Positions 1 through 64,000 of a DNA stretch of 64,000 nucleotides are shown piece by piece. Position numbers and translations under genes: made by a program. How positions within the stretch are numbered: position 1 is the stretch's first letter; the number at the start of each line of letters is the position of its first letter. Source of the DNA: Silvibacterium acidisoli (GTDB taxonomy: Bacteria; Acidobacteriota; Terriglobia; Terriglobales; Acidobacteriaceae); NCBI GenBank assembly GCA_022870745.1, contig CP085323.1:4030001-4094000 (forward strand). Direction: 5' to 3'. The notes beneath the pieces are model-generated. The model saw only the letters and a program-made list of their open reading frames with translations. It had not been told where the DNA came from and did no database searches.

Positions 1-176
1 AGGTTATTTCGCTCTATTTCGCTTGTGAGCCGTTAGCGGTCGTTTTAGCCTGAGCCCGGTAACACAAACAGTGACAAATGATTGCGGGGCTTGCGCCGGT
101 TTCAACCGGAACGGGAGAACTGCGCCCGTTGAGGAATCCGCGCTTCACATGTGTCCACATCTGCCGAGGTTTTGAA

Positions 177-1730
177 ATGATCACAATGACACGAAGGACA
201 TTTGCGCGCGGAGCTGCCGCTGTCCTGGCGGCACAGTCGACACGCGGTGTCCGGCGGCTGATTGCGGAAGATACCTCGAGCGATCCCGCATCCATGACTC
301 TCGCCGAGGCCAGCGCACGCCTGCGTACCGGCAGCATCACCTCTGTTCAGCTCGTGCAGTCCTGTCTCGATCGCATCGATATCTACGGGCCGAAGCTCGA
401 CTGCTTCATCACCGTTATGCGGGAGCAGGCTCTTGCCCAGGCAAAGATCCTCGATGCGGAGCGAAAAGCAGGGAAGCTCCGCGGTGCATTGCACGGTATT
501 CCGGTCGCATTGAAAGACAACATCGATACCGCCGGGACCCGCACCACTGCGGGCAGCGGCGTCTTCCAGTACCGTGTGCCAGACGAGGATGCGCCGGTCA
601 CCGCGCGTCTGAAAGCAGCCGGGGCCATCATTCTCGGCAAGACCAACCTGCACGAGTTTGCGATGGGAGCAGGCGAGGCTTCGTTCTTTGGCCCTGCGCG
701 CAATCCCTGGGCACTCGATCACAGCACAGGTGGTTCTTCCTCCGGGTCGGGCGCGGCGATGTCGGCCGACCTCTGCTACGGAGCGCTGGGGACAGATACC
801 GCCGGCTCCATTCGCATTCCCAGTTCGTATTGCGGAATCGTCGGCATCAAGCCGACCTATGGTCTCGTGCCCATCCGAGGCATCGCGCCGCTCGCCGTAT
901 CGCTTGACCACTGCGGGCCGATGACGAAATGCGTCGAAGACGCAGCCATCATGCTGAATGTTCTGGCTGGATACGACAAGCTCGACATCACCAGCGTCGA
1001 TCACCCCAGGGAAGACTACGTGGCGGGAATGAAGCAGCCAGTTGCGGGTTTTCGAATCGGCGTTCCCATCGGTGCTTTCGACCAGGCCAGCAGCGAAGTA
1101 GAGGCAGCGGTTCGGGCAGCAATCGCCGTGATCGCCGGCATGACCAAAGGAGTGAAGGAGGTCAGCCTTCCCGCCCCCAACGATGTTGCGTATCAGAACT
1201 TCGCAAAGTTCGGCGAAGTCTTCGCGTACCACGAACAGTTCTACAAGCTGCAATCCGCGCGCTACCAGGCAATCGACAGAAAGCGCCTCGAAGACAACGA
1301 AGCTAATCACCCCCGCGCCGAAGATTACATTCGCATGCGCTGGGAGCTGGAGACGCTGCGCCGCACGGTCGACGACGCATTTACCGACTTCGACCTGGTC
1401 GTCCTGCCCACGATGAAGACCCCCGCGCCGCCTCTGGACGAGCTCATCCGTCGCGACCTGCAGACCATCGCCGGAACGGTTTCGTCGAGCATACCGAGCA
1501 CTGCATCCGAAGTCGGAACGTACAACGCATACGGCGTGCCCTCGCTCTCGATTCCATGCGGATTCAGCAAGGAAGGGCTGCCCATCGGAATGATGATCTG
1601 CGGGCCGCATTTCTCCGAGAGCAAGGTCTTCGCGCTGGCTCACGCCTATGAGAAGGCAACGCAATGGCACACGAAAAAGCCGCCGGTCACTCCACAGACG
1701 ACAGTGCCTGAGCTGATGACCCACCTCTGA
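177..1730 (+). CDS. Tat-exported amidase, amidase-signature family (paralogue 1)
   Basis: Amidase of the GatA/amidase-signature family, which hydrolyses carboxamide bonds with a Ser-cisSer-Lys triad. The Lys lies in ALKDNIDTAG, the cis-Ser in GGSSSGSG and the nucleophile Ser in DTAGSIRIPSS. The protein is 517 aa from this ATG. The start was chosen because GAGG lies about 10 bases upstream and because it places a twin-arginine signal (TRRTF followed by an Ala-rich stretch) at the N-terminus; a second ATG three codons on (186) is equally possible. The frame is open further upstream to 78, but that extension has no signal character. It is the first of three related genes here and probably acts in the periplasm. 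Substrate unknown; it is unlikely to be the tRNA amidotransferase subunit because it is exported and has no gatB or gatC beside it. Confidence 0.9.
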   Translation: MITMTRRTFARGAAAVLAAQSTRGVRRLIAEDTSSDPASMTLAEASARLRTGSITSVQLVQSCLDRIDIYGPKLDCFITVMREQALAQAKILDAERKAGKLRGALHGIPVALKDNIDTAGTRTTAGSGVFQYRVPDEDAPVTARLKAAGAIILGKTNLHEFAMGAGEASFFGPARNPWALDHSTGGSSSGSGAAMSADLCYGALGTDTAGSIRIPSSYCGIVGIKPTYGLVPIRGIAPLAVSLDHCGPMTKCVEDAAIMLNVLAGYDKLDITSVDHPREDYVAGMKQPVAGFRIGVPIGAFDQASSEVEAAVRAAIAVIAGMTKGVKEVSLPAPNDVAYQNFAKFGEVFAYHEQFYKLQSARYQAIDRKRLEDNEANHPRAEDYIRMRWELETLRRTVDDAFTDFDLVVLPTMKTPAPPLDELIRRDLQTIAGTVSSSIPSTASEVGTYNAYGVPSLSIPCGFSKEGLPIGMMICGPHFSESKVFALAHAYEKATQWHTKKPPVTPQTTVPELMTHL

Positions 1731-1779
1731 TTTTCTTTGCTGCAATGAACGACCGACCGTTGAGAAGGAGCCCCAGACG

Positions 1780-3399
1780 ATGAAGATGACGCGACGTGAT
1801 TTTGGATTGCTCGCCGGAACCACCCTGCTTGCAGAAGCCCTGCGTGGAAAGACCTACGCATTTGCGCAACCTCCGGACGTGGATCCTGCTTCACTGCCGT
1901 TTCTTTCCCTGACCGAAGCTTCGGAGAAGATTCACAGCAAGTCGGTGACGTCGACACAACTCGTCAAGGCCACGCTGGATCGCATCAACGAGCTGAACCC
2001 CAAGGTCAATTGCTACGTCACCGTCATGGCGAAGCAGGCGCTCGCCCAGGCGGAGCAGCTCGATGCCGAGCAGAAGGCAGGCAAGTTTCGCGGGCCGCTG
2101 CACGGCATCCCCATCGCGCTCAAAGACAATATCGATACCGCCGGCGTGCGCACCACTGCTGCCAGCCCTATGTTCAAAGACCGCATTCCCACGGAAGACG
2201 CGGACATCGTGCGCCGCCTGAAGGAGTCCGGTGCGATCATCATCGGCAAACTGAACCTGCATGAGTTCGCGTTAGGTTGCACGGGCGATATCTCCTACTT
2301 CGGCCCCACCCGCAATCCATGGAACCTGGCTTATGTCACCGGCGGCTCTTCCGCTGGCTCCGGCGCTTCCATGGCGTCCAGCATGGGGTACGGGGCTCTC
2401 GGGACAGATACTGGCGGCAGCATCCGCGTCCCCTCCTCGTGGTGTGGCATCGTCGGTCTCAAGCCGACGACGGGGCTCGTCTCCATCCGCGGCATCATTC
2501 CGTGCGTTGCCGATCTCGATCACTGCGGCCCCATGGCGCGCACGGTCGAAGACGTGGCAATGATGCTCGGGCAGATGACAGGCTACGACCAGCTCGACAT
2601 CTTCAGCGTCGAAAGCACTCCGCAGGATTACGTCAAGCAGATGAAGCAGCCGGTAAAGAGCTTCCGTCTGGGCACGCCTGCCTCCTTCTACGATCACGTC
2701 GATCCCGAAATCGACGCGGCGATCAAACAGGCTCTCGAAGTGCTGACCGGACTGACTGCTGGTGTCACCTCGAGCGCTCCGCTATGGGAGTACCAGCCGG
2801 GCAGTGGTGCGGGCGACTCGGAGTTCTACCATCACGACCTCATCGAGAAATACGGCCTCAACTACATGCCGCCGATACGTCAGCGCTTCGAGAAGATGGA
2901 GAACCCTGCTCCCGGTGTGAAGGTGGCAACTGCCGCGGACGCGGCGCGCGCCCACCAGACGCTCCTGACGACCAGGCGCATGATCGATTCCTCCTTCAAG
3001 GACTTCGACCTGGTAGTGGTTCCGACCACACGGCAAAAGGCTCCGAAGATCAACGATTCGCTCGCACGCGAGATGGCTGGCATCGGCACTCCAGGCGGAG
3101 AAGGCAAGAGCGGCAAGGTCTACGACTGGTTCGATGGATCCAGCGGCTGCTCGAACACCTCGCCGTTCGATGCGTATGGTGTGCCCGCAATCTCACTGCC
3201 CTGCGGCTTTACATCGGAAGGCATGCCCATCGGCATGATGATTGCCGGGCCGCACTTCTCCGAGGGCAAGGTTCTGGCACTCGCCTACGCCTATCAACAG
3301 GCAACCGAGTGGCACAAGAAGCGGCCAACGCTGAGCGCAAGCATGGCAGTGCCGCCGGTAGTTGAGACAAAGCAGCCGAGTGCGGATGAGAAGAAATAG
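1780..3399 (+). CDS. Tat-exported amidase, amidase-signature family (paralogue 2)
   Basis: A second amidase-signature enzyme (539 aa), 49 bases after paralogue 1 and probably co-transcribed with it. GAAGGAG precedes the ATG. The N-terminus MKMTRRDFGLLAG is a twin-arginine signal. The triad motifs are LKDNIDTAG (Lys), GGSSAGSG (cis-Ser) and DTGGSIRVPSS (nucleophile). Blocks such as GYGALGTDT and DHCGPM are shared with the two neighbouring amidases, so the genes arose by tandem duplication. A region around residues 330-370 differs from paralogue 1 and may shape the substrate pocket. Its stop codon directly abuts the stop of the convergent transporter gene. Exported amidase is well supported; the substrate is unknown. 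Confidence 0.9.
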   Translation: MKMTRRDFGLLAGTTLLAEALRGKTYAFAQPPDVDPASLPFLSLTEASEKIHSKSVTSTQLVKATLDRINELNPKVNCYVTVMAKQALAQAEQLDAEQKAGKFRGPLHGIPIALKDNIDTAGVRTTAASPMFKDRIPTEDADIVRRLKESGAIIIGKLNLHEFALGCTGDISYFGPTRNPWNLAYVTGGSSAGSGASMASSMGYGALGTDTGGSIRVPSSWCGIVGLKPTTGLVSIRGIIPCVADLDHCGPMARTVEDVAMMLGQMTGYDQLDIFSVESTPQDYVKQMKQPVKSFRLGTPASFYDHVDPEIDAAIKQALEVLTGLTAGVTSSAPLWEYQPGSGAGDSEFYHHDLIEKYGLNYMPPIRQRFEKMENPAPGVKVATAADAARAHQTLLTTRRMIDSSFKDFDLVVVPTTRQKAPKINDSLAREMAGIGTPGGEGKSGKVYDWFDGSSGCSNTSPFDAYGVPAISLPCGFTSEGMPIGMMIAGPHFSEGKVLALAYAYQQATEWHKKRPTLSASMAVPPVVETKQPSADEKK

Positions 3400-4365
3400 C
3401 TAAGCAACAGGCCGGTCGATCGCGTCCAGGGTAAACGCCGCACCCTGATCGGTGCGGCGGGATGCCGAACTGCCTGAGCGATTGAAGAGAAACCAGGTCA
3501 GGACGACGCTCGCAAGAATCGCTGTCGCTCCGGCAAGCTGCTGGCTTGAAATGCGCTCATGGCCAACCGTGATGCCGATCAGCAGGGCGACGATGGGATT
3601 GATGTAGGAAGAGGAGGCAATTCGTGAAGCAGGTTCGCGGCGGATCAGCCAGTGAAAGGCTGCGAAGGCAATCGTGGAACCGCCAACAACGAGATACAGC
3701 ATGCTCCAGATCACCGGAGTGCTGCGCAGGGACGCCAGAGCCGGCAGGTGCCGCCACTCCGACAGCATGCATGAAAGGATACCGAGCAATGCCCCGGCAA
3801 AGACCATCTGGAAACCACCTGTCTGCAGATACGACTCCGGAAGATCGATGCGCTTGAGGGCTATGGCCGACATCGACCATGAGAAGGAGCTGAACAATAT
3901 CGCAGCGATCGCAATCAGCGAAACCGGCTGCTCCTGTGACGAGGAAGTTTTGGAAAGACAGAAGATGCCGGCCAGCCCCAAGGCAAGCAGAGAAAGCATG
4001 ACAGGACGCAATCGCTGCGTACGCAGGATGAGGGATTCACCAAGATAGGTCCAGAGAAAGTTGGTGGAGGTGAGGACGGCTACGACCCATGAAGCTACGC
4101 GCGTCTCAGCCCAGAAGACCGGCGCAAATACAAGAAAGATGAGGCTGGCCCCGGTGAGCGCGCAATGCCACAACTGTCTGAGGGTGGGCAGTGGCGGATG
4201 ATGCCGGCAGAAACCCAGCAGCAGCAGCAGCAATCCGCTCGCGGAGTAACGAACAGCTGCAGCGAGAACCGGAGGAATCGCATGCACGAGAATCCGGATC
4301 GCAAAATAGGAGCCACCCCACAGCACGAAAACAGCGGCGTAGGCAGCCACGCGCCTGAGTTTCAT
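3400..4365 (-). CDS. DMT-superfamily (EamA) transporter
   Basis: Inner-membrane protein of 321 aa with about ten hydrophobic segments, typical of the two-EamA-domain drug/metabolite transporter family. The opening AAYAAVFVLWGGSYFAIR and the later FAAFHWLIRREPAS stretch are characteristic. I chose MKLRRVAAY as the start because the positive residues precede the first helix and a TAGAAT box lies five bases upstream, as in a leaderless gene. The gene lies on the opposite strand between amidases 2 and 3. It is divergent from amidase 3 (93 bases) and convergent with amidase 2, with no bases between the stops. By context it might export an amine or amino-acid product, but this is a guess; DMT substrates cannot be read from sequence. 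Confidence 0.85.
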   Translation of the reverse strand: MKLRRVAAYAAVFVLWGGSYFAIRILVHAIPPVLAAAVRYSASGLLLLLLGFCRHHPPLPTLRQLWHCALTGASLIFLVFAPVFWAETRVASWVVAVLTSTNFLWTYLGESLILRTQRLRPVMLSLLALGLAGIFCLSKTSSSQEQPVSLIAIAAILFSSFSWSMSAIALKRIDLPESYLQTGGFQMVFAGALLGILSCMLSEWRHLPALASLRSTPVIWSMLYLVVGGSTIAFAAFHWLIRREPASRIASSSYINPIVALLIGITVGHERISSQQLAGATAILASVVLTWFLFNRSGSSASRRTDQGAAFTLDAIDRPVA

Positions 4366-4370
4366 GCCGA

Positions 4371-4376
4371 ATTCTA
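4371..4376 (-). promoter_or_regulatory. Candidate leaderless -10 box for the EamA gene
   Basis: TAGAAT, preceded by TGC (an extended -10, TGCTAGAAT), five bases before the ATG. There is no Shine-Dalgarno sequence. It would start the transcript at or next to the start codon. Confidence 0.45.
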
Positions 4377-4457
4377 GCAATGAACCAGTCGTTTGCAACC
4401 AAATTTACTTCACTCCCCACATCATTAGCGTTCACAGACAAGGAGACATTTCCCGAG

Positions 4458-6029
4458 ATGCCACTCAATCGCCGCGAATTCGTTCTTATGAGTGCAGGCG
4501 CGGCCGCCCTGCAGATTACTGGTCCTGGCTCATCTGCCTTCGCAATGAAATCTCCGGCGGGAGCAGATGACCTGCCGTCCCTCACTCTCGCCGAGGCCTC
4601 GCGCCGCATTCATGCGCACGAGGTTACATCTGTCGCACTGACACAGGCCCTGCTCGATCGCATCAGTATCTATAACCCCAAGGTCAACGCTTTCATCACC
4701 GTGCTGCACGAGGAAGCACTCTCGCAGGCGGCAGCCCTCGACGCGGAGGCAAAGTCGGGCAAGTTCCGCAGCGCGCTGCACGGCATTCCGATTGTTCTCA
4801 AGGACAACATCGATACCGCCGGCATCCGCACCACGGCGGCGAGCGAAGTGTTCGACGATCGGTTTCCGGACGATGACGCTGAGGTGGTCGTCCATCTCAA
4901 GGCCGCGGGTGCGGTCATCCTCGGCAAGGCCAACATGCATGAGTTCGCGGCAGGCGGATCGTCCGCGTCTACGTACTTCGGCCCGGTGCGCAATCCCTGG
5001 GCGCTCGACCATATCCCTGCAGGCTCATCGGGTGGCTCGGCCGCTGCGGTCATTTCAGATCTCGCATATGGCGCGCTGGGCACCGACACAGGCGGATCGG
5101 TACGCATGCCCGCGTCTTATTGCAGCATCGTCGGATTGAAGCCTACATACGGACTCGTATCGATACGCGGCATCGTTCCGCTTACCTACTCGCTCGACCA
5201 CTGCGGTCCCATGACGAAGACGGTCGAAGATGCGGCGCTGATGCTGAACCACATGGTCGGCTACGACAAGCACGACGTCGCCAGCATCGACGTTGCGAAA
5301 GAGGATTATGTCGAGTCGATGAAGCAACCGGTCTCCGGTCTGCGTCTGGGCATTCCACGCGCGCCTTTCTACGACCTCCTCGATGAAGAGGTTGCAAAGG
5401 CTGTCGAAGCTGCCATCCAGGTGCTTACGAAGATGGTCAAAAGCGTGAAGGAGTGCCATCTGCCCGGCACCTCAGGATTCAATGCACTGTCTTTGACCGG
5501 CGAGCGCGAGGCCTATCACATCGACCTGATGCGAAAGAACTCCATGCGGTATTCGCTCGGCGTGAAGCAGAGCTTCGAGAGCGCTGAGAAGAAGATGAAC
5601 GATATCAGCGATGAGCCCTGCTCGGAGAAGATCGTCGACTACGTAACGTCGCAGTGGAAGCTCATCCTGATGCGCAAGAACATCAACGATGCCTTCACCG
5701 ATTTCGATCTCGTGGTGCTGCCTACAATGCGCATTCTTCCGCGAACGGTAAACGATGCTCTCGAACGCGAAGAAGAGGTAAAACCTCGCGAGCCTGAGGT
5801 CATCTCAAACTGCACCCCGTTCAACATCTTCGGACTACCCGCGATCTCCGTGCCATGCGGCTTCTCCGCCAGCGGATTGCCCATCGGACTCATGATCGCC
5901 GGACCAAGACTGTCCGAAGGCAAGGTACTCGCTCTCGCTGCTGCCTATGAAAAGGCAACGCAGTGGCACACGCGGCGCCCCACTCTCACGCCGGATATGG
6001 TCGTCCCGCCCGTAAAGCGAAAGGTTTGA
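4458..6029 (+). CDS. Tat-exported amidase, amidase-signature family (paralogue 3)
   Basis: Third amidase-signature paralogue, 523 aa from an ATG that has AAGGAGA upstream and begins a twin-arginine signal (NRREF followed by MSAGAAALQ). The frame is open upstream to 4380, but that segment overlaps the divergent transporter's promoter and has no signal character. The catalytic motifs are LKDNIDTAG (Lys), AGSSGGSAAA (cis-Ser) and DTGGSVRMPAS (nucleophile). It is closest to paralogue 1 in layout. It is separated from paralogue 2 by the divergent EamA gene, so it is probably transcribed on its own. A rho-independent terminator follows. Exported amidase; substrate unknown. Confidence 0.9.
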   Translation: MPLNRREFVLMSAGAAALQITGPGSSAFAMKSPAGADDLPSLTLAEASRRIHAHEVTSVALTQALLDRISIYNPKVNAFITVLHEEALSQAAALDAEAKSGKFRSALHGIPIVLKDNIDTAGIRTTAASEVFDDRFPDDDAEVVVHLKAAGAVILGKANMHEFAAGGSSASTYFGPVRNPWALDHIPAGSSGGSAAAVISDLAYGALGTDTGGSVRMPASYCSIVGLKPTYGLVSIRGIVPLTYSLDHCGPMTKTVEDAALMLNHMVGYDKHDVASIDVAKEDYVESMKQPVSGLRLGIPRAPFYDLLDEEVAKAVEAAIQVLTKMVKSVKECHLPGTSGFNALSLTGEREAYHIDLMRKNSMRYSLGVKQSFESAEKKMNDISDEPCSEKIVDYVTSQWKLILMRKNINDAFTDFDLVVLPTMRILPRTVNDALEREEEVKPREPEVISNCTPFNIFGLPAISVPCGFSASGLPIGLMIAGPRLSEGKVLALAAAYEKATQWHTRRPTLTPDMVVPPVKRKV

Positions 6030-6032
6030 AAA

Positions 6033-6067
6033 GGAGGCTGCCTGCGCGCGACAGCCTCCGTCTTTTT
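6033..6067 (+). terminator. Rho-independent terminator after amidase 3
   Basis: GGAGGCTG and CAGCCTCC form an 8-bp stem with an 11-base loop, followed by GTCTTTTT, starting four bases after the amidase stop codon. It lies against the stop of the convergent HTH/TPR gene. Confidence 0.75.
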
Positions 6068-7368
6068 CAAAGAATGAAACGAGAGGTGACTTCCTCAAAA
6101 CCGGAAGTCTCTCGCAGGCGGGCAAAGCGCGGATCGTGCTTGACGAAGATCGTCTTCATGTCCCGCGTTTTGATTGCCCGCTTCAGGCAATTCAAAGCAG
6201 AGTCGCGTTCATCGAGCAGCGCATACACCGCAGCCGTCTCATAAGCGGGATAGCAGCTTTCAGAGGAGCGTGCTTCTACTTCGGCAAGCATCCTGCGGGC
6301 GCGGTTCTCCTCGCCCGACCCTGCAAAGGCGAAGGCGAGCAGAGCCTGGCTCAGCAGGGAATGGGACATATTCTCGGCAGCCTTGTTGAATGCCGTAATG
6401 GCTTTGTTCCACTGGCCCAATTCGGATTCAATGCGTCCCAGCGTCACATACCCCATCGTGAAACGGGGTTCCAGCTCAAGGGTGTGATGAATGAAATGGA
6501 GGGCCGAAGAATAATCTCCTCCATACAGATATGCCAGGGCCGCCTGCCCGCTCACCTGCGCCATGGACGGGGAAAGGCGATGAGCCTGCAAGGCCAGCTC
6601 GACGGCCTTGTCGTGCTGGCCCATCGCAGCCAGCAGGCTTGAATACAGCTGAATCGTGCGCCCATCGAGATGCCCTGTCTCATGCATGCGGAGATACTGC
6701 TGCTGCGCCTTCTCCCATTGCCACGTGCAGTTGGTCATTACATTGATGAAGGCGTTGCCCACCTGGAGGTTGTTGCGGTCGAGGCGCATGGCGGTATCGA
6801 TGGCGGCGTGCGCTTTGGAAGCAGCCTCACGCGAAGGCATCAGATGATTGTAAGAAAGCGAAACATAAGCGTTTGCCAGTCCCGCGTAGCCCTCTGCGTA
6901 TTCCGAATCCAGTTCAATGGCATCTTCGAAGTACTGCATGGAACGCAGCAGGGCGCTCCGGCTGCGCTGGCTCCAGAAATAATTGCCGAGCGAACAGGCG
7001 TGACGGGCGAGCAGGTTGTCCGGCGTTACGGCGGAAGAGTGAGAGATCCCAGAGCGTTGTTCTGCAGAAGCCGCCGGAACCGCTCGTTGAAGGATGGCCT
7101 TTTCGGCAACCTGCGGCCTCGCTTCATCCGAATGCAGACGTTCCCTCCACCAGCGCTCAAGGTCGGTACGGTATGCAAAGATGCTGCCGATTTTATTGTG
7201 AAGCTGCCGGCGTACGGGAAGGCCCTCCCGCTTCTCCCATAGTTGAACGGTTCTTACTTCCCGCCGGAAGAACGCGGCAATCTCCTTCCATGACTCTAGT
7301 TTTTCCCCGTCGATCGATGGCGGAATCGGTAAATCCGTTTCAACATCCTCTTTCAAAGATGGATACAT
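6067..7368 (-). CDS. Helix-turn-helix / TPR-repeat regulator
   Basis: Protein of 433 aa. Residues about 25-80 (ESWKEIAAFF, RTVQLWEKREGLPV, DLERWWRE) form a MerR/excisionase-like winged-helix DNA-binding domain common in Acidobacteriota, where it is joined to TPR or other sensor modules. The rest is a run of tetratricopeptide repeats (for example YAEGYAGLANAYVSLSYN and WNKAITAFNKAAENM). The start was set by a strong AGAAGGAG seven bases before the ATG; the frame is open 42 codons further but without a better start. It is convergent with amidase 3. Probably a cytoplasmic transcription factor with a protein-interaction surface; its targets are unknown, and the adjacent amidases are possible only by proximity. 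Confidence 0.8.
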   Translation of the reverse strand: MYPSLKEDVETDLPIPPSIDGEKLESWKEIAAFFRREVRTVQLWEKREGLPVRRQLHNKIGSIFAYRTDLERWWRERLHSDEARPQVAEKAILQRAVPAASAEQRSGISHSSAVTPDNLLARHACSLGNYFWSQRSRSALLRSMQYFEDAIELDSEYAEGYAGLANAYVSLSYNHLMPSREAASKAHAAIDTAMRLDRNNLQVGNAFINVMTNCTWQWEKAQQQYLRMHETGHLDGRTIQLYSSLLAAMGQHDKAVELALQAHRLSPSMAQVSGQAALAYLYGGDYSSALHFIHHTLELEPRFTMGYVTLGRIESELGQWNKAITAFNKAAENMSHSLLSQALLAFAFAGSGEENRARRMLAEVEARSSESCYPAYETAAVYALLDERDSALNCLKRAIKTRDMKTIFVKHDPRFARLRETSGFEEVTSRFIL

Positions 7369-7904
7369 CGCATCAACTCCTTCTGGGGAAACAGTAGGAC
7401 CCGGGGACTCTATTTGTAAGTTGTGTATTGCTAGCGGTACGGATGAGGCAGGCAGGGTACGAGTATTTGGGATACTGTGAATTACTTTTAACAAAGGCGA
7501 TTTCGACCGTCAAACAAAATATCCGCAGACGGGTAACGAATTTACCAATCAAACGTCAAGCCGCTCTGTCGAAGGGCCACGGAGGCTGCCTGCGCATCGC
7601 CACCCTCAGCCAGCCCTGCCATTTGCCACGAAAGCCGGGTTACGGATAGAGCAACGGTAACCCATCGTTATTCCCAGTTCATAAACAGTCATCCCGGGTT
7701 CTACGCTGGGGTGGTGCGTAACCATAGTTTGCCTGATCGCTTCGCCCGCGCAGTGTCGAAGTCTTTCGTCAGGCCTTGCATTATTGGCAGTTGCCTGGTC
7801 ACGGATTATCTGGGCAGCGACGACCCGGCTCATAAGAGAGCAATCAGCCTCGCGCTTTGCGGACATGTAGAGGGATGCGACGATTGCAGGGGGAAAGACC
7901 TGCA
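7369..7904. other. Long intergenic region without a convincing gene
   Basis: About 536 bases between the regulator start and the tRNA 3' end. The part next to the regulator is AT-richer and probably holds its promoter. A 99-codon minus-strand frame (7606-7905) was rejected because its start overlaps the CCA end of the tRNA. The 15-mer GGAGGCTGCCTGCGC at 7581 also occurs in the terminator at 6033; I cannot say why. Confidence 0.5.
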
Positions 7905-7981
7905 TGGTGGGCGATTAGGGACTCGAACCCCAGACCTCTCCCGTGTGAAGGGAACGCTCTAACCAACTGAGCTAATCGCCC
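7905..7981 (-). tRNA. tRNA-Val (anticodon CAC), CCA encoded
   Basis: A complete cloverleaf on the minus strand. The acceptor stem GGGCGAT pairs with ATCGCCC, the D arm is GCTC/GAGC, the anticodon loop is TTCACAC with anticodon CAC, and the T arm contains GGTTCGAGTCC. The discriminator A is followed by a genomically encoded CCA (7905-7907). It reads the valine codon GUG. All stems pair, with G-U pairs at the outer anticodon-stem position and once in the T stem. Confidence 0.97.
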
Positions 7982-8234
7982 GTTTTGCTGCCGTTGCCCC
8001 ACGCGTTGAGGCAACTCTGAACCAAACGGTCTGAATTTCCGGCTCTGTTCAGGTGTTCCGCCTGTGAGGCAGCACGCCAGCGCCGAGTAAGCGCCCGCCC
8101 GCGTTGGGTTATAGCTCCCTTCGCGGTGATTCTTAGATTACCATCGCCTGCGCTTTTGTCCAACTCCTGTCTCGATTGCTGCGAACCATATCGTCTGACA
8201 GGCCAAGCGGATACAATCAGTTCTTGAGCGCCTG

Positions 8235-9071
8235 ATGGATCGCCCCGACTCCAAACCCTCATCCAGAAAGACTCAGCCGTCCAACGGGCATGACCGCCAC
8301 GAGCAGGTCCCGGATGAGCTGCTTTCCGACGAGCCGTTGCCCGGCATCGAAGAGGATTCCTCTGAAATCTCTGATTCCGAAGCGCAACAAGCCGAGGAAA
8401 ATGGGGTTCATGAAGACATGGCGACCATTGCCCTCGATTCCGCAATGTTGAAGGGCCTTCCGGCGGAGCCGTTTGCAGCCGCGCAGGCCGCAGGCCGCAA
8501 CCCCATGGATGACGCCGAGATTATGCTGCGCGTCCGCGAAGGCGACGACTCCAGCTTCGACGTGCTCATCGAGAAGTACCGCCGGCCCATCATCCATTTC
8601 ATGTTTCGGATGGTGCACAACCAGGCCATCGCCGAGGAGCTGGCGCAGGAAGTCTTCCTCCGTGTATACCGTTCGCGGCACACCTATCGCGCCGAGGCGA
8701 AGTTTTCGACCTGGCTGTATCGCATCGCCACGAATCTGGGCGTGAACCATGCGCGCGATACGAAGTACGAGCGCGCGGCCCAAAATGTCTACCTCGATCA
8801 GCCCGATCCCGAGACGGGAACGACTCCGGACGTAGCCGATATGACGGCGAGCATCGAGCAGGAGATGGTCAAGGACGAGCGGATGAAGGCCATCCGCCAG
8901 CACGTGTTTGCGCTGCCTGAGCGGCAGCGGACCGCGGTACTGATGCATAAGTACCAGGGCATGGACTACAAGCAGATTGGCGAGGTGTTGAAGTTGAGCG
9001 AGTCGGCTACCAAATCGCTCCTCTTCAGGGCTTACCAGTCGCTTCGTGAACGCCTGAAAGAATTTGTGTAA
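8235..9071 (+). CDS. ECF-like RNA polymerase sigma factor (RpoE type)
   Basis: Sigma-70 family protein of 278 aa. Region 2 runs about residues 95-165 (GDDSSFDVLIEKYRRPI, ELAQEVFLRVYR, FSTWLYRIATN). Region 4 runs about residues 215-275 (LPERQRTAVLMHKYQGMDY, then IGEVLKLSESATKSLLFRA, the helix-turn-helix). Region 3 is missing, as in ECF sigma factors. The first 90 residues are an acidic, Ser/Glu-rich extension not usual for the family, and the true start could be internal. An anti-sigma gene follows after 53 bases, so this is a regulated sigma/anti-sigma pair, probably for envelope stress. A TACAAT box lies just upstream of the start. Confidence 0.92.
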   Translation: MDRPDSKPSSRKTQPSNGHDRHEQVPDELLSDEPLPGIEEDSSEISDSEAQQAEENGVHEDMATIALDSAMLKGLPAEPFAAAQAAGRNPMDDAEIMLRVREGDDSSFDVLIEKYRRPIIHFMFRMVHNQAIAEELAQEVFLRVYRSRHTYRAEAKFSTWLYRIATNLGVNHARDTKYERAAQNVYLDQPDPETGTTPDVADMTASIEQEMVKDERMKAIRQHVFALPERQRTAVLMHKYQGMDYKQIGEVLKLSESATKSLLFRAYQSLRERLKEFV

Positions 9072-9124
9072 AGAAGTATTTGAAACAGTTCGTTTGACTG
9101 AAGTATGAGAGAAGAAGGCGAAAT

Positions 9125-9634
9125 ATGATCTGCCGCATGACGAAAGAGAATCTCGAGAACCTGCTCCTCGACCCGGAGATGGTGTCGCCCGAGGTGCGCA
9201 GCCACGTAGCGGGATGCCCGGAGTGCAGCCGGGAACTGGCTGAGCTGCAGGCGACGATGGCAGTCCTCGATGCGTGGGAAGCGCCCGAGCCCTCGCCGTT
9301 TTTCGACGCGCGTATGGCTGCGAAGCTGCGCGCCGAGCGCGAGGCCACACCGGCGGGCTTCTTCGAGCGAATGCGTGCCCGCCTGACCTTTGGCTCAAAT
9401 CTTGGATTTCGGCCCATCGCTGCCGGGGCCTTTGCGCTATTGATACTGATTGGCGGAGGCACCTACGCGGGTCTGGTAAATCTGAATGCTCCGACCCCGG
9501 CTGCGGTACATCCTTCGGCTGCCATACAGGACCTGCAGTCGCTCGATGACAACGCCCAGGTCTTCCAGCAGCTCAATGCGCTCGACCAGCAGGATGACGA
9601 CACCAGCAGCGCGCCGGTGAACAGCCAGCTGTAA
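9125..9634 (+). CDS. Zinc-finger anti-sigma factor, membrane-anchored
   Basis: Protein of 169 aa with the ZAS motif HVAGCPEC (His-x3-Cys-x2-Cys) at about residues 28-35 and an upstream Cys3 that may complete the zinc site. A single membrane segment at about residues 98-118 (PIAAGAFALLILIGGGTYAG) separates the cytosolic sigma-binding part from a short periplasmic tail rich in Gln and Asp. It directly follows the sigma factor gene and almost certainly sequesters it. GAAGGCGA precedes the start; an ATG four codons later (9137) would lose Cys3. Confidence 0.85.
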   Translation: MICRMTKENLENLLLDPEMVSPEVRSHVAGCPECSRELAELQATMAVLDAWEAPEPSPFFDARMAAKLRAEREATPAGFFERMRARLTFGSNLGFRPIAAGAFALLILIGGGTYAGLVNLNAPTPAAVHPSAAIQDLQSLDDNAQVFQQLNALDQQDDDTSSAPVNSQL

Positions 9635-9688
9635 ACGCAGTGCCGTTTTTGTTGATTTCAGCAGGTACCACGCTGGTTTGAGGGGACG

Positions 9689-10306
9689 ATGAGGGCAGGG
9701 AAGCACAATCTGGCAGGCCGCTTTGCGTGGCTTACCCGTCGGGGTATGCCTGCGTTGCTCGCCGCCGTGTGCCTTGCCGGCCCTGCCTGGTCGCAGGCCG
9801 TCAGCCGTCCCATGCCCCCGCTTCCACAGGCTGCCCAGCACCCGCACCTCGATCAGTGGTTCCAGAACCACCAGAACATGTCGCCCGAGCAGCGGGAAGA
9901 TGCCTTGCGGCGTGAGCCCGGTTTTCGCAGCCTGCCCGAGTGGCAGCAGCAGCGCCTTATCGACCGCCTGCGCACCCTCGCCTCCAAAACGCCGGAGCAG
10001 CGCCAGCGCACCATAGCTCGCAACGAGATGTTCGAACGGCTCTCGCCCGAGCGGAAGCAGGAAGTTCGCGGCGCGTCGCAGGCCTTGTCGATGTTGCCGC
10101 TGGAGCGCCAGCTGGCGGTTCGCCATGCCTTCCAGCAGCTGCGCCGCATGCCGCCGGATCAGCGCCAGCTGGTGCTGCATTCGGGCAGCTACATGCGCGT
10201 CTTCACACCGCAGGAGCTGACAATTCTCGGCAATATTCTGTCGATCGAGCCCTACCAGCCGGTCCCGGGAGAGATCCCGCAGCCCTATTTCGGCCGTCAG
10301 CCGTAA
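9689..10306 (+). CDS. Exported DUF3106-like protein of the sigma/anti-sigma operon
   Basis: Protein of 205 aa with an N-terminal signal segment (GMPALLAAVCLAGPAWSQA) and then an Arg/Gln-rich helical body. It repeats the pattern (S/T)PEQR, SPERK, PPDQR roughly every 25-30 residues, as in DUF3106 proteins: MSPEQREDALRREPGF, KTPEQRQRTIARNEMF, LSPERKQEVRGA, MPPDQRQLVLHSG. It lies 54 bases after the anti-sigma gene in the same direction and is probably co-transcribed. Periplasmic; the arrangement recalls CpxP-like helical sensors or chaperones that modulate envelope stress, but that function is inference. Confidence 0.75.
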   Translation: MRAGKHNLAGRFAWLTRRGMPALLAAVCLAGPAWSQAVSRPMPPLPQAAQHPHLDQWFQNHQNMSPEQREDALRREPGFRSLPEWQQQRLIDRLRTLASKTPEQRQRTIARNEMFERLSPERKQEVRGASQALSMLPLERQLAVRHAFQQLRRMPPDQRQLVLHSGSYMRVFTPQELTILGNILSIEPYQPVPGEIPQPYFGRQP

Positions 10307-10353
10307 ATCTGGCTTAGAGCAGCAAAAGTATCATCCCTGCTGGCTGATATATC

Positions 10354-10401
10354 TCAAGGCTTCATCAGACTTTTGAGGATGAAGAGCACATTCGCCGGAC
10401 G
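10354..10401 (-). pseudogene. 3' remnant of a second proline dehydrogenase gene
   Basis: Read on the minus strand, these 48 bases encode RPANVLFILKSLMKP plus a TGA stop. This is the C-terminus of the intact proline dehydrogenase about 175 bases away (RPANVLFILKNLMKP). Seven codons differ synonymously and only one changes the residue (Asn to Ser). No further homology is seen upstream of the remnant. The pattern means a copy that evolved as a functional gene before all but its end was lost. Confidence 0.75.
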
Positions 10402-10406
10402 ACGGG

Positions 10407-10515
10407 TGCGGGTGCCCCATCCGAGACAATTCCATCGTCTTGGGTGGGAATGCAAACCGCACGCACCACGCGGATTTGCCATCCCGAGCGCTGTGAGGGA
10501 TCCGCACCTTTCTTC
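10407..10515. repeat. Dispersed palindromic element, partial copy (a)
   Basis: Contains GTGCCCCATC and then the left arm ATCCCGAGCG..GAGGGATC of the dispersed palindrome family. The right arm is degenerate. It sits between convergent genes, between the proline dehydrogenase remnant and the intact gene's stop codon. Confidence 0.55.
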
Positions 10516-10528
10516 CGCAATACATGCC

Positions 10529-11455
10529 TCACGGCTTCATCAGATTTTTCAAAATAAAAAGCACGTTCGCCGGGCGCTCGGCGAGCCGCCGCATGAAGTA
10601 GGGATACCACTCCGGCCCGAACGGCACATAGATGCGGACGTTGTAGCCCTCGGCAACCAGTCTCTTGTGTAGATCGCGGCGTACACCGTAGAGCATCTGG
10701 AACTCGAAGCTGTGCGGATCGATCTTTTCGCTCACGACAAATTTCTTGGTCGCCGCCACCATCGCCTCATCGTGCGTCGCGATGCCGTGATAGGTGCCGC
10801 TGGTCAGAAGCATCTGCATCAGCTTGACGAAATTGGCGTCGACAGCTGATTTGTCGGGAAAGGCCACGCTGGCAGGTTCCTTGTAAGCGCCTTTGCACAG
10901 GCGCACCCGCACGCCCTCTGACGTTAGATTGGCAATGTCCTTCTCGCTGCGGTACAGGTACGCCTGGATCACCACGCCCACATGACCTTTGTTCTCCGGT
11001 ATACGGTGCAGTTCACGCACCATTTCCACCGTGGCCTCGGTGTATGGGCTTCCCTCCATGTCCACACGCACGAAACTGCCGGTCTCGACTGCATGCTTCA
11101 CCAGTCCGGCAACGATCTCCTGCGCCACGTTCACCCCAAGGTCCATGCCCATCTGGGTCAGCTTGAGGCTGACGTTGGCCTTCAGGTTACGGCGCGCAAT
11201 CTCGTCCAGCATCTCGTGGTAGACCCGTGCGGAGCGCAGGGCCTCCTGGTGGTTATGGACGTTTTCGCCAAGGGCGTCGAGCGTCGAGGTCATTCCCTGG
11301 TTTTCGAGCAGGGAAGCGCCGTCGAGCACGTCGTCAATGCGCATGCCGGCGATAAATCGTTTGGACATGCGGCGTCCAAGGGTGGATTGTTCAGAAAACT
11401 GCCGGAGTGGCTTGTTCTGCGAAAGTGCCAGGAGAGAAGAACGGAGGATATCCAT
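10529..11455 (-). CDS. Proline dehydrogenase (monofunctional)
   Basis: FAD-dependent oxidation of L-proline to pyrroline-5-carboxylate, a 308-aa TIM barrel typical of stand-alone bacterial PRODH (no P5C dehydrogenase domain). Visible motifs are the NVSLKLTQMG strand, DMEGSPYTEATVE, QAYLYRSEKD, VRLCKGAYKEP and HSFEFQMLYGVRRDL. The conserved end is YVPFGPEWYPYFMRRLAERP, containing the substrate-binding Arg pair (RRLAER). I chose MDILRSSLL as the start; the frame is open 22 codons more but those lack family character. A remnant of a second copy lies just downstream. Confidence 0.95.
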   Translation of the reverse strand: MDILRSSLLALSQNKPLRQFSEQSTLGRRMSKRFIAGMRIDDVLDGASLLENQGMTSTLDALGENVHNHQEALRSARVYHEMLDEIARRNLKANVSLKLTQMGMDLGVNVAQEIVAGLVKHAVETGSFVRVDMEGSPYTEATVEMVRELHRIPENKGHVGVVIQAYLYRSEKDIANLTSEGVRVRLCKGAYKEPASVAFPDKSAVDANFVKLMQMLLTSGTYHGIATHDEAMVAATKKFVVSEKIDPHSFEFQMLYGVRRDLHKRLVAEGYNVRIYVPFGPEWYPYFMRRLAERPANVLFILKNLMKP

Positions 11456-11687
11456 TGCAATAAGGGGCCGATCGTATTCTCGCACATTGCCGCTGGTGGC
11501 AAAGTCACAGGCGGCGGTCACAAATCAATCGATGGTTGGGTGACAAATTTTTGAAATTGCACCAAAATTGGAAAACTTCGGTAATACGCTCGGCATCACA
11601 TGTTGAGTTGGGCAGGCAGGATTCTGACCGACTTGCCTTCTACAGCACCCAAACACGCAACCCAATCGCTTCAACGGAGAAACAACC

Positions 11688-11945
11688 ATGGTCAATCAAT
11701 GCGCGAATCCGAAGTGCGCGAAGCCACTTCACTACCTGCGCGAAGGTCGTATTTTTGTCTTCAACCTGCAGACGCCGGTTATGGACTCTTCTGCTAAAGT
11801 CTCTGACCACCGCCTCAGGCACTATTGGCTGTGCGGAGACTGCTCCCTGCACATGTTCCTCGAGAAGACCACGACTGGAGTACGGCTGGTGAACAAGCCG
11901 AATCCGCATTCGTCCGAGCGGATTGTTGAAGCCCTCGCGTCCTGA
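11688..11945 (+). CDS. Small zinc-ribbon-like protein of unknown function
   Basis: Protein of 85 aa with two cysteine knuckles, CANPKC near residue 5 and CGDC near residue 49, separated by about 40 residues that include FVFNLQTP and HRLRHYWL. The spacing suits a single zinc ribbon. It has its own intrinsic terminator and is flanked by unrelated genes. A nucleic-acid or protein-binding role is plausible, but no function can be assigned. Confidence 0.7.
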   Translation: MVNQCANPKCAKPLHYLREGRIFVFNLQTPVMDSSAKVSDHRLRHYWLCGDCSLHMFLEKTTTGVRLVNKPNPHSSERIVEALAS

Positions 11946-11970
11946 ACCGACCCGAAAGACGCCCCGGAAT

Positions 11971-12000
11971 TAAAAAGCGCCCTCAGTAGGGGCGCTTTTT
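11971..12000 (+). terminator. Rho-independent terminator after the zinc-ribbon gene
   Basis: AAAAAGCGCCC pairs with GGGCGCTTTTT around a short loop, giving a strong hairpin that ends in a T-run, 26 bases after the stop codon. The A/T flanks make it potentially bidirectional. Confidence 0.88.
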
Positions 12001-12095
12001 CAGGCCTTAGGAAACTCTGAAGATGCGTTATTCGTCCTTCACGGAAGTTCGGGCGAAAAAAAATGCCATTCCCCGGCGAACTTCAGCGGCGGAAT

Positions 12096-12136
12096 GTAAA
12101 TTTACCGCATCTACTATGCTTAAAAGGGTTTACCCT
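12096..12136 (+). promoter_or_regulatory. Candidate HU/IHF promoter with two palindromes
   Basis: A possible -10 box TATGCT (12115-12120) lies between two perfect inverted repeats, GTAAATTTAC (12096-12105) and AGGGT-TT-ACCCT (12125-12136). Both contain TTTACC, 28 bases apart. They could be operator half-sites, possibly autoregulatory. No good -35 box is seen. Confidence 0.35.
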
Positions 12137-12168
12137 AGACAACGGATTAGACATCGGAGCAAGATCAC

Positions 12169-12498
12169 ATGACAAAGGCAGAGTTGGTTGAGGAAGTCAC
12201 CCAGCTTGGCGACCTCACAAGGCGCGATGGAGAGGTCATCGTAGATACAATTTTCGATGCCGTGATAGGTGCCCTGAAATCGGGAGATAAAATCGAGATC
12301 CGCGGATTCGGCAGCTTCCGCATCCGTCAGCGCAAGCCCAGGATCGGGCGCAATCCTAAAACGGGAACCAAAGTCGAGGTGCCTGCGAAGCGTGTTCCTT
12401 ACTTTAAGCCCAGCAAGGAATTGCGCGACCTCGTAAATCCTCACGAGGCAGAAAGCGCAGCTGCCCCCGCGACCGAACCAGAAGATCCAACCGCATAA
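12169..12498 (+). CDS. HU/IHF-family DNA-bending protein
   Basis: Nucleoid-associated protein of 109 aa. The whole bacterial histone-like fold is present: MTKAELVEEV, the IEIRGFGSF turn, and the DNA-intercalating arm RPKIG-type sequence, here RKPRIGRNPKTG, then VPYFKPSKELRDLVN. The DKIEIRGFGSFRIRQRK wording is closer to IHF subunits than to HU. An acidic 15-residue Ala/Glu/Pro tail follows the fold. No partner subunit gene is adjacent, so it may act as a homodimer. Confidence 0.93.
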   Translation: MTKAELVEEVTQLGDLTRRDGEVIVDTIFDAVIGALKSGDKIEIRGFGSFRIRQRKPRIGRNPKTGTKVEVPAKRVPYFKPSKELRDLVNPHEAESAAAPATEPEDPTA

Positions 12499-12535
12499 CC
12501 GACCCGCTGGGCTTTCCCGGCCCAGCGATCGTACG

Positions 12536-13342
12536 TTAGTCCCTGCGAATTCCTACGACCGAAAACATCCTTCCGGTAAACCCGTCTTCTCCGCGATACG
12601 AGAAGTAGCGGTCGTTCCGCGTCTTCGTGCATTCGTGGAGCACAGCGATCGAACCGGCGTCCACGCCGCACTCGACCAGCTGCCGCCGGTTGGCCTCCGC
12701 CAGGTCGAGGTGCCGTTCTCCGCTGACCAGATCATCGGCATAAGCAAATCGCTGATGAAACTCAACAAGCACCTCTTCTCCCACCTGGAAGCAGCAGCGC
12801 CCAATGCCCGGACCGACTGCAGCTGAAACATCTGAGGGATCGGTTCCGAACTCCTCCTTCATTTTCCTGAGCCCTGCCTCGACAATTCCTTTAACGGTCC
12901 CCCTCCAGCCTGCATGGAAGGCTCCCACAGCGCGGTTCCTGCGATCCGCGATGAGTACCGGGATGCAGTCCGCCGTCTGGATCGCGAGGAGAACGCCGGA
13001 GTCGCCGGTGACGAGTCCGTCAGCAGCCCGGCTGGCTTCTTCGGAGGCGTCCGATCGGCGAACAGGAACGACATCGGCGGAATGCACCTGTTTCAGCGTG
13101 ACGTAGGGAAAGCCAGCATCACCGGTGATCGCCTGGACAAAGTCACGCCGGTTGGCCAGCACCGTCTCACGCAAGTCAGACGATGTCAGGCCCAGGTTCA
13201 ATTCGCCGGGAGCGGCCGGATCTTTCCGATATACAAGCGAGCGTCCCCCGATGCGGGTGCTGAAGCCATGAACCAGCCAGTCGATCTTTTCAAGGACAGG
13301 GGCGCGGACAACGTCGAGTACGGCAGCGGGAGGAGACTGCAT
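12536..13342 (-). CDS. pgeF: Purine nucleoside phosphorylase / polyphenol-oxidase-like PgeF (YfiH family)
   Basis: Multicopper-laccase-fold protein of the YfiH/PgeF family, whose characterised members process purine nucleosides or edit peptidoglycan precursors. Conserved blocks are LKQVHSADV, ADGLVTGDSGVLLAIQTADC, VGAFHAGWRGTVKGI and GPGIGRCCFQVG, which supply the His/Cys/His metal-site residues. It is 268 aa from the chosen ATG. The frame is open 27 codons further to 13423, but that stretch covers a perfect hairpin and lacks family sequence. The upstream region carries several inverted repeats. Confidence 0.9.
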   Translation of the reverse strand: MQSPPAAVLDVVRAPVLEKIDWLVHGFSTRIGGRSLVYRKDPAAPGELNLGLTSSDLRETVLANRRDFVQAITGDAGFPYVTLKQVHSADVVPVRRSDASEEASRAADGLVTGDSGVLLAIQTADCIPVLIADRRNRAVGAFHAGWRGTVKGIVEAGLRKMKEEFGTDPSDVSAAVGPGIGRCCFQVGEEVLVEFHQRFAYADDLVSGERHLDLAEANRRQLVECGVDAGSIAVLHECTKTRNDRYFSYRGEDGFTGRMFSVVGIRRD

Positions 13343-13721
13343 GATGAGAGATATCTTATGAGATTTGGGTGCAGGCGGAGGAGCGAATGGGCTCACTTTC
13401 CAGTGAGCCCGCTCAAGAGGCATGAGGAAGGGGGCTTGGTCGGATAATTTGAAGAGAGCCCGTCGAAGACAGGCTTCAAATTAGAGAGTTTACTGCTAGA
13501 GAAAAGTTGTTTAGCGCCTGAAGTTGCCTCTAATCTTGCCTAACTAGTAAGCAATCGACTTGCCAAAACTGCTTATCTCTCCGCCATAATCTTTGGATTT
13601 ACGCGTTTTCAATGAGATACAAAACGTTTTAGAGGAAAATCTATTCCATAATGGAATTTTTACCGGGTTTCACTTCAGCGCTCGCGGAGAAATAATGGGA
13701 AAAAGTGGTATTTATATGCCA
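13343..13721. promoter_or_regulatory. Leader region of pgeF with hairpins and palindromes
   Basis: A 379-base gap. It holds a perfect 9-bp stem-loop, GGGCTCACT and AGTGAGCCC around TTCC (13389-13410), and a 9-bp inverted repeat AATTTGAAG/CTTCAAATT (13446-13482). It also holds two short palindromes, AAAACGTTTT (13621-13630) and ATTCCATAATGGAAT (13643-13657), in AT-rich DNA. No gene is visible. The palindromes may be operators; no T-run follows either hairpin. Confidence 0.4.
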
Positions 13722-15146
13722 CTATGTTCCGCTTGCATGCTCAGCGTGAGCAGCTTCCGTCTCGATCAGCTTAATTTTGTTGAGAAGTGCCTTGTAGCTC
13801 ACTCGCAGTCTTCGTGCCGCCTCACGCCGATTCCATTTTGTGGCCACCAGCATTTCCTGGATCGCGTGCCGTTCCGCAGCCCAGGCGGCCTGGCGGCCTA
13901 TCTCGAGCAGTGAGGGCTCTTTCGGAACGATGGGGAACTCTATCGGATCGACAATCGTTTCTGGCTTATCCGCAGCGGCTGCAGGTATCGCATGCAATGC
14001 GAGCTCGCGGATGATCTGCGTAGCGTCAGCGACGATCACGTAGCGTTTGCATAGGTTCTCGAGCTCACGGATGTTTCCCGGCCACGCGTAATTTACCAGC
14101 GCATCCATTGCCTCCCGGGGAAAGTCCGGTACCGGCCGGTCATAGACTCCGGAATACTTATCGATGAAGTGCCGTATCAGGCCGGAAATCTCATTTCGCC
14201 GTTCACGGAGCGGTGGGATGTGAACGGTAACGACATTGATCCGGTAGAAGAGATCTTCCCGGAAGAGCCCTTCGGCCACCCGCTGCTCGAGCAACTTGTT
14301 CGTGGCACAGAGCACGCGAACATCGACTGCGGTGTCCCGCTTGGCACCGAGACGGGCGAACTCGCCGTCCTGCAGGACATGCAGGAGCTTGGCTTGTAGC
14401 GCCGGATGCATCTCCCCGATTTCATCCAGGAACAAGGTTCCGCCATCCGCAAGTTCGAACTTTCCTGGCTTGGAACGTTGTGCTCCGGTGAAAGCGCCAG
14501 CCTCATAGCCGAAGAGCTCGCTTTCAAGCAGATCATTAGGGATTGCCGCGCAATTGACCTTAATAAAGGGCTTATCGCATCTTCCGGACAGGGAGAATAT
14601 GAGCCGTGCGGCGATTTCCTTGCCGACTCCGCTCTCTCCGCGGATCAGTACCGTGGCGCTGGTGGTGGCGACCTTCTCGATGGTGTCGCGAATCTCCCGC
14701 ATGCGCGGCGAGGAGCTGAAGAGGCTTGGGGTGACAACGAGACCGCTGCCCGGCGCAATCACCGGTGTCGCTCCATTTCCCCCAGGAAGTTCATCGAGCA
14801 GCCGGTCCAGCACGGCGGCAACGTCGCCCTGCGCCAGCGGCAACGGCAGAAATGCGGTAGCACCCAGCTTGGCGGCCTCGAAAGCCAGGTGAGTGGCGTC
14901 GACGGCGACCGCGATTACAGGAATGCCCGGGGAGCTTTTGCGCAGCAATCGCAATCCGCTCGGGCGATGGTCAAGCTCCAGCACCACGAGGTCCGGATGG
15001 AGCGCTCGCGCCTTCTCCGCGACGTCTTCGACGCTTGCCTGAAGTTCGGCAACGCCGCCGTGAGCGCGGAAATATCCACGAAGAGTACTGATAGCTTTTT
15101 CGTTCTGCAACGCTATCAGTACCCGATATTGCTTCGACTCGGGCAT
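13722..15146 (-). CDS. Sigma-54-dependent activator with degenerate receiver domain
   Basis: NtrC-type enhancer-binding protein, 474 aa. Residues 1-120 have the receiver fold, but the acidic pair is gone (VLIALQNE) and the phosphoacceptor position holds Glu57 (PDLVVLELD). The AAA+ domain (about 140-375) has Walker A GESGVGKE, the sigma-54 contact loop GAFTGA, Walker B GGTLFLDEIGE and the R-finger region FREDLFYRINV. A Fis-type helix-turn-helix ends the protein (EMLVATKWNRREAARRLRVSYKALLNKI, about 425-460). It should activate sigma-54 promoters without conventional phosphorylation. No partner kinase is adjacent. Confidence 0.92.
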   Translation of the reverse strand: MPESKQYRVLIALQNEKAISTLRGYFRAHGGVAELQASVEDVAEKARALHPDLVVLELDHRPSGLRLLRKSSPGIPVIAVAVDATHLAFEAAKLGATAFLPLPLAQGDVAAVLDRLLDELPGGNGATPVIAPGSGLVVTPSLFSSSPRMREIRDTIEKVATTSATVLIRGESGVGKEIAARLIFSLSGRCDKPFIKVNCAAIPNDLLESELFGYEAGAFTGAQRSKPGKFELADGGTLFLDEIGEMHPALQAKLLHVLQDGEFARLGAKRDTAVDVRVLCATNKLLEQRVAEGLFREDLFYRINVVTVHIPPLRERRNEISGLIRHFIDKYSGVYDRPVPDFPREAMDALVNYAWPGNIRELENLCKRYVIVADATQIIRELALHAIPAAAADKPETIVDPIEFPIVPKEPSLLEIGRQAAWAAERHAIQEMLVATKWNRREAARRLRVSYKALLNKIKLIETEAAHAEHASGT

Positions 15147-15237
15147 GTTTTGTACAAAGTGTAGCTCGAAACGTTATGCGGTGGTCACCGGAAAATTTAT
15201 AAAAAAGTAACGCCCGGGATCGAAGCATATTCGGGGC

Positions 15238-16557
15238 TCAGCGCAGTCGCAGCAATGCAGCTCCATGCGCAGGCAGGTTGATCTTCAAAGAAGCGCTGGT
15301 ACCGGTTTCTTTTCTCTCCCACAGATCCCGAACGCGATAGGTGCGGCCGGTTAGCCCGGCTTTGCTCCATGGGTAGGCGATACTTGCCGGCGCGTCGCTC
15401 AGGTTGAAGACCGCCAGGATCTGGTCCCCGCCCTCTCTGGCTACCCAGATAACGGTATCGGTCTCTTCCACGACCGGATGATTGGCGCTTGAGTGCTGAT
15501 TGACGGCAATGACTTCAGGATTGGTCAGCATTTTCGTCATCGCCGGATTGAGCTTTGTGAGGTTGGCGCCGAGAATCAACGGCGAGCGGGCGATGGACCA
15601 GAGGGTGAACTGGGTCTTCCGCTCCTCCATCGTCAGCCGCGATTCGCGCGGATCGCCCCAGCCGGGGCGCGGACCTAAATAGCCGAAGGGCAGCATGTCG
15701 GCATCGGGCCAATGGCCAGGACCCGCCTGCGGGGACCAGTGGGAGAGCAGAGCGAACTGATTCCGGATGCTCTGGGGAAAGGTGGCTGAGCCGGTCTTCG
15801 ACCACACGTCCCAAACGTCATCGGAGATGCGCCAAAGCTGCGCATACTTGCGAACATCTTCGGCCTGGTCCAGCGGCGTGGGGCCGGGCGAGAGACTCAG
15901 CACAATGGGGCGGCCGGTCTTGCGCAATGCCGCGGACATCATGTGAATCTCGTGCGTGTCGTAAGGCTGCGAGATGCAGTCGACCTTCAGGAAGTCCACG
16001 CCCCAGCTCGCGTAAAGCCGCGCCATGGAATCGTAATAGGCTTGTCCGGCTGCGTTGTCTTTCACGCCATAGTTGTCGGCGTTCCAGCGGCAGAGGTCGT
16101 TGCGGTCGGCGGCATCGGAGGCGTGAAGGCTGGACCCGGCGATAGGCAAGTTCTTTTCGACGGCTCCCTTCGGAATTCCGCGGACGATATGGATGCCGAA
16201 CTTCAGGCCCATGGCGTGGACCGAATCGACGAGGGGCTTAAAGCCTTCGGGAAAGCGGTCCGTCGCGGGCTGATAGAGCCCGTTGGCTGAAACGGTAAAG
16301 CCCTGGTCCGCGCCTTTTTTCCCGGCATTCTCGGGGTGCGCGAGGTACCAGCCCTCATCGACGACAACGTAGCGCCAGCCAAAAGGCTGCAGGTGCTGAT
16401 GGAACCACGCGACGTTCGCCTTGAACTCCTGCTCATTGATGGTGAGTCCGTAGGCGTCCCAGCTGTTCCAGCCCATTGGTGGAGTGGGAGCGAGTTGGGC
16501 ATGCGCAGAAACGATGGAGCCGGCCAGCAGCAGAAGGGCAGAAAGAGAACGCTTCAA
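15238..16557 (-). CDS. Exported alpha-galactosidase, glycoside hydrolase family 27
   Basis: Retaining alpha-galactosidase (439 aa) that removes terminal alpha-galactosyl groups from oligosaccharides or galactomannan. A signal peptide (RSLSALLLLAGSIVSAHAQ) is followed by the GH27 barrel: PPMGWNSWDAYG, YVVVDEGW, GLKFGIHIVRGIP, then VDFLKVDC with the nucleophile Asp, and RISDDVWD with the acid/base Asp. A C-terminal beta domain (about 350-439) completes it. The start codon appears to be TTG with GAGGTG upstream. No other galactan genes are adjacent; it stands alone between a regulator and an unknown gene. Confidence 0.93.
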   Translation of the reverse strand: MKRSLSALLLLAGSIVSAHAQLAPTPPMGWNSWDAYGLTINEQEFKANVAWFHQHLQPFGWRYVVVDEGWYLAHPENAGKKGADQGFTVSANGLYQPATDRFPEGFKPLVDSVHAMGLKFGIHIVRGIPKGAVEKNLPIAGSSLHASDAADRNDLCRWNADNYGVKDNAAGQAYYDSMARLYASWGVDFLKVDCISQPYDTHEIHMMSAALRKTGRPIVLSLSPGPTPLDQAEDVRKYAQLWRISDDVWDVWSKTGSATFPQSIRNQFALLSHWSPQAGPGHWPDADMLPFGYLGPRPGWGDPRESRLTMEERKTQFTLWSIARSPLILGANLTKLNPAMTKMLTNPEVIAVNQHSSANHPVVEETDTVIWVAREGGDQILAVFNLSDAPASIAYPWSKAGLTGRTYRVRDLWERKETGTSASLKINLPAHGAALLRLR

Positions 16558-16621
16558 AGTGGAGCACCTCGTGAGTTGGCAACCAGTCTAACGGATGCGG
16601 GTGGTTTGCGGCTGGCGAGTC

Positions 16622-16627
16622 GATAAT
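16622..16627 (+). promoter_or_regulatory. Candidate leaderless -10 box before the exported unknown
   Basis: GATAAT six bases before a GTG codon that starts a good signal peptide. The first base departs from TANNNT, so this is a weaker case than the others. Confidence 0.3.
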
Positions 16628-16633
16628 AGGGTT

Positions 16634-17185
16634 GTGGGAAGATTTCTGAATGTTCTGATGAGCGCGGCCATGGCCGTGTGTATGGCCGCAGCGGCGCAAA
16701 CCTCCGCTTCACCGGCTTTGCAATTGAAGCTGGAGCCGGGACCAGAAGTGCGCGGCGTGCCTGCGTCTTTTGTCTACACGATCGTCAATGCCAGCGATCA
16801 CGACGTTCGCCTGCCGAAGCCGGTAGTCAATTGCGGTGACGTCTTCTTCGGAGAGGTCTGGGTCCATGTGAAGTTCAAGCCGCCTGGGCACGCGGTAGTA
16901 CAGGGGCCGGAGCACGGCTGCTCCAACGATTACGTAGCGACCACGACCGCGTTGAAGCGCGCGGAGAGCTGGCCGGTTCTGCATCCGGGCGAATCGATAA
17001 GCCAGACGCTGCCGCAGGCGCAGCTGCACTACGACGCCGGCAAGACGGGCAGCTACGAGGTGTGGGCGGAGTATCGGCCACCGTATTTGTCTCCGCAGGA
17101 GCAACGGGCACTGCGTAAAGCAGGCATCGATTTTCCTGCGGCGGAGATGCGGACGCCGCATGTGAGCTACCGGAGTAAGCCGTAA
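16634..17185 (+). CDS. Exported protein of unknown function
   Basis: Protein of 183 aa from a GTG start that begins a signal peptide (GRFLNVLMSAAMAVCMAAAAQT). The frame is open 13 codons further upstream, but those do not resemble a signal. The mature part looks like a beta-sandwich (LQLKLEPGPEVRG, FVYTIVNASDHDVRLPKP, YEVWAEYRPPY) and contains two Cys residues (NCGDVFF, HGCSNDY) that could form a disulfide. Divergent from the alpha-galactosidase by 76 bases. I do not recognise a family; the layout resembles intracellular-proteinase-inhibitor-like or filamin-like exported domains. Confidence 0.65.
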   Translation: MGRFLNVLMSAAMAVCMAAAAQTSASPALQLKLEPGPEVRGVPASFVYTIVNASDHDVRLPKPVVNCGDVFFGEVWVHVKFKPPGHAVVQGPEHGCSNDYVATTTALKRAESWPVLHPGESISQTLPQAQLHYDAGKTGSYEVWAEYRPPYLSPQEQRALRKAGIDFPAAEMRTPHVSYRSKP

Positions 17186-17197
17186 AAGTTGCTCCCC

Positions 17198-17272
17198 GTC
17201 ATTCCGAACGCAGCGAGGAATCTCGATGCTGAGAGAAGCGTAAGGTGCCGATTCATAGCTGCTCGGAATGAC
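17198..17272. repeat. Dispersed palindromic element (b)
   Basis: Starts GTCATTCCGAACGCAGCGAG, then GAATCTCGATG, and closes with CTCGGAATGAC. The outer arms pair, but the inner right arm (GATTCAT) is degenerate. It lies 12 bases after a stop codon and before the paiB-like start. Confidence 0.8.
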
Positions 17273-17310
17273 AAGCGCGAAGAACGGTGATACCACTGTC
17301 AGGTGAATTC

Positions 17311-17949
17311 ATGTATATACCCAGGCACAATGCAGAGAACGATCTCCCGACTCTTCGTAAGCTTGTTCGCGACCACCCTTTGTGTGCGCTTGTAACCCAG
17401 ACGACAAGCGGCATGGTCGCGTCGCATATTCCGATGGTGCTGCATGAGCAAGACGAAGGCTTCGGTACGCTTCGCGGACACGTCGCCCGCGCGAACACGC
17501 AGTGGCGCGACCATATTGCTGACGCCGAGGCGTTGGGCATCTTCACCGGGCCGGATCACTACATCTCGGCGTCGTGGTATCCCGGCAAGTTGGAGCACGG
17601 CAGGGAAGTTCCCACCTGGAACTACGTGGCTGTTCACGTCTACGGCGAGCTGCGAGTGATCGAAGACCCGGCATGGCTGCTCGATCACCTGCGCTCGCTG
17701 ACCGATACGCACGAAGCGGCATCGAAGGCTCCATGGCGCGTAGACGACGCCCCGCCGGAGTTCATCGCCAACATGATGCGCGGGATCGTCGGTGTCGAGC
17801 TGGCCGTTACTCGCGTGGAAGGAAAGTGGAAGGTCAGCCAGAACCGCGATGAGCGCGATGCTGCTGCCGTGGTCGCGGGTCTCGATGAGCTTGGCACTTC
17901 AGAGAGCGCGACGATGAGCAGGCTTGTGATGGAGCGGTGCAGGAAGTAG
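17311..17949 (+). CDS. PaiB-like FMN-binding negative regulator family protein
   Basis: FMN_bind_2 (PaiB) family protein of 212 aa with a split-barrel flavin fold. MYIPRHNAEND is the characteristic opening and fixes the start, with AGGTGA upstream. Further blocks are GMVASHIPMVLHE, GHVARANTQWR, YISASWYPGKLEHGREVPTWNY and VHVYGELRVIEDP, near the FMN site, and KVSQNRDERD at the end. In Bacillus, PaiB is linked to repression of sporulation and protease genes; here it could equally be a flavin reductase-like enzyme. A small membrane-protein gene follows after 23 bases. Confidence 0.9.
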   Translation: MYIPRHNAENDLPTLRKLVRDHPLCALVTQTTSGMVASHIPMVLHEQDEGFGTLRGHVARANTQWRDHIADAEALGIFTGPDHYISASWYPGKLEHGREVPTWNYVAVHVYGELRVIEDPAWLLDHLRSLTDTHEAASKAPWRVDDAPPEFIANMMRGIVGVELAVTRVEGKWKVSQNRDERDAAAVVAGLDELGTSESATMSRLVMERCRK

Positions 17950-17972
17950 GGGTCGCCCCGCTGGAGGTTGCA

Positions 17973-18182
17973 ATGAAGTGGGTTGCTCTTGTGAGCTTAT
18001 GCGCGGCTCTCATTGTAAAGGTCACATGGTCGCACAGCTCTTATGCGATTGCGATCCCTTTAAATGCCGCTGCTCATCGTGGATTAGCGCTCAATGAAGT
18101 GTTCTTCTGGTTGTTGCTTGGCGCGGCTGGAGTTTGTTTTCTGGTCTGGATCTTCATGGCGACTGCAAGCCCGCACCGATGA
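17973..18182 (+). CDS. Small two-helix membrane protein, unknown
   Basis: Protein of 69 aa with CTGGAGG before the ATG. Two hydrophobic segments (WVALVSLCAALIVKVTW and FFWLLLGAAGVCFLVWIFMA) flank a short loop. It lies 23 bases downstream of the PaiB-like gene and is probably in its transcript. No family recognised. Confidence 0.6.
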   Translation: MKWVALVSLCAALIVKVTWSHSSYAIAIPLNAAAHRGLALNEVFFWLLLGAAGVCFLVWIFMATASPHR

Positions 18183-18221
18183 CGATGTGTGTGTCATAGG
18201 TGCGGGCATGGTGTCCGGTTG

Positions 18222-19064
18222 CTAACTCTGCAGGTCCGACGATTGCGCGCTGTGAAGTGAAGCGGGCGTCACAATTATGGTCTGCTCTGGCTCATCGGGC
18301 GGCGAAACGATGGTCTGTTCCGGTTTAGCAGGCGTAGAAGGCGAAGCTGGGTTGGTATTGGGCTGTTGTCCTTTCTGTTCCTTGCCGGAATCGTCCGGCG
18401 GCGAGTTCTTCTTGTTCATGGAGCTCACACCTATCGCAACGGCTGAGTTCGCGACGCTGCTTCCGAAGTAGAAGCTAACAACACTCACAAATACTGTTGC
18501 CAGAGTTGTGAAGATCTGTTTCGCAAATTCTGATACTTCCTGATTGGCCTTTGGGTAGTAAGTTACGTCGTAGAGTGGCTTGGTGAAGTCATCGACCGGA
18601 GTTTTATCCTGCCCCTGAACCTTCTCGTAGATGAGGTTGCCCTTGTCGTCATGAGCCCGTTCTGCAGCGACTCTGAAGTCATTCTTCAGGTCGGCAAGCC
18701 CCGCAGCGTCGACCCTGGCCATCGTCTTACCGCAGTCTTTACAGCCATCTTTGTCGAGGCTGCTAAATAGGAAAGTTGCAAGACAGATGAAGATCAATAC
18801 AAGGCTGAATGCAAGAAGTGCTCGTACTGAACCATCGGGCAAACCGAGCGGCTGCTCTGGATTATCAAGTTTTAAAAAGGAATATACGATAGCGAGTATC
18901 GCCATGAGAACGACTGTGAGCCCGAGCCCGAACAACAATATCGAGCTGATCTTCACATACTCTTCTTTGGAACTAAACAGGCTTGAGTTGAAAATCAGAA
19001 ACGCGCCAAGAGCGAGGGCGATTCCCGAACCTATAGCAAACCAGTGCTTGGGTTTGATGGTCAT
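18222..19064 (-). CDS. Membrane protein of unknown function with Pro-rich tail
   Basis: Protein of 280 aa. TTTGGAGG lies seven bases before the chosen ATG. Three hydrophobic helices fall in the first 105 residues (FAIGSGIALALGAFLIF, ISSILLFGLGLTVVLMAILA, ALLAFSLVLIFICLATFLF). A soluble segment follows with CKDCGK (a possible Cys pair) and KDKTPVDDFTKPLYDVTYYPK-like sequence, then one more helix (IFTTLATVFVSVVSFYFG). The C-terminal 55 residues are low-complexity Pro/Gln/Glu with the near-repeat EQTI.SPPDEPEQTI. The codons look less GC-rich than in neighbours. No family recognised; no hint of function from context. Confidence 0.7.
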   Translation of the reverse strand: MTIKPKHWFAIGSGIALALGAFLIFNSSLFSSKEEYVKISSILLFGLGLTVVLMAILAIVYSFLKLDNPEQPLGLPDGSVRALLAFSLVLIFICLATFLFSSLDKDGCKDCGKTMARVDAAGLADLKNDFRVAAERAHDDKGNLIYEKVQGQDKTPVDDFTKPLYDVTYYPKANQEVSEFAKQIFTTLATVFVSVVSFYFGSSVANSAVAIGVSSMNKKNSPPDDSGKEQKGQQPNTNPASPSTPAKPEQTIVSPPDEPEQTIIVTPASLHSAQSSDLQS

Positions 19065-19444
19065 GATTGCCTCCAAAGGTCCATCGGGGCCCGGAGGGGA
19101 AGGTTACGCGATTATGAATTCCGCCTGTCCACGAGTCAAGCAGATATTCGTAACGTAGTCGTTCTCCTTCCGGAAAATTCTCAACGCTCTTATTGGAACA
19201 AGTGTAGGTTATGAGCCCGTGCGGAGTTAGAAGCTTCAGTGGTGACAGGTGTATCTATGGGATCAAGATATTCCCTCACAAGCCATATGTTATTTCGGAG
19301 ATATCATCAACTCTCTTCCCGGCTATGCTTCCTGGGCATTCGAAGCGACGAATGCTGTTGCAAGGCGAAGACCAATGTGGGATAGTTCCAGCCGAAAATA
19401 GGCTGAATTGGTTTCTCGGTATGGGAAGAAGAAGGAGGAGCGAG
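19065..19444. other. Divergent intergenic region, AT-richer
   Basis: About 380 bases between the divergent starts of two unrecognised genes. It is visibly less GC-rich than its surroundings and presumably holds both promoters. The downstream gene's frame stays open through 19211-19444, but the encoded sequence looks non-natural. I see no other element. Confidence 0.4.
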
Positions 19445-19912
19445 ATGGCCGATCTATTATGGGACTGGAGTTATAAGTGTTCTATCTTAACCACGCAAAC
19501 GAAATGCAAGGGCGGAAGCGGTACGTTCACGACAACAGAGCAACAGGGAAGCGGCGGCGACCTGTACTATCTCGTGACTGATATCACGGGAACTGTGGAA
19601 GGAAACACCATCACCTCTTTGGTCGCTCCCAATTCGCTGGGGCTCAAGAATGACAACAAGCTATCGGCGCCTTCAGGAATTCCCTACGCGAATATAGGAC
19701 ACAAGATCACCGGAATTGCCTTCCTGACGAACAATGATGCCCCGATAAGTGCGAACGGAAACCTTTTGTTCAGCAATTTTATTGATGACTTTATCGGTTA
19801 TTACACCCAGATTTCGGGGCCGAGTGGCCTGGCGCTGGAGAATGTTGATTTTTCAGTGAAGCAGGTGGGTGATGCTGCACCGGCGGGAATGGCGGCGGTC
19901 CACGGAGCTTAG
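19445..19912 (+). CDS. Protein of unknown function, beta-rich
   Basis: Protein of 155 aa. The start is set by AAGGAGGAG seven bases upstream; the frame is open another 78 codons but without a good ribosome site. The sequence is rich in Thr/Gly beta strands (GSGTFTTTEQQGSGG, YYLVTDITGTVEGNTIT, HKITGIAFLTNND). This wording resembles the extracellular domain of many PEP-CTERM-sorted proteins (a GTFTT..Y.IT.ITG..NG..IT pattern), yet neither a signal peptide nor a PEP-CTERM anchor is present. It may therefore be a cytosolic relative or a decayed copy. Function unknown. Confidence 0.55.
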   Translation: MADLLWDWSYKCSILTTQTKCKGGSGTFTTTEQQGSGGDLYYLVTDITGTVEGNTITSLVAPNSLGLKNDNKLSAPSGIPYANIGHKITGIAFLTNNDAPISANGNLLFSNFIDDFIGYYTQISGPSGLALENVDFSVKQVGDAAPAGMAAVHGA

Positions 19913-19943
19913 CAGACGTGGGGCACTCATTCTTCTGTTGGTT

Positions 19944-20019
19944 GTTAATCCGAATGAAGTGAGGAATCTCGATGCTCATGCAGCGCAAAGTGCAGATTCC
20001 TCGCTTCGCTCGGAATGGC
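19944..20019. repeat. Dispersed palindromic element, complete (c)
   Basis: The left arm contains CCGAATGAAGTGAGGAATCT and the right arm AGATTCCTCGCTTCGCTCGG, around a loop of about 20 bases. It lies between convergent genes, 16 bases from the chitinase stop codon. Confidence 0.85.
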
Positions 20020-20035
20020 AATTCTGCGTGTGTGC

Positions 20036-21343
<1,308 letters not shown>

Positions 21344-21484
21344 GGGTAGACCTCGAAGGTTGAAGCTGCTTGCGATTCGGCGGCAAATCTATTCGCGAGG
21401 TCTCGGCTCGTCAAGAAGTTTTTCTGGTGGTCGTTCTGTTGTTCTTGGGGATTCGGTGCGTGTGAGAAATGCCGACATTATTCC

Positions 21485-21575
21485 TCCCACCCAAGCAGAG
21501 CTTGGATGGGGCACCCTTTTTGTGGCAGGCAACAATGCGCGGAAAAGCACAGCCCTCACTTCGTTCGGGATGACA
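21485..21575. repeat. Dispersed palindromic element, partial copy (d)
   Basis: A short hairpin CCAAGC-AGA-GCTTGG ending in GGGGCACCC, followed by only the right half of the main palindrome (CCTCACTTCGTTCGGGATGAC). It lies between the chitinase start and the aceE terminator. Confidence 0.6.
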
Positions 21576-21606
21576 AAACAGAAAAATGGTGGCAAACATC
21601 ACGCCA

Positions 21607-21640
21607 AAAGAAAACGCCTGCTTTCGCAGGCGTTTTCTTT
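21607..21640 (-). terminator. Rho-independent terminator of aceE
   Basis: GAAAACGCCTG pairs with CAGGCGTTTTC around a short loop, with A/T runs on both sides, starting about 18 bases after the aceE stop. It can work in both directions. Confidence 0.88.
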
Positions 21641-21657
21641 ACAGGTCAGAGGCTAGG

Positions 21658-24327
21658 TTAGGCTTTCGCCGCGTCTACCTTCTCGGTGTCGACTCCAAGA
21701 TCGGCGAAGGCTGCCTGCGCCTTCTTGGCGTCGAACTTGCCGTCGCGTGCGAGCTTCGAGAGCGTGGCGGCAACGATTGCGTTGGCATCCACTTCGAAGT
21801 GGCGGCGCAGGTACTCGCGGTTGTCGCTGCGTCCGAAGCCGTCGGTGCCGAGCGAGACAAGGCGGTCGAGCAGCCACGGAGCGAGCCCGTCGGCCATCGA
21901 CTTCATGTAATCGCTGGCGGCGATGATCGGACCCTTTGTGCCGTTCAGAGCCGAGACGATGTAAGGCACCTTCGCGGTCTCCGCCGGATGCAGGCGGTTC
22001 CAGCGCTCGACTCCCAGCGCATCGCGGCGCAGTTCGTTGTAGCTGGTCACGCTCCACACATCGGCCTGCACGTTGTATTTTTCAGCGAGAATGGCCTGCG
22101 CCTTAACGACTTCGTTCAGGATCGGTCCGCTGCCGAAGAGCTGGGCCGTGGCCTTGCCCTTGGCCGCAGCCTTGAACTTGTAGATACCGCGAACGATGCC
22201 TTCGCGCGAACCTTCGGGCATCTCCGGCATCACGTAATCTTCGTTGTACATGGTGATGTAGTAGAAGACCTGCTCGTTCTGCTGGTACATGCGGCGGATG
22301 CCATCCTGCAGAATCACTGCCAGTTCATACACATAAGCCGGATCGTAGGTCAGGCAGGTGGGCACGGTGCTGGCGAGCACCGGGCTGTGTCCGTCCTGGT
22401 GCTGCAGGCCTTCGCCGAGCATGGTGGTGCGTCCAGCGGTGCCGCCCATCAGGAAGCCTTTGCCGCGCGAGTCGGCGAATGCCCAGACCATGTCGCCCAC
22501 GCGCTGGAAGCCGAACATGGAGTAGTACATGTAGAAGGGAATCATCGGAATGCGGTAGTTCGAGTAAGCCGTGCCCGCAGCCGTGAACGATGCGAGCGAG
22601 CCCGCTTCGGTGATGCCCTCTTCGAGAATCTGCCCATCCTTCTCTTCGCGGTAGGAGAGAAGCATGTCGGAATCGTGCGGCGTATACTTCTGGCCTTCCG
22701 GAGCATAGATACCGACCTGCTTGATGGCCGATTCCAGGCCGAAGGTGCGGCCTTCGTCCGGCACGATCGGTACGATCATCTTGCCGAACTCCGGATTCTT
22801 CATCAGGTGGCGCAGGATGCTGACGAAGCCCATGGTAGTCGAGACTTCGCGGCCCTTCGAGCCTGCGATCCATTCGCCAAAGTATTCGAGCTCAGGAGCC
22901 TTGAAGTTCAGCTCAGGCACTTCACGGCGCGGAATGTAGCCGCCCAGCTCTTTACGGCGCTCCTGCATGTAAACCATTTCGGGAGCACTGTCTTCCGGGC
23001 GCCACGGCTTGCCCTGCTTGGCCAGCTCTTCCGGCACCGGAATGTTGAACTGCTTCACGAACGCGGCCAGGCCGTCGTCGGTGAGCTTCTTCTCCTGGTG
23101 CGAGGCGTTGCGGGCCTGGGTGGTGCCGAGGCCGAAGCCCTTGACGGTCTTCGCGAGGATGACGGTCGGGCTGCCGGTGTGCTCGATGGCGCGCTTGTAG
23201 GCGTTGAAGATCTTGGCCGGGTCGTGGCCGCCGCGCAGCAGCGCGCCTAGCTGGTCGTCGGTGTAATCCTCGACCAGCTTGAGCAGCTCCGGATACTTGC
23301 CGAAGAACTCCTTGCGAAGATATGCGCCGCCCTTGGCCTTGTATGCCTGGTAGTCGCCGTCGACGCACTCTTCCATGCGCTTGAGGAGAAGGCCGGTGTG
23401 GTCGCGCTCAAAGAGCTTGTCCCAGTCGCTGCCCCAGATGACCTTGATGACGTTCCAGCCGGCGCCGCGGAAGACGCCTTCGAGCTCGTCGATGATGCGT
23501 TTGTTGCCGCTGACAGGTCCGTCGAGGCGCTGCAGGTTGCAGTTGACGACGAAGATGAGGTTGTCGAGCTTTTCGCGGGTAGCGATGGGCAGCGCGCCGA
23601 GGGTGTCGACCTCGCCGGTTTCGCCGTCGCCGACGAAGGCCCAGATCTTGCGCGGGGTCTTCTCGATCAGTCCACGGTTCTCGAGGTAGTGCATGAAGCG
23701 CGCCTGGTAGAGCGCGTTCAGCGGGCCGATGCCCATCGAGACGGTGGGGAAGCGCCAGTAATCCGGCATGAGCCAGGGGTGCGGATACGACGAGAGGCCC
23801 GGCGTGCCGCGCAGCTCATGGCGGAAGTTCATCAGGCGCTGATCGTCGAAGCGGCCCTCAACATAGGAACGCGCGTAGACTCCCGGCGAAGCGTGACCCT
23901 GGAAGTAAACGAAGTCGCCCGGCTGGCTGCCGTAGGTGGCGTGGAAGAAGTGATTGAAGCCGACTTCGAGAAGTGTGGCCAGCGACGAATAGGTGGAGAT
24001 ATGTCCGCCGATGCCGGCGTCCTTCTTGTTCTGGCCGTGAACCATGGCCAGCGCGTTCCAGCGGATCAGCGCTTCGACGCGCTCTTCCATATCGCGATTG
24101 CCGGGGTAGGCAACTTCTTCGTGTGCGGGGATGGTGTTGCGGTAGGGGGTGGTGATTTCGCTCGAAGGGGTTACGCCTGCTTCGCGCCCGCGCTGCCGCA
24201 GGGCGTTCAGGAGCTGGGCACCCTGTTCGGGGCCCTCGGCGACGATCATCTCGTCAAAGGCTTCAATCCACTCTTGTAGCTCGGCTGCAAAGTCCGACTG
24301 GACAGGAATTTCTGCTTTTGTACTCAT
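21658..24327 (-). CDS. aceE: Pyruvate dehydrogenase E1 component, homodimeric type
   Basis: Thiamine-diphosphate enzyme of 889 aa that decarboxylates pyruvate and passes the acetyl group to E2. Family blocks include RDMEERVEALIRWNALAMV, GGHISTYSS, the TPP motif GDGETGEVDT ending at NCN (VVNCNLQRLDGPV), and later DEGRTFGLES and YMYYSMFGFQRVGD. The length matches the E. coli type. I chose MSTKAEIPVQS as the start; the frame is open 42 codons upstream but without family sequence. No E2 or E3 gene is adjacent. A TATACT box (24377-24382) about 50 bases before the start may be its -10. Confidence 0.97.
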   Translation of the reverse strand: MSTKAEIPVQSDFAAELQEWIEAFDEMIVAEGPEQGAQLLNALRQRGREAGVTPSSEITTPYRNTIPAHEEVAYPGNRDMEERVEALIRWNALAMVHGQNKKDAGIGGHISTYSSLATLLEVGFNHFFHATYGSQPGDFVYFQGHASPGVYARSYVEGRFDDQRLMNFRHELRGTPGLSSYPHPWLMPDYWRFPTVSMGIGPLNALYQARFMHYLENRGLIEKTPRKIWAFVGDGETGEVDTLGALPIATREKLDNLIFVVNCNLQRLDGPVSGNKRIIDELEGVFRGAGWNVIKVIWGSDWDKLFERDHTGLLLKRMEECVDGDYQAYKAKGGAYLRKEFFGKYPELLKLVEDYTDDQLGALLRGGHDPAKIFNAYKRAIEHTGSPTVILAKTVKGFGLGTTQARNASHQEKKLTDDGLAAFVKQFNIPVPEELAKQGKPWRPEDSAPEMVYMQERRKELGGYIPRREVPELNFKAPELEYFGEWIAGSKGREVSTTMGFVSILRHLMKNPEFGKMIVPIVPDEGRTFGLESAIKQVGIYAPEGQKYTPHDSDMLLSYREEKDGQILEEGITEAGSLASFTAAGTAYSNYRIPMIPFYMYYSMFGFQRVGDMVWAFADSRGKGFLMGGTAGRTTMLGEGLQHQDGHSPVLASTVPTCLTYDPAYVYELAVILQDGIRRMYQQNEQVFYYITMYNEDYVMPEMPEGSREGIVRGIYKFKAAAKGKATAQLFGSGPILNEVVKAQAILAEKYNVQADVWSVTSYNELRRDALGVERWNRLHPAETAKVPYIVSALNGTKGPIIAASDYMKSMADGLAPWLLDRLVSLGTDGFGRSDNREYLRRHFEVDANAIVAATLSKLARDGKFDAKKAQAAFADLGVDTEKVDAAKA

Positions 24328-24526
24328 AACTGGTTCAACCCCGGCGGGAAATTTTCGGTGAGGTACGCAACGGTTCAGTATACAGGGGACACGGCTTGGA
24401 GCGCAGGGGCCGGTGTGCGGTTTTGCCGGGAGCAACGATCTTAAATTCCACAACCAGATACAACCCCGGATACCTGAGAGGCGGCATTCCGCGGAGCGCC
24501 CGCGCTTGTCTGCTAGTGGGTTCCGG

Positions 24527-25066
24527 TCATTTGCCGGTCAGCATGAGTGCTTCGGGGACAAAATGACAGGCCTGCGCTGCGGAAGACTTCCATGCGGAAC
24601 CATCCGCATAGCTGATGGTATCGAGGTCAACCTGGTTCACCGAGGTGAAGTTGCGCAAGGAGAGATCGAGCTGGGCCTCGTCGTTCGGAGTGACCTCGAG
24701 CGTCAAATTCAGCGTCCTCTTGATCTGGTTGGCGAGATTGGCCTGTGCCTGCACCATGCTGCCCTTCCCGTTCGTGCCATGGACGGTGATCTCGATCCCG
24801 ACGACGGGTGAGCTTCCCGCATTGCGGAAGGTCAGATGGAGCTGCTGGGCAATCTCCGGCATCTGGCCGTTTTTCAGCAGAAGGTTCCTGCCATCTCCGG
24901 TGCCATGTTGCGCACGGATCGACACTGGGCAGCCTGCACACGCGGGAGGAAGAACGAGAACCGAGGACGCCGCCTTTTGTGGTTCAGGGGATTGTGCGGA
25001 TAACGGCGCCGCTGAAGGGATCAGCAGCGGAAGGAAAAGAAAAGACAATGCACCGGCGCGTTTCAT
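24527..25066 (-). CDS. Exported protein of unknown function
   Basis: Protein of 179 aa with a signal peptide (LSFLFLPLLIPSAAPLSAQ). The mature part begins with a Cys pair (PPACAGCPVSIRAQHG), continues as a beta-sandwich-like stretch (LHLTFRNAGSSPVVGIEITVHG, LNLTLEVTPNDEAQLDLSL), and ends with one more Cys (QACHFVPEALML). The pattern suggests an envelope protein with a disulfide. It lies 199 bases upstream of aceE in the same direction, but functional linkage is unlikely. No family recognised. Confidence 0.7.
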   Translation of the reverse strand: MKRAGALSFLFLPLLIPSAAPLSAQSPEPQKAASSVLVLPPACAGCPVSIRAQHGTGDGRNLLLKNGQMPEIAQQLHLTFRNAGSSPVVGIEITVHGTNGKGSMVQAQANLANQIKRTLNLTLEVTPNDEAQLDLSLRNFTSVNQVDLDTISYADGSAWKSSAAQACHFVPEALMLTGK

Positions 25067-25146
25067 AAGCAGATCCGAGGCGGATCGCCATGAGCGGGTA
25101 GCGTACTCCCGGGCGCGTCTCGGGGCAATGGAATTCGTGTAGTCGA

Positions 25147-25227
25147 GTGCCCCGCGTCTTGCTTTCCGAGCAATGCATCTCGAAGAGCCGTATCGCTCCC
25201 ATGTCTCGGAATCGAGACGTGGGGCAC
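25147..25227. repeat. Inverted repeat with GTGCCCC / GGGGCAC arms
   Basis: GTGCCCCGCGTCT and AGACGTGGGGCAC are near-perfect inverted arms about 55 bases apart. Similar GGGGCACC ends occur at elements a and d, so this is probably a companion family of dispersed palindromes. Confidence 0.55.
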
Positions 25228-25251
25228 CCGCGACTGGCAGCCGGTTTATTT

Positions 25252-25312
25252 GTCATTCCGAAGGAAGTGAGGAATCTCGATGCCTCGGAAAGAGCAGGCC
25301 GCAGATTCCTCA
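25252..25312. repeat. Dispersed palindromic element (e)
   Basis: GTCATTCCGAAGGAAGTGAG, then GAATCTCG, a loop, then CAGATTCCTCA. The inner arms are complete; the outer right arm has decayed. It lies 47 bases before a minus-strand stop codon. Confidence 0.75.
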
Positions 25313-25359
25313 CTGTTTTGCAACTCGAATGAGAACGATCGCAGTGGCGTCGAGACAGG

Positions 25360-27522
25360 TTAGAACTCGACTTCCAACTTTTGCGCCGCGGCCGTCAGCG
25401 GAAAATGCACCAGGACCGTCCGTCCGCTCTGCTGATACTGGCCTGCAGCGAGCGGCTTGCCATCGAGACTCACGCTGCGCGGAGCCTTTGCCGACAGGAT
25501 GCGGACGACTCCGTCTGTCTGGTCGATGCCATCGACGGAGAAGGTGAGCTTGCGTGCGGCGAAGTGTTCGTTGGTCACGTTGCCTGACGCGGCGATGACG
25601 CGGGGTGCTTTGTCGTGGATGGCATTCACGTCGAGCAGGAAGTAGCGTTCGCCGGTATGCACGTCGATGCTGTGGCTTTCGGCGAGGTTGGCGTCGAAGA
25701 GGTTGATGAGGTCTCCGCGCACCGTGGCCTGGGTGGTGTTGTTCTTGTCTTCGAGTCCCGCGGCGACGACATAGGGGCCGCGGCGCAATACGAGAGCGCG
25801 CGAGTCCTTGAGCTCAAGGTGGATCGCGTCCGCGGCTGTCTGGACGAGCTGGTTTACGAGCTCTCCGTCGTCGCTGCTGTGACTCAGCTTCGACGGGCTC
25901 TGGTGGTCGTAGATGACGAATCCCTTGCCGATATGGTTCATGCCGGTAGCCTCGGCGGCAAGACCCAGCTTCGCGAAGAGATCCTCACGCGGCGTGGCGT
26001 AGTGGTTGCCGTTCGAGTTCCACCAGTCTTTCGCATGGTTGTAGGGATCGCTGTCGTCATCGACGACGACCAGCGCGCCCCCGGCCTTTACCCATGCGGC
26101 GAGCGCGGCGTGGAAGGCTGGCGACGGCGGCTTCTGGCCGTCGTAGGTCAGCAGCAGGATCTTGTAGCGGTTGAGGGAGCCGGTGGCGGCGTCGTTTTTA
26201 TACGCGCTCTCGATCTGCACAGGCTCGACCGGCATGCCACGCATGAGCAGCGGCATCGCCAATCCGTAGAACTGGCCCAGTCCCTCGTCGGAAGGTTCGG
26301 GCTGGGCGCGCTGGAACATCAGCGTGTCGGAGGCCAGGACGCCGATGCTCTCCGTTCCTGCCGCTTCCCAATGGACAGAGGATGCAGGCTGCTTCATCTC
26401 GCCGAGCGCGTGGAAGACGGTCTGCAGTTCAGTTGCATAGGTCTGCGGGATGGGCACCTTCTCCGTGCTGGTGTCGGTCAGCAGATGCTTGCCTCGCGGG
26501 CCGAAGATGCGTTCGGGCCAGGGCAGCAGTTCGTAACGATAGACAACCGGTTGCAGCAGCGATGCCGTTAGCGTGCTCTCCCAGTTGGTCCGGTAGTCGG
26601 TCCAGGAGTGGTTGGGATTGTCTTCGATGGGGTCGTTCAGGTACCAGATAGGCTTGCCTGACGAGCGCGCGATGTTCTGGAGCGCTCCGTATTCGAGAAA
26701 AGCGGTCTCGAAGGTGCGCTCTCGTGTGTCTCCGTTGAACGAGTTGGGAGTGCGCGAGGTGCCGGTCCACACCTGGGCGATGTAGCCGTCTGCGCCCACA
26801 TCGAGCAGCGAGGACTCGGGACTTACGATCTCCCATTGCGCGTAATTCAGTAGCGAATGTGTGGCCACGTAGCAGGGAATGGTGCGGTGGTGGGTCTTGC
26901 CGTACTCCTGTACGGATTGAAAGACCTGCGCAAGCGCGCGACGGTAGAGGAAATACTTCAGCTTCGAGGCACGGTACTGCGCGTCTGGCGAACTGTCGGG
27001 AGCCTGCCAGGGCTCATGGTAGAAGTCCTGCCACTCGCGCTTGAAGCTTTCGCTCCATCCGGCGCGCGCCCAGAACTCGGGCTCTTCAAGATAGATGGCT
27101 TCGGCTCCGGCATCGAGCGCGGCTTCCACACCTTTCGCAAGATACTTGCCGTAGGCGATGCTGGGCGCTACGTAGGGCACCTCGCGTCCGCTGTGCAGGA
27201 TGAGTTTGCCGCTCTTCTCCTGCTGCGTTTCGTCCCAATGTTCTTTCCCGTCGAAGTCGCCACGCAGGTATGGGCCGTACTCTCCCCACGCCACGCCGGT
27301 CATGACGGCGGTGCGATATCCATGCTCGCGCCACGAGCGGATGCGGTCGCCGACGTTGTTGTTGATGCCGTAGACCAGCACCATGTCGGCGTTGATATTG
27401 ATGCGCGGCGTCCACGGGCTGCCAGTCTGGAAGATGCGGGCGTCTTTAGGCTGTGGCGTAGCGGGCGTTTGTGCGATGAGAGCCGAGGCAAGAGCAAGGG
27501 CGAGGGGGAGAGAACGTCGCAT
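25360..27522 (-). CDS. Large exported glycosidase-like protein
   Basis: Protein of 720 aa with a short signal peptide (RRSLPLALALASALIAQ). The first 400 residues read like a GH-A clan barrel: ADMVLVYGINNNV, HGYRTAVMTGVAWGEYG, AGAEAIYLEEPEFWARAG, with Glu residues in LEEPEFW at a position where a catalytic acid could lie. A class-I glutamine-amidotransferase-like domain follows at about 470-560 (YKILLLTYDGQKPPSP, AWVKAGGALVVVDDDSDPYN), as in GH42 beta-galactosidase trimerisation domains. A C-terminal beta domain ends the protein. It is probably a glycoside hydrolase, but I cannot place it in a numbered family. It is preceded by hisC in the same direction, 40 bases away. Confidence 0.7.
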   Translation of the reverse strand: MRRSLPLALALASALIAQTPATPQPKDARIFQTGSPWTPRININADMVLVYGINNNVGDRIRSWREHGYRTAVMTGVAWGEYGPYLRGDFDGKEHWDETQQEKSGKLILHSGREVPYVAPSIAYGKYLAKGVEAALDAGAEAIYLEEPEFWARAGWSESFKREWQDFYHEPWQAPDSSPDAQYRASKLKYFLYRRALAQVFQSVQEYGKTHHRTIPCYVATHSLLNYAQWEIVSPESSLLDVGADGYIAQVWTGTSRTPNSFNGDTRERTFETAFLEYGALQNIARSSGKPIWYLNDPIEDNPNHSWTDYRTNWESTLTASLLQPVVYRYELLPWPERIFGPRGKHLLTDTSTEKVPIPQTYATELQTVFHALGEMKQPASSVHWEAAGTESIGVLASDTLMFQRAQPEPSDEGLGQFYGLAMPLLMRGMPVEPVQIESAYKNDAATGSLNRYKILLLTYDGQKPPSPAFHAALAAWVKAGGALVVVDDDSDPYNHAKDWWNSNGNHYATPREDLFAKLGLAAEATGMNHIGKGFVIYDHQSPSKLSHSSDDGELVNQLVQTAADAIHLELKDSRALVLRRGPYVVAAGLEDKNNTTQATVRGDLINLFDANLAESHSIDVHTGERYFLLDVNAIHDKAPRVIAASGNVTNEHFAARKLTFSVDGIDQTDGVVRILSAKAPRSVSLDGKPLAAGQYQQSGRTVLVHFPLTAAAQKLEVEF

Positions 27523-27562
27523 GCGTACCAGTGTAATGGGTGCGCATGCGATTCGCGGTTCG

Positions 27563-28663
27563 TTAAAGGAGCGCGCGCAACAAGCGGTCGTTGTGCTCCG
27601 CCAGGCCGACCGAGATACGCACCCACTCATGCAGGCGATAGCCGTTCATGGGACGGACGACTATGGCCTGTTGCAGAAGGGCTTGTGTCACCTGTTCGCC
27701 ATTGCCCACGTTCACGAGCACAAAGTTTCCCGCCGATGGAATGTAACGCAAACCTGCGCGATCGAAACCATCGCAGAGCTGCTCCCTGCCTGCATCGTTG
27801 ACCTTACGGGTGCGGCTGAGGAATTCATTATCCATCAGGGCGGCGGCCGCGGCGGCCTGCGCAAAGCTGGTAGTGTTGAACGAAGGACGCACTCGGTTCA
27901 GCATCTCCGAGAGATGTGGCTGAGCGATGCAGTAGCCGATGCGCAGCGCGGCGAGTCCGTGGGCCTTCGAGAAGGTTCGCATCACGACCAGGTTGGGATA
28001 CTGCTCGACCAGCTTCGCTGGTGAAGTCTGCTGCACATCGGGCAGATACTCGGAGTATGCCTCGTCGAGCACTACGACAACTTCTTCCGGCACGTGATCG
28101 AGAAAGGCGCGGATCTCTGTTTCTTCGATGAAGGTTCCGGTCGGGTTGTTGGGGTTCGCGATGTAGAGCAGCGTGGTCTTCGCGTCGATCGCATCGAGCA
28201 TGGCGTCGAGGTCGTGGCCAAGGTTGCGCGATGGCGTAACGACTGCGGTCGCGCCGACTGAAGTGGCCGCAAGTTCGTACAGTGCGAAGGCGTATTCCGA
28301 CACGACGACAGAATCACCGCGCCCGGCGAAGGCTTTTGCCGCAAGATCGATCAGTTCGCTGCTGCCGCTGCCGATGGTGATCCACGAAGCGGGTACGCCG
28401 AAGCGCTGTTGCAGCCGGGCTTTCAGTACCGTCGCTTCGGGATCGGGATAGCATGCCGAAGGGTTCGCTGCGATGGCCATCATGGCGAGCCGTGCGCTCT
28501 CCGGCACACCCAGCGGATTCTCGTTCGAGGCTAGCTTGAGGATGCTGTCTTCCGCGAAGCCGTATTCCCGCGCGACCGAGGACGCCGACTTTCCAGGCAC
28601 GTAAAGCGGCAGCGACTGGATGTAGCTCTTTCCGTAGGAGATTGTTTCCGCAAATGCGCTCAT
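27563..28663 (-). CDS. hisC: Histidinol-phosphate aminotransferase-like PLP enzyme
   Basis: Fold-type I PLP aminotransferase of 366 aa, of the type that makes histidinol phosphate from imidazole-acetol phosphate; some members act on aromatic amino acids. Motifs are KLASNENPLGVP, ACYPDPEAT, IANPNNPTGT, VVLDEAYSEY, then TFSKAHGLAALRIGY with the PLP lysine. The start is MSAFAETISYG with GAGG upstream; the frame is open 44 codons more without homology. It is 13 bases downstream of a TSUP permease gene and clearly in one operon with it. Absence of other his genes means a role in another amino-acid pathway is possible. Confidence 0.9.
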   Translation of the reverse strand: MSAFAETISYGKSYIQSLPLYVPGKSASSVAREYGFAEDSILKLASNENPLGVPESARLAMMAIAANPSACYPDPEATVLKARLQQRFGVPASWITIGSGSSELIDLAAKAFAGRGDSVVVSEYAFALYELAATSVGATAVVTPSRNLGHDLDAMLDAIDAKTTLLYIANPNNPTGTFIEETEIRAFLDHVPEEVVVVLDEAYSEYLPDVQQTSPAKLVEQYPNLVVMRTFSKAHGLAALRIGYCIAQPHLSEMLNRVRPSFNTTSFAQAAAAAALMDNEFLSRTRKVNDAGREQLCDGFDRAGLRYIPSAGNFVLVNVGNGEQVTQALLQQAIVVRPMNGYRLHEWVRISVGLAEHNDRLLRALL

Positions 28664-28676
28664 AGAGGGCCTCAGC

Positions 28677-29477
28677 TTATCTGTGTTTGAGAAAGAAAAA
28701 GAGTGTGACAACGCAGCAAAGCACTGCGACGGAAGCGCGCATGAGTTTCGGATTCGTGCGCTGCGCGATGCGTCCACCGAAGTAGCCGCCGGCAATGGAG
28801 CCCACCGTCAGCACGATCGCCTCTGGCCATACGATCTTTCCGCCAGCCATGAGGGTTACGACGGATGCGCCGCTCATCAGCACACCGAAGAGGTTCTTGA
28901 GGCCAAGGATGAACTGCACATCTTCAATGCCGAACATGCTGAGCGTGGCGATCTGCAGGATACCCGCGCCCCCGGCGAAGTATCCGCCATAGAGCGACAC
29001 GGCAAATTGTGCGAAGGAACGCGCATCCACCGTCTTCTGCGGAAGAACGGTGCGGGCTTCGGCTTCGTCAATCTCCGCGGACCCGCGTGCGCTGCGCCGG
29101 AAGAACGAGAGCAGAAACAGGATTGTGCCGGCTAGCAGAAGGTACGGAATCAGGTGCGAGAAGACTCCGGGCGGGGTAAGCAGCACGAGCAGCCCTCCGG
29201 CGGTTCCGCCGATCACGCTCAACAGGCTAACGACCAGCAGTACATGCCAGTGCGGACGCAGCCGCGCACGGTATCCCCAGAATGCGCTGACCAGTCCTGG
29301 CCATGTGGCCAGCGAGTTGGTGGCGTTTGCCGAGATGGGCGGCACGTTGCAGAGCAGCAGCGCTGGAAAGCTGATGAAGCTGCCGCCTCCGGCAACAGCG
29401 TTTAAGCCTCCGGCAAGCACTCCGGCGGTGCAAAGAAGCGCGATCTGTGTGCCGGTTTCACTAAAAGAATTGAACAC
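28677..29477 (-). CDS. TSUP-family (TauE/SafE) membrane permease
   Basis: Integral membrane protein of 266 aa with about eight helices. The TSUP signature is duplicated in the two halves: GLNAVAGGGSFISFPALL near the N-terminus and YGGYFAGGAGILQIATLSMFG in the middle. Known members move sulfite, sulfoacetate and other organic sulfur anions. The start is GTG, with a TATTCT box six bases upstream and no ribosome site, so it is a likely leaderless gene. It leads the operon with hisC and is divergent from the Lrp gene, whose product may control it. Confidence 0.88.
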   Translation of the reverse strand: MFNSFSETGTQIALLCTAGVLAGGLNAVAGGGSFISFPALLLCNVPPISANATNSLATWPGLVSAFWGYRARLRPHWHVLLVVSLLSVIGGTAGGLLVLLTPPGVFSHLIPYLLLAGTILFLLSFFRRSARGSAEIDEAEARTVLPQKTVDARSFAQFAVSLYGGYFAGGAGILQIATLSMFGIEDVQFILGLKNLFGVLMSGASVVTLMAGGKIVWPEAIVLTVGSIAGGYFGGRIAQRTNPKLMRASVAVLCCVVTLFFFLKHR

Positions 29478-29483
29478 TCAGCA

Positions 29484-29489
29484 AGAATA
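29484..29489 (-). promoter_or_regulatory. Candidate leaderless -10 box for the TSUP-hisC operon
   Basis: TATTCT six bases before the GTG start codon, with no Shine-Dalgarno sequence between. Confidence 0.5.
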
Positions 29490-29542
29490 GGACGAGTCGT
29501 GCATGCAGGGATTGCGTATTGGTGCCGAATGGCTTTCTTTTG

Positions 29543-29557
29543 CGCAATAAAATTGCG
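29543..29557. promoter_or_regulatory. Candidate Lrp-family operator
   Basis: Perfect inverted repeat CGCAAT-AAA-ATTGCG in the 124-base gap between the divergent Lrp and TSUP genes. Length and AT-rich centre are compatible with an Lrp/AsnC dimer site. Confidence 0.45.
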
Positions 29558-29601
29558 ATAATGCCTTCTATAGTATTTACGGATTGCTGGGTGGAGGGTT
29601 C

Positions 29602-30059
29602 ATGCGGCTGGATGAGATCGACACACGCATCCTGGAGATTCTCCAGGAGCGCGCGGACATTCCGAATACCGAACTGGCCGATCTTGTCGGCTTGACGCCC
29701 GCGCCCTGCCTTCGCCGCGTCCAGCGTCTGCGCGAAGACGGGATCATCCGCAAGTTCACCATCGAAATCGACAACAAAAAGCTCGGCTTTCAGCTGGCGG
29801 CTATCGTCGAGGTCAGCCTGGAGCGGCATACGACCGAGGCCGGGAATTCATTCCTCGCCTCAATCAAAAAATGCCGGAGATCCAGTCCTGCCATCTCGTG
29901 ACGGGCGACTTCGACTTCAACCTGCGTGTGCTGGTGAAAGATCTCGAGGAGTACAAGAAGCTGGTATGGGAGCGGATGCACACGATCAAGGGGATCAAGA
30001 CGATCCGCTCAACGGTGATTCTGCATACCCACAAGGACACGCTGAACGCGAAGCTTTGA
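29602..30059 (+). pseudogene. Lrp/AsnC-family regulator interrupted by a one-base frameshift
   Basis: Two frames together give a complete 152-aa Lrp-type protein. The first has the helix-turn-helix (MRLDEIDTRILEILQE, LADLVGLTPAPCLRRVQRL). The second has the ligand-binding RAM domain (MPEIQSCHLVTGDFDFNLRV, then GIKTIRSTVILHTHKD). The break lies in a run of six A (29866-29871): the sequence ATC AAA AAA TGC should be ATC AAA AAA ATG to give IKKMPEI, so one A is missing. GGTGGAGGG precedes the ATG. It is a recent mutation, a sequencing error, or a slippage site. It is divergent from the TSUP-hisC operon, which it probably regulates. Confidence 0.85.
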
Positions 30060-30072
30060 TCCTGGCTGCGTG

Positions 30073-31116
30073 TTACCGGCTCGCGTAGTAGCCGGCAACG
30101 GTTCTCGCGGTCACTCCCGGTTTGTTCACCTTTACCTGGACTGAGTGGTACTCATCGGGCTTCTCGCCGGTTGGAGGGACGTACGAGAGCGTGTAGAAAG
30201 GCTCCGCATCGCGCACTGCGCGATCCACCAGCCCGGCGATGTCGTTGCTGGAATTCAGCACCAGGCCGCCGCTATTGACGGCCAGAACCTGCAGGCTGAT
30301 GTTGCCGATGGAGGCGTCCTGCCAGCGCTTCACCGGCTTCATGAAATCCTTGTAGATAAATGCGTGGAAGGTTCCCGCCTCATCGGTCCCCAGGGTATCC
30401 ACGTTGTAGAGAGTGACGCGGGAGGCACGAAACAGATCTGAGAGCCGCATGATCTCGTTGAACAGGTCCTTCTGCTGTTTCTCTCCTATGATGACGTTCG
30501 GGCCGGAGAGAAAGGCCCATCCCGGCGAGAGCCACACCACTACCTTGCGTCCAGGCATCGTGTTCAGGCGCGTCAGGAGATCCGCCAGTGCTGTCACGGA
30601 GATCCCGAGGCGGTCTGTGGCTCCGTAAAATCCGGCCGCTCTGCCTTCCTGGCGTATGCCGATACTGAGTTGTTTCAGGTCCCGGCTCAGGGTGTTGCCG
30701 TCGGTGGAGGCGGTATTTTGCATTTTCACACCTCCATCCTCGGTTAAGAGCGCCAGCGACGTTGGGAAGGGAAGATGACCGTCATGGAGGCTGAGGAAGC
30801 GGTCCAGCTGGTTGCGGGTGAATGCGAGCCGGCTGTAGTCAGTATTTGCCGCGTCGATCAGCAGGATCACGCGGGTCTGCTCGAGGTCGTTCTTGTCGGG
30901 AGTAAACGAGGAAACCGGTTGCGGCTTGCCATTGTCGAAGATGCCAAAATCCTGCTCTGTCAGGCCTTCTATCGGAAGACCGTTGCCCTGGGTAGCGAAC
31001 ACGTCGAGATGGATCGCCTCACCCTGAGGAGCGGCAGCCAAAGTTGCCCGGGGCAGAAGGGCGGAAAGACAGAGGACAGAAACAAGCGCGCAGAATCGAA
31101 CACGGACAGCCTTCAT
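30073..31116 (-). CDS. Exported VWFA-related domain protein
   Basis: Protein of 347 aa of the VWFA-related family that is expanded in Acidobacteriota. Signal peptide (FCALVSVLCLSALLPRATLA), then a DVFATQ..PIEGLTEQDFGIFDNGKPQ beta domain. A von Willebrand A-like domain follows (about 75-260) with TRVILLIDAANTDY in place of the full DxSxS MIDAS and MPGRKVVVWLSPGW. The end FYTLSYVPPTGEKPDEYHSVQVKV is typical. It probably mediates periplasmic or surface protein contacts; the precise function is unknown for the family. AAGGGG precedes the ATG. Confidence 0.85.
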   Translation of the reverse strand: MKAVRVRFCALVSVLCLSALLPRATLAAAPQGEAIHLDVFATQGNGLPIEGLTEQDFGIFDNGKPQPVSSFTPDKNDLEQTRVILLIDAANTDYSRLAFTRNQLDRFLSLHDGHLPFPTSLALLTEDGGVKMQNTASTDGNTLSRDLKQLSIGIRQEGRAAGFYGATDRLGISVTALADLLTRLNTMPGRKVVVWLSPGWAFLSGPNVIIGEKQQKDLFNEIMRLSDLFRASRVTLYNVDTLGTDEAGTFHAFIYKDFMKPVKRWQDASIGNISLQVLAVNSGGLVLNSSNDIAGLVDRAVRDAEPFYTLSYVPPTGEKPDEYHSVQVKVNKPGVTARTVAGYYASR

Positions 31117-31269
31117 CGTTATACCCCTTGAGTGGCCCGCAGAGGATGCCCAACTGCATGGAGACGGAATGCCAAGTTATTTAGTCTCGCGATTTTTTAT
31201 CATTTTCTGCGTTTCGGCGTATAGCCCGCCCGGCCGCGCCGCGAGACCGGCAAGAAATGGCCCAAAACC

Positions 31270-31278
31270 TGCTATACT
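31270..31278 (+). promoter_or_regulatory. Extended -10 promoter of ispD
   Basis: TG-C-TATACT, nine bases before the ispD ATG. The leader would be only two or three bases long. Confidence 0.55.
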
Positions 31279-31287
31279 CCAGTGTTT

Positions 31288-32013
31288 ATGCGCGTTTATG
31301 TAATTCTTCCTGCAGCCGGACTCGGCACCCGGATGGCTGGCGGCAGCAGTTCCGCCGCCTCGCCGAAGCAGTTTCTTGAGCTCGCCGGTTTGCCGATACT
31401 GATCCATAGCCTGCGTGCCTTTGCCGGCATCGCCTCCGTTGCTGGAATCTATGTCGCCGTTCGCCCCAACGAGAAGGACCGCGTGACGGCACAGGTAAGC
31501 GAGTATGGATACACCGGAAAGGTCACGGTCGTCGAAGGCGGAGATCACCGCCAGCAGAGCGTGGCGAATGCCCTGGCCGCGATCGACTGCGCCCCTGACG
31601 ATGTGATCCTGGTACATGACGCAGTGCGTCCTCTTATTGATCCTGCGACGATTCAGCGGACCATCGAAGCGGTAGAGAAGCACAAAGCCGCTATCGTAGC
31701 CCTGCCTGCGGTCGACACGATCAAGCAGGTGGAGCGTACGGCAGGCGGAGCCATCATCACCTCAACCATTCCGCGTGAGCATGTGGTCATGGCACAGACA
31801 CCGCAGGGTTTTCGCTACTCGCTGCTGAAAGATGCTTTTGCCGCCGCTGCCGCTGACGAGTTTATCGGGACAGACGAAGCCAGCCTGGTGGAACGCTTTG
31901 GCGCGCAGGTGGCCGTGGTGCAGGGCTCGCCGTCGAATATCAAGATCACGCATCTCGGCGATATCGAGCTGGCGGAGTTCTACCTGCGGCGCAAACCTGT
32001 TTCGATTGGCTAA
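31288..32013 (+). CDS. ispD: 2-C-methyl-D-erythritol 4-phosphate cytidylyltransferase
   Basis: MEP-pathway enzyme (241 aa) that joins CTP and MEP to CDP-ME for isoprenoid synthesis. Motifs are LPAAGLGTRM with the nucleotide loop, ASPKQFLELAG, VHDAVRPLID, AQTPQGFRY and GSPSNIKIT. A GTG six bases upstream is in frame, but the ATG gives the canonical N-terminus MRVYVILPAAG. An extended -10 box almost touches the start codon. The next pathway gene of the CDP-ME branch, ispF, follows after 75 bases. Confidence 0.96.
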   Translation: MRVYVILPAAGLGTRMAGGSSSAASPKQFLELAGLPILIHSLRAFAGIASVAGIYVAVRPNEKDRVTAQVSEYGYTGKVTVVEGGDHRQQSVANALAAIDCAPDDVILVHDAVRPLIDPATIQRTIEAVEKHKAAIVALPAVDTIKQVERTAGGAIITSTIPREHVVMAQTPQGFRYSLLKDAFAAAAADEFIGTDEASLVERFGAQVAVVQGSPSNIKITHLGDIELAEFYLRRKPVSIG

Positions 32014-32088
32014 AACGCGGGGTGGTGGGCGCGCTTTTCCGCTGGCATTCGCGATACGATCACAAAGACTGCTTCACACGGAAAAATC

Positions 32089-32706
32089 ATGAACATCAGA
32101 ATCGGATACGGCTGGGATTCGCACGCGTTTAAGCCGGGCGTGCCATTGAAAATCGGAGGTCTTGCCATCGACCACCCCGAGGGGCTGGCAGGACACTCGG
32201 ACGGCGATGTACTGCTGCATGCAATTACCGATGCATTGCTTGGCGCAGTTTCGGCCGGCGATATCGGAAGCTTCTTTCCTCCCGGCGATCCGCGCTGGAA
32301 GAATGCGGACTCATCGATCTTTCTGAACCTGGCGCTTGAAGAGATTCAGAATGCCGGTTATCGCATCGTCAATATCGATACGACTCTGGTGCTTGCCGCT
32401 CCTAAGATCGGCCCGCTGGCTGCGGATCTCCGCGAGCGCGTCGCCGACCTGCTCGACGTGGAGCCTTCGAACGTGGGCATCAAGGCCAAGAGCCCCGAGG
32501 GCCTGAATCTTGACCACGTAGCCCAGGCTCATGCCGTTGTCCTGCTGGAAAAGGTCGAGAACCCCGAAGAGCTGCGCAGCATGAGCGATGTGATCGAAAG
32601 CCAGAAGCAGCTCGAAGATGTCGTGAAGGACCTGGTGAGCCAGGTTCACGGCGTCGAGCCGCGGCGGGTTCTGAAGCCTGTCTTCGACACCGAAGATATC
32701 ACTTAG
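32089..32706 (+). CDS. ispF: 2-C-methyl-D-erythritol 2,4-cyclodiphosphate synthase with C-terminal extension
   Basis: MEP-pathway cyclase (205 aa) that makes MEcPP. The zinc ligands are in GYGWDSHAF and GHSDGDVLLHAITDALLGA, and GDIGSFFPPGDPRWKNADS, APKIGPL and KAKSPEGLNL follow. The usual protein is about 157-160 residues, so here some 45 extra residues form a charged helical tail (NPEELRSMSDVIESQKQLED, then VSQVHGVEPRRVLKPVFDTED). It follows ispD in the same direction. The start is the ATG before NIRIGYGWDS. Confidence 0.95.
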   Translation: MNIRIGYGWDSHAFKPGVPLKIGGLAIDHPEGLAGHSDGDVLLHAITDALLGAVSAGDIGSFFPPGDPRWKNADSSIFLNLALEEIQNAGYRIVNIDTTLVLAAPKIGPLAADLRERVADLLDVEPSNVGIKAKSPEGLNLDHVAQAHAVVLLEKVENPEELRSMSDVIESQKQLEDVVKDLVSQVHGVEPRRVLKPVFDTEDIT

Positions 32707-32745
32707 TAGCTGGTGATGCGGTTAGCTTGGGACCGGCTAGCTTTT

Positions 32746-32797
32746 ACGGCCAGCTGAGTTGCGGTCAGAAGATCCTGACTGCTCCTTAGCTGGCCGT
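32746..32797 (+). other. Two-part stem-loop between ispF and the M14 peptidase gene
   Basis: The outer arms ACGGCCAGCT and AGCTGGCCGT pair perfectly. The inner arms GCGGTCAG and CTGACTGC pair with one G-T. The two stems are separated by symmetrical five-base internal loops. TTTC follows, so it may act as a terminator or processing site of the ispD-ispF transcript. Confidence 0.55.
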
Positions 32798-32845
32798 TTC
32801 ACTGCTGATGTCTTCGGGCTGACCGATCCTGCGCTGCCTTCGTGG

Positions 32846-32854
32846 TGCTACGCT
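32846..32854 (+). promoter_or_regulatory. Extended -10, leaderless promoter of the M14 peptidase gene
   Basis: TG-C-TACGCT, six bases before the GTG start. It repeats the TGC-TAnnnT layout seen at ispD. Confidence 0.5.
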
Positions 32855-32860
32855 GTTTTT

Positions 32861-34675
32861 GTGAAGATTGCCATTGCCGTCCTCCTGTTTGCAGCCTCCT
32901 GTGCTTCCGCTCAGGACTGGCGCACTCCCTCGGAAATCTCCAACTATGCAACCACTCCGGACTATGCCGCCACCATGGCGTACCTGCGCCGCGTGGCGGA
33001 TGCTGCTCCGGCGCAGGTGAAGATTGAGCCGTTCGGCACCACTGGCGAAGGCCGTGAGCTGGACATTGTTATCGCTTCGAAGGATGGGGACTTCGATCCG
33101 GCGAAGATTCACGCGTCGCACCGGCCGATCGTGCTGGTGCAGAATTCGATCCATGCCGGCGAGATGGATGGCAAGGATGCCTGCATGGCCCTGTTGCGCG
33201 ACATGGTGATCACGAAGTCGCAGGCGGCTTTGCTGGACAATGCTGTCTTCGTCTTTATTCCCATGTACAACGCCGACGGCCACGAACGGCGCTCACCCTA
33301 CAACCGCATCAACCAGAACGGGCCCGATGAGATGGGCTGGCGCGGGAACGGCACAAATCTCAACCTGAATCGCGACTACATGAAGGCGGATGCGCCGGAG
33401 ACACGCGCGCTGCTGAAGATGTTTCATGAGTGGCTGCCTGACTTCTTTGTCGACGATCATGTGACCGACGGCGCCGACTATCAGTACGACGTGACCTTCA
33501 CCATCGATGACGGGCCAAACGTGTACAGCCCGACGGCGCACTGGATCGATGAGGCAGTGAAACCGGTGCTGGTGAAGGACGTCGATGCGGTGCCCGGCCA
33601 CCTCGCCGCGCCGACCTATATCGAGCTGAATGACGACACCGATCCGGCGAAGGGACTGTCGTTCGACAATAATCCGCCGCGCTTTTCGACCGGCTACATG
33701 ATTCTTGAGAACCGTCCCGGCATGCTGGTCGAGATGCACATGCTCAAGGACTACAAGACGCGTGTGACAGGGAACTACGAGGTGCTGCGCAGCCTGATGA
33801 CGGTCGTTAATCGCGATGCCGCGAAGCTGGTTGCATTGAATGCCGCAGCGGACGCACAGGCAGAGCAGACGGGCGCGCACCCGCTTGCAAACCAACAGGT
33901 TGCGCTGAGCGTGGGCTGGAATGGCGAGACCACGCCATTTCTCTTTCACGGTTACAAATACACGCGGCAGCTGAGTGAAGTCTCGGGAAAGATGTGGGTG
34001 AAGTACTCGCACGAGCCGTGGGATGTGTCGCTGCCCATGTCGGACGGCTTCAAAGTGACGGCTTCGACCGCACCGCCTGTGGCCTACATCATTCCTCGCC
34101 AATGGGCGCATGTGATCGATGTGCTGGCCGCGCACCAGGTGAAGATGCAGCGGACTACTTCCGCATGGAGCGGACAGGTGGAGAGCTACCACTGTGGCGA
34201 TATGCAGTGGAACCGGTTTCCCTTCGAAGGCCGTCATCCCATCTTTGCCGGAGAGGCAGGAGCGGAGCCGGGCAAGTTCGGCCATTGCGACCTGGTGACG
34301 GAGACGCAGACCTATCCCGCCGGTTCGGTCATTGTCCCGCTCAATCAGCGGCTGGCGAAGGTCGTGCTCGGCTGGCTGGAGCCCGCTGCTCCCGACTCCG
34401 CGATGGCCTGGGGCTTCTTCGATGCGATCTTCGAGCAGAAGGAGTATGGCGAACCCTACGTCGTCGAGAAGCTGGCGCGCGAGATGATGGCCAAGGATCC
34501 CCGTCTGAAGACGGAGTTCGAGCAGCGGGTGCAGAATGACCCGAATTTTGCTGCAGACCCGAACGCGCGGCTCAACTTCTTCTACGAGCATTCACCCTGG
34601 TATGCCGCGAACAAGGTCGGTCAGTATCCGGTGGGCAGGCTGCTGAAACTGGATGGCGTGCCGGTTGAAAAGTGA
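32861..34675 (+). CDS. Exported M14-family zinc carboxypeptidase-like protein
   Basis: Metallopeptidase-like protein of 604 aa. GTG starts a signal peptide (KIAIAVLLFAASCASAQ). The M14 zinc ligands appear as IHAGEMDGKDA (His and Glu) and VDDHVTDGADY (His). Asn-Arg substrate residues are in NLNRDYMKADAPETRAL, and GMLVEMHMLKDYKTRV carries the likely catalytic Glu. The C-terminal 250 residues are a further domain of unknown role. It probably trims peptides or acyl-peptides in the periplasm. The frame is open 34 codons upstream of the GTG through the intergenic hairpin, which speaks against the longer start. Confidence 0.88.
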   Translation: MKIAIAVLLFAASCASAQDWRTPSEISNYATTPDYAATMAYLRRVADAAPAQVKIEPFGTTGEGRELDIVIASKDGDFDPAKIHASHRPIVLVQNSIHAGEMDGKDACMALLRDMVITKSQAALLDNAVFVFIPMYNADGHERRSPYNRINQNGPDEMGWRGNGTNLNLNRDYMKADAPETRALLKMFHEWLPDFFVDDHVTDGADYQYDVTFTIDDGPNVYSPTAHWIDEAVKPVLVKDVDAVPGHLAAPTYIELNDDTDPAKGLSFDNNPPRFSTGYMILENRPGMLVEMHMLKDYKTRVTGNYEVLRSLMTVVNRDAAKLVALNAAADAQAEQTGAHPLANQQVALSVGWNGETTPFLFHGYKYTRQLSEVSGKMWVKYSHEPWDVSLPMSDGFKVTASTAPPVAYIIPRQWAHVIDVLAAHQVKMQRTTSAWSGQVESYHCGDMQWNRFPFEGRHPIFAGEAGAEPGKFGHCDLVTETQTYPAGSVIVPLNQRLAKVVLGWLEPAAPDSAMAWGFFDAIFEQKEYGEPYVVEKLAREMMAKDPRLKTEFEQRVQNDPNFAADPNARLNFFYEHSPWYAANKVGQYPVGRLLKLDGVPVEK

Positions 34676-34733
34676 AGGCCAGCAGCTTGTGACCCTGTAG
34701 TTACCGGTGCGAGGTTACTAAGGGAGCACTTGG

Positions 34734-34753
34734 CTCTCCCGAAAGAGGGAGAG
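34734..34753 (+). terminator. Possible terminator hairpin after the M14 gene
   Basis: CTCTCCC and GGGAGAG pair around GAAAGA, followed by TCAATTTCTTT. The T-tract is interrupted, so termination is uncertain. Confidence 0.4.
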
Positions 34754-34917
34754 TCAATTTCTTTGGTCAGTGACAGAATGAGTGCAGTTGAGTCCGAGGC
34801 GGGAAGCGCTGTGTTTTCCCCAAGGATGGCGATGAGCGCCAGCACTTTGCCGGACCCGAAGCTCGTCCGGTGACTGAAGTCTCTCAGGGCTCGTATGCAC
34901 AAAATGGAGAACACTCG

Positions 34918-35772
34918 ATGACCCCTCGCACTGTAACCTCTCTTCTGCTCGGTTTCTCACTGGCAACTGCCGGTTCTCTCGTGGCGCAGCAGCCCGTCAA
35001 CGGCCAGCCGATGGATGCGTCGCAGGCCCAGGCAGCAGCGGCTCCTGCCGCGGAAGCGCCTTCCAACCAGAAGTTCATCGTTCCTGCGGGAACAAAAATT
35101 CCGTTGACGCTGCGTGCGGCGATCAGCACCAAGACAGCCAAGCCGGGCGATGCCGTCTACCTTCAGACCAACTTCCCGACGGTGGTTGGTTCGCGCGTGG
35201 TCATTCCGCAGGGCGTTTTCGTCCAGGGATACATCGACGGCGTGCGCAAGCCCACCAAGATGAAGGGCCAGGCGCAGCTCATGATGCACTTTGTTTCGAT
35301 GGCTTTCCCGAACGGCGTCGTGATTGCTCTGCCGGGCGCGGTCGACAAGGTTCCGGGTACGAACAACACCCAGGTGAAGGACAAGGAAGGTCTGATCCAG
35401 GGCGACAGCACCAAGGCCGCCGATGGCAAGACCGTTGTGGTTGACAGTGCAGGCGGCGCAGGCCTCGGAGCTCTCGCTGGTTATGCGGCCGGCAGCGGCC
35501 CTTCCGGCATGGGTATCGGTATCGGAGCTGGAGCCGGTGCAGCAGCGGGTATCGTCGAAGTCATGCTGAAGCACGGCAACGCCGACATCGTCTTCCAGGA
35601 AGGCTCGACAGTCACCATGGTGATGCAGCGTCCGCTGGAAGTGGAAGAGCAGCAGCTTGCCGGCATGAAGAACCTGACCGGTTACGATGGTCCGGAGATG
35701 ACCCCGGTGAACGCGCAGCAGATGCCGATGGCCAAGCCCACCACCAACAGCCAGCCGAAGGCCACCAACTAA
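34918..35772 (+). CDS. Exported protein with glycine-zipper-like segment
   Basis: Protein of 284 aa. TGGAGAA precedes the ATG and a signal peptide follows (SLLLGFSLATAGSLVAQ). The core FIVPAGTKIPLTLRAAISTK, then AKPGDAVYLQT..VVIPQGVFVQGYI, resembles the beta domain of TrbI/VirB10-like or SLBB-like envelope proteins. A Gly/Ala run (GGAGLGALAGYAAGSG, then GIGIGAGAGAAAG) looks like a glycine zipper and might insert in membrane. The Gln/Met/Pro-rich tail is probably disordered. Common in Acidobacteriota to my knowledge, but without assigned function. It ends at a strong bidirectional terminator. Confidence 0.75.
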   Translation: MTPRTVTSLLLGFSLATAGSLVAQQPVNGQPMDASQAQAAAAPAAEAPSNQKFIVPAGTKIPLTLRAAISTKTAKPGDAVYLQTNFPTVVGSRVVIPQGVFVQGYIDGVRKPTKMKGQAQLMMHFVSMAFPNGVVIALPGAVDKVPGTNNTQVKDKEGLIQGDSTKAADGKTVVVDSAGGAGLGALAGYAAGSGPSGMGIGIGAGAGAAAGIVEVMLKHGNADIVFQEGSTVTMVMQRPLEVEEQQLAGMKNLTGYDGPEMTPVNAQQMPMAKPTTNSQPKATN

Positions 35773-35789
35773 CTTCTGCCTTTAAGACA

Positions 35790-35826
35790 AAAGAAAATGC
35801 CCGCTTGCCGCGGGCATTTTCTTTTT
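35790..35826. terminator. Bidirectional rho-independent terminator
   Basis: AAAGAAAATGCCCGC and GCGGGCATTTTCTTT pair around a short loop, with A and T runs on the two sides. It sits between two convergent genes (stops at 35772 and 35833) and serves both. Confidence 0.92.
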
Positions 35827-35832
35827 GGGCAA

Positions 35833-36378
35833 CTATTGCGGAACCTGCCAACCGGCCCCGGCGTTTTCAAGCATCGTTTGTCCGGGCTGCGGAGAGCTGA
35901 CAGCTTTCCCCATGTCAGGGAAGGCAGCAGTCATCTTGTCCGTTTTTACCCACACCGGAATATCCATCAGCGTGGTGTGGTAGCTTGCCGTCGTCTGCAG
36001 GAACTTGCCCTGCTTGACCGGAGCGGTGAAGCTGTCGACGGCGGTCACGGTCTTATGTCCGTAGCAGAAACGCGGCGCGGCGCGCTCGCCGAGCGGCGTA
36101 AGCGTGTAGCGATAGAACTTGGCCGCGGGAACAGCTTCACGCTTCATCAGTCCCACGTCGGTCATCGCGTCCAGCTTCTTCTTCTGGTCGGCGAAGTTAT
36201 CGCCGGGCATCAGGTCGAGAGGGAACTTCAGGCCTTCCGGATAGAGGCATTCATTGTGCGCCTCGTAGTACTGGTTCAGGCCCTTCTGCAGCTTGTCGTT
36301 GCTGGGTTTTACATCGGTCGCGCAGCCTGCTGCCAGCATCAATGCGGCTGCGGCGAGGGTTTTGATCGTACCGTTCAT
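35833..36378 (-). CDS. Lipoprotein of unknown function
   Basis: Protein of 181 aa with a lipobox (LMLAAGC) at residues 13-19, so it is a lipid-anchored envelope protein. The mature part has YYEAHNECLYPEGLKFPLDL, then KLDAMTDVGLMKREAVPA and YRYTLTPLGERAAPRFCYGHKTVTAV. The block around the two Cys (NEC and RFC) is probably disulfide-linked. The alternation of helix and short strands is reminiscent of a winged-helix-like DUF seen in proteobacterial lipoproteins. I cannot name the family with confidence. Confidence 0.7.
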   Translation of the reverse strand: MNGTIKTLAAAALMLAAGCATDVKPSNDKLQKGLNQYYEAHNECLYPEGLKFPLDLMPGDNFADQKKKLDAMTDVGLMKREAVPAAKFYRYTLTPLGERAAPRFCYGHKTVTAVDSFTAPVKQGKFLQTTASYHTTLMDIPVWVKTDKMTAAFPDMGKAVSSPQPGQTMLENAGAGWQVPQ

Positions 36379-36546
36379 ACGTGCTCCTCTGTAGATGACT
36401 CATAAGAAGCACCTTGAGCCGGATTCGCCGCCTGACAGCAATTTTGTAACTTTATTTGCGAAATCGGAAAGCCTCAGGCAACAAAAATGTCTGTCTTCGC
36501 ACTCAGCCATAACAGCAACGCGTAACAGCACAACTGAGGGGACACA

Positions 36547-36762
36547 ATGAAAATTCTTGGAGTCATACTCGTCATCGCGGGCGTAGCGGCGCTCATCTAT
36601 GGCGGCTTTACCTTCACGACGAAGAAGAAGGCAGTAGACATGGGACCGATTCAGATCGACAAGACGGAGCATCATTCGGTGCCGCTGCCTCCGCTTCTTG
36701 GAGTCGTGGCGATTGTCGGCGGTGGCGCTCTCTTCTATTTCGGAGCGAAGGAAGGAAAATAA
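36547..36762 (+). CDS. Small membrane protein, DUF3185-like
   Basis: Protein of 71 aa with GAGGGG before the ATG. Two hydrophobic helices (ILGVILVIAGVAALIYGGF and LLGVVAIVGGGALFYFGA) flank a central FTTKKKAVDMGPIQIDKTEHH stretch. The layout, length and MGPIQI motif match the small DUF3185 family of inner-membrane proteins. No function is known. It stands alone. Confidence 0.75.
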   Translation: MKILGVILVIAGVAALIYGGFTFTTKKKAVDMGPIQIDKTEHHSVPLPPLLGVVAIVGGGALFYFGAKEGK

Positions 36763-36828
36763 CTGCAAGGAATCAGCCGCGGGCATTTCGGTCTGGGCAG
36801 GTATGGGCTTCACGCCCTGAGGCATTTC

Positions 36829-37161
36829 TCAGTGCGGCTGATTCTTCCACAGCATCGGCACGTAATAGACGCTCAGATACCAGGACAGCAGGAAGAGGAC
36901 GATCAGCCCTGCCAGCGACCAGAAGAAGAGTTGAACCGGCAGGGTTCGCATCAGGGTATGGCGTGGCGCAATCGGTTCATCGGCGCGGAAGACCATGCCG
37001 CTGGCGAAGCAGATGCAGGCTGCGATGGCTAAATGCAGGAACAAGGCCATCGCAATCCGCTCATCCCACCGCGTGCCGGGCACAAAGAATGCGCTGGCCA
37101 TCAGCGCCCATAGCGAGACGATGCTTAGCAGCAGCGAAATCGCTTTGCCCAGCTCCAACAC
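36829..37161 (-). CDS. Small membrane protein downstream of xylulokinase
   Basis: Protein of 110 aa with three hydrophobic helices (ISLLLSIVSLWALMASAFFV, IAMALFLHLAIAACICFASGMV, LFFWSLAGLIVLFLLSWYLS). The start is GTG with GAGG seven bases upstream, only seven bases after the xylulokinase stop, so the two genes form an operon. No family recognised. Confidence 0.65.
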   Translation of the reverse strand: MLELGKAISLLLSIVSLWALMASAFFVPGTRWDERIAMALFLHLAIAACICFASGMVFRADEPIAPRHTLMRTLPVQLFFWSLAGLIVLFLLSWYLSVYYVPMLWKNQPH

Positions 37162-37168
37162 ATTTGCC

Positions 37169-38632
37169 TCACGCGTATAGATTCTTCAGCGCTGGATAAA
37201 CCTTCCGGAAAGCATTGTATCCCCGCGCATACTGCGTTGCATCGGCGCTTACAGGTTCGATGCGCTGCGCTACGTGGATCGCCGCGGCGCAGGCGGCGTC
37301 GAGATCTGGCCACCCCTTCGCTCCAACGCCAGCCAGCAGGGCCGCGCCGAAGGCTCCGCCTTCTTCGGCGGTAAGAATCTCAACGGCATGGTTGTAGACC
37401 GATGCCTGTATTTGCCGCCAGAGCGGGCCGCGTGCTCCGCCGCCGCCAAGGCGTACGCCCTTGACGGGAATGCCCAGCTCGGCGAAGAGCGTGAAGGTGT
37501 CCTGCAGAGAATAGGCGACGCCTTCGAGGACGGCGCGGACAAGATGATCGCGGGTGTGCTGGGCCGTGAGGCCGACGAAAGCGGCGCGTGCCGTCGAGTC
37601 GAGATGCGGCGTGCGCTCGCCGAGCAGGTACGGAGTCCACAGCAGGTCATCGCTGCCTGCCGGGATCTTCGCCGCGCCTTGCGTAAGCGTGTCGTAATCG
37701 ACTCCGGGAGCAATCACATCCCGCAGCCAGCGCAGCGAGAGACCGGCGGACTGGGTGACGCCCATCACGTGCCAGCGACCGGGAACGGCATGGCAGAAGG
37801 TATGCAGGCGGCCCTGCGGATCGCGCGTGGGGGCTGCCGTGGCCGCGAAGACCACGCCTGAGGTGCCGATGGTAGCCGAGACCGAGCCGGGTTCGAGGAT
37901 GCCCATGCCGACCGCGCCGGCGCCCTGGTCGCCTGCTCCGGCGGCTACTGGCGTGCCGGCGATGAGGCCGGTAAGCTTAGCGGCTTCGTCCGAGATGTGC
38001 GCGCAGATCTCCGGCGACTCGAAGAGTTCCGGCAGCCACGCCTCGGGAATGCCCGCGACCTTCGCGACCTCGGACGACCAGCGGCGATTGGCGACGTCGA
38101 GCAGCAGCGTGCCCGATGCCTCGTGCACGTCGATGGCGTACTTGCCAGTCAGCTTGAAGCGGACGTAGTCCTTGGGGCAGAGGATATGCGCGATGTTCGC
38201 GAAGATCTCCGGCTCGTTCTTCTTCACCCACAGCAGCTTGGTCAGCGTGAAGTTGGGCAGCGCGGGGTTCGCGGTCAGCTCGATCAGCTTTTCGCGGCCG
38301 ATCTGCTCATGCAGCCAGTCGCATTCCGCATCGGTACGCTGGTCGCACCATATCAGCGAAGGACGCAGCACGTTGCCGTGTACATCGAGCATGACCGCTC
38401 CATGCATCTGGCCAGTGAGACCGACGGCTTCAACCTTCGCGCCCGTCGCGAGAACCTCGCGAATCGCCTGCTGCGCGGCGCGCCACCAGTCTTCGGGGTC
38501 CTGTTCGGCCCAGCCGGGGTATGGGCTGCGGAAGTTCGCGTGTTCGGCCGAGGCCGAGGCCTTGAGCCTGCCATCCAAATCAACCAGTACGGCACGGGTG
38601 CCGCCGGTACCTATATCCAGCCCTAAAAACAC
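37169..38632 (-). CDS. xylB: Xylulokinase, FGGY carbohydrate kinase family
   Basis: ATP-dependent phosphorylation of D-xylulose to xylulose 5-phosphate (487 aa, usual length). Domain 1 has FLGLDIGTGGTRAVLVD (phosphate loop) and GLTGQMHGAVMLD (a substrate Asp region with the xylulokinase-specific QMHG). Domain 2 has VAAGAGDQGAGAVGMG, GVTQSAGLSLRWLRD and LGGGGARGPLWRQIQ. GTG start with AAAGGAG upstream. No xylose isomerase or transporter gene is nearby; a small membrane protein follows in the operon. Confidence 0.95.
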   Translation of the reverse strand: MFLGLDIGTGGTRAVLVDLDGRLKASASAEHANFRSPYPGWAEQDPEDWWRAAQQAIREVLATGAKVEAVGLTGQMHGAVMLDVHGNVLRPSLIWCDQRTDAECDWLHEQIGREKLIELTANPALPNFTLTKLLWVKKNEPEIFANIAHILCPKDYVRFKLTGKYAIDVHEASGTLLLDVANRRWSSEVAKVAGIPEAWLPELFESPEICAHISDEAAKLTGLIAGTPVAAGAGDQGAGAVGMGILEPGSVSATIGTSGVVFAATAAPTRDPQGRLHTFCHAVPGRWHVMGVTQSAGLSLRWLRDVIAPGVDYDTLTQGAAKIPAGSDDLLWTPYLLGERTPHLDSTARAAFVGLTAQHTRDHLVRAVLEGVAYSLQDTFTLFAELGIPVKGVRLGGGGARGPLWRQIQASVYNHAVEILTAEEGGAFGAALLAGVGAKGWPDLDAACAAAIHVAQRIEPVSADATQYARGYNAFRKVYPALKNLYA

Positions 38633-38762
38633 GCGATTGCTCCTTTGGAAACAGCCTTCAGTCGTTAGCTTTCAGCTTTCAACGGATGCTGTGCCATCTC
38701 ACTTTAATTGTTTGCGACAGCGTCCGCCAGCCGCTGCCCTTGAGCGGTCGTCCCTCGAGGAT

Positions 38763-38840
38763 TGTCATTCCGAAACCAGTGAGGAATCTGCACTTCGCGC
38801 AGTCGATAAAGGCAGATTCCTCGTTTCACCCGGAATAACA
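38763..38840. repeat. Dispersed palindromic element, complete (f)
   Basis: TGTCATTCCGAAACCAGTGA and GAATCTGC form the left arm; GCAGATTCCTCGTTTCACCC and GGAATAAC form the right. It ends two or three bases before the tag stop codon. Confidence 0.85.
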
Positions 38841-38842
38841 AG

Positions 38843-39424
38843 TCATAGAGCGCGAGCCTTGCCGGCAGCAGCGCAGGGCTTGCGGCGGAAACACGTCTCC
38901 GAGTGATCGTTGACCATGCCCGAAGCCTGCATAAACGCGTGCACAATGGTCGGACCAACAAACTTGAAGCCGCGCTTCTTCAGCTCCTTCGACATGGCAA
39001 TGGAAGCGGCTGTCTGTGCCACGATTGGACCCTTCGCCTGTACGGGTTTGCCTCCGGCCAGCGACCAGATCCAGTGAGAGAAGCTTTCGCCGGACTTCTC
39101 CATCGCAACGTAGATACGAGCTGCGCCGATGGTCGCCACGATCTTTGCGCGGGAGCGGATGATGCCTTCGTCGGCCAGCAGGCGCTCGATGTCCTTCTCG
39201 GTAAACTTTGCGACCTTGTGCGGATCGAATCCGCGAAAGGCTTTGCGAAAGGCCTCGCGCTTGCGCAGCACGGTAATCCACGACAGCCCCGCCTGGAAGC
39301 CCTCAAGCATCAGCAGCTCCCAGAGCGTGCGGCTGTCATATTCGGGCATGCCCCATTCGGTGTCGTGGTAATCGCGCATCGATGGGTCCGATCCGGCCCA
39401 GGTACAGCGTTGGATTTCAGGCAT
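38843..39424 (-). CDS. tag: DNA-3-methyladenine glycosylase I
   Basis: Excises 3-methyladenine from alkylated DNA (193 aa, usual length). Family blocks are RCTWAGSDPSMRDYHDTEWG, with the N-terminal zinc Cys and the DxEWG motif, then LWELLMLEGFQAGLSWITVL and FRGFDPHKVAKF. FVGPTIVHAFMQASGMVNDH near the end supplies the C-terminal zinc His/Cys (HSETC). It is followed immediately by the dispersed palindrome f. A PEBP-like gene lies nine bases upstream, so the two are probably co-transcribed. Confidence 0.95.
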   Translation of the reverse strand: MPEIQRCTWAGSDPSMRDYHDTEWGMPEYDSRTLWELLMLEGFQAGLSWITVLRKREAFRKAFRGFDPHKVAKFTEKDIERLLADEGIIRSRAKIVATIGAARIYVAMEKSGESFSHWIWSLAGGKPVQAKGPIVAQTAASIAMSKELKKRGFKFVGPTIVHAFMQASGMVNDHSETCFRRKPCAAAGKARAL

Positions 39425-39433
39425 GGTCTCTCG

Positions 39434-40006
39434 CTAATTAGGTAGATGGAAGCGTCCGACGAGAACGCCTTTCATCAGAATATGCCCTTCCATCGCCTTC
39501 TCGACATCGGCCTGCGTGGCATCGGGGCCGAGTGGGAGCCTGGTGTCCAGCGCGTAGAGTTCGAAGGTGTAATGATGGTTCGGGCCAACCGCCGCCGCGC
39601 CCATGCCGAGGTATCCAACCTTCTTCGCGCGATTCATCGCCTGGATCGATCCGTTAGGTAACGTTGCGTTTGCCGGAACGCCTTCGGCAAGCTCGCGCGC
39701 GGTCCCCGGAATATTGAAGACCATCCAGTGCAGCACCTGTTCGTTGCTCTTATCGATGGATGTATCGGGATCGTGAACGATCAGCGTGAAGCTCTGCGTG
39801 CCGTCAGGAACGAAGTCCCAGGTAAGCTTCGGCGAGGTGGCTCCAGCGGTCTTCGCATTCGGAGCAGCCATGGTGTAGCGGTCGGGAATGATGCCTCCAT
39901 CATCGAAGGCCGTTGTAGTGAGAGTAAGGCGCTGTTTGCCGGGAGTTTGGGCGAGAAGCGACGGAGCTGTGAAGAGAACAATGGCCGCGATGAGAAGCTT
40001 TTTCAT
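39434..40006 (-). CDS. Exported YbhB/YbcL-like PEBP-family protein
   Basis: Phosphatidylethanolamine-binding-protein fold (190 aa) with a signal peptide (KKLLIAAIVLFTAPSLLAQ). Blocks are FDDGGIIPDRYT, SPKLTWDFVPDGTQSFTLIVHDPDT, VLHWMVFNIPGTARELAEGVP and HHYTFELYALDT. These form the conserved anion pocket DPD..HW. Bacterial members have no firmly known role. GGAGG precedes the ATG. Probably an operon with tag (nine-base gap). Confidence 0.92.
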   Translation of the reverse strand: MKKLLIAAIVLFTAPSLLAQTPGKQRLTLTTTAFDDGGIIPDRYTMAAPNAKTAGATSPKLTWDFVPDGTQSFTLIVHDPDTSIDKSNEQVLHWMVFNIPGTARELAEGVPANATLPNGSIQAMNRAKKVGYLGMGAAAVGPNHHYTFELYALDTRLPLGPDATQADVEKAMEGHILMKGVLVGRFHLPN

Positions 40007-40045
40007 GATTGCCTCCAGACGACGCAGACATTGTAGCCGGAGGAA

Positions 40046-40077
40046 GCGAGAGCCTCGTCAATGGACGAGGCTCTCGC
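40046..40077. other. Perfect 14-bp hairpin downstream of the outer-membrane protein gene
   Basis: GCGAGAGCCTCGTC and GACGAGGCTCTCGC around a four-base loop (AATG). No T-run follows on either strand. It could stabilise or terminate the upstream minus-strand message. Confidence 0.6.
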
Positions 40078-40088
40078 CTTGTAGCTCA

Positions 40089-40142
40089 TCACGGAGAGCA
40101 CATAGAGAGTCTTCGCAAAACCCTCTGTGCTCTCTGTGGTGA
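40089..40142. repeat. Inverted repeat of the CACAGAG type
   Basis: TCACGGAGAGCACA and TGTGCTCTCTGTGGTGA pair with one mismatch around 23 bases. Similar GTGTTCTCTGTGG words occur as dispersed repeats in several soil bacteria; only one copy is seen here. Confidence 0.5.
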
Positions 40143-40191
40143 ATATTTCTTCAAAGTGAGCGGAGCAGCGAAACCTGCGAAGAGGTGTCGT

Positions 40192-40710
40192 CTACGGTAG
40201 ACGCAGAACGATGCCGGTAGTCAGAGTCTTCGGGTTCGGATTGCCGATGTTATCGGCCGTAAAGCCCATGTAGGAGAACTCGGCTACACGCCAGTCGATG
40301 TGCGGGAAGATCGTCCAGTCGAGACCGGCAATCAGGTTGTAGTTCAGCGAAGTTTTGTCGGTCGTGGACGAGCCCTGGCCAATCTCGATCTTCGAGCCGC
40401 CAATTTCTGCCGCGATATACGGCATAAACGGTACCAGGTGGGGCCTGAGGCGAAGTTGCGGTCCGACAGTGCCGCTGTAGATGGTGTTCTGGCCGCTGCC
40501 GCCGAGCAGCGAAGCACGCGCGTCGGCGCCGAGCGAGATAAAGGGCGCGTGCCAGAAGTCGTGATAAGCCCCGAATGTCGTGCCGCTGTTCCAGCCAACG
40601 TTGGGGATGTTGAAATCGGAAGCGCTGTAACCGGCGTAAATACCTGTCTGTGCAAAGGCAGCAGCAGGCATCAGGAGAAGAAATGCAAAGAGCAGCTTAA
40701 GAGAACGCAT
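40192..40710 (-). CDS. Outer-membrane beta-barrel protein
   Basis: Protein of 172 aa with GAAGGAA before the ATG and a signal peptide (SLKLLFAFLLLMPAAAFAQ). The mature part is a series of amphipathic strands with aromatic ends (GIYAGYSASDF, AYHDFWHAPFISLGADARAS, PHLVPFMPYIAAEIGG, YNLIAGLDWTIFPHIDWRV), an eight-stranded OmpA-like or OmpW-like barrel. It ends in IVLRLP. Substrate or role unknown. Upstream on the same strand is korB, 82 bases away. Confidence 0.8.
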   Translation of the reverse strand: MRSLKLLFAFLLLMPAAAFAQTGIYAGYSASDFNIPNVGWNSGTTFGAYHDFWHAPFISLGADARASLLGGSGQNTIYSGTVGPQLRLRPHLVPFMPYIAAEIGGSKIEIGQGSSTTDKTSLNYNLIAGLDWTIFPHIDWRVAEFSYMGFTADNIGNPNPKTLTTGIVLRLP

Positions 40711-40792
40711 GATGATTCCTTCAGTTGATTCTGGCAATAAAACAGCCACACGTATAAGACGCGTGGCTGTCAAAAACAGAGGTCTGTAGAAG

Positions 40793-41830
40793 TTACAAAA
40801 GCTTCGCCATGATCTCAGTTAGTACCTGCTTCGAAGGGCGCGTGCGACTTTCAGGCAGCGTGGCGAGCGGCTCATCGACTGTATTCAACAGTTCGGTGAA
40901 GCTGGGCTTCTGCGTGTCGATATAGAAGACGCCGGTAAGGATCTCCCCCTTCTCGTGGGCTTCCATTAGCGCACTGACAGCGGACACGCGGTTGTTCGGG
41001 TTGTAATCCTCGCGCAGCTTGCGAAGGCGCAGGTGAGAGCCGTCATGCATCTTCACGTCGTAGGTCGAGCCCGCGTCGTAGTCGACAGAGATATCTTCGA
41101 AATGCGGCACAAAGCCCACTTCGCTGATCGCCTCTTCGTGCTCCTGCATGTACTTGTAGCTCTTGGTCGAGCCCTCGTGATCGTTGAAGGTTACGCAGGG
41201 CGAGATGACATCGAGCATCACCGTGCCCTTGTGCGAGATCGCAGCCTTCAGCATGGCAAGCAGCTGCTTCTTATCTCCTGAAAAAGAGCGGCCGACGAAC
41301 GTGGCTCCAAGCTGCACGGCCAGCGCGCAGGTGTCGATCGCTGGCAGATCGTTGATGACGCCGGTCTTCAGCTTCGAACCAACATCGGCAGTCGCCGAGA
41401 ACTGGCCCTTGGTGAGTCCGTACACGCCGTTGTCTTCGATGATGTAGATGATCGGCAGATTGCGTCGCAGAAGGTGGACGAACTGCCCCATGCCGATGGA
41501 TGCCGTGTCGCCATCGCCGGAGACGCCGAGTGCCTTTACGGTCTTGTTCGCAAGCAGCGCGCCAGTGGCGACAGCAGGCATGCGTCCATGGACGGTGTTG
41601 AAGCTGTGCGCACGCGAGAGAAAGTAGGCCGGGCTCTTCGATGAGCAGCCGATGCCGGAGATCTTCATTACGCGCTCGGGCTGCACACCCATCTCGTACA
41701 TCGCGTCGATGATGCGTTCGGAGATGGCATTGTGTCCGCAGCCGGCGCAGAGCGTTGTCTTGCCGCCACGATAGTCGACGATGGGCAGGCCGATGCGGTT
41801 GACCTTCGGTGTTGGAGTTGCGGTCGCCAT
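40793..41830 (-). CDS. 2-oxoacid:ferredoxin oxidoreductase, beta subunit
   Basis: TPP-binding beta subunit (345 aa) of an oxidoreductase that converts a 2-oxoacid (2-oxoglutarate or pyruvate) to the acyl-CoA with ferredoxin reduction. Motifs are CAGCGHN and GIGCSSKSP, whose Cys residues suit a 4Fe-4S cluster, and the TPP motif GDGDTASIGMGQFVHLL ending in EDNGVYGLTKGQ. It directly follows the alpha gene with no spacing. The substrate cannot be settled from sequence; the fused gamma-alpha partner and the DHEGSTKSY block favour the KorAB type. Confidence 0.93.
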   Translation of the reverse strand: MATATPTPKVNRIGLPIVDYRGGKTTLCAGCGHNAISERIIDAMYEMGVQPERVMKISGIGCSSKSPAYFLSRAHSFNTVHGRMPAVATGALLANKTVKALGVSGDGDTASIGMGQFVHLLRRNLPIIYIIEDNGVYGLTKGQFSATADVGSKLKTGVINDLPAIDTCALAVQLGATFVGRSFSGDKKQLLAMLKAAISHKGTVMLDVISPCVTFNDHEGSTKSYKYMQEHEEAISEVGFVPHFEDISVDYDAGSTYDVKMHDGSHLRLRKLREDYNPNNRVSAVSALMEAHEKGEILTGVFYIDTQKPSFTELLNTVDEPLATLPESRTRPSKQVLTEIMAKLL

Positions 41831-43708
41831 CTAGATACCCTCCTGCAGCACAAGTTCGTCTGTGACCGATCGCGCATCGATCGGCAGTCCATTGAAGTGA
41901 CGGATGCTGCGCAGCCTGACCGCATCCTCAGCGGGAAGGTCGAGCTTGAGCAGGCTTAGCAGCTGTGCATCGCGATTCTGTTCGACGATATAGACGCGTT
42001 CGTGCGCGGCGACGAAGTCGTGAATCTCCTTCGCGAAAGGGAAGGCCCGGATGCGGAGATAATCCGTCTCAATGCCGTACTCCCGGCTGAGCTGGTCGCG
42101 GCTTTCGGAGACGGCGAAGTCCGAGGTGCCGAAGGCGACGAGGCCAATCGGCGAGCTGCCGTTTTGCACGACGAACGGCGCGGGAACGAGCGTGCGGGCG
42201 GTCTCGAATTTGCGAGCCAGCCGCTCCATCTGATTCTGATAGTCGTCGGGCCGCTCGGTGTAGAGCGCTTTCTCGTTGTGACCGGTGCCGCGGGTAAAGT
42301 AGGCGGCCTTGGGATGATCCGTGCCCGGCAGGGTGCGGTAGGGGATACCGTCGCCATCGACATCGGCGTAGCGGGCGAAGTCGCCGAGGCGGTTCAGGTC
42401 TTCGGCGGTCAGCACCTTACCCCGATCAAGTGGCTTGTCGGGATACTCGAAGGGATCGGACATCCAGTTGTTCATGCCGAGATCGAGATCTGACACGACG
42501 AAGACGGGAGTCTGCAGCCTCTCGGCCAGGTCGAAGGCGGCGATGGCGAACTCGTAGCACTCTCTCACCGAACCGGGCAGCAACATGACATGCCTGGTAT
42601 CTCCGTGGGAGAGGTAGGCGATGGAAAGCAGGTCGGCCTGCGCTGTGCGCGTGGGCAGGCCGGTCGAGGGACCTACGCGCTGGATGTCGAAGATCACTCC
42701 CGGAAGCTCTGCGAAGTATCCCAGGCCGGCGAACTCGGCCATCAGCGAAATTCCGGGCCCGGAGGTTGCGGTCATGGAGCGCGCGCCGGCCCATCCCGCT
42801 CCCAGCACCATGCCCACCGCCGCCAGCTCGTCTTCGGCTTGTACGACAGCAAAGCTGGCTTTCCCATCAGGCTCTACGCGATATTTCTTCAAGTAATCGA
42901 TTAACTGTTCAACGACGGAAGAAGATGGAGTGATCGGGTACCAGGTCACAACAGTGACGCCGGCAAACATGGCGCCGAGAGCGGCGGCGGCATTGCCGTC
43001 GATGATGATCTTTCCCTCGGTCGCACGCATGCGTTCGAGAAGGAAGGGATCCTGCTTGGGAAGCGATTCAGCGGCGTAGTTGTAGCCCGCCTCGATGGCG
43101 GCCCAGTTCAGGTCGGCTGCCTTCTGCTTTTTGGCGAACTGGCGGCGGACGGCTTTCTCAACGACCTCGACGTCTAGCGAGATCAGCTTCGCGACCACGC
43201 CAACGTAAACCATGTTCTTCACCAGCTTGCGCAGGCGGGCCTCGGGGCAGACGGCCGCGGTGATTTTGTCGAATGGAACCGGATAGCAGGTAATGTCATC
43301 GCGGTACTGCGCGAGATCGAGCGACGTTTCGTAGATGGCCACCGCGCCGGATGGCAGCGAGAGGATGTCTTCCTTCGCGGTCTCGGCGTTCATGGCTACG
43401 AGGATGTCGATCTCTTTCTTGCGGGCGACGTATCCGTGTTTGCTGGCGCGGATGGTGTACCAGGTGGGCAGGCCGGCGATGTTCGATGGGAAGAGGTTTT
43501 TGCCGCTGACCGGGATGCCCATGGCGAAGATGCTTCGCAGCAGGATGGTGTTGGCAGACTGAGATCCGGAGCCGTTTACCGTGGCTACCTGGATGCTGAA
43601 GTCGTTGATGATCGGGGTTTTCGTTCCGGAAGACTGTTCTATCGTGCCTGCGGCGGGCTGCGTGGATTCAGGTCCGGCAGCGCCCAGGGCAACATCACCT
43701 GTCGCCAT
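41831..43708 (-). CDS. 2-oxoacid:acceptor oxidoreductase, fused gamma-alpha subunit
   Basis: Protein of 625 aa. An N-terminal gamma domain (about 35-210: VNGSGSQSANTILLRSIFAMG, KEIDILVAMNAETAKED) is joined to the alpha pyrimidine-binding domain (about 255-500: GNAAAALGAMFAGVTVVTWYP and ITPSSSVVEQL, then GISLMAEFAGLGYFAELP). A C-terminal domain II follows. It forms the catalytic enzyme with the beta subunit encoded immediately downstream. AAAGGGG precedes the chosen ATG. The pair gives the organism a ferredoxin-linked route beside the AceE-type dehydrogenase found earlier. Confidence 0.93.
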   Translation of the reverse strand: MATGDVALGAAGPESTQPAAGTIEQSSGTKTPIINDFSIQVATVNGSGSQSANTILLRSIFAMGIPVSGKNLFPSNIAGLPTWYTIRASKHGYVARKKEIDILVAMNAETAKEDILSLPSGAVAIYETSLDLAQYRDDITCYPVPFDKITAAVCPEARLRKLVKNMVYVGVVAKLISLDVEVVEKAVRRQFAKKQKAADLNWAAIEAGYNYAAESLPKQDPFLLERMRATEGKIIIDGNAAAALGAMFAGVTVVTWYPITPSSSVVEQLIDYLKKYRVEPDGKASFAVVQAEDELAAVGMVLGAGWAGARSMTATSGPGISLMAEFAGLGYFAELPGVIFDIQRVGPSTGLPTRTAQADLLSIAYLSHGDTRHVMLLPGSVRECYEFAIAAFDLAERLQTPVFVVSDLDLGMNNWMSDPFEYPDKPLDRGKVLTAEDLNRLGDFARYADVDGDGIPYRTLPGTDHPKAAYFTRGTGHNEKALYTERPDDYQNQMERLARKFETARTLVPAPFVVQNGSSPIGLVAFGTSDFAVSESRDQLSREYGIETDYLRIRAFPFAKEIHDFVAAHERVYIVEQNRDAQLLSLLKLDLPAEDAVRLRSIRHFNGLPIDARSVTDELVLQEGI

Positions 43709-43844
43709 TTGGCGGTATCCCCTTTGAGAGGAATGGGAAAGGCTGGTCTCTTTCCAGGCCACCCATTATAGCCACTCGCAAAAGGGCGTTCCCGCATAGT
43801 GAAACCGGTTTCTGGGGGAACGAAGAGCAGATGATTTGTTGCGG

Positions 43845-43853
43845 TCGGAATGA
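43845..43853. repeat. Right-end fragment of the dispersed palindrome (i)
   Basis: A solitary CGGAATGAC, the usual right terminus of the element family, in the gap between the korA-type and dapA-like genes. Too short to be certain. Confidence 0.25.
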
Positions 43854-43918
43854 CAGACGTTTGGGAAAGGCAAAGGGGCCCAGAATCCCGATCTCGGTTT
43901 TCCGAACCCTGCTTTAAC

Positions 43919-44974
43919 TCAATTCTTCAGATCGGCCATAACGCGGGCTACATCCGCCTGCTGCTCCGCGGTGAGCGGCAGCAGCGGCAGGCGGGGACGT
44001 CCGCCGTAGTATCCGTTCAGGTCGCAGGCGTGCTTGATGCCGGCGATGCCAAGGGTCGAGCCCACCACCACGGAAGCATCGATCAGGCGCTCCTGCTTTT
44101 CGCGTGCGAGCTCCGGATCGTTGTCCTTCCATGCAAAGTAGACCTCCTGGCAGGCCTGCGGGGCGCAGGCAGCCATGCCGAGCACACCGCCGGAGGCTCC
44201 AGCTTCAATGGAGGCGAGGAACTTCTCTCCCGAGCCGCTGAGCACCTGGAATCCGATCTCCTTTTTGCGGACCTTCATCAGCGGTGCAGGGGGCACGACG
44301 GCCATGGCCGCTTCGCCGCCGAGAGCTATCGCCGAGACAAAGTTGACCGGAGGGATCGCTGCCTCGGCCTGCATACGGCCGGTGAAAGCCGTGAAGGTGG
44401 TGGTCACAGAAACCTCGCGGCGTGGCGCGTTGCGGGTCGCGGCAACAACTTCGGCGATGCGCTCGACGTTACCGCTCGAGTCCTTGAGGCCGATGATGTT
44501 GGGATGCTGGGCCAGCTCGGCGATTATGTCGACCGGCATGTCGTAGTGCGTGAGTTTGGGGATGCTGTAGAGGATGACGGGCAGCGGCGACTGGTCAGCC
44601 AGCGTGCGGTAGTAGTTCAGAATCTCGCGGCGTCCCATTTGCGGAACGTAGTAATTCGGCGTGCGAACGAGCACAGCGTCGTAGCCATGGTCGGCGGAGT
44701 ATTCGGCAAGCTTGAGCGTTTCGATCACGCTTTCGCGTGCGATACCGGCCAGCATGACCTTCTCAGAAGAGGCGGCATTGATGGCTTCCTTCAGGACGGC
44801 GCGCGTGTCTTCGTCGCCCACCATGACGGATTCGCCGGTCGATCCAAGCACAACCATTCCGGCTACCGGCGTGCGCGAATAGCGGTCTACATTGTGTTCG
44901 AGCTTTTTCAGGTAGACACGGCCATCCGGGTAGAAGGGCGTGGTCAGTGCGGGAAAGATTCCTTCGAGAAGCAT
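43919..44974 (-). CDS. DapA-family class I aldolase with a large insertion
   Basis: TIM-barrel protein of the dihydrodipicolinate synthase/N-acetylneuraminate lyase family, 351 aa versus about 290-300 usual. The Schiff-base lysine is Lys164 (IIGLKDSSGN), the Tyr is Tyr136 (ILYSIP), and the pyruvate-carboxylate loop is GSTGES (44-49). About 55 extra residues (roughly 183-241) interrupt the barrel between ATRNA and GFQVLSGSGEKF. The Arg that follows YNVP in true DapA (YNVPSR) is not present (YSIPKLTHYD), so it is probably not lysine biosynthesis but another 2-oxoacid aldolase. A TACAAT box six bases before the ATG suggests a leaderless message. Confidence 0.88.
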   Translation of the reverse strand: MLLEGIFPALTTPFYPDGRVYLKKLEHNVDRYSRTPVAGMVVLGSTGESVMVGDEDTRAVLKEAINAASSEKVMLAGIARESVIETLKLAEYSADHGYDAVLVRTPNYYVPQMGRREILNYYRTLADQSPLPVILYSIPKLTHYDMPVDIIAELAQHPNIIGLKDSSGNVERIAEVVAATRNAPRREVSVTTTFTAFTGRMQAEAAIPPVNFVSAIALGGEAAMAVVPPAPLMKVRKKEIGFQVLSGSGEKFLASIEAGASGGVLGMAACAPQACQEVYFAWKDNDPELAREKQERLIDASVVVGSTLGIAGIKHACDLNGYYGGRPRLPLLPLTAEQQADVARVMADLKN

Positions 44975-44980
44975 GAAACG

Positions 44981-44986
44981 ATTGTA
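44981..44986 (-). promoter_or_regulatory. Candidate leaderless -10 box of the dapA-like gene
   Basis: TACAAT six bases (CGTTTC) before the ATG, with no Shine-Dalgarno sequence. Confidence 0.55.
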
Positions 44987-45055
44987 GTGGAAAAGCAGCT
45001 GAGGAACGGGTAGCTGGAAGACGTCAGATAGAGGACCAGCCGGCAGCTTTGAGTT

Positions 45056-45102
45056 GTCACTCCGAACGCAACGGGGAATCTCGATGCCGCGCCCGGAATG
45101 AC
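45056..45102. repeat. Dispersed palindromic element, deleted copy (g)
   Basis: GTCACTCCGAACGCAACGGG and GAATCTCGATG are joined directly to CCCGGAATGAC. The inner right arm is missing. It ends ten bases before the MCE-protein stop codon. Confidence 0.75.
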
Positions 45103-45112
45103 AATCAATTTC

Positions 45113-46189
45113 TTAGAAGACCTTAAAGTGAATGGTCAGGTACTTCTTAGGATCCTTGCGGATTGCCGTCACGAGATTGCTCGAGTTCGAGATCATCTCG
45201 TCAGCGTGATTGTAGAGCGACGGATTCTTCACCAGCTGCCCGATCGTTCCTTCGCCGCTGTCAACCTGGTTGAGCACCGAGTTCAGGTGGGTGATGGTGT
45301 CATCCAGCTTGTGCGCGAACTGCGGGTCCTTGACCATCATGCCGAGCGCGCCCTTACCCTGGTTCACATCCGCCAGAAGCTTGTTGAGGCTGTCGGTCGA
45401 CTGTCTGAGATTGTTGTAAAGCGTCTCGTCCTTAAGCAGCTTGCCCGCGCTGCCTTTGCCGGCATCGAGTTCGGCAGAGATGTTCTCAAGGTGGCCCATG
45501 GTGTTGTCGATACGCTTGTAAAGCGTGTCATCGGAGACCAGCTTGCCGATGGAGCCTTTGCCATTCGAGATGTTGTCCACCAGGCCGGAGAGCTGGTTTA
45601 CGGTGGCAACAGCCTTGTTGTAGAGCGTCGGATCGTTGATCAGCTGGCCGATGGAACCCTTGCCGCTGTTCAGCGCATCGACCAGGTTGTCCACCTTGGC
45701 AAGAATCGTATTCAGCTGTTCGATCGTTCCCTGGCTGGACTTGATTACGTCGTTGAGGCTGGGTGTTTCGGTCGTGCCCAACTCGCCGTTGTTCTGGAGC
45801 GGTCCTCCGACGGCTGTTTTGCTGTTGATATTTACAACCGTATCGCCGAGAACTCCGACCGTTTCGAGGCTGGTTTTCGAGTCAGTCTTCAGCGCGTCGC
45901 TGTACTGCTTGCTGAGCTTCATCGTGACCTGAACGGGGGTGAGCTTGCGTTCCGGAATGACCTTGATGCTCTTCACGTTACCGATGGTCACGCCTTCGAG
46001 ATTGACCGGGGCGCCGACCTTCAGGCCGGCTGCGTCTTCGAAGTAAGAGACGGCGGTGAGCTTGCCCTGCCAGAAACCGCCCGTCGTACCAGACATGACA
46101 AAAACGAGCGCGATCAGCACCGAGATTGCCACGATGACCAGAACACCAATTTTTAACTGCGACCACTGAATCTGCTGCTGGCTAGGCAA
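45113..46189 (-). CDS. MCE/MlaD-family protein with five 34-residue repeats
   Basis: Periplasmic lipid-transport protein of 358 aa anchored by one N-terminal helix (LKIGVLVIVAISVLIALVFVM). The MCE domain spans about residues 40-130 (VSYFEDAAGLKVGAPVNLEG, then IGNVKSIKVIP). Residues 175-344 are five tandem repeats of exactly 34 residues, each starting G(K/E)G(S/A/T)(I/A/L)G and continuing .L..D..LYN, which should form a long helical needle or coiled coil. No ATPase (MlaF) or permease (MlaE) gene adjoins. The start appears to be TTG with GAGGGA upstream. Confidence 0.9.
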   Translation of the reverse strand: MPSQQQIQWSQLKIGVLVIVAISVLIALVFVMSGTTGGFWQGKLTAVSYFEDAAGLKVGAPVNLEGVTIGNVKSIKVIPERKLTPVQVTMKLSKQYSDALKTDSKTSLETVGVLGDTVVNINSKTAVGGPLQNNGELGTTETPSLNDVIKSSQGTIEQLNTILAKVDNLVDALNSGKGSIGQLINDPTLYNKAVATVNQLSGLVDNISNGKGSIGKLVSDDTLYKRIDNTMGHLENISAELDAGKGSAGKLLKDETLYNNLRQSTDSLNKLLADVNQGKGALGMMVKDPQFAHKLDDTITHLNSVLNQVDSGEGTIGQLVKNPSLYNHADEMISNSSNLVTAIRKDPKKYLTIHFKVF

Positions 46190-46308
46190 GGAATCCCTCG
46201 GAAGATCGTATCTTTCGGTCTGAGAATAACAAACAGGTCAAGAGCTTTTGCAAGAACTTGCCCATTGGATGCCGCTTGAGGCCTCGTTCGTTGCAGAAAA
46301 AATTGGAG

Positions 46309-46692
46309 TTAGCGGCCATCCTCGAGGTGAACGAGAGCCATGGCGGCGGAATTGTTGTGGGTGAGGGAAAGGGAGATATTTACGACTGCCAGGCTGGCCG
46401 CAATTTCAGCCGCCCGTCCGGAAAAGTGGAGGGTCGGCCGCTGACCCCGCTCGCGGCGGACCTCGATTTCCTTCCAGGAGACTCCATGCTGGATTCCGGT
46501 GCCCAGCGCCTTGGCGCCAGCCTCTTTAGCGGCAAAACGGGCTGCGAAGCTCTCGGCAGCCTCTTTTTTGCGCTGGCAGTAGGCGATTTCTCCGGGCGTG
46601 TAGATCCGCCGGAGAAACCGGTCGCCATAACGCTCTATCGACTCCGCGATACGGTCGATTTCGATCAGGTCAACGCCAGTACCGACAAGCAT
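46309..46692 (-). CDS. acpS: Holo-[acyl-carrier-protein] synthase
   Basis: Transfers phosphopantetheine from CoA to apo-ACP (127 aa, usual length). Signature GTGVDLIEIDRI at the N-terminus supplies the Mg-binding Asp, and ESFAARFAAKEAGAKALGTG supplies the catalytic Glu/Lys. The end ISLSLTHNNSAAMALVHLE is typical. A weak TTAACT box lies seven bases before the ATG (46700-46705) with no ribosome site. It is divergent from the next gene. Confidence 0.95.
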   Translation of the reverse strand: MLVGTGVDLIEIDRIAESIERYGDRFLRRIYTPGEIAYCQRKKEAAESFAARFAAKEAGAKALGTGIQHGVSWKEIEVRRERGQRPTLHFSGRAAEIAASLAVVNISLSLTHNNSAAMALVHLEDGR

Positions 46693-46744
46693 ACGATCAA
46701 GTTAAACCATCGGCGGAAAGTTGCCGAGGGGAAGAAGTTTCGCA

Positions 46745-47173
46745 ATGAGACACCTATCGGAATGGGTTATCCTCACCGATCAGAATGTTATGCATCACGG
46801 TTACGAACTAGACGGCTGGGTACTGAGGCTCACCGCCCTCAGCGATCACTCGCCGGCGCAGGCCATAAACCTGCTGACCCGCTCCCTCGTAAGCTGTGGA
46901 GGATGGGTGCTGAGCCGTGCCGTGCATGAAGAAGGCATCGGCGAAATGGATTTCGAGTTTGCACGGGCCGGGTGCGTGGAAATTTACGCTGTACTGATCT
47001 CCTGCGGGCTCGAATTAAGCCGCGAGTCGCACCTGCAGATGGCCGAGCTATGCCACTGCACGAAGAACCTCATGGCCAGCAAAGCCTTCGATATCGCACG
47101 TGTGGACCTGGTCATCTACCCCGGCCAGCATAAGACCTCCCACGACGCCGGCGCCCTGTCGCAACTTTCCTAA
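46745..47173 (+). CDS. Conserved-looking protein of unknown function
   Basis: Protein of 142 aa with GGGGAAG before the ATG. It has a regular mixed alpha/beta pattern (EWVILTDQNVMHHGYELDGWVLRL, INLLTRSLVSCGGWVLSRAV, EMDFEFARAGCVEIYAVLISCGL) and six Cys residues, including the HCTK motif in LCHCTKNLM. The steady hydrophobic periodicity argues it is real, though I do not recognise a family. It is divergent from acpS, and its stop codon overlaps the convergent recG stop by three bases. Confidence 0.65.
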   Translation: MRHLSEWVILTDQNVMHHGYELDGWVLRLTALSDHSPAQAINLLTRSLVSCGGWVLSRAVHEEGIGEMDFEFARAGCVEIYAVLISCGLELSRESHLQMAELCHCTKNLMASKAFDIARVDLVIYPGQHKTSHDAGALSQLS

Positions 47174-49455
47174 CCGGCCTCTACCAGCCCGTAACGCCGC
47201 TGCCAGGCCTCGCGCAGCCTGAACCACACGCGTTTCTTTTCCTCTTCGGTCGCTTCGGCATTTTCAACGAACCGCGCCGACTCTTCCTTGGCCAGCTCCA
47301 GCAATGCGCGATCGCGGACGATATTGGCCACGCGAAAGTCGGGCAATCCAGCCTGGCGGGTGCCGAAGAACTCTCCCGGGCCGCGCAGTTGCAGGTCGAG
47401 TTCGGCCAGTTCGAAGCCGTTCTGGGTGCGGACCATCGCCGCCAGCCGCTCCTGCCCATGCGGCGAGAGCTTGCCGCCGGTCATGAGGATGCAATAAGAC
47501 TTCGCTGCCCCGCGCCCGACGCGTCCGCGAAGCTGGTGAAGCTGGGCGAGGCCAAAGCGCTCAGCGTGCTCGATCACCATGACCGAGGCATTGGGCACGT
47601 CCACGCCGACTTCGATCACCGTGGTCGAGATGAGAACGTCGATCTCGCCGCGCTGGAAGCGGCGCATGATGACCTCCTTCTCATCGGCATCGAGGCGGCC
47701 ATGCAATAGACCCATCCTCAGGCCGTGAAGGTGCGAGGCACGCAGGTTCTCGTACATCTCGGTCGCGGACTTGAGCGTGGGTTTCTCGAAGAGGTCGTCT
47801 GACTTGGCCTTCTTGCCTTTACCAGCGGCTTTCTTGGTGGTCGCCTTCTTACTGACCGCTTTCTTGCTGATGGTCTTCTTACCGACCGTCTCCGCACTGT
47901 CCGCCTCTTCGCTGTCTGGGCGTGCAAAATCCAGCTCCGGCTGGTCGTCTTTCGCGCCTTCGATCACGGGATAGACCACGTAAGCCTGCCGCCCCTGAGC
48001 CACCTGGTCGCGAACCAGCTTCCACACGTCTTCGGCGCGCTCGTCGGAGACCTGCCTTGTGACGATCGGCGTGCGGCCGGGCGGCAGCTCGTCGAGCACG
48101 CTCAGGTCGAGGTCGCCGTAGAGCGACAGGGCCAGGGTGCGGGGAATCGGTGTCGCCGTCATGACCAGCATGTCCGGCTCGGCGGCATTTGGCTTCTTCA
48201 TCAGCCGGAAGCGCTGGACCACTCCGAAGCGGTGCTGTTCGTCGACGACGACCAGGCCGATGTTGGCGAAGTCGACCTTTTCCTCAATCAGCGCGTGGGT
48301 GCCGATTACGAGGTCGGTCTCGCCGTGGAAGATCTTCCGCCGCGCCAGTTTTTTGCGGTCCTCGTCGAGAGAACCGGTCAGCAGCGTGAGCCGGTACTTC
48401 TTCGAGCTGCGTTCGAGCAGCTTGCGGGCGCCGAGGTAATGCTGGGTCGCAAGAATCTCCGTCGGAGCCATCAACGCCGCCTGGTAGCCGTTTTCGATGG
48501 CCACGATCATCGCCTGCAAGGCCACGATCGTCTTGCCCGAGCCGACATCGCCTTGCAGCAGCCGTCGCATGGGGCCAGGCTTGCGCATATCGGTGACGAT
48601 TTCGCCCAGCGCCCGTTTCTGTGCCGTTGTGGGATGGAAGGGCAGCACCTGCCGGATGGCTTCGCGGACCTTGTCGTTCGCCTCGAAGGCGACGCCGGTT
48701 CGTGCCTTCAGGCGGCGTCGTTTCAGCTCGAGTCCGCATTCAAGATAGAACAGCTCCTCGAAGATGAGGCGCTTATGCGCCGCGGTGCCGAAGCCCTGCA
48801 GCTGCGTCATAGGGGTTCCGGCCGGAGGGAAATGCACGGCCCGCAGCGACTCTTCACGACTTGGCAGCCCGAGGCGCGCGAGCATGGCGGCGGGGAGGGT
48901 TTCGGGAATCTGCCCGCGCAGTTCCTCGAGCAGGTTGTAGATGACGCGGCGGATCCAGCGCGAGGCAAGGCGGCTGCCGCTGAGCGATTCATAGACCGGG
49001 GTGATGCGGCCGACTTCGAGCAGGTGGCTCTCGTCGTTCGGGTCTTCGGGCAGGATCTCGAACTGCGGCTGGATCATCTTGAAGGCCTTTGTCGAGCGCG
49101 AGGGCTCTACCTTGCCATAGAGCGCAACCATCTGCCCGGGACGGAACTTGCCTTCGAGATAGGTTCCGTGGAACCACATGCACTTCATCGTGGACAGGTT
49201 CTGCCCGACCGTCATCTCGAAGATGGGCATGGTACGGGTGCGCAGCAGGGAGGTGCCGCGCACCTCGGCGATGACGCTGGCCATCTCGCCCGGCTTCAGT
49301 TCGCTCAGGGCGCGGGGATGCAGGCGGTCTTCGTACCGAAATGGGAGGTGATAGAGAAGGTCTTCGACGACGGCAATGCGCTTTTCGACGAGGGTCTTCG
49401 CGATCTGCGGACCGATGCCTTTGACGAACTGGACGGGAGTATCGAGCTGCACCAC
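47170..49455 (-). CDS. recG: ATP-dependent DNA helicase RecG with Lys-rich insertion
   Basis: Remodels stalled replication forks and Holliday junctions (761 aa). The N-terminal wedge domain spans about 1-200. Helicase motifs are GDVGSGKTIVA (I, about 302), VVVDEQHRFGV (II, DEQH), MTATPIPRTLALSLYGD (III) and later STTVIEVGVDVPNA and HQLRGRVGRG (V, VI). Residues about 503-562 are an insertion not found in usual RecG. Its core, 526-551, is a run of KK/A/T repeats like histone H1 tails. The start is GTG with a TAGCAT box six bases upstream and no ribosome site, so it is probably leaderless. Confidence 0.96.
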   Translation of the reverse strand: MVQLDTPVQFVKGIGPQIAKTLVEKRIAVVEDLLYHLPFRYEDRLHPRALSELKPGEMASVIAEVRGTSLLRTRTMPIFEMTVGQNLSTMKCMWFHGTYLEGKFRPGQMVALYGKVEPSRSTKAFKMIQPQFEILPEDPNDESHLLEVGRITPVYESLSGSRLASRWIRRVIYNLLEELRGQIPETLPAAMLARLGLPSREESLRAVHFPPAGTPMTQLQGFGTAAHKRLIFEELFYLECGLELKRRRLKARTGVAFEANDKVREAIRQVLPFHPTTAQKRALGEIVTDMRKPGPMRRLLQGDVGSGKTIVALQAMIVAIENGYQAALMAPTEILATQHYLGARKLLERSSKKYRLTLLTGSLDEDRKKLARRKIFHGETDLVIGTHALIEEKVDFANIGLVVVDEQHRFGVVQRFRLMKKPNAAEPDMLVMTATPIPRTLALSLYGDLDLSVLDELPPGRTPIVTRQVSDERAEDVWKLVRDQVAQGRQAYVVYPVIEGAKDDQPELDFARPDSEEADSAETVGKKTISKKAVSKKATTKKAAGKGKKAKSDDLFEKPTLKSATEMYENLRASHLHGLRMGLLHGRLDADEKEVIMRRFQRGEIDVLISTTVIEVGVDVPNASVMVIEHAERFGLAQLHQLRGRVGRGAAKSYCILMTGGKLSPHGQERLAAMVRTQNGFELAELDLQLRGPGEFFGTRQAGLPDFRVANIVRDRALLELAKEESARFVENAEATEEEKKRVWFRLREAWQRRYGLVEAG

Positions 49456-49461
49456 TAAGCG

Positions 49462-49467
49462 ATGCTA
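49462..49467 (-). promoter_or_regulatory. Candidate leaderless -10 box of recG
   Basis: TAGCAT six bases (CGCTTA) before the GTG start codon. Confidence 0.5.
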
Positions 49468-49548
49468 GCAAAGTTGTTTTCCTCTGTCGGATTTACGGGA
49501 AGCGCTTTAAGATCAGGTTGATAAACTTTGAGGTCCAAAGGAAGAATC

Positions 49549-50454
49549 ATGCCGACAGTTGTTGCGCTGGACAGGATCTCCAAGGCATACGAACAGAAAG
49601 TCGCCGTGAAGGAGCTGAGCCTGCAGATTGAGGCCGGCACGATGTTTGGTCTGCTGGGGCCGAACGGCTCGGGTAAGACCTCGAGCATCCGCATGATGAT
49701 CGGCATCACCATGCCGGACTCCGGCTCGGTCAACCTCTTCGGCAAACCCTTTGACCGCGAGAGCCTGAAGCGGGTCGGGTACCTGCCCGAAGAACGCGGC
49801 CTCTACAAGAAGATGAAGGTCATGGATCAGCTGGTCTTCGTCGGCCAGCTGCGCGGCCTGGAACCGGCCGAGGCGGCAAAGCGCGCCCACGCCTGGTGCG
49901 AGCGCATGCAGATCCTCGAAGCCGTCGATAAGAAGACTGAAGAGCTTTCGAAGGGCATGCAGCAGAAGATCCAGTTCATTGCCACACTGCTGCACGATCC
50001 TGAACTGATCATCATGGACGAGCCGTTTTCGGGACTCGACCCGGTGAACGCGACCCTGCTGCAGGACACGCTCATCGAGCTGAAGAAGGCAGGCAAGGCG
50101 ATCCTCTTCTCGACGCACCGCATGGACCAGGTGGAGAAGATGTGCGACGCAATTACGTTGATCCATCGCGGCAACGTAGTCCTGGCCGGCGGCATTCGCG
50201 AGGTGAAGTCGCGTTACGAGCGCGATCGCGTGGTCATAAACTTTGCGGGCGACAGGTCGTTCCTGCAGCACGAGGCCATTGCCAGCTTCAAGGAATACTC
50301 CGGGCAGGCCGAGATCACGCTCAAGCCGCATGCCGATGCGCAGGCGCTGCTGCGTGACGCGGCAGCGCGTGCAACCATCTACCGGTTCGAGCTGATGGAG
50401 CCGTCACTGGAAGAAATTTTCATCCGCACCGTAGGGGAGCGAGTCGATGCGTGA
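49549..50454 (+). CDS. ABC transporter ATP-binding protein (NatA/CcmA-like exporter)
   Basis: ATPase subunit of 301 aa. Walker A is GPNGSGKTSS, the signature is ELSKGMQQKIQFIA, Walker B is LIIMDEPFSGLD, and the switch is FSTHRMDQ. A C-terminal regulatory segment of about 80 residues follows (KSRYERDRVVINFAGDRSFL). It partners the ABC-2 permease whose gene overlaps its stop by eight bases. AAAGGAAG precedes the chosen ATG. Substrate unknown; the pair resembles the NatAB sodium-extrusion type. Confidence 0.92.
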   Translation: MPTVVALDRISKAYEQKVAVKELSLQIEAGTMFGLLGPNGSGKTSSIRMMIGITMPDSGSVNLFGKPFDRESLKRVGYLPEERGLYKKMKVMDQLVFVGQLRGLEPAEAAKRAHAWCERMQILEAVDKKTEELSKGMQQKIQFIATLLHDPELIIMDEPFSGLDPVNATLLQDTLIELKKAGKAILFSTHRMDQVEKMCDAITLIHRGNVVLAGGIREVKSRYERDRVVINFAGDRSFLQHEAIASFKEYSGQAEITLKPHADAQALLRDAAARATIYRFELMEPSLEEIFIRTVGERVDA

Positions 50455-51691
50455 CATTCTGCTGATCGCCAAGCGCGAATATCTCGAACAGGTGCGCGGC
50501 AAGGCCTTCCGCGTGACGACCATCCTGATCCCGACCGTGTTTGCCTGCCTCATCGGCGTGATGACGCTCGCGGCGAAGAACACCGGTGTAGGCAAGCACA
50601 TTGCCGTGGCGTCGAATGATCCCGCATTGGCTAACCGGGTGCGTGACGCCATCGTGGCAGACAAGGACGCGAAGGCGACGGTCGAAGTGGTCGCTCCAGC
50701 GGCCGAAGCGGATCATCAGGCGCTCGTTAGCAAGGTAGACCAGAAGCAGTTGGACGGCTTCCTTTGGCTCGACACAACGGACAGCGGCGCGCCTAAGGCC
50801 ACCTTTGAGTCGCGTTCGTCCGGAGATTTTGCAACCGAAGGCCGCGTGGAGAAGGCGGTGAACCAGGCACTGGTCGAGCAGCGTCTCACCGCCCGCGGTC
50901 TGGCTTCGACCGACGTTGCTTCGCTCACTAAATCCGTCGACGTAAAAACTCTGCAGGTGAAGAACGGCAAGGAATCCGCCAGCAACGCGATGAGCACCTT
51001 CTGGGCGGCGTATGCCATGGCCTTCCTGCTTTCATTCACCGTGGTGATGTACGGCATGAACGTCGGCCGGTCGGTGATCCAGGAGAAGACCTCGCGCATC
51101 TTCGAGGTCATGCTCTCGATGGTTAAGCCGGAAGACATGCTCGCCGGCAAGCTGATCGGCATCGGCGCTGTAGGCCTGACGCAGCTGGCGATCTGGGGAA
51201 TTGCCGGCTCCATCTTCGCCGGCTCGGCCATGGCTGCAAAGCTGATGGCGGGCGGCATCCAGTTCAGCATCGCTCCGATCACGCTGGTGCTCTTCGCTGC
51301 CTACTTCATCCTCGGATACGCGCTCTACAGCACGCTCTTCGCCGGACTGGCCGCGACCTGCGACACCGAGCAGGAGCTGCAGCAGTACGCGCCGCTGGCG
51401 GCCATCCCCATCTGGCTGAGCTTCGGCATGATTGCGTTCATCGTGAGCAGTCCGAACTCGACGATCTCCGTCGCGATCTCGATGTTCCCGCCCTGCGCGC
51501 CGATTACGATGTTCCTGCGCATGGCCTCGCAGTTCCCGCCCATGTGGCAGATCGGGCTTTCGCTCGGCATCATGGCGGTGACGGTGTGGGCGGTGCTGTG
51601 GCTGTCGTCGCGCATCTACCGCGTCGGCATCCTCATGTACGGCAAGCGCGCCACGCTGCCGGAGATGCTGCGCTGGCTTCGGTACAGCTAG
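50447..51691 (+). CDS. ABC-2 type permease (NatB-like)
   Basis: Membrane subunit of 414 aa. The first helix is LIPTVFACLIGVMTLA at about 25-45, followed by a large extracytoplasmic domain (about 45-180). Five or six further helices follow (AAYAMAFLLSFTVVMYGMNV, GAVGLTQLAIWGIAGSIFAG, LVLFAAYFILGYALYSTLFA). VGRSVIQEKTSRIFEVMLSMVKPEDMLAGKLIG is the NatB/YhaP signature of the coupling segment. Its start overlaps the ATPase gene by eight bases, so translation is coupled. Substrate unknown. Confidence 0.92.
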   Translation: MRDILLIAKREYLEQVRGKAFRVTTILIPTVFACLIGVMTLAAKNTGVGKHIAVASNDPALANRVRDAIVADKDAKATVEVVAPAAEADHQALVSKVDQKQLDGFLWLDTTDSGAPKATFESRSSGDFATEGRVEKAVNQALVEQRLTARGLASTDVASLTKSVDVKTLQVKNGKESASNAMSTFWAAYAMAFLLSFTVVMYGMNVGRSVIQEKTSRIFEVMLSMVKPEDMLAGKLIGIGAVGLTQLAIWGIAGSIFAGSAMAAKLMAGGIQFSIAPITLVLFAAYFILGYALYSTLFAGLAATCDTEQELQQYAPLAAIPIWLSFGMIAFIVSSPNSTISVAISMFPPCAPITMFLRMASQFPPMWQIGLSLGIMAVTVWAVLWLSSRIYRVGILMYGKRATLPEMLRWLRYS

Positions 51692-51790
51692 CCCCAACAA
51701 ACGTAAACAGGCAGGTGAGGGCTTTAGCACTCACAATAGAAACGGCGACAGGAGCGGCTTCAGCCGCTGAGGTAATTCTCCACGTCCCGC

Positions 51791-51796
51791 TAGAAT
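51791..51796 (+). promoter_or_regulatory. Candidate leaderless -10 box before the acyltransferase gene
   Basis: TAGAAT six bases (GAATCT) before the GTG start, with no Shine-Dalgarno sequence. Confidence 0.55.
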
Positions 51797-51802
51797 GAAT
51801 CT

Positions 51803-52471
51803 GTGAGCAAGCAACTTTCCTTCGGCCAGCGGATCGCCATCGCCATCGTTCCACGCCTCACCGCGCTGCTGCTGGCAATCATCGGTTCCACCCTCCGCTT
51901 CGAAGTCATCACCGAAGAAGGCGCTGTACCGGAAACGCCGCCGAACACCGGCATTTACTGCTTCTGGCACCGCTGCACGCTCTCCTGCGGGTGGTACTTC
52001 CGCAAGTTCCGCTGCTCCATTCTCATCAGCCAGAGCTTCGACGGCGAACTCATCTCCCGCACGCTCGGCCTGCTCGGCTACAACAGCGTGCGAGGCTCAA
52101 GCTCGCGCGGAGGCGCAGCCGGACTGCTTGCACTGGCCGGCGTTATCGACAATGGCTTTCCCGTCGTGTTCACAGCGGATGGTCCCCGCGGGCCGATCTA
52201 CCAGACAAAGATCGGGCCGGTGAAGCTCTCGCAGATGACCCGCGAACCGATGGGCAGCTTCTATCTGCTGCCCGAGCGCGCCTGGGTGATGAAGTCGTGG
52301 GACCAGTTCATGATCCCGAAGCCTTTCTCGCGCGTGGCCGTGAGCTGGTCGCGCAAGGTCGCACCGCCTGCGGTCGATGCGTCGCCGGAAGAGCTGGAAG
52401 TGAAGCGGCAGGAGCTGAACGACGCCATCGAGCGGGCAAGGCTGCATGCCGAAGCGCATCTCCGGAAATAA
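51803..52471 (+). CDS. DUF374 / lysophospholipid acyltransferase-like protein
   Basis: Protein of 222 aa related to the LPLAT superfamily. An N-terminal membrane helix (IAIVPRLTALLLAIIGSTL) is followed by NTGIYCFWHRCTLSC, which carries His as in the HxxxxD acyltransferase box, and SILISQSFDGELISRTLG. VVFTADGPRGPIYQTKIGPVKLSQ is the phosphate-binding loop. Members are thought to acylate lipid A precursors or other membrane lipids (Kdo2-lipid acylation-type reactions) at the inner membrane. The queA gene starts 21 bases downstream. Confidence 0.88.
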   Translation: MSKQLSFGQRIAIAIVPRLTALLLAIIGSTLRFEVITEEGAVPETPPNTGIYCFWHRCTLSCGWYFRKFRCSILISQSFDGELISRTLGLLGYNSVRGSSSRGGAAGLLALAGVIDNGFPVVFTADGPRGPIYQTKIGPVKLSQMTREPMGSFYLLPERAWVMKSWDQFMIPKPFSRVAVSWSRKVAPPAVDASPEELEVKRQELNDAIERARLHAEAHLRK

Positions 52472-52479
52472 ACGGGAAG

Positions 52480-52485
52480 TAAAAT
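52480..52485 (+). promoter_or_regulatory. Candidate leaderless -10 box of queA
   Basis: TAAAAT seven bases before the GTG start of queA, just past the upstream stop codon. Confidence 0.5.
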
Positions 52486-52492
52486 AGACAGA

Positions 52493-53545
52493 GTGCTTGT
52501 CTCCGACTTCGATTACGAACTCCCTGAAGAACTGATCGCACAACAGCCGCCTGCGGAGCGCTCTGGAGCGCGCATGCTCGCGCTCGACCGCGCGACCGGC
52601 TCTACGAGTGACCGGCATTTCGTGGATTTTCCCAACATGCTGCGCGAAGGCGACCTGCTGGTGCTGAACAATAGCCGCGTCATTCCTGCCCGGCTCTTCG
52701 CGAAGCGAGAAGGCGCACGCGGCAACGCCATGCAGACACCGACGGGCAGCATCGAAGTCTTTCTCACTGGACAAAACACAGAGCATGAGTGGCAGGCGCT
52801 GGTGCGGCCCGGGCGCAAGGTGCATCGCGGCGAGGTGCTGAACTTTGGCGAAGGCCGTTTGCGCGCCGAGGTCATTGCAGAAGGCGAGTTCGGAGAGCGC
52901 ACGCTGCGCTTCCAGCCGGTCGATGATTTCTTCACCGCGCTCGAGGAGCTGGGGCATATTCCACTGCCGCCTTACATTCATCGCGATGATGCGGACACCG
53001 ATCGCGAGCGCTACCAGACGGTCTTCGCGCAGCAGAAAGGTTCTGCGGCTGCTCCAACTGCAGGCCTGCATTTCACCCCGGAGATTCTGGACCGCATTCG
53101 CGCGCGCGGTGTGCAGGTTGCGTACGTCACGCTGCATGTTGGACTCGGAACCTTCCAGCCGGTGCGCGTCGAGCGTGTGGATGAAATCGAGCTGCACTCG
53201 GAGCGCTATACGCTGAGCGCTGAGACGGCTTCTGCGCTCAACAATGCGCGCGCTGAAGGCCGGCGCGTCGTCGCGGCGGGAACGACCACCGTCCGCACCC
53301 TCGAGCACTGCGCCTTGCAGGGCGAGTTCACGCCACATTCGGGCAGCACACGGATCTTCATCTCGCCGGGCTTCGAGTTCAAGGCGGTCAAAGCGCTGCT
53401 GACAAACTTCCACCTGCCGCAATCGACGCTGCTGATGCTGGTGTCAGCATTTGGCGGCAAGGGCCATGTTCTCGACGCCTATCGCCATGCGGTTCGCGAG
53501 CGCTATCGCTTCTTTTCCTACGGCGATTGCATGTTCCTGTCCTGA
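52493..53545 (+). CDS. queA: S-adenosylmethionine:tRNA ribosyltransferase-isomerase
   Basis: Makes epoxyqueuosine in tRNA from preQ1 and SAM (350 aa). Family blocks are [75 protein letters not shown] and [25 protein letters not shown]. The end [16 protein letters not shown] is canonical. GTG start. Other queuosine genes (tgt, queG) are not in the window. polA follows after 33 bases. Confidence 0.97.
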
Positions 53546-53565
53546 GAACGCAGGCTTGTTAGGCG

Positions 53566-53571
53566 TAAACT
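53566..53571 (+). promoter_or_regulatory. Candidate leaderless -10 box of polA
   Basis: TAAACT seven bases (TGAACGG) before the ATG, with no Shine-Dalgarno sequence. Confidence 0.5.
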
Positions 53572-53578
53572 TGAACGG

Positions 53579-56326
53579 ATGCCTACGAAGCCCCCGATTT
53601 TTCTGCTCGACTCGATGTCGTTCGTCTTCCGCGCCTACCATGCGATGCAGCGGCAGCGGCCCATGTCCACGCGTACCGGTGTGCCCACCGCGGCGACCTA
53701 TGTTTTCGTGAACATGATCAACAAGCTGCGGCGGGACTTTCAGCCCGAGTACTTTGCCGCGGTCTTCGACGTGAGTGCGCCGGTCTTCCGCGATGAGCGC
53801 GCCAAGGCCATGACGGCGGTCAAAAAGTTCAACATCAAGACACAGCAGTTCGAAGAGGTCGAGTATGGCGGCTACAAGGCCAATCGCACCGAGATGCCCT
53901 CCGATCTCGCGCAGCAATTGCCATACATCCGCCGCGCGCTCGAGGCCTTTCACATTCCTATCCTGCAGGCCGAAGGATTCGAAGCCGATGACGTGATCGG
54001 CACGCTCTCCACGCTGGCCGCGAAAGATGGACATCCGGTGTACGTCGTCTCGAACGACAAGGACATGCTGCAGCTGGTGAACGAGCATGTGAAGGTTCTG
54101 AACCCGGCGAAGGACAACCTCATCCTCGATCGCGACAAGGTTCTGGAGACGCTGGGCGTGCCGCCGGAGCAGGTGATCGATGTGATGGCGCTGCGTGGCG
54201 ATTCCATCGACAATATCCCAGGAGCGCCCGGCATTGGTGACAAGGGATCGGTCGAACTGATTCAGCAGTTCGGCACCCTCGAAGCCGCGCTCGATCGCGC
54301 CAGCGAGGTCAAGCGCAAGACTTATCGCGAATCGCTCGAGAACAACCGCGACAACATCCTGTTGAGCAGGGAGCTGGTAACGATTCACTGCACCATTCCG
54401 CTTGAGCTCGACCTCGATGCGATGCGCACGCAGCCGCCGGATGCCAATGCCTGCCGGACGCTCTTCACCGAGCTGGAATTCACGACGCTGCTCAAGGAGC
54501 TTGCGCCGTCAGCGGTTGCGCAGGAGGTCGAGTACATCCTCGATCCGGACAAGGAACAACTCGCCGCATTTGTAACCGCGGCCAGGAAGAATGGATTCGC
54601 CGTGGCTGTGCCCGCCTCGGAGCTGGAAGAAGCAGCCGAGCAGGTGAGCGAGCAGGAGACGGAAGCAATTGAAGAGCGCGAGCCGGAGCTGAAGACCATG
54701 TCGATGTTCGGCATGTTCGAGGAGGCCGAGAAGCCGCAGTCGGCTGCTGCTGCTCCGGTTTTTAAGCTCGCTGTAGCACTCGATGGAAAAGCGCTGCGCG
54801 TCGCCCTTGATGATGTGCGAACGCTGCTCGAAGACGAATCCGTTGCCAAGCGCGTGCATGACTTAAAGGGAACAATGCGCGTGCTCGAGCAGCAGGGCGT
54901 GACGCTGCGCGGCGCCAAGGATGACCTGATGCTGTATTCGTACCTGGTCAATCCAACGCACACCACTCATCGATTGAGCGATATCGCGGCGCGCTTCAGC
55001 AATTATCCGTTGAAGGAGACGGGCGAGCGCGAACTGGTCGAAGCAGCACATACCGTCGCGTCGCTAACGGAGACACTTCGCGGCGATGTGAAGACGCTCG
55101 ATGCCGAGAGCATCTACAACGATATCGATCTGCCGTTGGCTCCGGTGCTGCTGCGTATGGAAAAAGTAGGCGTGCGCATCGATTCCGCGCAGTTGAATCG
55201 GATGTCGGAGACGCTGGGCACGGAGATGCAGCGCGTCGGCGAGGAGATATTTTCGCTCTCCGGCCACCGCTTTAACATTCAGTCGCCCAAGCAGCTCGGC
55301 GATGTGCTCTTCAACAAGATGAATCTGCCCAAGCCGATTAAGTACGGCAAGGGCAAGGTGGTTTCGACCGCACAGGATGTGCTTGAGGAACTGGCCGAGC
55401 ACAATGATGTTCCGAAGCTGGTACTCGAGTATCGCCAGCTTGCGAAGCTGAAGTCGAACTATGTCGATTCGCTGCCGCTGCTGGCCGACAGCGATGGCCG
55501 CGTGCATACGACTTTCAATCAAGTCGGCACGGCGACGGGCCGATTGTCGTCGACGAATCCGAACCTGCAGAACATTCCTGTGCGCACCGAGCTTGGCCGT
55601 GAGATACGCGCGGCGTTCATTGCTGCTCCGGGGCACAGGCTGCTTTCTGCGGATTATTCGCAGATCGAACTGCGTCTGATGGCGCATTTCTCTGAAGATC
55701 CGCTGCTGCTTAAGGCTTATCGCACCGGCGAAGACATTCACACGCTTACGGCATCGGAAGTCTTCGGCGTGCCGGCGGACAAGATGGACAAGGTCACGCG
55801 CAATCGCGCCAAGGCTGTGAACTTCGGCATCGTCTATGGCATCTCGCCTTTCGGTCTTGCGGCACAACTTGGTATCGATCAGAAGGAAGCGAAGACGTAC
55901 ATCGAGCGTTACTTCGAGCGCTACCACGGCGTACGCGAGTTCATCGATCGCACGCTCGAAGAAACGCGCCGCGACCAGAAGGTGCGCACGGTCTTCGGAC
56001 GCGTTCGTCCCATCCCTGACATCCAGAGCCGCAACGCCAACCTGCGCGGCTTTGCCGAGCGGACAGCGGTTAACACACCGCTGCAGGGAACAGCAGCCGA
56101 CCTGATCAAGCTGGCGATGATTCGCATCGATCGCCGCCTCGCGGATGAAAAGCTGCGCACCCGCATGACGCTGCAGGTGCACGATGAACTGCTCTTCGAT
56201 GTGCCGGAGGATGAAGCCGAGAAAGCCGAAAAGCTTGTGAAACACGAGATGGAGTCGGTGATTGAGCTGAAGGTCCCGTTGGTGGCCGACGTGGGCATTG
56301 GCGGCAACTGGCGCGACATCAAATAG
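53579..56326 (+). CDS. polA: DNA polymerase I, proofreading domain degenerate
   Basis: Gap-filling and Okazaki-fragment polymerase of 915 aa. The 5'-3' exonuclease (residues 1 to about 290) is intact: FVFRAYHAM, EADDVIGTLS, VSNDKDMLQLV, GDSIDNIPGAPGIGDKG. The middle region lacks the DxE of exonuclease motif I and the Asp of motif II (VHDLKGTMRVL where E. coli has NLKYD), so 3'-5' proofreading is probably lost, as in Taq. The polymerase motifs are intact: LLSADYSQIELRLMAHF (A), RNRAKAVNFGIVYG (B) and LQVHDELLFDVP (C). An acidic linker (about 345-385) is rich in Glu. Confidence 0.97.
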   Translation: MPTKPPIFLLDSMSFVFRAYHAMQRQRPMSTRTGVPTAATYVFVNMINKLRRDFQPEYFAAVFDVSAPVFRDERAKAMTAVKKFNIKTQQFEEVEYGGYKANRTEMPSDLAQQLPYIRRALEAFHIPILQAEGFEADDVIGTLSTLAAKDGHPVYVVSNDKDMLQLVNEHVKVLNPAKDNLILDRDKVLETLGVPPEQVIDVMALRGDSIDNIPGAPGIGDKGSVELIQQFGTLEAALDRASEVKRKTYRESLENNRDNILLSRELVTIHCTIPLELDLDAMRTQPPDANACRTLFTELEFTTLLKELAPSAVAQEVEYILDPDKEQLAAFVTAARKNGFAVAVPASELEEAAEQVSEQETEAIEEREPELKTMSMFGMFEEAEKPQSAAAAPVFKLAVALDGKALRVALDDVRTLLEDESVAKRVHDLKGTMRVLEQQGVTLRGAKDDLMLYSYLVNPTHTTHRLSDIAARFSNYPLKETGERELVEAAHTVASLTETLRGDVKTLDAESIYNDIDLPLAPVLLRMEKVGVRIDSAQLNRMSETLGTEMQRVGEEIFSLSGHRFNIQSPKQLGDVLFNKMNLPKPIKYGKGKVVSTAQDVLEELAEHNDVPKLVLEYRQLAKLKSNYVDSLPLLADSDGRVHTTFNQVGTATGRLSSTNPNLQNIPVRTELGREIRAAFIAAPGHRLLSADYSQIELRLMAHFSEDPLLLKAYRTGEDIHTLTASEVFGVPADKMDKVTRNRAKAVNFGIVYGISPFGLAAQLGIDQKEAKTYIERYFERYHGVREFIDRTLEETRRDQKVRTVFGRVRPIPDIQSRNANLRGFAERTAVNTPLQGTAADLIKLAMIRIDRRLADEKLRTRMTLQVHDELLFDVPEDEAEKAEKLVKHEMESVIELKVPLVADVGIGGNWRDIK

Positions 56327-56366
56327 CTGGTTCGTGTCTTCAGAAACCGCTAGCGCTATCTGAAAT

Positions 56367-56470
56367 TCTCATCCTGAAAGCAGTGAGGGATCTGCATTTT
56401 TCTTTCGACAGGCGGTATTCCCGGTGTCGAACGCGTAAATACAGATCCCTCGTTTTGCTCGGGACGAGAA
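56367..56470. repeat. Dispersed palindromic element, long-loop copy (h)
   Basis: CTCATCCTGAAAGCAGTGAG and GGATCTGCA form the left arm; CAGATCCCTCGTTTTGCTCG and GGACGAG the right, around a loop of about 45 bases. It lies between the convergent polA and glmM genes, nine bases from the glmM stop. Confidence 0.75.
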
Positions 56471-56479
56471 AACAGGGGG

Positions 56480-57844
56480 TCAGGCGCCGATAGCTTCTTG
56501 AATCGCCTGGGCGATGGCGTCAGCGTGGCGTCGCATCTCGGCTTCGCTTTCCGCTTCGATCATCACGCGGGCCAGCGGCTCGGTGCCGGAATAGCGAATC
56601 ACCACGCGGCCATTGCCTTCGAGCGCTTCTTCGGCCTCGCGGATGCGTGCAGCAACCGTTTCGATCTGGTCGAGCGGCCTCTTCTCCTTCACGCGCACAT
56701 TCACGATGACCTGCGGAAATGTCTTCAGGTCGGCAAGCAGCTCATGCAGTGGCTTGCCGGCGCGCTGCACGATGTCGAGCACGACGAGCGCGGTCAGCAG
56801 GCCGTCGCCCGTCGTAGCGAGATGAGGGAAGAGCACGTGCCCAGATTGCTCGCCGCCCAGCGACGCGTCGTTGGCCTGCATCATTTCGAGCACGTATTTG
56901 TCACCCACCGGCGCGCGCAGCATCTTGATCTCCGAGCGGCGCAGCGCGGCTTCGAGGCCCATGTTCGACATCGTGGTAGCGACAACCATGTCGTCCTTGA
57001 GGATCTCGCGTGCCTTAAGATCGCGCGCGGCCAGTAGCAGCACCGCATCGCCGTTGACTACATTGCCGTTCGCATCGGCAAAGAGCGCGCGGTCGGCGTC
57101 ACCGTCAAAGGTGATGCCCATATCGGCTCCCGCATCCTTTGTTTCCTTTGCAACCACCTCGGGATGCAGCGCGCCGCAACCTGCATTGATGTTGCGGCCG
57201 TCAGGATGAACGTGCGTGAGCTTGACCGATCCGGCGAGCTGAAGAAAGAGCTCCGGCGCGATGACAGAAGCAGCGCCGTTGGCGCAGTCGATCACCAGCT
57301 TCATGTGGTCCAGGTCGAGCTGTGGAACCGCCTTGAAAAGAAACTGCTCGTAATCAGCGCGAAGCTTAGGGTCGGTTTCCAACTCGGGCAGAGCGGAGGG
57401 ATCGGGAGCGCCTGTGGTTTCAAAGTCGCGGGTTTCGAGCTGGCGGAAGATCTCGTCTTCGATAGCCAGTTCGGTTGCGTCCGGCAATTTGTAACCGTCA
57501 CCGCCGAAAATCTTGATGCCGTTGTCATGCCAGGGATTGTGCGAGGCGGAGATGACGACTCCAGCCGAGAAGCCATGCGTGCGCGCCAGGTAAGCAATAG
57601 CGGGAGTGGTGATAACGCCTGCGCTTTTTACCGTTGCTCCGCCCTCCGCCAGGCCGGCGGCGAGGACCGAGGCGATCCATGCTCCGGACTCGCGGGTATC
57701 CATACCGAGCAGTATGGATGGCCGTGGATGCTTCGGTTTCAGTTGGTGCGCCAGCGCCAGGCCTACGGCGTAAATTGTTTTCGCATCGAGCGGTGCTTCG
57801 CCGGCCACGGCTCGAATGCCATCGGTGCCAAAGAGTTTTCTCAT
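56480..57844 (-). CDS. glmM: Phosphoglucosamine mutase
   Basis: Interconverts glucosamine 6- and 1-phosphate for peptidoglycan and LPS (454 aa, usual length). Motifs are MRKLFGTDGIRAVAGEAPL, the phosphoserine loop VVISASHNPWHDNGIKIFGG, the Mg loop TFDGDADRALFAD, GGEQSGHVLF and VIRYSGTEPLARVMIEAE. Its ATG overlaps the xseA stop by four bases, so the two genes form an operon with coupled translation. Confidence 0.97.
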   Translation of the reverse strand: MRKLFGTDGIRAVAGEAPLDAKTIYAVGLALAHQLKPKHPRPSILLGMDTRESGAWIASVLAAGLAEGGATVKSAGVITTPAIAYLARTHGFSAGVVISASHNPWHDNGIKIFGGDGYKLPDATELAIEDEIFRQLETRDFETTGAPDPSALPELETDPKLRADYEQFLFKAVPQLDLDHMKLVIDCANGAASVIAPELFLQLAGSVKLTHVHPDGRNINAGCGALHPEVVAKETKDAGADMGITFDGDADRALFADANGNVVNGDAVLLLAARDLKAREILKDDMVVATTMSNMGLEAALRRSEIKMLRAPVGDKYVLEMMQANDASLGGEQSGHVLFPHLATTGDGLLTALVVLDIVQRAGKPLHELLADLKTFPQVIVNVRVKEKRPLDQIETVAARIREAEEALEGNGRVVIRYSGTEPLARVMIEAESEAEMRRHADAIAQAIQEAIGA

Positions 57845-59250
57845 GAATCGTTTCGTTCCGTAGAAGAAGTGCTCACGCGGCTCTCAAAGCTGCCATCGGA
57901 GAGGCGCGTGGTGAGCTGTTGTCCTTGCTGCAGGCCTGCGGTGCTTCGCAGCAGGTTGCCTTGCTGGTCATAGACCAGCGCATATCCGCGCTGAAGCACG
58001 CCGAGTGGAGAGAGCGAAAGCAGCTGCCGCTCGAGCGATTCGATCCTGTTCCTGCGGGTCGTCATGTCGAGCGATTGCGCGCGCAGCATGGCAGTAGAAA
58101 GCGTCTCCAGCCGGTTGCGAGTGAAACGCAGCTGATGGCTGACATCGTGACGCATCAGCGATGCGGAAAGTTGCTGGAGCCGCTGCATGCTGGTCTGCGC
58201 CCTGCGCTGCCAGGATGTTTCCATGCGGAATGCCAGCTCATCGAGCCGCTGCTGCCGCTGGCGGATACCGCTCTGCATGCGCGTAAGCGCTGCCTCGACA
58301 GAAAGCCGCGCAAAGCGCTCGCGGCCCTGCATCACAGCGTAGCGTGCGGCACGGTGCAGGCGCTGCGAAAGCAGTTCGATGCGCTCCTCGACCCTATGCT
58401 GTGCGCCGGTGATGAGCTCCGCGGCGGCCGATGGGGTGGGCGCGCGCAGGTCCGAGACAAAATCGGCAATGGTGAAATCAGTTTCGTGACCGACGGCCGA
58501 GACAACCGGCAGCTCCGAGTTCGCAATCACGCGTGCCAGCGATTCGCTGTTGAAGGGAGCAAGATCTTCGAGCGATCCGCCGCCGCGTGCGATGACGATC
58601 AGGTCGACTTCGCGGCTCTGGTTGAAGTAAGCGATGCCCGCCGCCACGCTGGCCGCTGCGGATTCACCCTGCACGATCGCCGGATACACCAGCAGTTCGA
58701 GCGCGGCATGCCTGCGGGTAACTACATTGATGATGTCGCGAATGACCGCGCCGCTCGGCGATGTGACCACCCCGACGCATTTCGGAAAGAGCGGCAGAGC
58801 ACGTTTGCGTTCCGCGTCGAACAGGCCTTCATCCTGCAGCTTCTGCTTTACCTGTTCGAAGGCGAGCTGCAGCGAGCCTGCGCCCACCGGTTCGAGATGC
58901 TCGGCGATGAGCTGTACCTGCCCGCGCTGCTCGTAAACCGAGAGCTTGCCGCGCAGCAGTATGTGCAGGCCATCTTCGGGGCGGAAGCGCAGCAGCGATG
59001 CCTGGCGCCGAAAGAGCACGGCTGAGAACTGCGCGGTCTCGTCCTTGATGGTGAAGTAGATATGTCCGGAAGCGGCCTTGCGCAGGTCGCTGATTTCGCC
59101 TTCGATCCACAGGTCGCTGAACTCGCCCTCTACCTGTGCGCGCAGTTCAGCGGCGAGTTCGCTTACCTTCCAGATATGGCGCTGCGGCGGCTGTGGTGCT
59201 TCAAATAGAAAGCCCATTTGGCTGCCTGCAGTTTTTGTCTGCGCATCCAC
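57841..59250 (-). CDS. xseA: Exodeoxyribonuclease VII large subunit
   Basis: Large subunit of the single-strand exonuclease (469 aa). The N-terminal OB fold is WKVSELAAELRAQVEGEFSD, GEISDLRKAASGHIYFTIKD. The catalytic domain has VVTSPSGAVIRDIINVVTRR, YPAIVQGESAAA, DLIVIARGGGSLEDLAPFN and SAVGHETDFTIADFVSDLRAPTPSAAAE. A long coiled coil and a C-terminal beta tail follow. GTG start with a TAGACT box six bases upstream, probably leaderless. The small subunit gene xseB is not adjacent; glmM follows with a four-base overlap. Confidence 0.96.
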   Translation of the reverse strand: MDAQTKTAGSQMGFLFEAPQPPQRHIWKVSELAAELRAQVEGEFSDLWIEGEISDLRKAASGHIYFTIKDETAQFSAVLFRRQASLLRFRPEDGLHILLRGKLSVYEQRGQVQLIAEHLEPVGAGSLQLAFEQVKQKLQDEGLFDAERKRALPLFPKCVGVVTSPSGAVIRDIINVVTRRHAALELLVYPAIVQGESAAASVAAGIAYFNQSREVDLIVIARGGGSLEDLAPFNSESLARVIANSELPVVSAVGHETDFTIADFVSDLRAPTPSAAAELITGAQHRVEERIELLSQRLHRAARYAVMQGRERFARLSVEAALTRMQSGIRQRQQRLDELAFRMETSWQRRAQTSMQRLQQLSASLMRHDVSHQLRFTRNRLETLSTAMLRAQSLDMTTRRNRIESLERQLLSLSPLGVLQRGYALVYDQQGNLLRSTAGLQQGQQLTTRLSDGSFESRVSTSSTERNDS

Positions 59251-59256
59251 ATTCCA

Positions 59257-59262
59257 AGTCTA
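59257..59262 (-). promoter_or_regulatory. Candidate leaderless -10 box of xseA
   Basis: TAGACT six bases (TGGAAT) before the GTG start codon, with no Shine-Dalgarno sequence. Confidence 0.5.
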
Positions 59263-59324
59263 CATGGCAGTTGACGCGGAAGGCGCTCACCTGTTTTGCT
59301 TCCCACAGGCGAAAGGGAAGAGCC

Positions 59325-60506
59325 TTGCACATCTTCTGCATCTTCGCGGGCATAGCCTGCATTCTGGCAACGCTCACCGATTCTTTTCAGACGGTGATCC
59401 TGCCGCGCCGTGCGGTCGGCAAGTTCCGTATCACGCGGCTGTTTTTCGCTGTTACCTGGTGGCCGTGGGCGCGGTTGGCAAGCCGTGTCCGCAATGCGCG
59501 CGACCGCGAAACCGCCTTTAGTTACTACGGGCCGATGGCGCTGATCGTCCTGATCGGGGTGTGGGCTGCTGCGCTGGTGACCGGTTTCGGATTGATCTAT
59601 TACGGCATGGGCTCGCCATTCCGCGATCCCGTGTTCCCGCATCCCGATCTGCGTTCCGATATCTATGTGAGCGGCACCACGCTTTTCACCCTCGGTTTGG
59701 GAGATCTGGTTCCGCATACCGATATTGTGAGGATGCTGGCAGTGCTCGAATCCGGCATGGGGTTGGGGTTTCTGGCGCTCGTCATCGGATACTTTCCCGT
59801 GCTCTACGGCGCTTTCTCGCGGCGCGAGGTAAATATCTCGCTTCTCGATGCGCGTGCCGGTTCGCCTCCGACTGCTGCCGAGCTGATGCGGCGCCATGCC
59901 TTTCCCGGCGGGAACGATGCTCTCACGCTGTTGCTGGTGGAGTGGGAGCGCTGGGCGGCCGAACTGCTCGAGAGCCATATCTCGTATCCGCTGCTGTGCC
60001 AGTTTCGCTCCCAGCACTCCAATCAAAGCTGGCTGGCCGCGCTCACCGCCATTCTGGACACCTGCTCGCTGCTCATTGCCGGGGTACAGGAGCATCCGGC
60101 GCGCCAGGCGCAGCTCACCTTTGCAGTCGCCCGCCATGCGCTGGTCGATCTCTCCCAGGTTTTCGGGCTGAAGCCTACAAGTGCCATGGGCGACCGGCTG
60201 CCGCCCGAACGCTTCGAGATGCTCTACGGGCAGCTATGCCAGGCCGGGATTCGCGTCTGCCGCGACGAGGACTCGATGGAACGCCTCAAGAAGATGCGCC
60301 TGCTCTACGAAGGCTATGCCGATGCGCTTAGCAACTTTCTCTGCATGCCGTTGCCGCCGTGGATCGCCGAACACCCGAACAAGGACAACTGGCTATCCGT
60401 GGCCAAGGTGCGGGCGCAGACAGAGGCTGTGATCGCCGCGCAGGTAAACGCAAGCAGCGGCTTGCAGCCGCTGTTCGTCGAGGATGAAGAACACCATATC
60501 TTCTAG
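59325..60506 (+). CDS. Two-helix ion-channel protein, potassium-channel-like pore
   Basis: Protein of 393 aa. The N-terminal helix (FCIFAGIACILATLTDSFQ) is followed by two helices, YGPMALIVLIGVWAAALVTGFGLIYYG and VLESGMGLGFLALVIGYFPVLYG. These flank a pore loop TTLFTLGLGDLVPHTD whose filter TLGLGD matches the TVGYGD of potassium channels with Leu for Tyr. The remaining 230 residues form a cytosolic helical domain with no RCK signature. The start is set at TTG (59325), with GGGAAG upstream; the frame is open further, but that part overlaps xseA. A role in potassium or cation flux is inferred. Confidence 0.75.
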   Translation: MHIFCIFAGIACILATLTDSFQTVILPRRAVGKFRITRLFFAVTWWPWARLASRVRNARDRETAFSYYGPMALIVLIGVWAAALVTGFGLIYYGMGSPFRDPVFPHPDLRSDIYVSGTTLFTLGLGDLVPHTDIVRMLAVLESGMGLGFLALVIGYFPVLYGAFSRREVNISLLDARAGSPPTAAELMRRHAFPGGNDALTLLLVEWERWAAELLESHISYPLLCQFRSQHSNQSWLAALTAILDTCSLLIAGVQEHPARQAQLTFAVARHALVDLSQVFGLKPTSAMGDRLPPERFEMLYGQLCQAGIRVCRDEDSMERLKKMRLLYEGYADALSNFLCMPLPPWIAEHPNKDNWLSVAKVRAQTEAVIAAQVNASSGLQPLFVEDEEHHIF

Positions 60507-60535
60507 AAATTCAAAACTGGAATGATTGATTGAGG

Positions 60536-60859
60536 CTAACGCGGCTTGGCTTCGATCATCTTTTCAAGTTTTGCCACGGAATCACTGAAGCTTTGCTTAT
60601 CCGGAACGCCTCCCTCCGGACCGAGGCTGGCTTCGAGCTGGGAAGCGATATCGCTGCCCTCCGGAAGTCCGAAGGTGCCAAGCACCCCGGCAAGCTTATG
60701 GGCTGCGACATACGCATCGCCGCGCGTTACATCATCCAGGCTGCCGGCATCCAGGGCCTGGCATGCATTCTGCAGCACGACCAGCCTTGCCATCATGACC
60801 GGGTAGTTCGTACGCCAGATGGCAAGCAACATCTCTTCGATCTTGTTGCTCTCGCCCAT
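60536..60859 (-). CDS. Hpt-domain phosphotransfer protein
   Basis: Protein of 107 aa, a single four-helix Hpt domain. The phosphohistidine is His54 in AAHKLAGVLGTFGL, the classical HKLKG-type motif. It lies four bases downstream of a receiver gene and 457 bases downstream of the sensor-kinase stop on the same strand, so it is the last member of a phosphorelay operon. It probably shuttles phosphate between the stand-alone receiver and an unseen partner. Confidence 0.85.
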   Translation of the reverse strand: MGESNKIEEMLLAIWRTNYPVMMARLVVLQNACQALDAGSLDDVTRGDAYVAAHKLAGVLGTFGLPEGSDIASQLEASLGPEGGVPDKQSFSDSVAKLEKMIEAKPR

Positions 60860-60863
60860 CGAC

Positions 60864-61241
60864 CTATTTCTCCCATCCGAGCGCGGCCGACATCTGGTCG
60901 GCGAGCGTCAACGGATCGAAGGGTTTGAAGAGCACGGCAGCTACCCCGAGGTCGGCAAAGCGCTTCTGGTCGGCGGTCTGCACCTTGGCGGTCAGGAGGA
61001 TAACGGGAATGTCCGCCGTCTCGGGAAGCTTGCGCAACTCCAGAAAGGTCGTCGGCCCGTCCATGCCCGGCATCATCACGTCGAGCAGGATCGCATCCGG
61101 CCGGTCTTCCTGTGCGCGGTGAATACCCCTGATGCCGGAGTTCGCGGTAAGAACCTCCCACCCGGCGACCGTTTCCAGGCTCATAGCAGCAACCTGCCGG
61201 ATATCGTCTTCATCGTCAATGATCAAAATGCGGTGCGACAT
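60864..61241 (-). CDS. Stand-alone response-regulator receiver
   Basis: A 125-aa receiver of CheY type with no output domain. All key residues are present: the acidic pair Asp9-Asp10 (LIIDDEDD), phosphoacceptor Asp54 (AILLDVMMPGMDG), Thr in VILLTAK, and Lys in LFKPFDP. AGGAG precedes the chosen ATG. It lies between the sensor kinase (74-base gap) and the Hpt gene (four-base gap), so phosphate probably flows kinase to this receiver to Hpt, or the reverse. Confidence 0.92.
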   Translation of the reverse strand: MSHRILIIDDEDDIRQVAAMSLETVAGWEVLTANSGIRGIHRAQEDRPDAILLDVMMPGMDGPTTFLELRKLPETADIPVILLTAKVQTADQKRFADLGVAAVLFKPFDPLTLADQMSAALGWEK

Positions 61242-61315
61242 ACTTCTTACTCCTGAATTCGGGAAGGTGCTGCTTTTGTACCATCGAAGCGTCTGGTGAA
61301 AACAGACTGCTGCGC

Positions 61316-64000
61316 TCAAGCCGGATCGGCGTTTTCATGCCGTCGCAGAAGGGTTGCGGCCAGTGACTCGATCTCTTTCATGCGTTCCGCACTGCCGGCA
61401 TTCGAATACACGATCATGGGCAGGCTGCTGAGCTCACCGCGATTGTCGAGCCACTCGATGAAGTCAAAACTCTGTTTCCCCGGCAGGCCCAGGTTCAGTA
61501 GAACCAGGTCAGGCCGGCGTGCCGACTGGCAGAATTCCACTGCCTGCGAAAGATTGGAGGCATGGTGGATCTGAGTTCCGGCCATGCGGAAGGTCGCGGT
61601 GGTGGCGATAGCGCGCTGCTGGCCGGGCTCGACCAGCAGCGTATAGCTCTGGGCATTACCTTCCCGCAGGGCGCCGGCCAGCGCCGCGTACGCGGTAAGG
61701 TCATCTTCTTCCGCCGGCAGGCCCGCCTCCGCACCGATATTCAGCAGGATGACGGGGATGCTGATGGTGGCCGCGTCCGCTTTGAGAAGCTGCAATGCAG
61801 AATAATTCTGCTTCACCTGCCGTGAGATTCCCAGCAGGATCGTGTTCACCGGAAAGTGCTGTGCCAGATGCAGCGTCTGCGTGCTGTTTTCAGCCTCCAG
61901 CACGCGGAAGCGTTGCCGGCGCAGTGCCGCAACCAGCGCCGTACGAGCCTCGGTGCCTGCTTCGCATATCAGCAGTGTGTCCTGGTGCACCGCTTCGTCT
62001 TCATTTGGGCTTTCCTGCAGCGAGTCGAGCCTGGTGCGCTCGGGCAGGAAGACCCGGAAGGCCGCGCCGCTTCCTGCAGGATTGTGCTCTGCCCAGATGC
62101 GTCCACCATGCTGCTGCAGGATGGTGCGGCAGATAGCGAGCCCCAGTCCGGTGCCGCCTTTCTGACGAGAATCCGATGCGTCCACCTGCTGGAAACGGTC
62201 GAAGATCGTCTCCAGCTTGTCCGTCGGAATGCCGCGCCCGTTGTCGATGACGCTCAGCATAGCCCCGTCGCGGGTTGGGCCAACCTCGACGGTGACAGTT
62301 GCCTCGGGCGGAGAGAACTTGATGGCATTGCTCAACAGGTTGGTGATCACCTGCTGGATGCGGTCTGGATCGACCTCGCTCTGCGTGGGCACGGCATGCA
62401 GTGCCAAGCGGATGCTGGCAGCGTCGGCCATGGGCTGGACTGCCTCGACCACCTGCTTTGCCAGGTCATCGAGCGAAATCTCGCGGAAGTTCAGCGGGGC
62501 GCGGCCCGACTGCATGCGTTCCAGGTCGAGAATGTCGTTGATCAGGCGCACCAGCCGGTCGGAGTTCGACAGCGCAATCCGCATCAGGTTTCCGGCCTTC
62601 TCGCTGATCTCGCCAAGCAGGCCGGAAGATAGCAGGCCGAGCGCGCCGCGGATCGATGTGAGCGGCGTGCGCAGCTCGTGGCTGACCGTCGAGATGAACT
62701 CGTCCTTCATACGGTCAAGGGCATATCGCTCACTGATGTCCCGGAAGCTCAGCACGCTGCCGATTGCCGTGCCGTGCTCGAGCATCGGCGTGACCGAAAA
62801 CTCCACGGGGAAGGGGCGTCCGTCGAGCCGGTAGAAGACGTCCTGCCCGCTGGTTGTCTCATGCAGCAGAAAAGCGCGGCGGGTGCGGCACTGTTCGCCG
62901 CAGGCCTCGGGCGAGGCTCCTGAGTGCAGGATGGAATGAACGGGGCGTCCGGCCAGCTCTGCCGGGGATGCGCCCAGCATGGCTGCTGCCGCCGGGTTCA
63001 CGAAGTCGACCCGTCCTTCCGGGTCCGCGCCGAAGATGCCGTCCGCCACCGAGTTCAGAATGAACTCGTTCTGCTGGTGCAGCTCGCGGACCCGCATTTC
63101 CTGTGCCGAACGGGCCATGAACTGACCGATGGAGGCGCAGACGGTTTCGACCGAACTCATGGTCTCCGGATCTTCGTCGCGGCGTTGCCGGCTGTAAAAC
63201 TCGACCGCAGCGATAACGCGGTTACCCACGCGAACCGGAACGGCCAGGCCGCTGTTCAGGCCGGTAAGGCGCGCGGAGTGACGCCGCGTAAAGCTGGGAT
63301 CGTTGCGGAGATCAGCAGACCAGCGTGGCGCGCCGAGCGCCCACACCATTCCCGGCATGCCTTCGCCGCGCGTGAAAACGCGGCTCTGGGTGTCGCGCAG
63401 GAATTCGTCGTGGTTGCGGTCCGGGACCGACCAGCTGCAGTCGAAGCGGATCTGTTGCAGGGTGTCGTCGACCACCCAGAGGTTGGCCATATCGTAGCCC
63501 AGGGTGTTGCACAGAGCTGCCAGCACCTTCGGCAGCGCCTCCTCGCGAGAGGTGGATTCGCCGACGATCTGGCTGACTTCAAGCTGCATGCCCATGCGGC
63601 GCTCGCGGCGGTTGCGCTGGGTAACGTCACGCAGGATGCAGCGGACGGTAGCCGGGCGATTGGCGCTCCGTCGGCTGCTGAGGCTGGCTTCGACTTCCAC
63701 CCTCCCGCCGTGCGGGTTCCTCAGCTGGAGAGATTCGCGCTCGACCCGCTCGCCCAGCAGGGCGCGACGGAAAAGCGCCGCCACCTCAGCCTGCACCTCG
63801 GGCGGAAAAGCCGACTCGAAGCTCATCAGGGTTTCAAAGCCTTCGCTGCTGATGCCGAAAAGCTCTTCCCACGCCGGATTCACGTAGAGATAGTTGCCCT
63901 GCTCGTTCATGGTCGCGATCATTTCAACCGCGTTCTCAAACAGGTCCTGGTAACGTTCTTCGCTTTCGTGCAGCAGATCGTCGACCCGCCGGGCAGAGCT
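61316..64000 (-). CDS. Sensor histidine kinase with two degenerate receivers, 5' end outside the window
   Basis: At least 894 residues; the frame is open to the right edge and the codons before the first ATG (63922) already encode PAS sequence (ERYQDLFENAVE), so the gene is cut there. Counted from that ATG: PAS (1-100), GAF (about 115-275), PAS (285-400), HisKA with phospho-His415 (VSHELRTP), HATPase with Asn532, DNGRGIP (560) and GTGLGLAI (590). Two receiver-like domains follow (about 648-735 and 758-860), with Gly698 (NTILLGIS) and Asn810 (PDLVLLNLGLPG) at the phosphoacceptor position. Soluble as far as seen. It heads the operon with the receiver and Hpt genes. Confidence 0.93.
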   Translation of the reverse strand, partial: SSARRVDDLLHESEERYQDLFENAVEMIATMNEQGNYLYVNPAWEELFGISSEGFETLMSFESAFPPEVQAEVAALFRRALLGERVERESLQLRNPHGGRVEVEASLSSRRSANRPATVRCILRDVTQRNRRERRMGMQLEVSQIVGESTSREEALPKVLAALCNTLGYDMANLWVVDDTLQQIRFDCSWSVPDRNHDEFLRDTQSRVFTRGEGMPGMVWALGAPRWSADLRNDPSFTRRHSARLTGLNSGLAVPVRVGNRVIAAVEFYSRQRRDEDPETMSSVETVCASIGQFMARSAQEMRVRELHQQNEFILNSVADGIFGADPEGRVDFVNPAAAAMLGASPAELAGRPVHSILHSGASPEACGEQCRTRRAFLLHETTSGQDVFYRLDGRPFPVEFSVTPMLEHGTAIGSVLSFRDISERYALDRMKDEFISTVSHELRTPLTSIRGALGLLSSGLLGEISEKAGNLMRIALSNSDRLVRLINDILDLERMQSGRAPLNFREISLDDLAKQVVEAVQPMADAASIRLALHAVPTQSEVDPDRIQQVITNLLSNAIKFSPPEATVTVEVGPTRDGAMLSVIDNGRGIPTDKLETIFDRFQQVDASDSRQKGGTGLGLAICRTILQQHGGRIWAEHNPAGSGAAFRVFLPERTRLDSLQESPNEDEAVHQDTLLICEAGTEARTALVAALRRQRFRVLEAENSTQTLHLAQHFPVNTILLGISRQVKQNYSALQLLKADAATISIPVILLNIGAEAGLPAEEDDLTAYAALAGALREGNAQSYTLLVEPGQQRAIATTATFRMAGTQIHHASNLSQAVEFCQSARRPDLVLLNLGLPGKQSFDFIEWLDNRGELSSLPMIVYSNAGSAERMKEIESLAATLLRRHENADPA

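Follow-up and report, generated by a model that had tools for sequence, protein, structure and literature searches.

A REP-like hairpin repeat with a tandem GA/GA mismatch, located mainly downstream of genes in Silvibacterium acidisoli

Introduction

CGTC-tagged REPs feature, according to the text of Di Nocera, De Gregorio, Rocco 2013 (PMC3733652), an unpaired CGTC, TGTC or CCTC tag, stems of 8-9 bp that begin with AT, loops of 4-5 nt and a short unpaired tail that is mostly CCA; which enzyme moves repeats of this class is stated there as an open question. The GTAG REPs and REPINs of E. coli and Pseudomonas, associated with RAYT, are described in PMC3116915 and PMC8266576 as extragenic inverted doublets with the tag placed 5' of a hairpin. 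The irregular stem of the E. coli REPs has mismatches that are required by TnpA-REP, according to PMC8266576. PMC6006769 covers the repeats of atypical TnpA class 3 in Acidobacteria and Planctomycetes, which have the foot CnGA and flank transposase genes, and IS200/IS605 end hairpins, which carry a guide tetranucleotide at the hairpin foot.

The repeat of S. acidisoli studied here shares with the CGTC-tagged REPs, as the text of PMC3733652 portrays them, the CGTC or TGTC tag, the AT start of the stem, predominant head-to-head dimers with rare tail-to-tail and common heterodimeric ones, a location in convergent and co-directional gaps and the lack of an attached transposase gene. It differs from them by a stem of 5 bp, a tandem GA/GA and 2 bp closed by a 3-nt loop, and by the tail CTGC instead of CCA, a separation drawn from the text description rather than the sequences in Figure 2 of that paper, with which overlap is possible. 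The extragenic inverted doublets with a 5' tag recall the GTAG REPs, and the irregular stem those of E. coli, but the tag is TTGTC rather than GTAG or GTGG and no Y1 gene was found bracketed by the unit. TnpA class 3 and TIRYT repeats are REP-like families of the same phylum that flank transposase genes, which the studied unit does not. The likeness to IS200/IS605 ends lies in the guide tetranucleotide at the hairpin foot; no Y1 gene was found between units. A description of the GA/GA hairpin was not found in the literature covered, which was mostly non-subscription and excluded the figures of PMC3733652. The repeat resembles known CGTC/TGTC-tagged REPs, with a mismatch-bearing hairpin that appears to be new.

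The repeat unit

The original prediction of a dispersed family is borne out, and the unit of this family is the single arm rather than the whole palindrome. The pattern GTCATTCCGAN7GAGGAATCT, with up to 3 mismatches, occurs at 94 places in the genome versus 0 for the reversed control. A covariance model derived from the matches of this pattern (78 of the 79 distinct 26-mers were aligned, the odd one at 115940 being omitted) detects 123 or more units, spread over 90 sites of the 5.36-Mb S. acidisoli genome, the number being a lower bound because 150 candidates were scored per genome. The window, which is the whole 64-kb stretch of DNA analysed, holds 11 units at 8 sites at E < 0.01.

The 26-nt arm is self-folding, with a (C/T)GTC tag, a 5-bp stem, a conserved tandem GA/GA mismatch, a 2-bp inner stem and often a GNA loop. 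The genome consensus of the hairpin, about 34 nt long, is TTGTC - ATYCC - GA - 2 bp - GNA - 2 bp - GA - GGRAY - CTGCAYTT. The motif table was built on the 97 of 123 units that score at least 30 bits; T is found at position -1 in 92 of these 97, followed by GTC, and the tail of the genome's own units reads CT, then GC. Head-to-head dimers prevail over tail-to-tail ones, the 90 sites being divided into 27 '+-', 1 '-+', 2 '++', 1 cluster of four and 59 with just one recognised unit. Dimers have sharp ends, TTGTC..GACAA. Single units display no strand bias relative to the chromosome halves (20/13 and 13/13, the origin being assumed at base 1), nor, in a count by eye of co-directional gaps, between sense (13) and antisense (14). 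Rfam at its gathering threshold returned one tRNA only, the repeat matching no known RNA family.

Three of the window sites are head-to-head dimers, composed of units 19944..19969 (+ strand, 34.3 bits in the covariance model) and 19994..20019 (- strand, 41.3 bits), 38764..38789 (+, 36.4 bits) and 38814..38839 (-, 35.0 bits), and 56368..56393 (+, 24.6 bits) and 56443..56468 (-, 20.4 bits). Unit 17198..17223 (+, 42.9 bits) may have an opposite decayed partner at 17249-17272, for which the model E is just 2.3. The right partner of unit 25252..25277 (+, 40.1 bits) has decayed beyond detection by the model and was recognised by eye, as was the truncated right end that follows unit 45056..45081 (+, 31.8 bits). 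Two further units are single and decayed: 10478..10503 (+, 28.2 bits, E 3.9e-05), where a DUF3106 gene and a proline dehydrogenase gene converge, and 21551..21574 (-, 24.4 bits, E 4.2e-04). Of the positions first listed as copies, those at 10407 and 21485 correspond to repeats of family C (10410..10448 and 21486..21516, positions checked), distinct from the studied unit, the true units being those at 10478 and 21551. The copy listed at 43845 is a short end fragment only, which the model misses at E <= 10.

Location relative to genes

Gene calls from a codon-score script, not a curated annotation, place 42 of the 86 classified sites in convergent, 37 in co-directional and 7 in divergent gaps; the other sites of the 90 are one inside a frame and three unclassified. 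The location downstream of genes noticed in the window is confirmed by the 79 of 86 classified sites in convergent or co-directional gaps. The companion claim that copies never lie between divergent genes fails genome-wide at the 7 divergent sites, divergent gaps being avoided with P 4e-8 by gap length and 0.04 by gap count. The orientation at 17198 hinges on ORF 16595-17185, which has no Pfam match. With these gene calls the earlier count of five window sites no more than 20 nt from a minus-strand stop codon drops to three (16, 3 and 11 nt), with two further sites at 25 and 31 nt. The stop codon of a GH18 gene (script gene call) is 16 nt away from unit 19994..20019, that of an adenine glycosylase gene 3 nt away from unit 38814..38839. 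Function, rather than tolerance of insertions, could be an alternative source of this gene-end bias.

Fold and covariation

The complete copies do fold into the long hairpins originally described: the three window dimers reach -30.3, -39.9 and -48.8 kcal/mol as RNA, and for each of them 0 of 200 shuffles attains as low an energy. The long palindrome is also the most stable fold that energy models predict for the dimer. With DNA parameters an arm taken by itself is no more stable than its shuffles (z -0.02 to -0.66), and with RNA parameters it is hardly more so (z -1.08, -0.70); the energy models may leave GA pairs uncredited.

Compensating changes, taken earlier as a sign of selected pairing, are real within a single arm and do not extend to pairing between arms. 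For the 23 of 27 '+-' sites with spacing below 90 nt and both units above 20 bits, within-arm pairing amounts to 123/138, to be compared with a mean of 102.8 and a maximum of 111 in 2000 shuffles, while between-arm pairing is 104/138 versus 104.5 expected from random re-partnering. The long palindrome was consequently rejected as the selected structure. Within-arm covariation is in part the signature of few inherited subtypes (AC-GT, GC-GC, GT-AC, CC-GG), and two of five covariation measures are not above shuffles (both-side changes 129/500, further pair types 142/500).

The conservation of GA/GA and GNA was assessed only on an unconstrained set, because the cross-phylum pattern prescribed both. 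When no constraint was put on the 11 middle bases, 501 places were found in 8 genomes; among the 150 of these that were listed, which stem from three of the eight genomes, GA/GA is present in 129, Watson-Crick pairing replaces both GA positions in 1, pair 11-17 forms in 134 (shuffle mean 58.3, maximum 78) and a GNA loop in 98, pair 12-16 being close to the shuffle mean. Both inner pairs are Watson-Crick in 119 of 138 cross-phylum units. GNA is not universal, Hymenobacter having also AGC and CCC loops.

These data bear on the proposal that the dimer acts at the 3' ends of mRNAs, selection keeping its long palindrome as a terminator or as a barrier to decay between convergent genes. The proportion of sites in convergent gaps and the stable RNA folds of the window dimers are in its favour, as are the terminator-like hairpins seen by eye that some congeners have instead in the gap of site 56368. 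The proposal does not pass the re-partnering test, arms pairing no better with their own partner than with random ones, and it leaves aside the 59 of 90 sites with a single recognised unit and the congeners that manage without the repeat. The conserved TT before the unit leads to AA after the right arm of the dimer, the reverse of a U-tract; an intrinsic terminator was rejected because this AA stands where a T-run would follow the hairpin. A selected mRNA 3'-end structure is thus considered unlikely.

Congeners and recent multiplication

The genome of S. acidisoli carries 109 units in the comparison with eight congeners, which have 50, 2, 2, 4, 2, 7, 7 and 2. At site 56368 the unit is absent from the orthologous gap in seven congeners; the alignment omitted congener G451, which was searched separately with the covariance model. 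Two window sites were compared, and at both the congeners are without the copies; no insertion positions are common to this genome and to the congener with 50 units. Congeners carry other subfamilies, with a C8-G20 to T8-A20 change. Of 27 units of congener G450, 24 have C at -1, and the tail in G450 is CT followed mostly by CAGCGN or CGGCGN; six units of G448, G449 and G451 have GCGGTT or GTGGTT after CT. Recent and repeated multiplication of the repeat follows from the congeners having 2-50 units, lacking the copies at the two sites compared and differing in repeat sequence. The increase in copy number took place in the lineage of this species, and the copies that persist lie mainly downstream of genes. 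Copy numbers, empty orthologous gaps and sharp ends all support the initial suggestion of a REP-like, mobile element.

Spread across phyla

Judged by record titles, a near-identical 26-mer is shared by more than a dozen bacterial phyla, most of which rest on metagenome bins, where binning errors occur. The 50 genomes counted have between 1 and 841 copies. T is found at -1 in 111 and C in 20 of the 138 cross-phylum units. The distribution is patchy within one phylum, the exact ATTCC form being found in 13 of 396 genomes. A 32-nt query had no match at E <= 0.05 among PLSDB plasmids and INPHARED phages. IMG/VR holds 43 matching stretches, some of which may be host DNA.

Near-identity of the sequence in many phyla is what a binding site for a host protein (of gyrase, IHF or nucleoid type) would produce, with a chromosomal role as suggested for E. 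coli REPs. Such a site is improbable given the patchy distribution in the phylum, the range from 2 to 109 units within the genus, the positions that differ from those of the congener with 50 units and the variation of stem and tail between species.

Search for a mobilising enzyme

The S. acidisoli genome has three Y1 transposase genes, flanked by repeats other than the studied unit; a family-C-like motif flanks two of them (by eye). Families B and C at these genes may be of the TnpA class 3/TIRYT kind. Of the Y1 loci inspected, 3 in this genome, 9 in congeners and 90 foreign, none is bracketed by the unit. Five of the 90 foreign loci carry 6 units in total, on one side only (E < 0.01), versus 5.5 expected from copy density; these 90 loci hold about 91 of 149 listed Y1 matches, and some flanks end at contig ends. 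A strict motif, which sees 54 of 97 good own units, had found 2 such foreign loci, compared to 5 with the covariance model. Linkage to a Y1 transposase was rejected on these grounds, and the mobilisation by TnpA-REP suggested at the outset is not upheld.

The genome's Y1 transposases (RAYT/TIRYT-like), which have families B and C as their own repeats, might still act on the unit in trans. Three such genes are present, a Y1 match exists in 38 of 50 repeat-bearing genomes, and the text of Di Nocera 2013 (PMC3733652) considers a broad range of transposases as possible movers. Mobilisation by these enzymes is nonetheless doubtful: besides the lack of bracketed loci and the chance level of one-sided units, 12 of the 50 carriers have no Y1 match at copy numbers of 1 to 152, including the isolate Hymenobacter glacieicola with 105 copies.

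The alternative of a MITE of a classical DDE transposon accounts for short, dispersed repeats with inverted ends. The 23 dimers provided no convincing target-site duplication in 21 length/offset combinations (smallest P 0.034), single units are common, and no neighbour gene family recurs at more than 3 loci among 1730 stop-free frames within 2 kb at 80 of 119 foreign loci. One of the groups of this size consists of translations of the repeat itself. A DDE MITE was therefore rejected and is highly improbable. Elements of the IS200/IS605 type are not known to produce target-site duplications.

Proposed origin and significance

It is likely that the units are REP-type non-autonomous mobile repeats of the orphan CGTC/TGTC-tagged class, in a variant with a tandem GA/GA core, which would be moved in trans. 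The structure suggests that the unit would be recognised as a folded single strand, with the TGTC/CGTC tag as a guide adjoining the foot of the hairpin and the GA/GA step making the stem irregular, by analogy with the bulge of E. coli REPs. A putative trans-acting single-strand nuclease, HUH-like or a conserved host enzyme and presumably not encoded beside the unit, would copy the dimer to new sites. Insertions in promoters and genes would be lost, so that the survivors lie at gene ends; an effect at the mRNA 3' end would then be a by-product. A more tentative possibility is that one hairpin (YGTC - 5 bp - GA/GA - 2 bp - GNA) is a single, widely distributed selfish element crossing phyla, which multiplies in its new hosts without Y1 via another nuclease or a conserved host enzyme reading the GA-stacked single strand.

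The result provides a sharp, searchable structural signature. Nearly the same hairpin is found in many phyla, some carrier genomes combining about 100 or more copies with the absence of any detectable Y1 gene, and the comparison of copy-rich with copy-poor congeners (109 and 50 versus 2) offers a direct route toward the enzyme.

Repeat unit and copy number

The one-arm pattern GTCATTCCGAN7GAGGAATCT, with up to 3 mismatches, is found at 94 places of the single-contig 5.36-Mb Silvibacterium acidisoli genome, and its reversed control at none. The dispersed family of the original prediction is thus confirmed. Its unit is not: many places are lone arms without a clear partner, showing that the repeat unit is the arm rather than the long palindrome, which is a head-to-head pair of arms. 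The genome-wide covariance search proposed there was carried out with a model built from 78 sequences of the 26-nt arm (7 pairs). It yields at least 123 units (E <= 1) at 90 sites, arranged as 27 head-to-head pairs ('+-', dimers), 1 '-+' pair, 2 '++' pairs, one cluster of four and 59 single units. Repeat density peaks in the window, where 11 units lie at 8 sites; no other 64-kb stretch is denser. When the sites were placed uniformly 2000 times, the maximum per 64 kb reached 7 at the 99th percentile and never exceeded 9.

Fold of the arm

The information content of the 97 units scoring 30 bits or more has sharp edges and near-random flanks, with the succession TT, GTC, ATYCC, GA, RY, GNA, RY, GA, GGRAY, CT, GC and AYTT, a profile indicating that the arm folds alone. 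The fold comprises a stem of positions 4-8 with 20-24, a mismatch in which GA (9-10) faces GA (18-19), inner pairs 11-17 and 12-16, and a 3-nt loop. Among 78 distinct arms, both-side changes fill 45 cells versus 17.1 in shuffles (0/500 as high), a signal lost when the partner is slid by 1 to 3 columns; two of five covariation measures are not above shuffles (129/500 and 142/500). With DNA parameters, which may not credit GA pairs, the lone arm does not surpass shuffles in stability. Units 82848, 1946277 and 3876792 carry TC in place of GA at 9-10; the first has an uninterrupted 9-bp stem and an AAA loop, resembling the stem length given for some families of CGTC repeats, and the other two have A-C at the stem foot.

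Selection for pairing between arms, also predicted originally, is not borne out. In the 23 of 27 dimers with clear units, three variable pairs within arms form in 123/138 cases (mean 102.8 and maximum 111 in 2000 shuffles), whereas six variable between-arm positions are paired in 104/138, at chance when compared to 104.5 for randomly re-partnered arms (P 0.61). Between-arm pairing across all 26 columns gives P 0.24 in the same dimers, and subtypes combine freely within dimers. Energy models favour the long hairpin, with -30.3, -39.9 and -48.8 kcal/mol as RNA (three window dimers) and -18.8 to -41.5 with DNA parameters (four dimers). The long hairpin can form, yet no trace of selection on it was found, while the small hairpin shows one.

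The core was assessed without bias by the exact motif GTCATTCC-N11-GGAATC, in which all 11 middle bases are free. Eight genomes contain it at 501 places, against 0 for the reversed control, and 150 of these places were used: 20/20 from this genome, 86/86 from Hymenobacter and 44/154 from a Chloroflexaceae genome. GA faces GA in 129 of the 150, and a single row has ordinary pairs at both of these positions. Pair 11-17 is formed in 134, compared with a mean of 58.3 and a maximum of 78 in shuffles; pair 12-16, formed in 131, is near its shuffle mean of 126.5 and hence uninformative. The 20 own rows alone have GA/GA in 14 and GNA in 13, with neither inner pair above its largest shuffle. The GNA loop, found in 98/150, is preferred and not required because Hymenobacter loops also include AGC and CCC. 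In the available text of two papers, a sheared G-A pair is described to close GNA loops in DNA, and GCGAAGC and GNA minihairpins as extraordinarily stable (PMC6479982, PMC11101458). E. coli REPs likewise feature two conserved stem mismatches, which the accessible part of the source reports to be needed by their transposase TnpA-REP (PMC8266576). This likeness to the conserved GA/GA core suggests that the unit may be recognised as a single strand. The foreign genomes G407 and G439 have further loop types (GAGCCTGCCGAG, GAGCTTGTCGAG) and further stems (ATTCT/AGAAT, ATCCT/AGGAT) alongside the unit in one genome.

Position relative to genes

A crude codon-score gene caller places 42 of the 90 sites in convergent, 37 in co-directional and 7 in divergent gaps; 1 lies in a frame and 3 are unclassified. 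Control gaps of at least 20 nt, from 184 kb of sequence including the window, are 16 convergent (13,816 bp), 44 co-directional (11,524 bp) and 15 divergent (12,846 bp). Convergent gaps are favoured, with P 0.018 by length and 3e-4 by count, and divergent gaps are avoided (P 4e-8 and 0.04, respectively). Placement at gene ends therefore holds as a preference for convergent gaps, but the seven divergent sites contradict the claim that copies never separate divergent starts. Single units have no sense/antisense preference in our own count.

The window also harbours three paralogous frames next to one another (539-550 aa; 78-1730, 1780-3399 and 4380-6029), which share long blocks at 66-76% DNA identity, and a repeat (45210-45664) inside gene 45113-46189, spaced by 102 or 204 nt in four of five listed 47-nt copies. 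A phosphomannomutase-like protein encoded in the window points to a probable acidobacterial host: its identity is 51-71% with eight of the nine acidobacterial bins compared, 45% with the remaining one, and at most 43% with seven genomes from other phyla.

Comparison with congeners

Eight congeners, five with assemblies less than 90% complete, have 50, 2, 2, 4, 2, 7, 7 and 2 units versus 109 here (E <= 0.01). Orthologous gaps were compared at two window positions, 56368 and 10478. In the gap of 56368 the dimer is absent from the alignment in G139, G450, G452, G449, G446 and G448, and the covariance model detects no unit in these six or in G451, whose gap is longer; some congeners have terminator-like hairpins there instead (by eye). 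At 10478, ~22 nt (G452) and ~13 nt (G446) separate aligned blocks versus ~232 here, the gap of G449 is longer and unrelated, and all three lack a unit there.

Thirty-eight loci around congener model hits (31 of G450, 7 of four others) were compared with the own sites. Fourteen site-locus pairs share a flank; both flanks are common to one, but there the unit has another location. By our own reading of the coordinates, a unit adjoins the same gene on one side at own sites 82790 and 3737519 (with locus L384) and 371447 (with L398). In L384, from G450, one unit is flanked by two genes whose relatives in this genome lie megabases from each other, both next to a unit (82790, 3737519), and window sites 38764 and 45056 sit between blocks matching separate places of G139. 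REP-associated rearrangement is possible in both cases.

The own subfamily reads TTGTC-ATYCC..GGRAY-CT-GC. That of G450 is CGTC-ATTCT..AGAAT-CT-CAGCGA (C before GTC in 24/27 units, ATTCT/AGAAT in 18/27), and that of G448, G449 and G451 is TGTC-ATCCT or ATTCT..-CT-GCGGTT or GTGGTT (6 units). The strict motif scan used saw units in 24/31 G450 loci and 6/7 other loci, and none at the G139 locus. The change of C8-G20 to T8-A20 between subfamilies is compensatory within the stem. Such species-specific subfamilies argue that the repeats of these lineages came from different sources. At the ends of dimers no convincing target-site duplication is seen.

Spread across phyla

Exact GTCATYCCGANNGNANNGAGGRATCT (40 bits, equal base use) is expected ~0.5 times by chance in both strands of 257 Gb and was found in at least 119 stretches. 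The matches listed include, by title, Acidobacteria, Chloroflexota, Bacteroidota, Chlorobiaceae, alpha, beta, gamma and delta Proteobacteria, Phycisphaerae, Nitrospirota, Verrucomicrobia, Kiritimatiellae, Cyanobacteria, Armatimonadota, Gemmatimonadetes, Oligoflexales, Rokuibacteriota, a Ruminococcus, a Clostridia bin, an Eggerthellaceae bin, a Daviesbacteria, FCPU426 and two archaeal bins. Many carriers are bins, and contamination may explain single cases; those listed that are isolates by title are Proteobacteria, Bacteroidota and Cyanobacteria. The inner positions left free by the motif pair in the 138 units of the 119 loci: Watson-Crick pairs are found at 11-17 in 124, compared with a mean of 68.3 and a maximum of 82 in shuffles, at 12-16 in 132 (110.9 and 120) and at both in 119. 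Fifty of these genomes have 1 to 841 copies (2 mismatches; reversed controls all 0). Distribution within the phylum of the window is patchy, with the exact ATTCC form in 13/396 genomes. This cross-phylum near-identity is unusual, since REP motifs of different taxa are relatively low in similarity according to the accessible text of a 2025 survey (PMC12306157). The exact motif also occurs in 43 IMG/VR viral-contig stretches (L340-L382), some with 2-3 copies, from virus or mislabelled host DNA.

Candidate mobilising enzymes

The own genome has three Y1_Tnp genes (TnpA-REP/RAYT-like transposases), flanked by two other repeat families (by eye), and no unit is near any of them or at nine congener Y1 loci. 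Ninety foreign Y1 loci hold 6 units (E < 0.01) versus 5.5 expected from copy density, in L227, L234, L274, L278 and L292, in each locus on one side of the Y1 gene only. A search for a linked TnpA-REP gene, as the original prediction advised, thus gave no association. Y1 matches, 149 in total, are present in 38 of 50 carriers; the 12 without a match at E <= 0.001 have 89, 13, 1, 52, 24, 29, 126, 10, 12, 152, 47 and 105 copies. Two of these are isolates, Hymenobacter glacieicola (105 copies) and Altibacter lentus (10), both drafts, and the remaining ten carry titles of bins. Among 80 loci no neighbouring gene family recurs in more than three.

Family C (GGGTGCCCCATCC..GGATGGG type) is a second REP-like family, found in the same gaps as units (window 10410-10448, 21486-21516 and 25198-25229). 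By eye, a similar motif forms imperfect inverted repeats on both sides of two own Y1 genes (L032, L033). The remaining own Y1 gene is bracketed by a third family, B (TTGTATCAGGGCACGGC..GCCGTGCC; by eye), which was noted across L031, L006, L013 and L165. Family-B-like motifs adjoin GTCATTCC units, and TTGTATCAGGGCACGGC lies beside a unit in L165, from an Acidobacteriaceae bin (both by eye).

Relation to REP sequences

The nearest kin of the repeat is the CGTC class, as described in the available text of Di Nocera 2013 (PMC3733652). The repeat lacks two features given there, an uninterrupted 8-9 bp stem and a CCA tail, and is therefore regarded here as a variant near this class, not as a member of one of its four families. 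The Y1 results above agree with the same text, which states that no transposase gene of CGTC-bearing species is flanked by CGTC units, and proposes that lost or broad-range enzymes move them. In the favoured mechanism, an enzyme acting in trans would recognise the folded single strand of the unit. The repeat works like a REP or REPIN, with a tagged hairpin, inverted doublets and survivors at gene ends.
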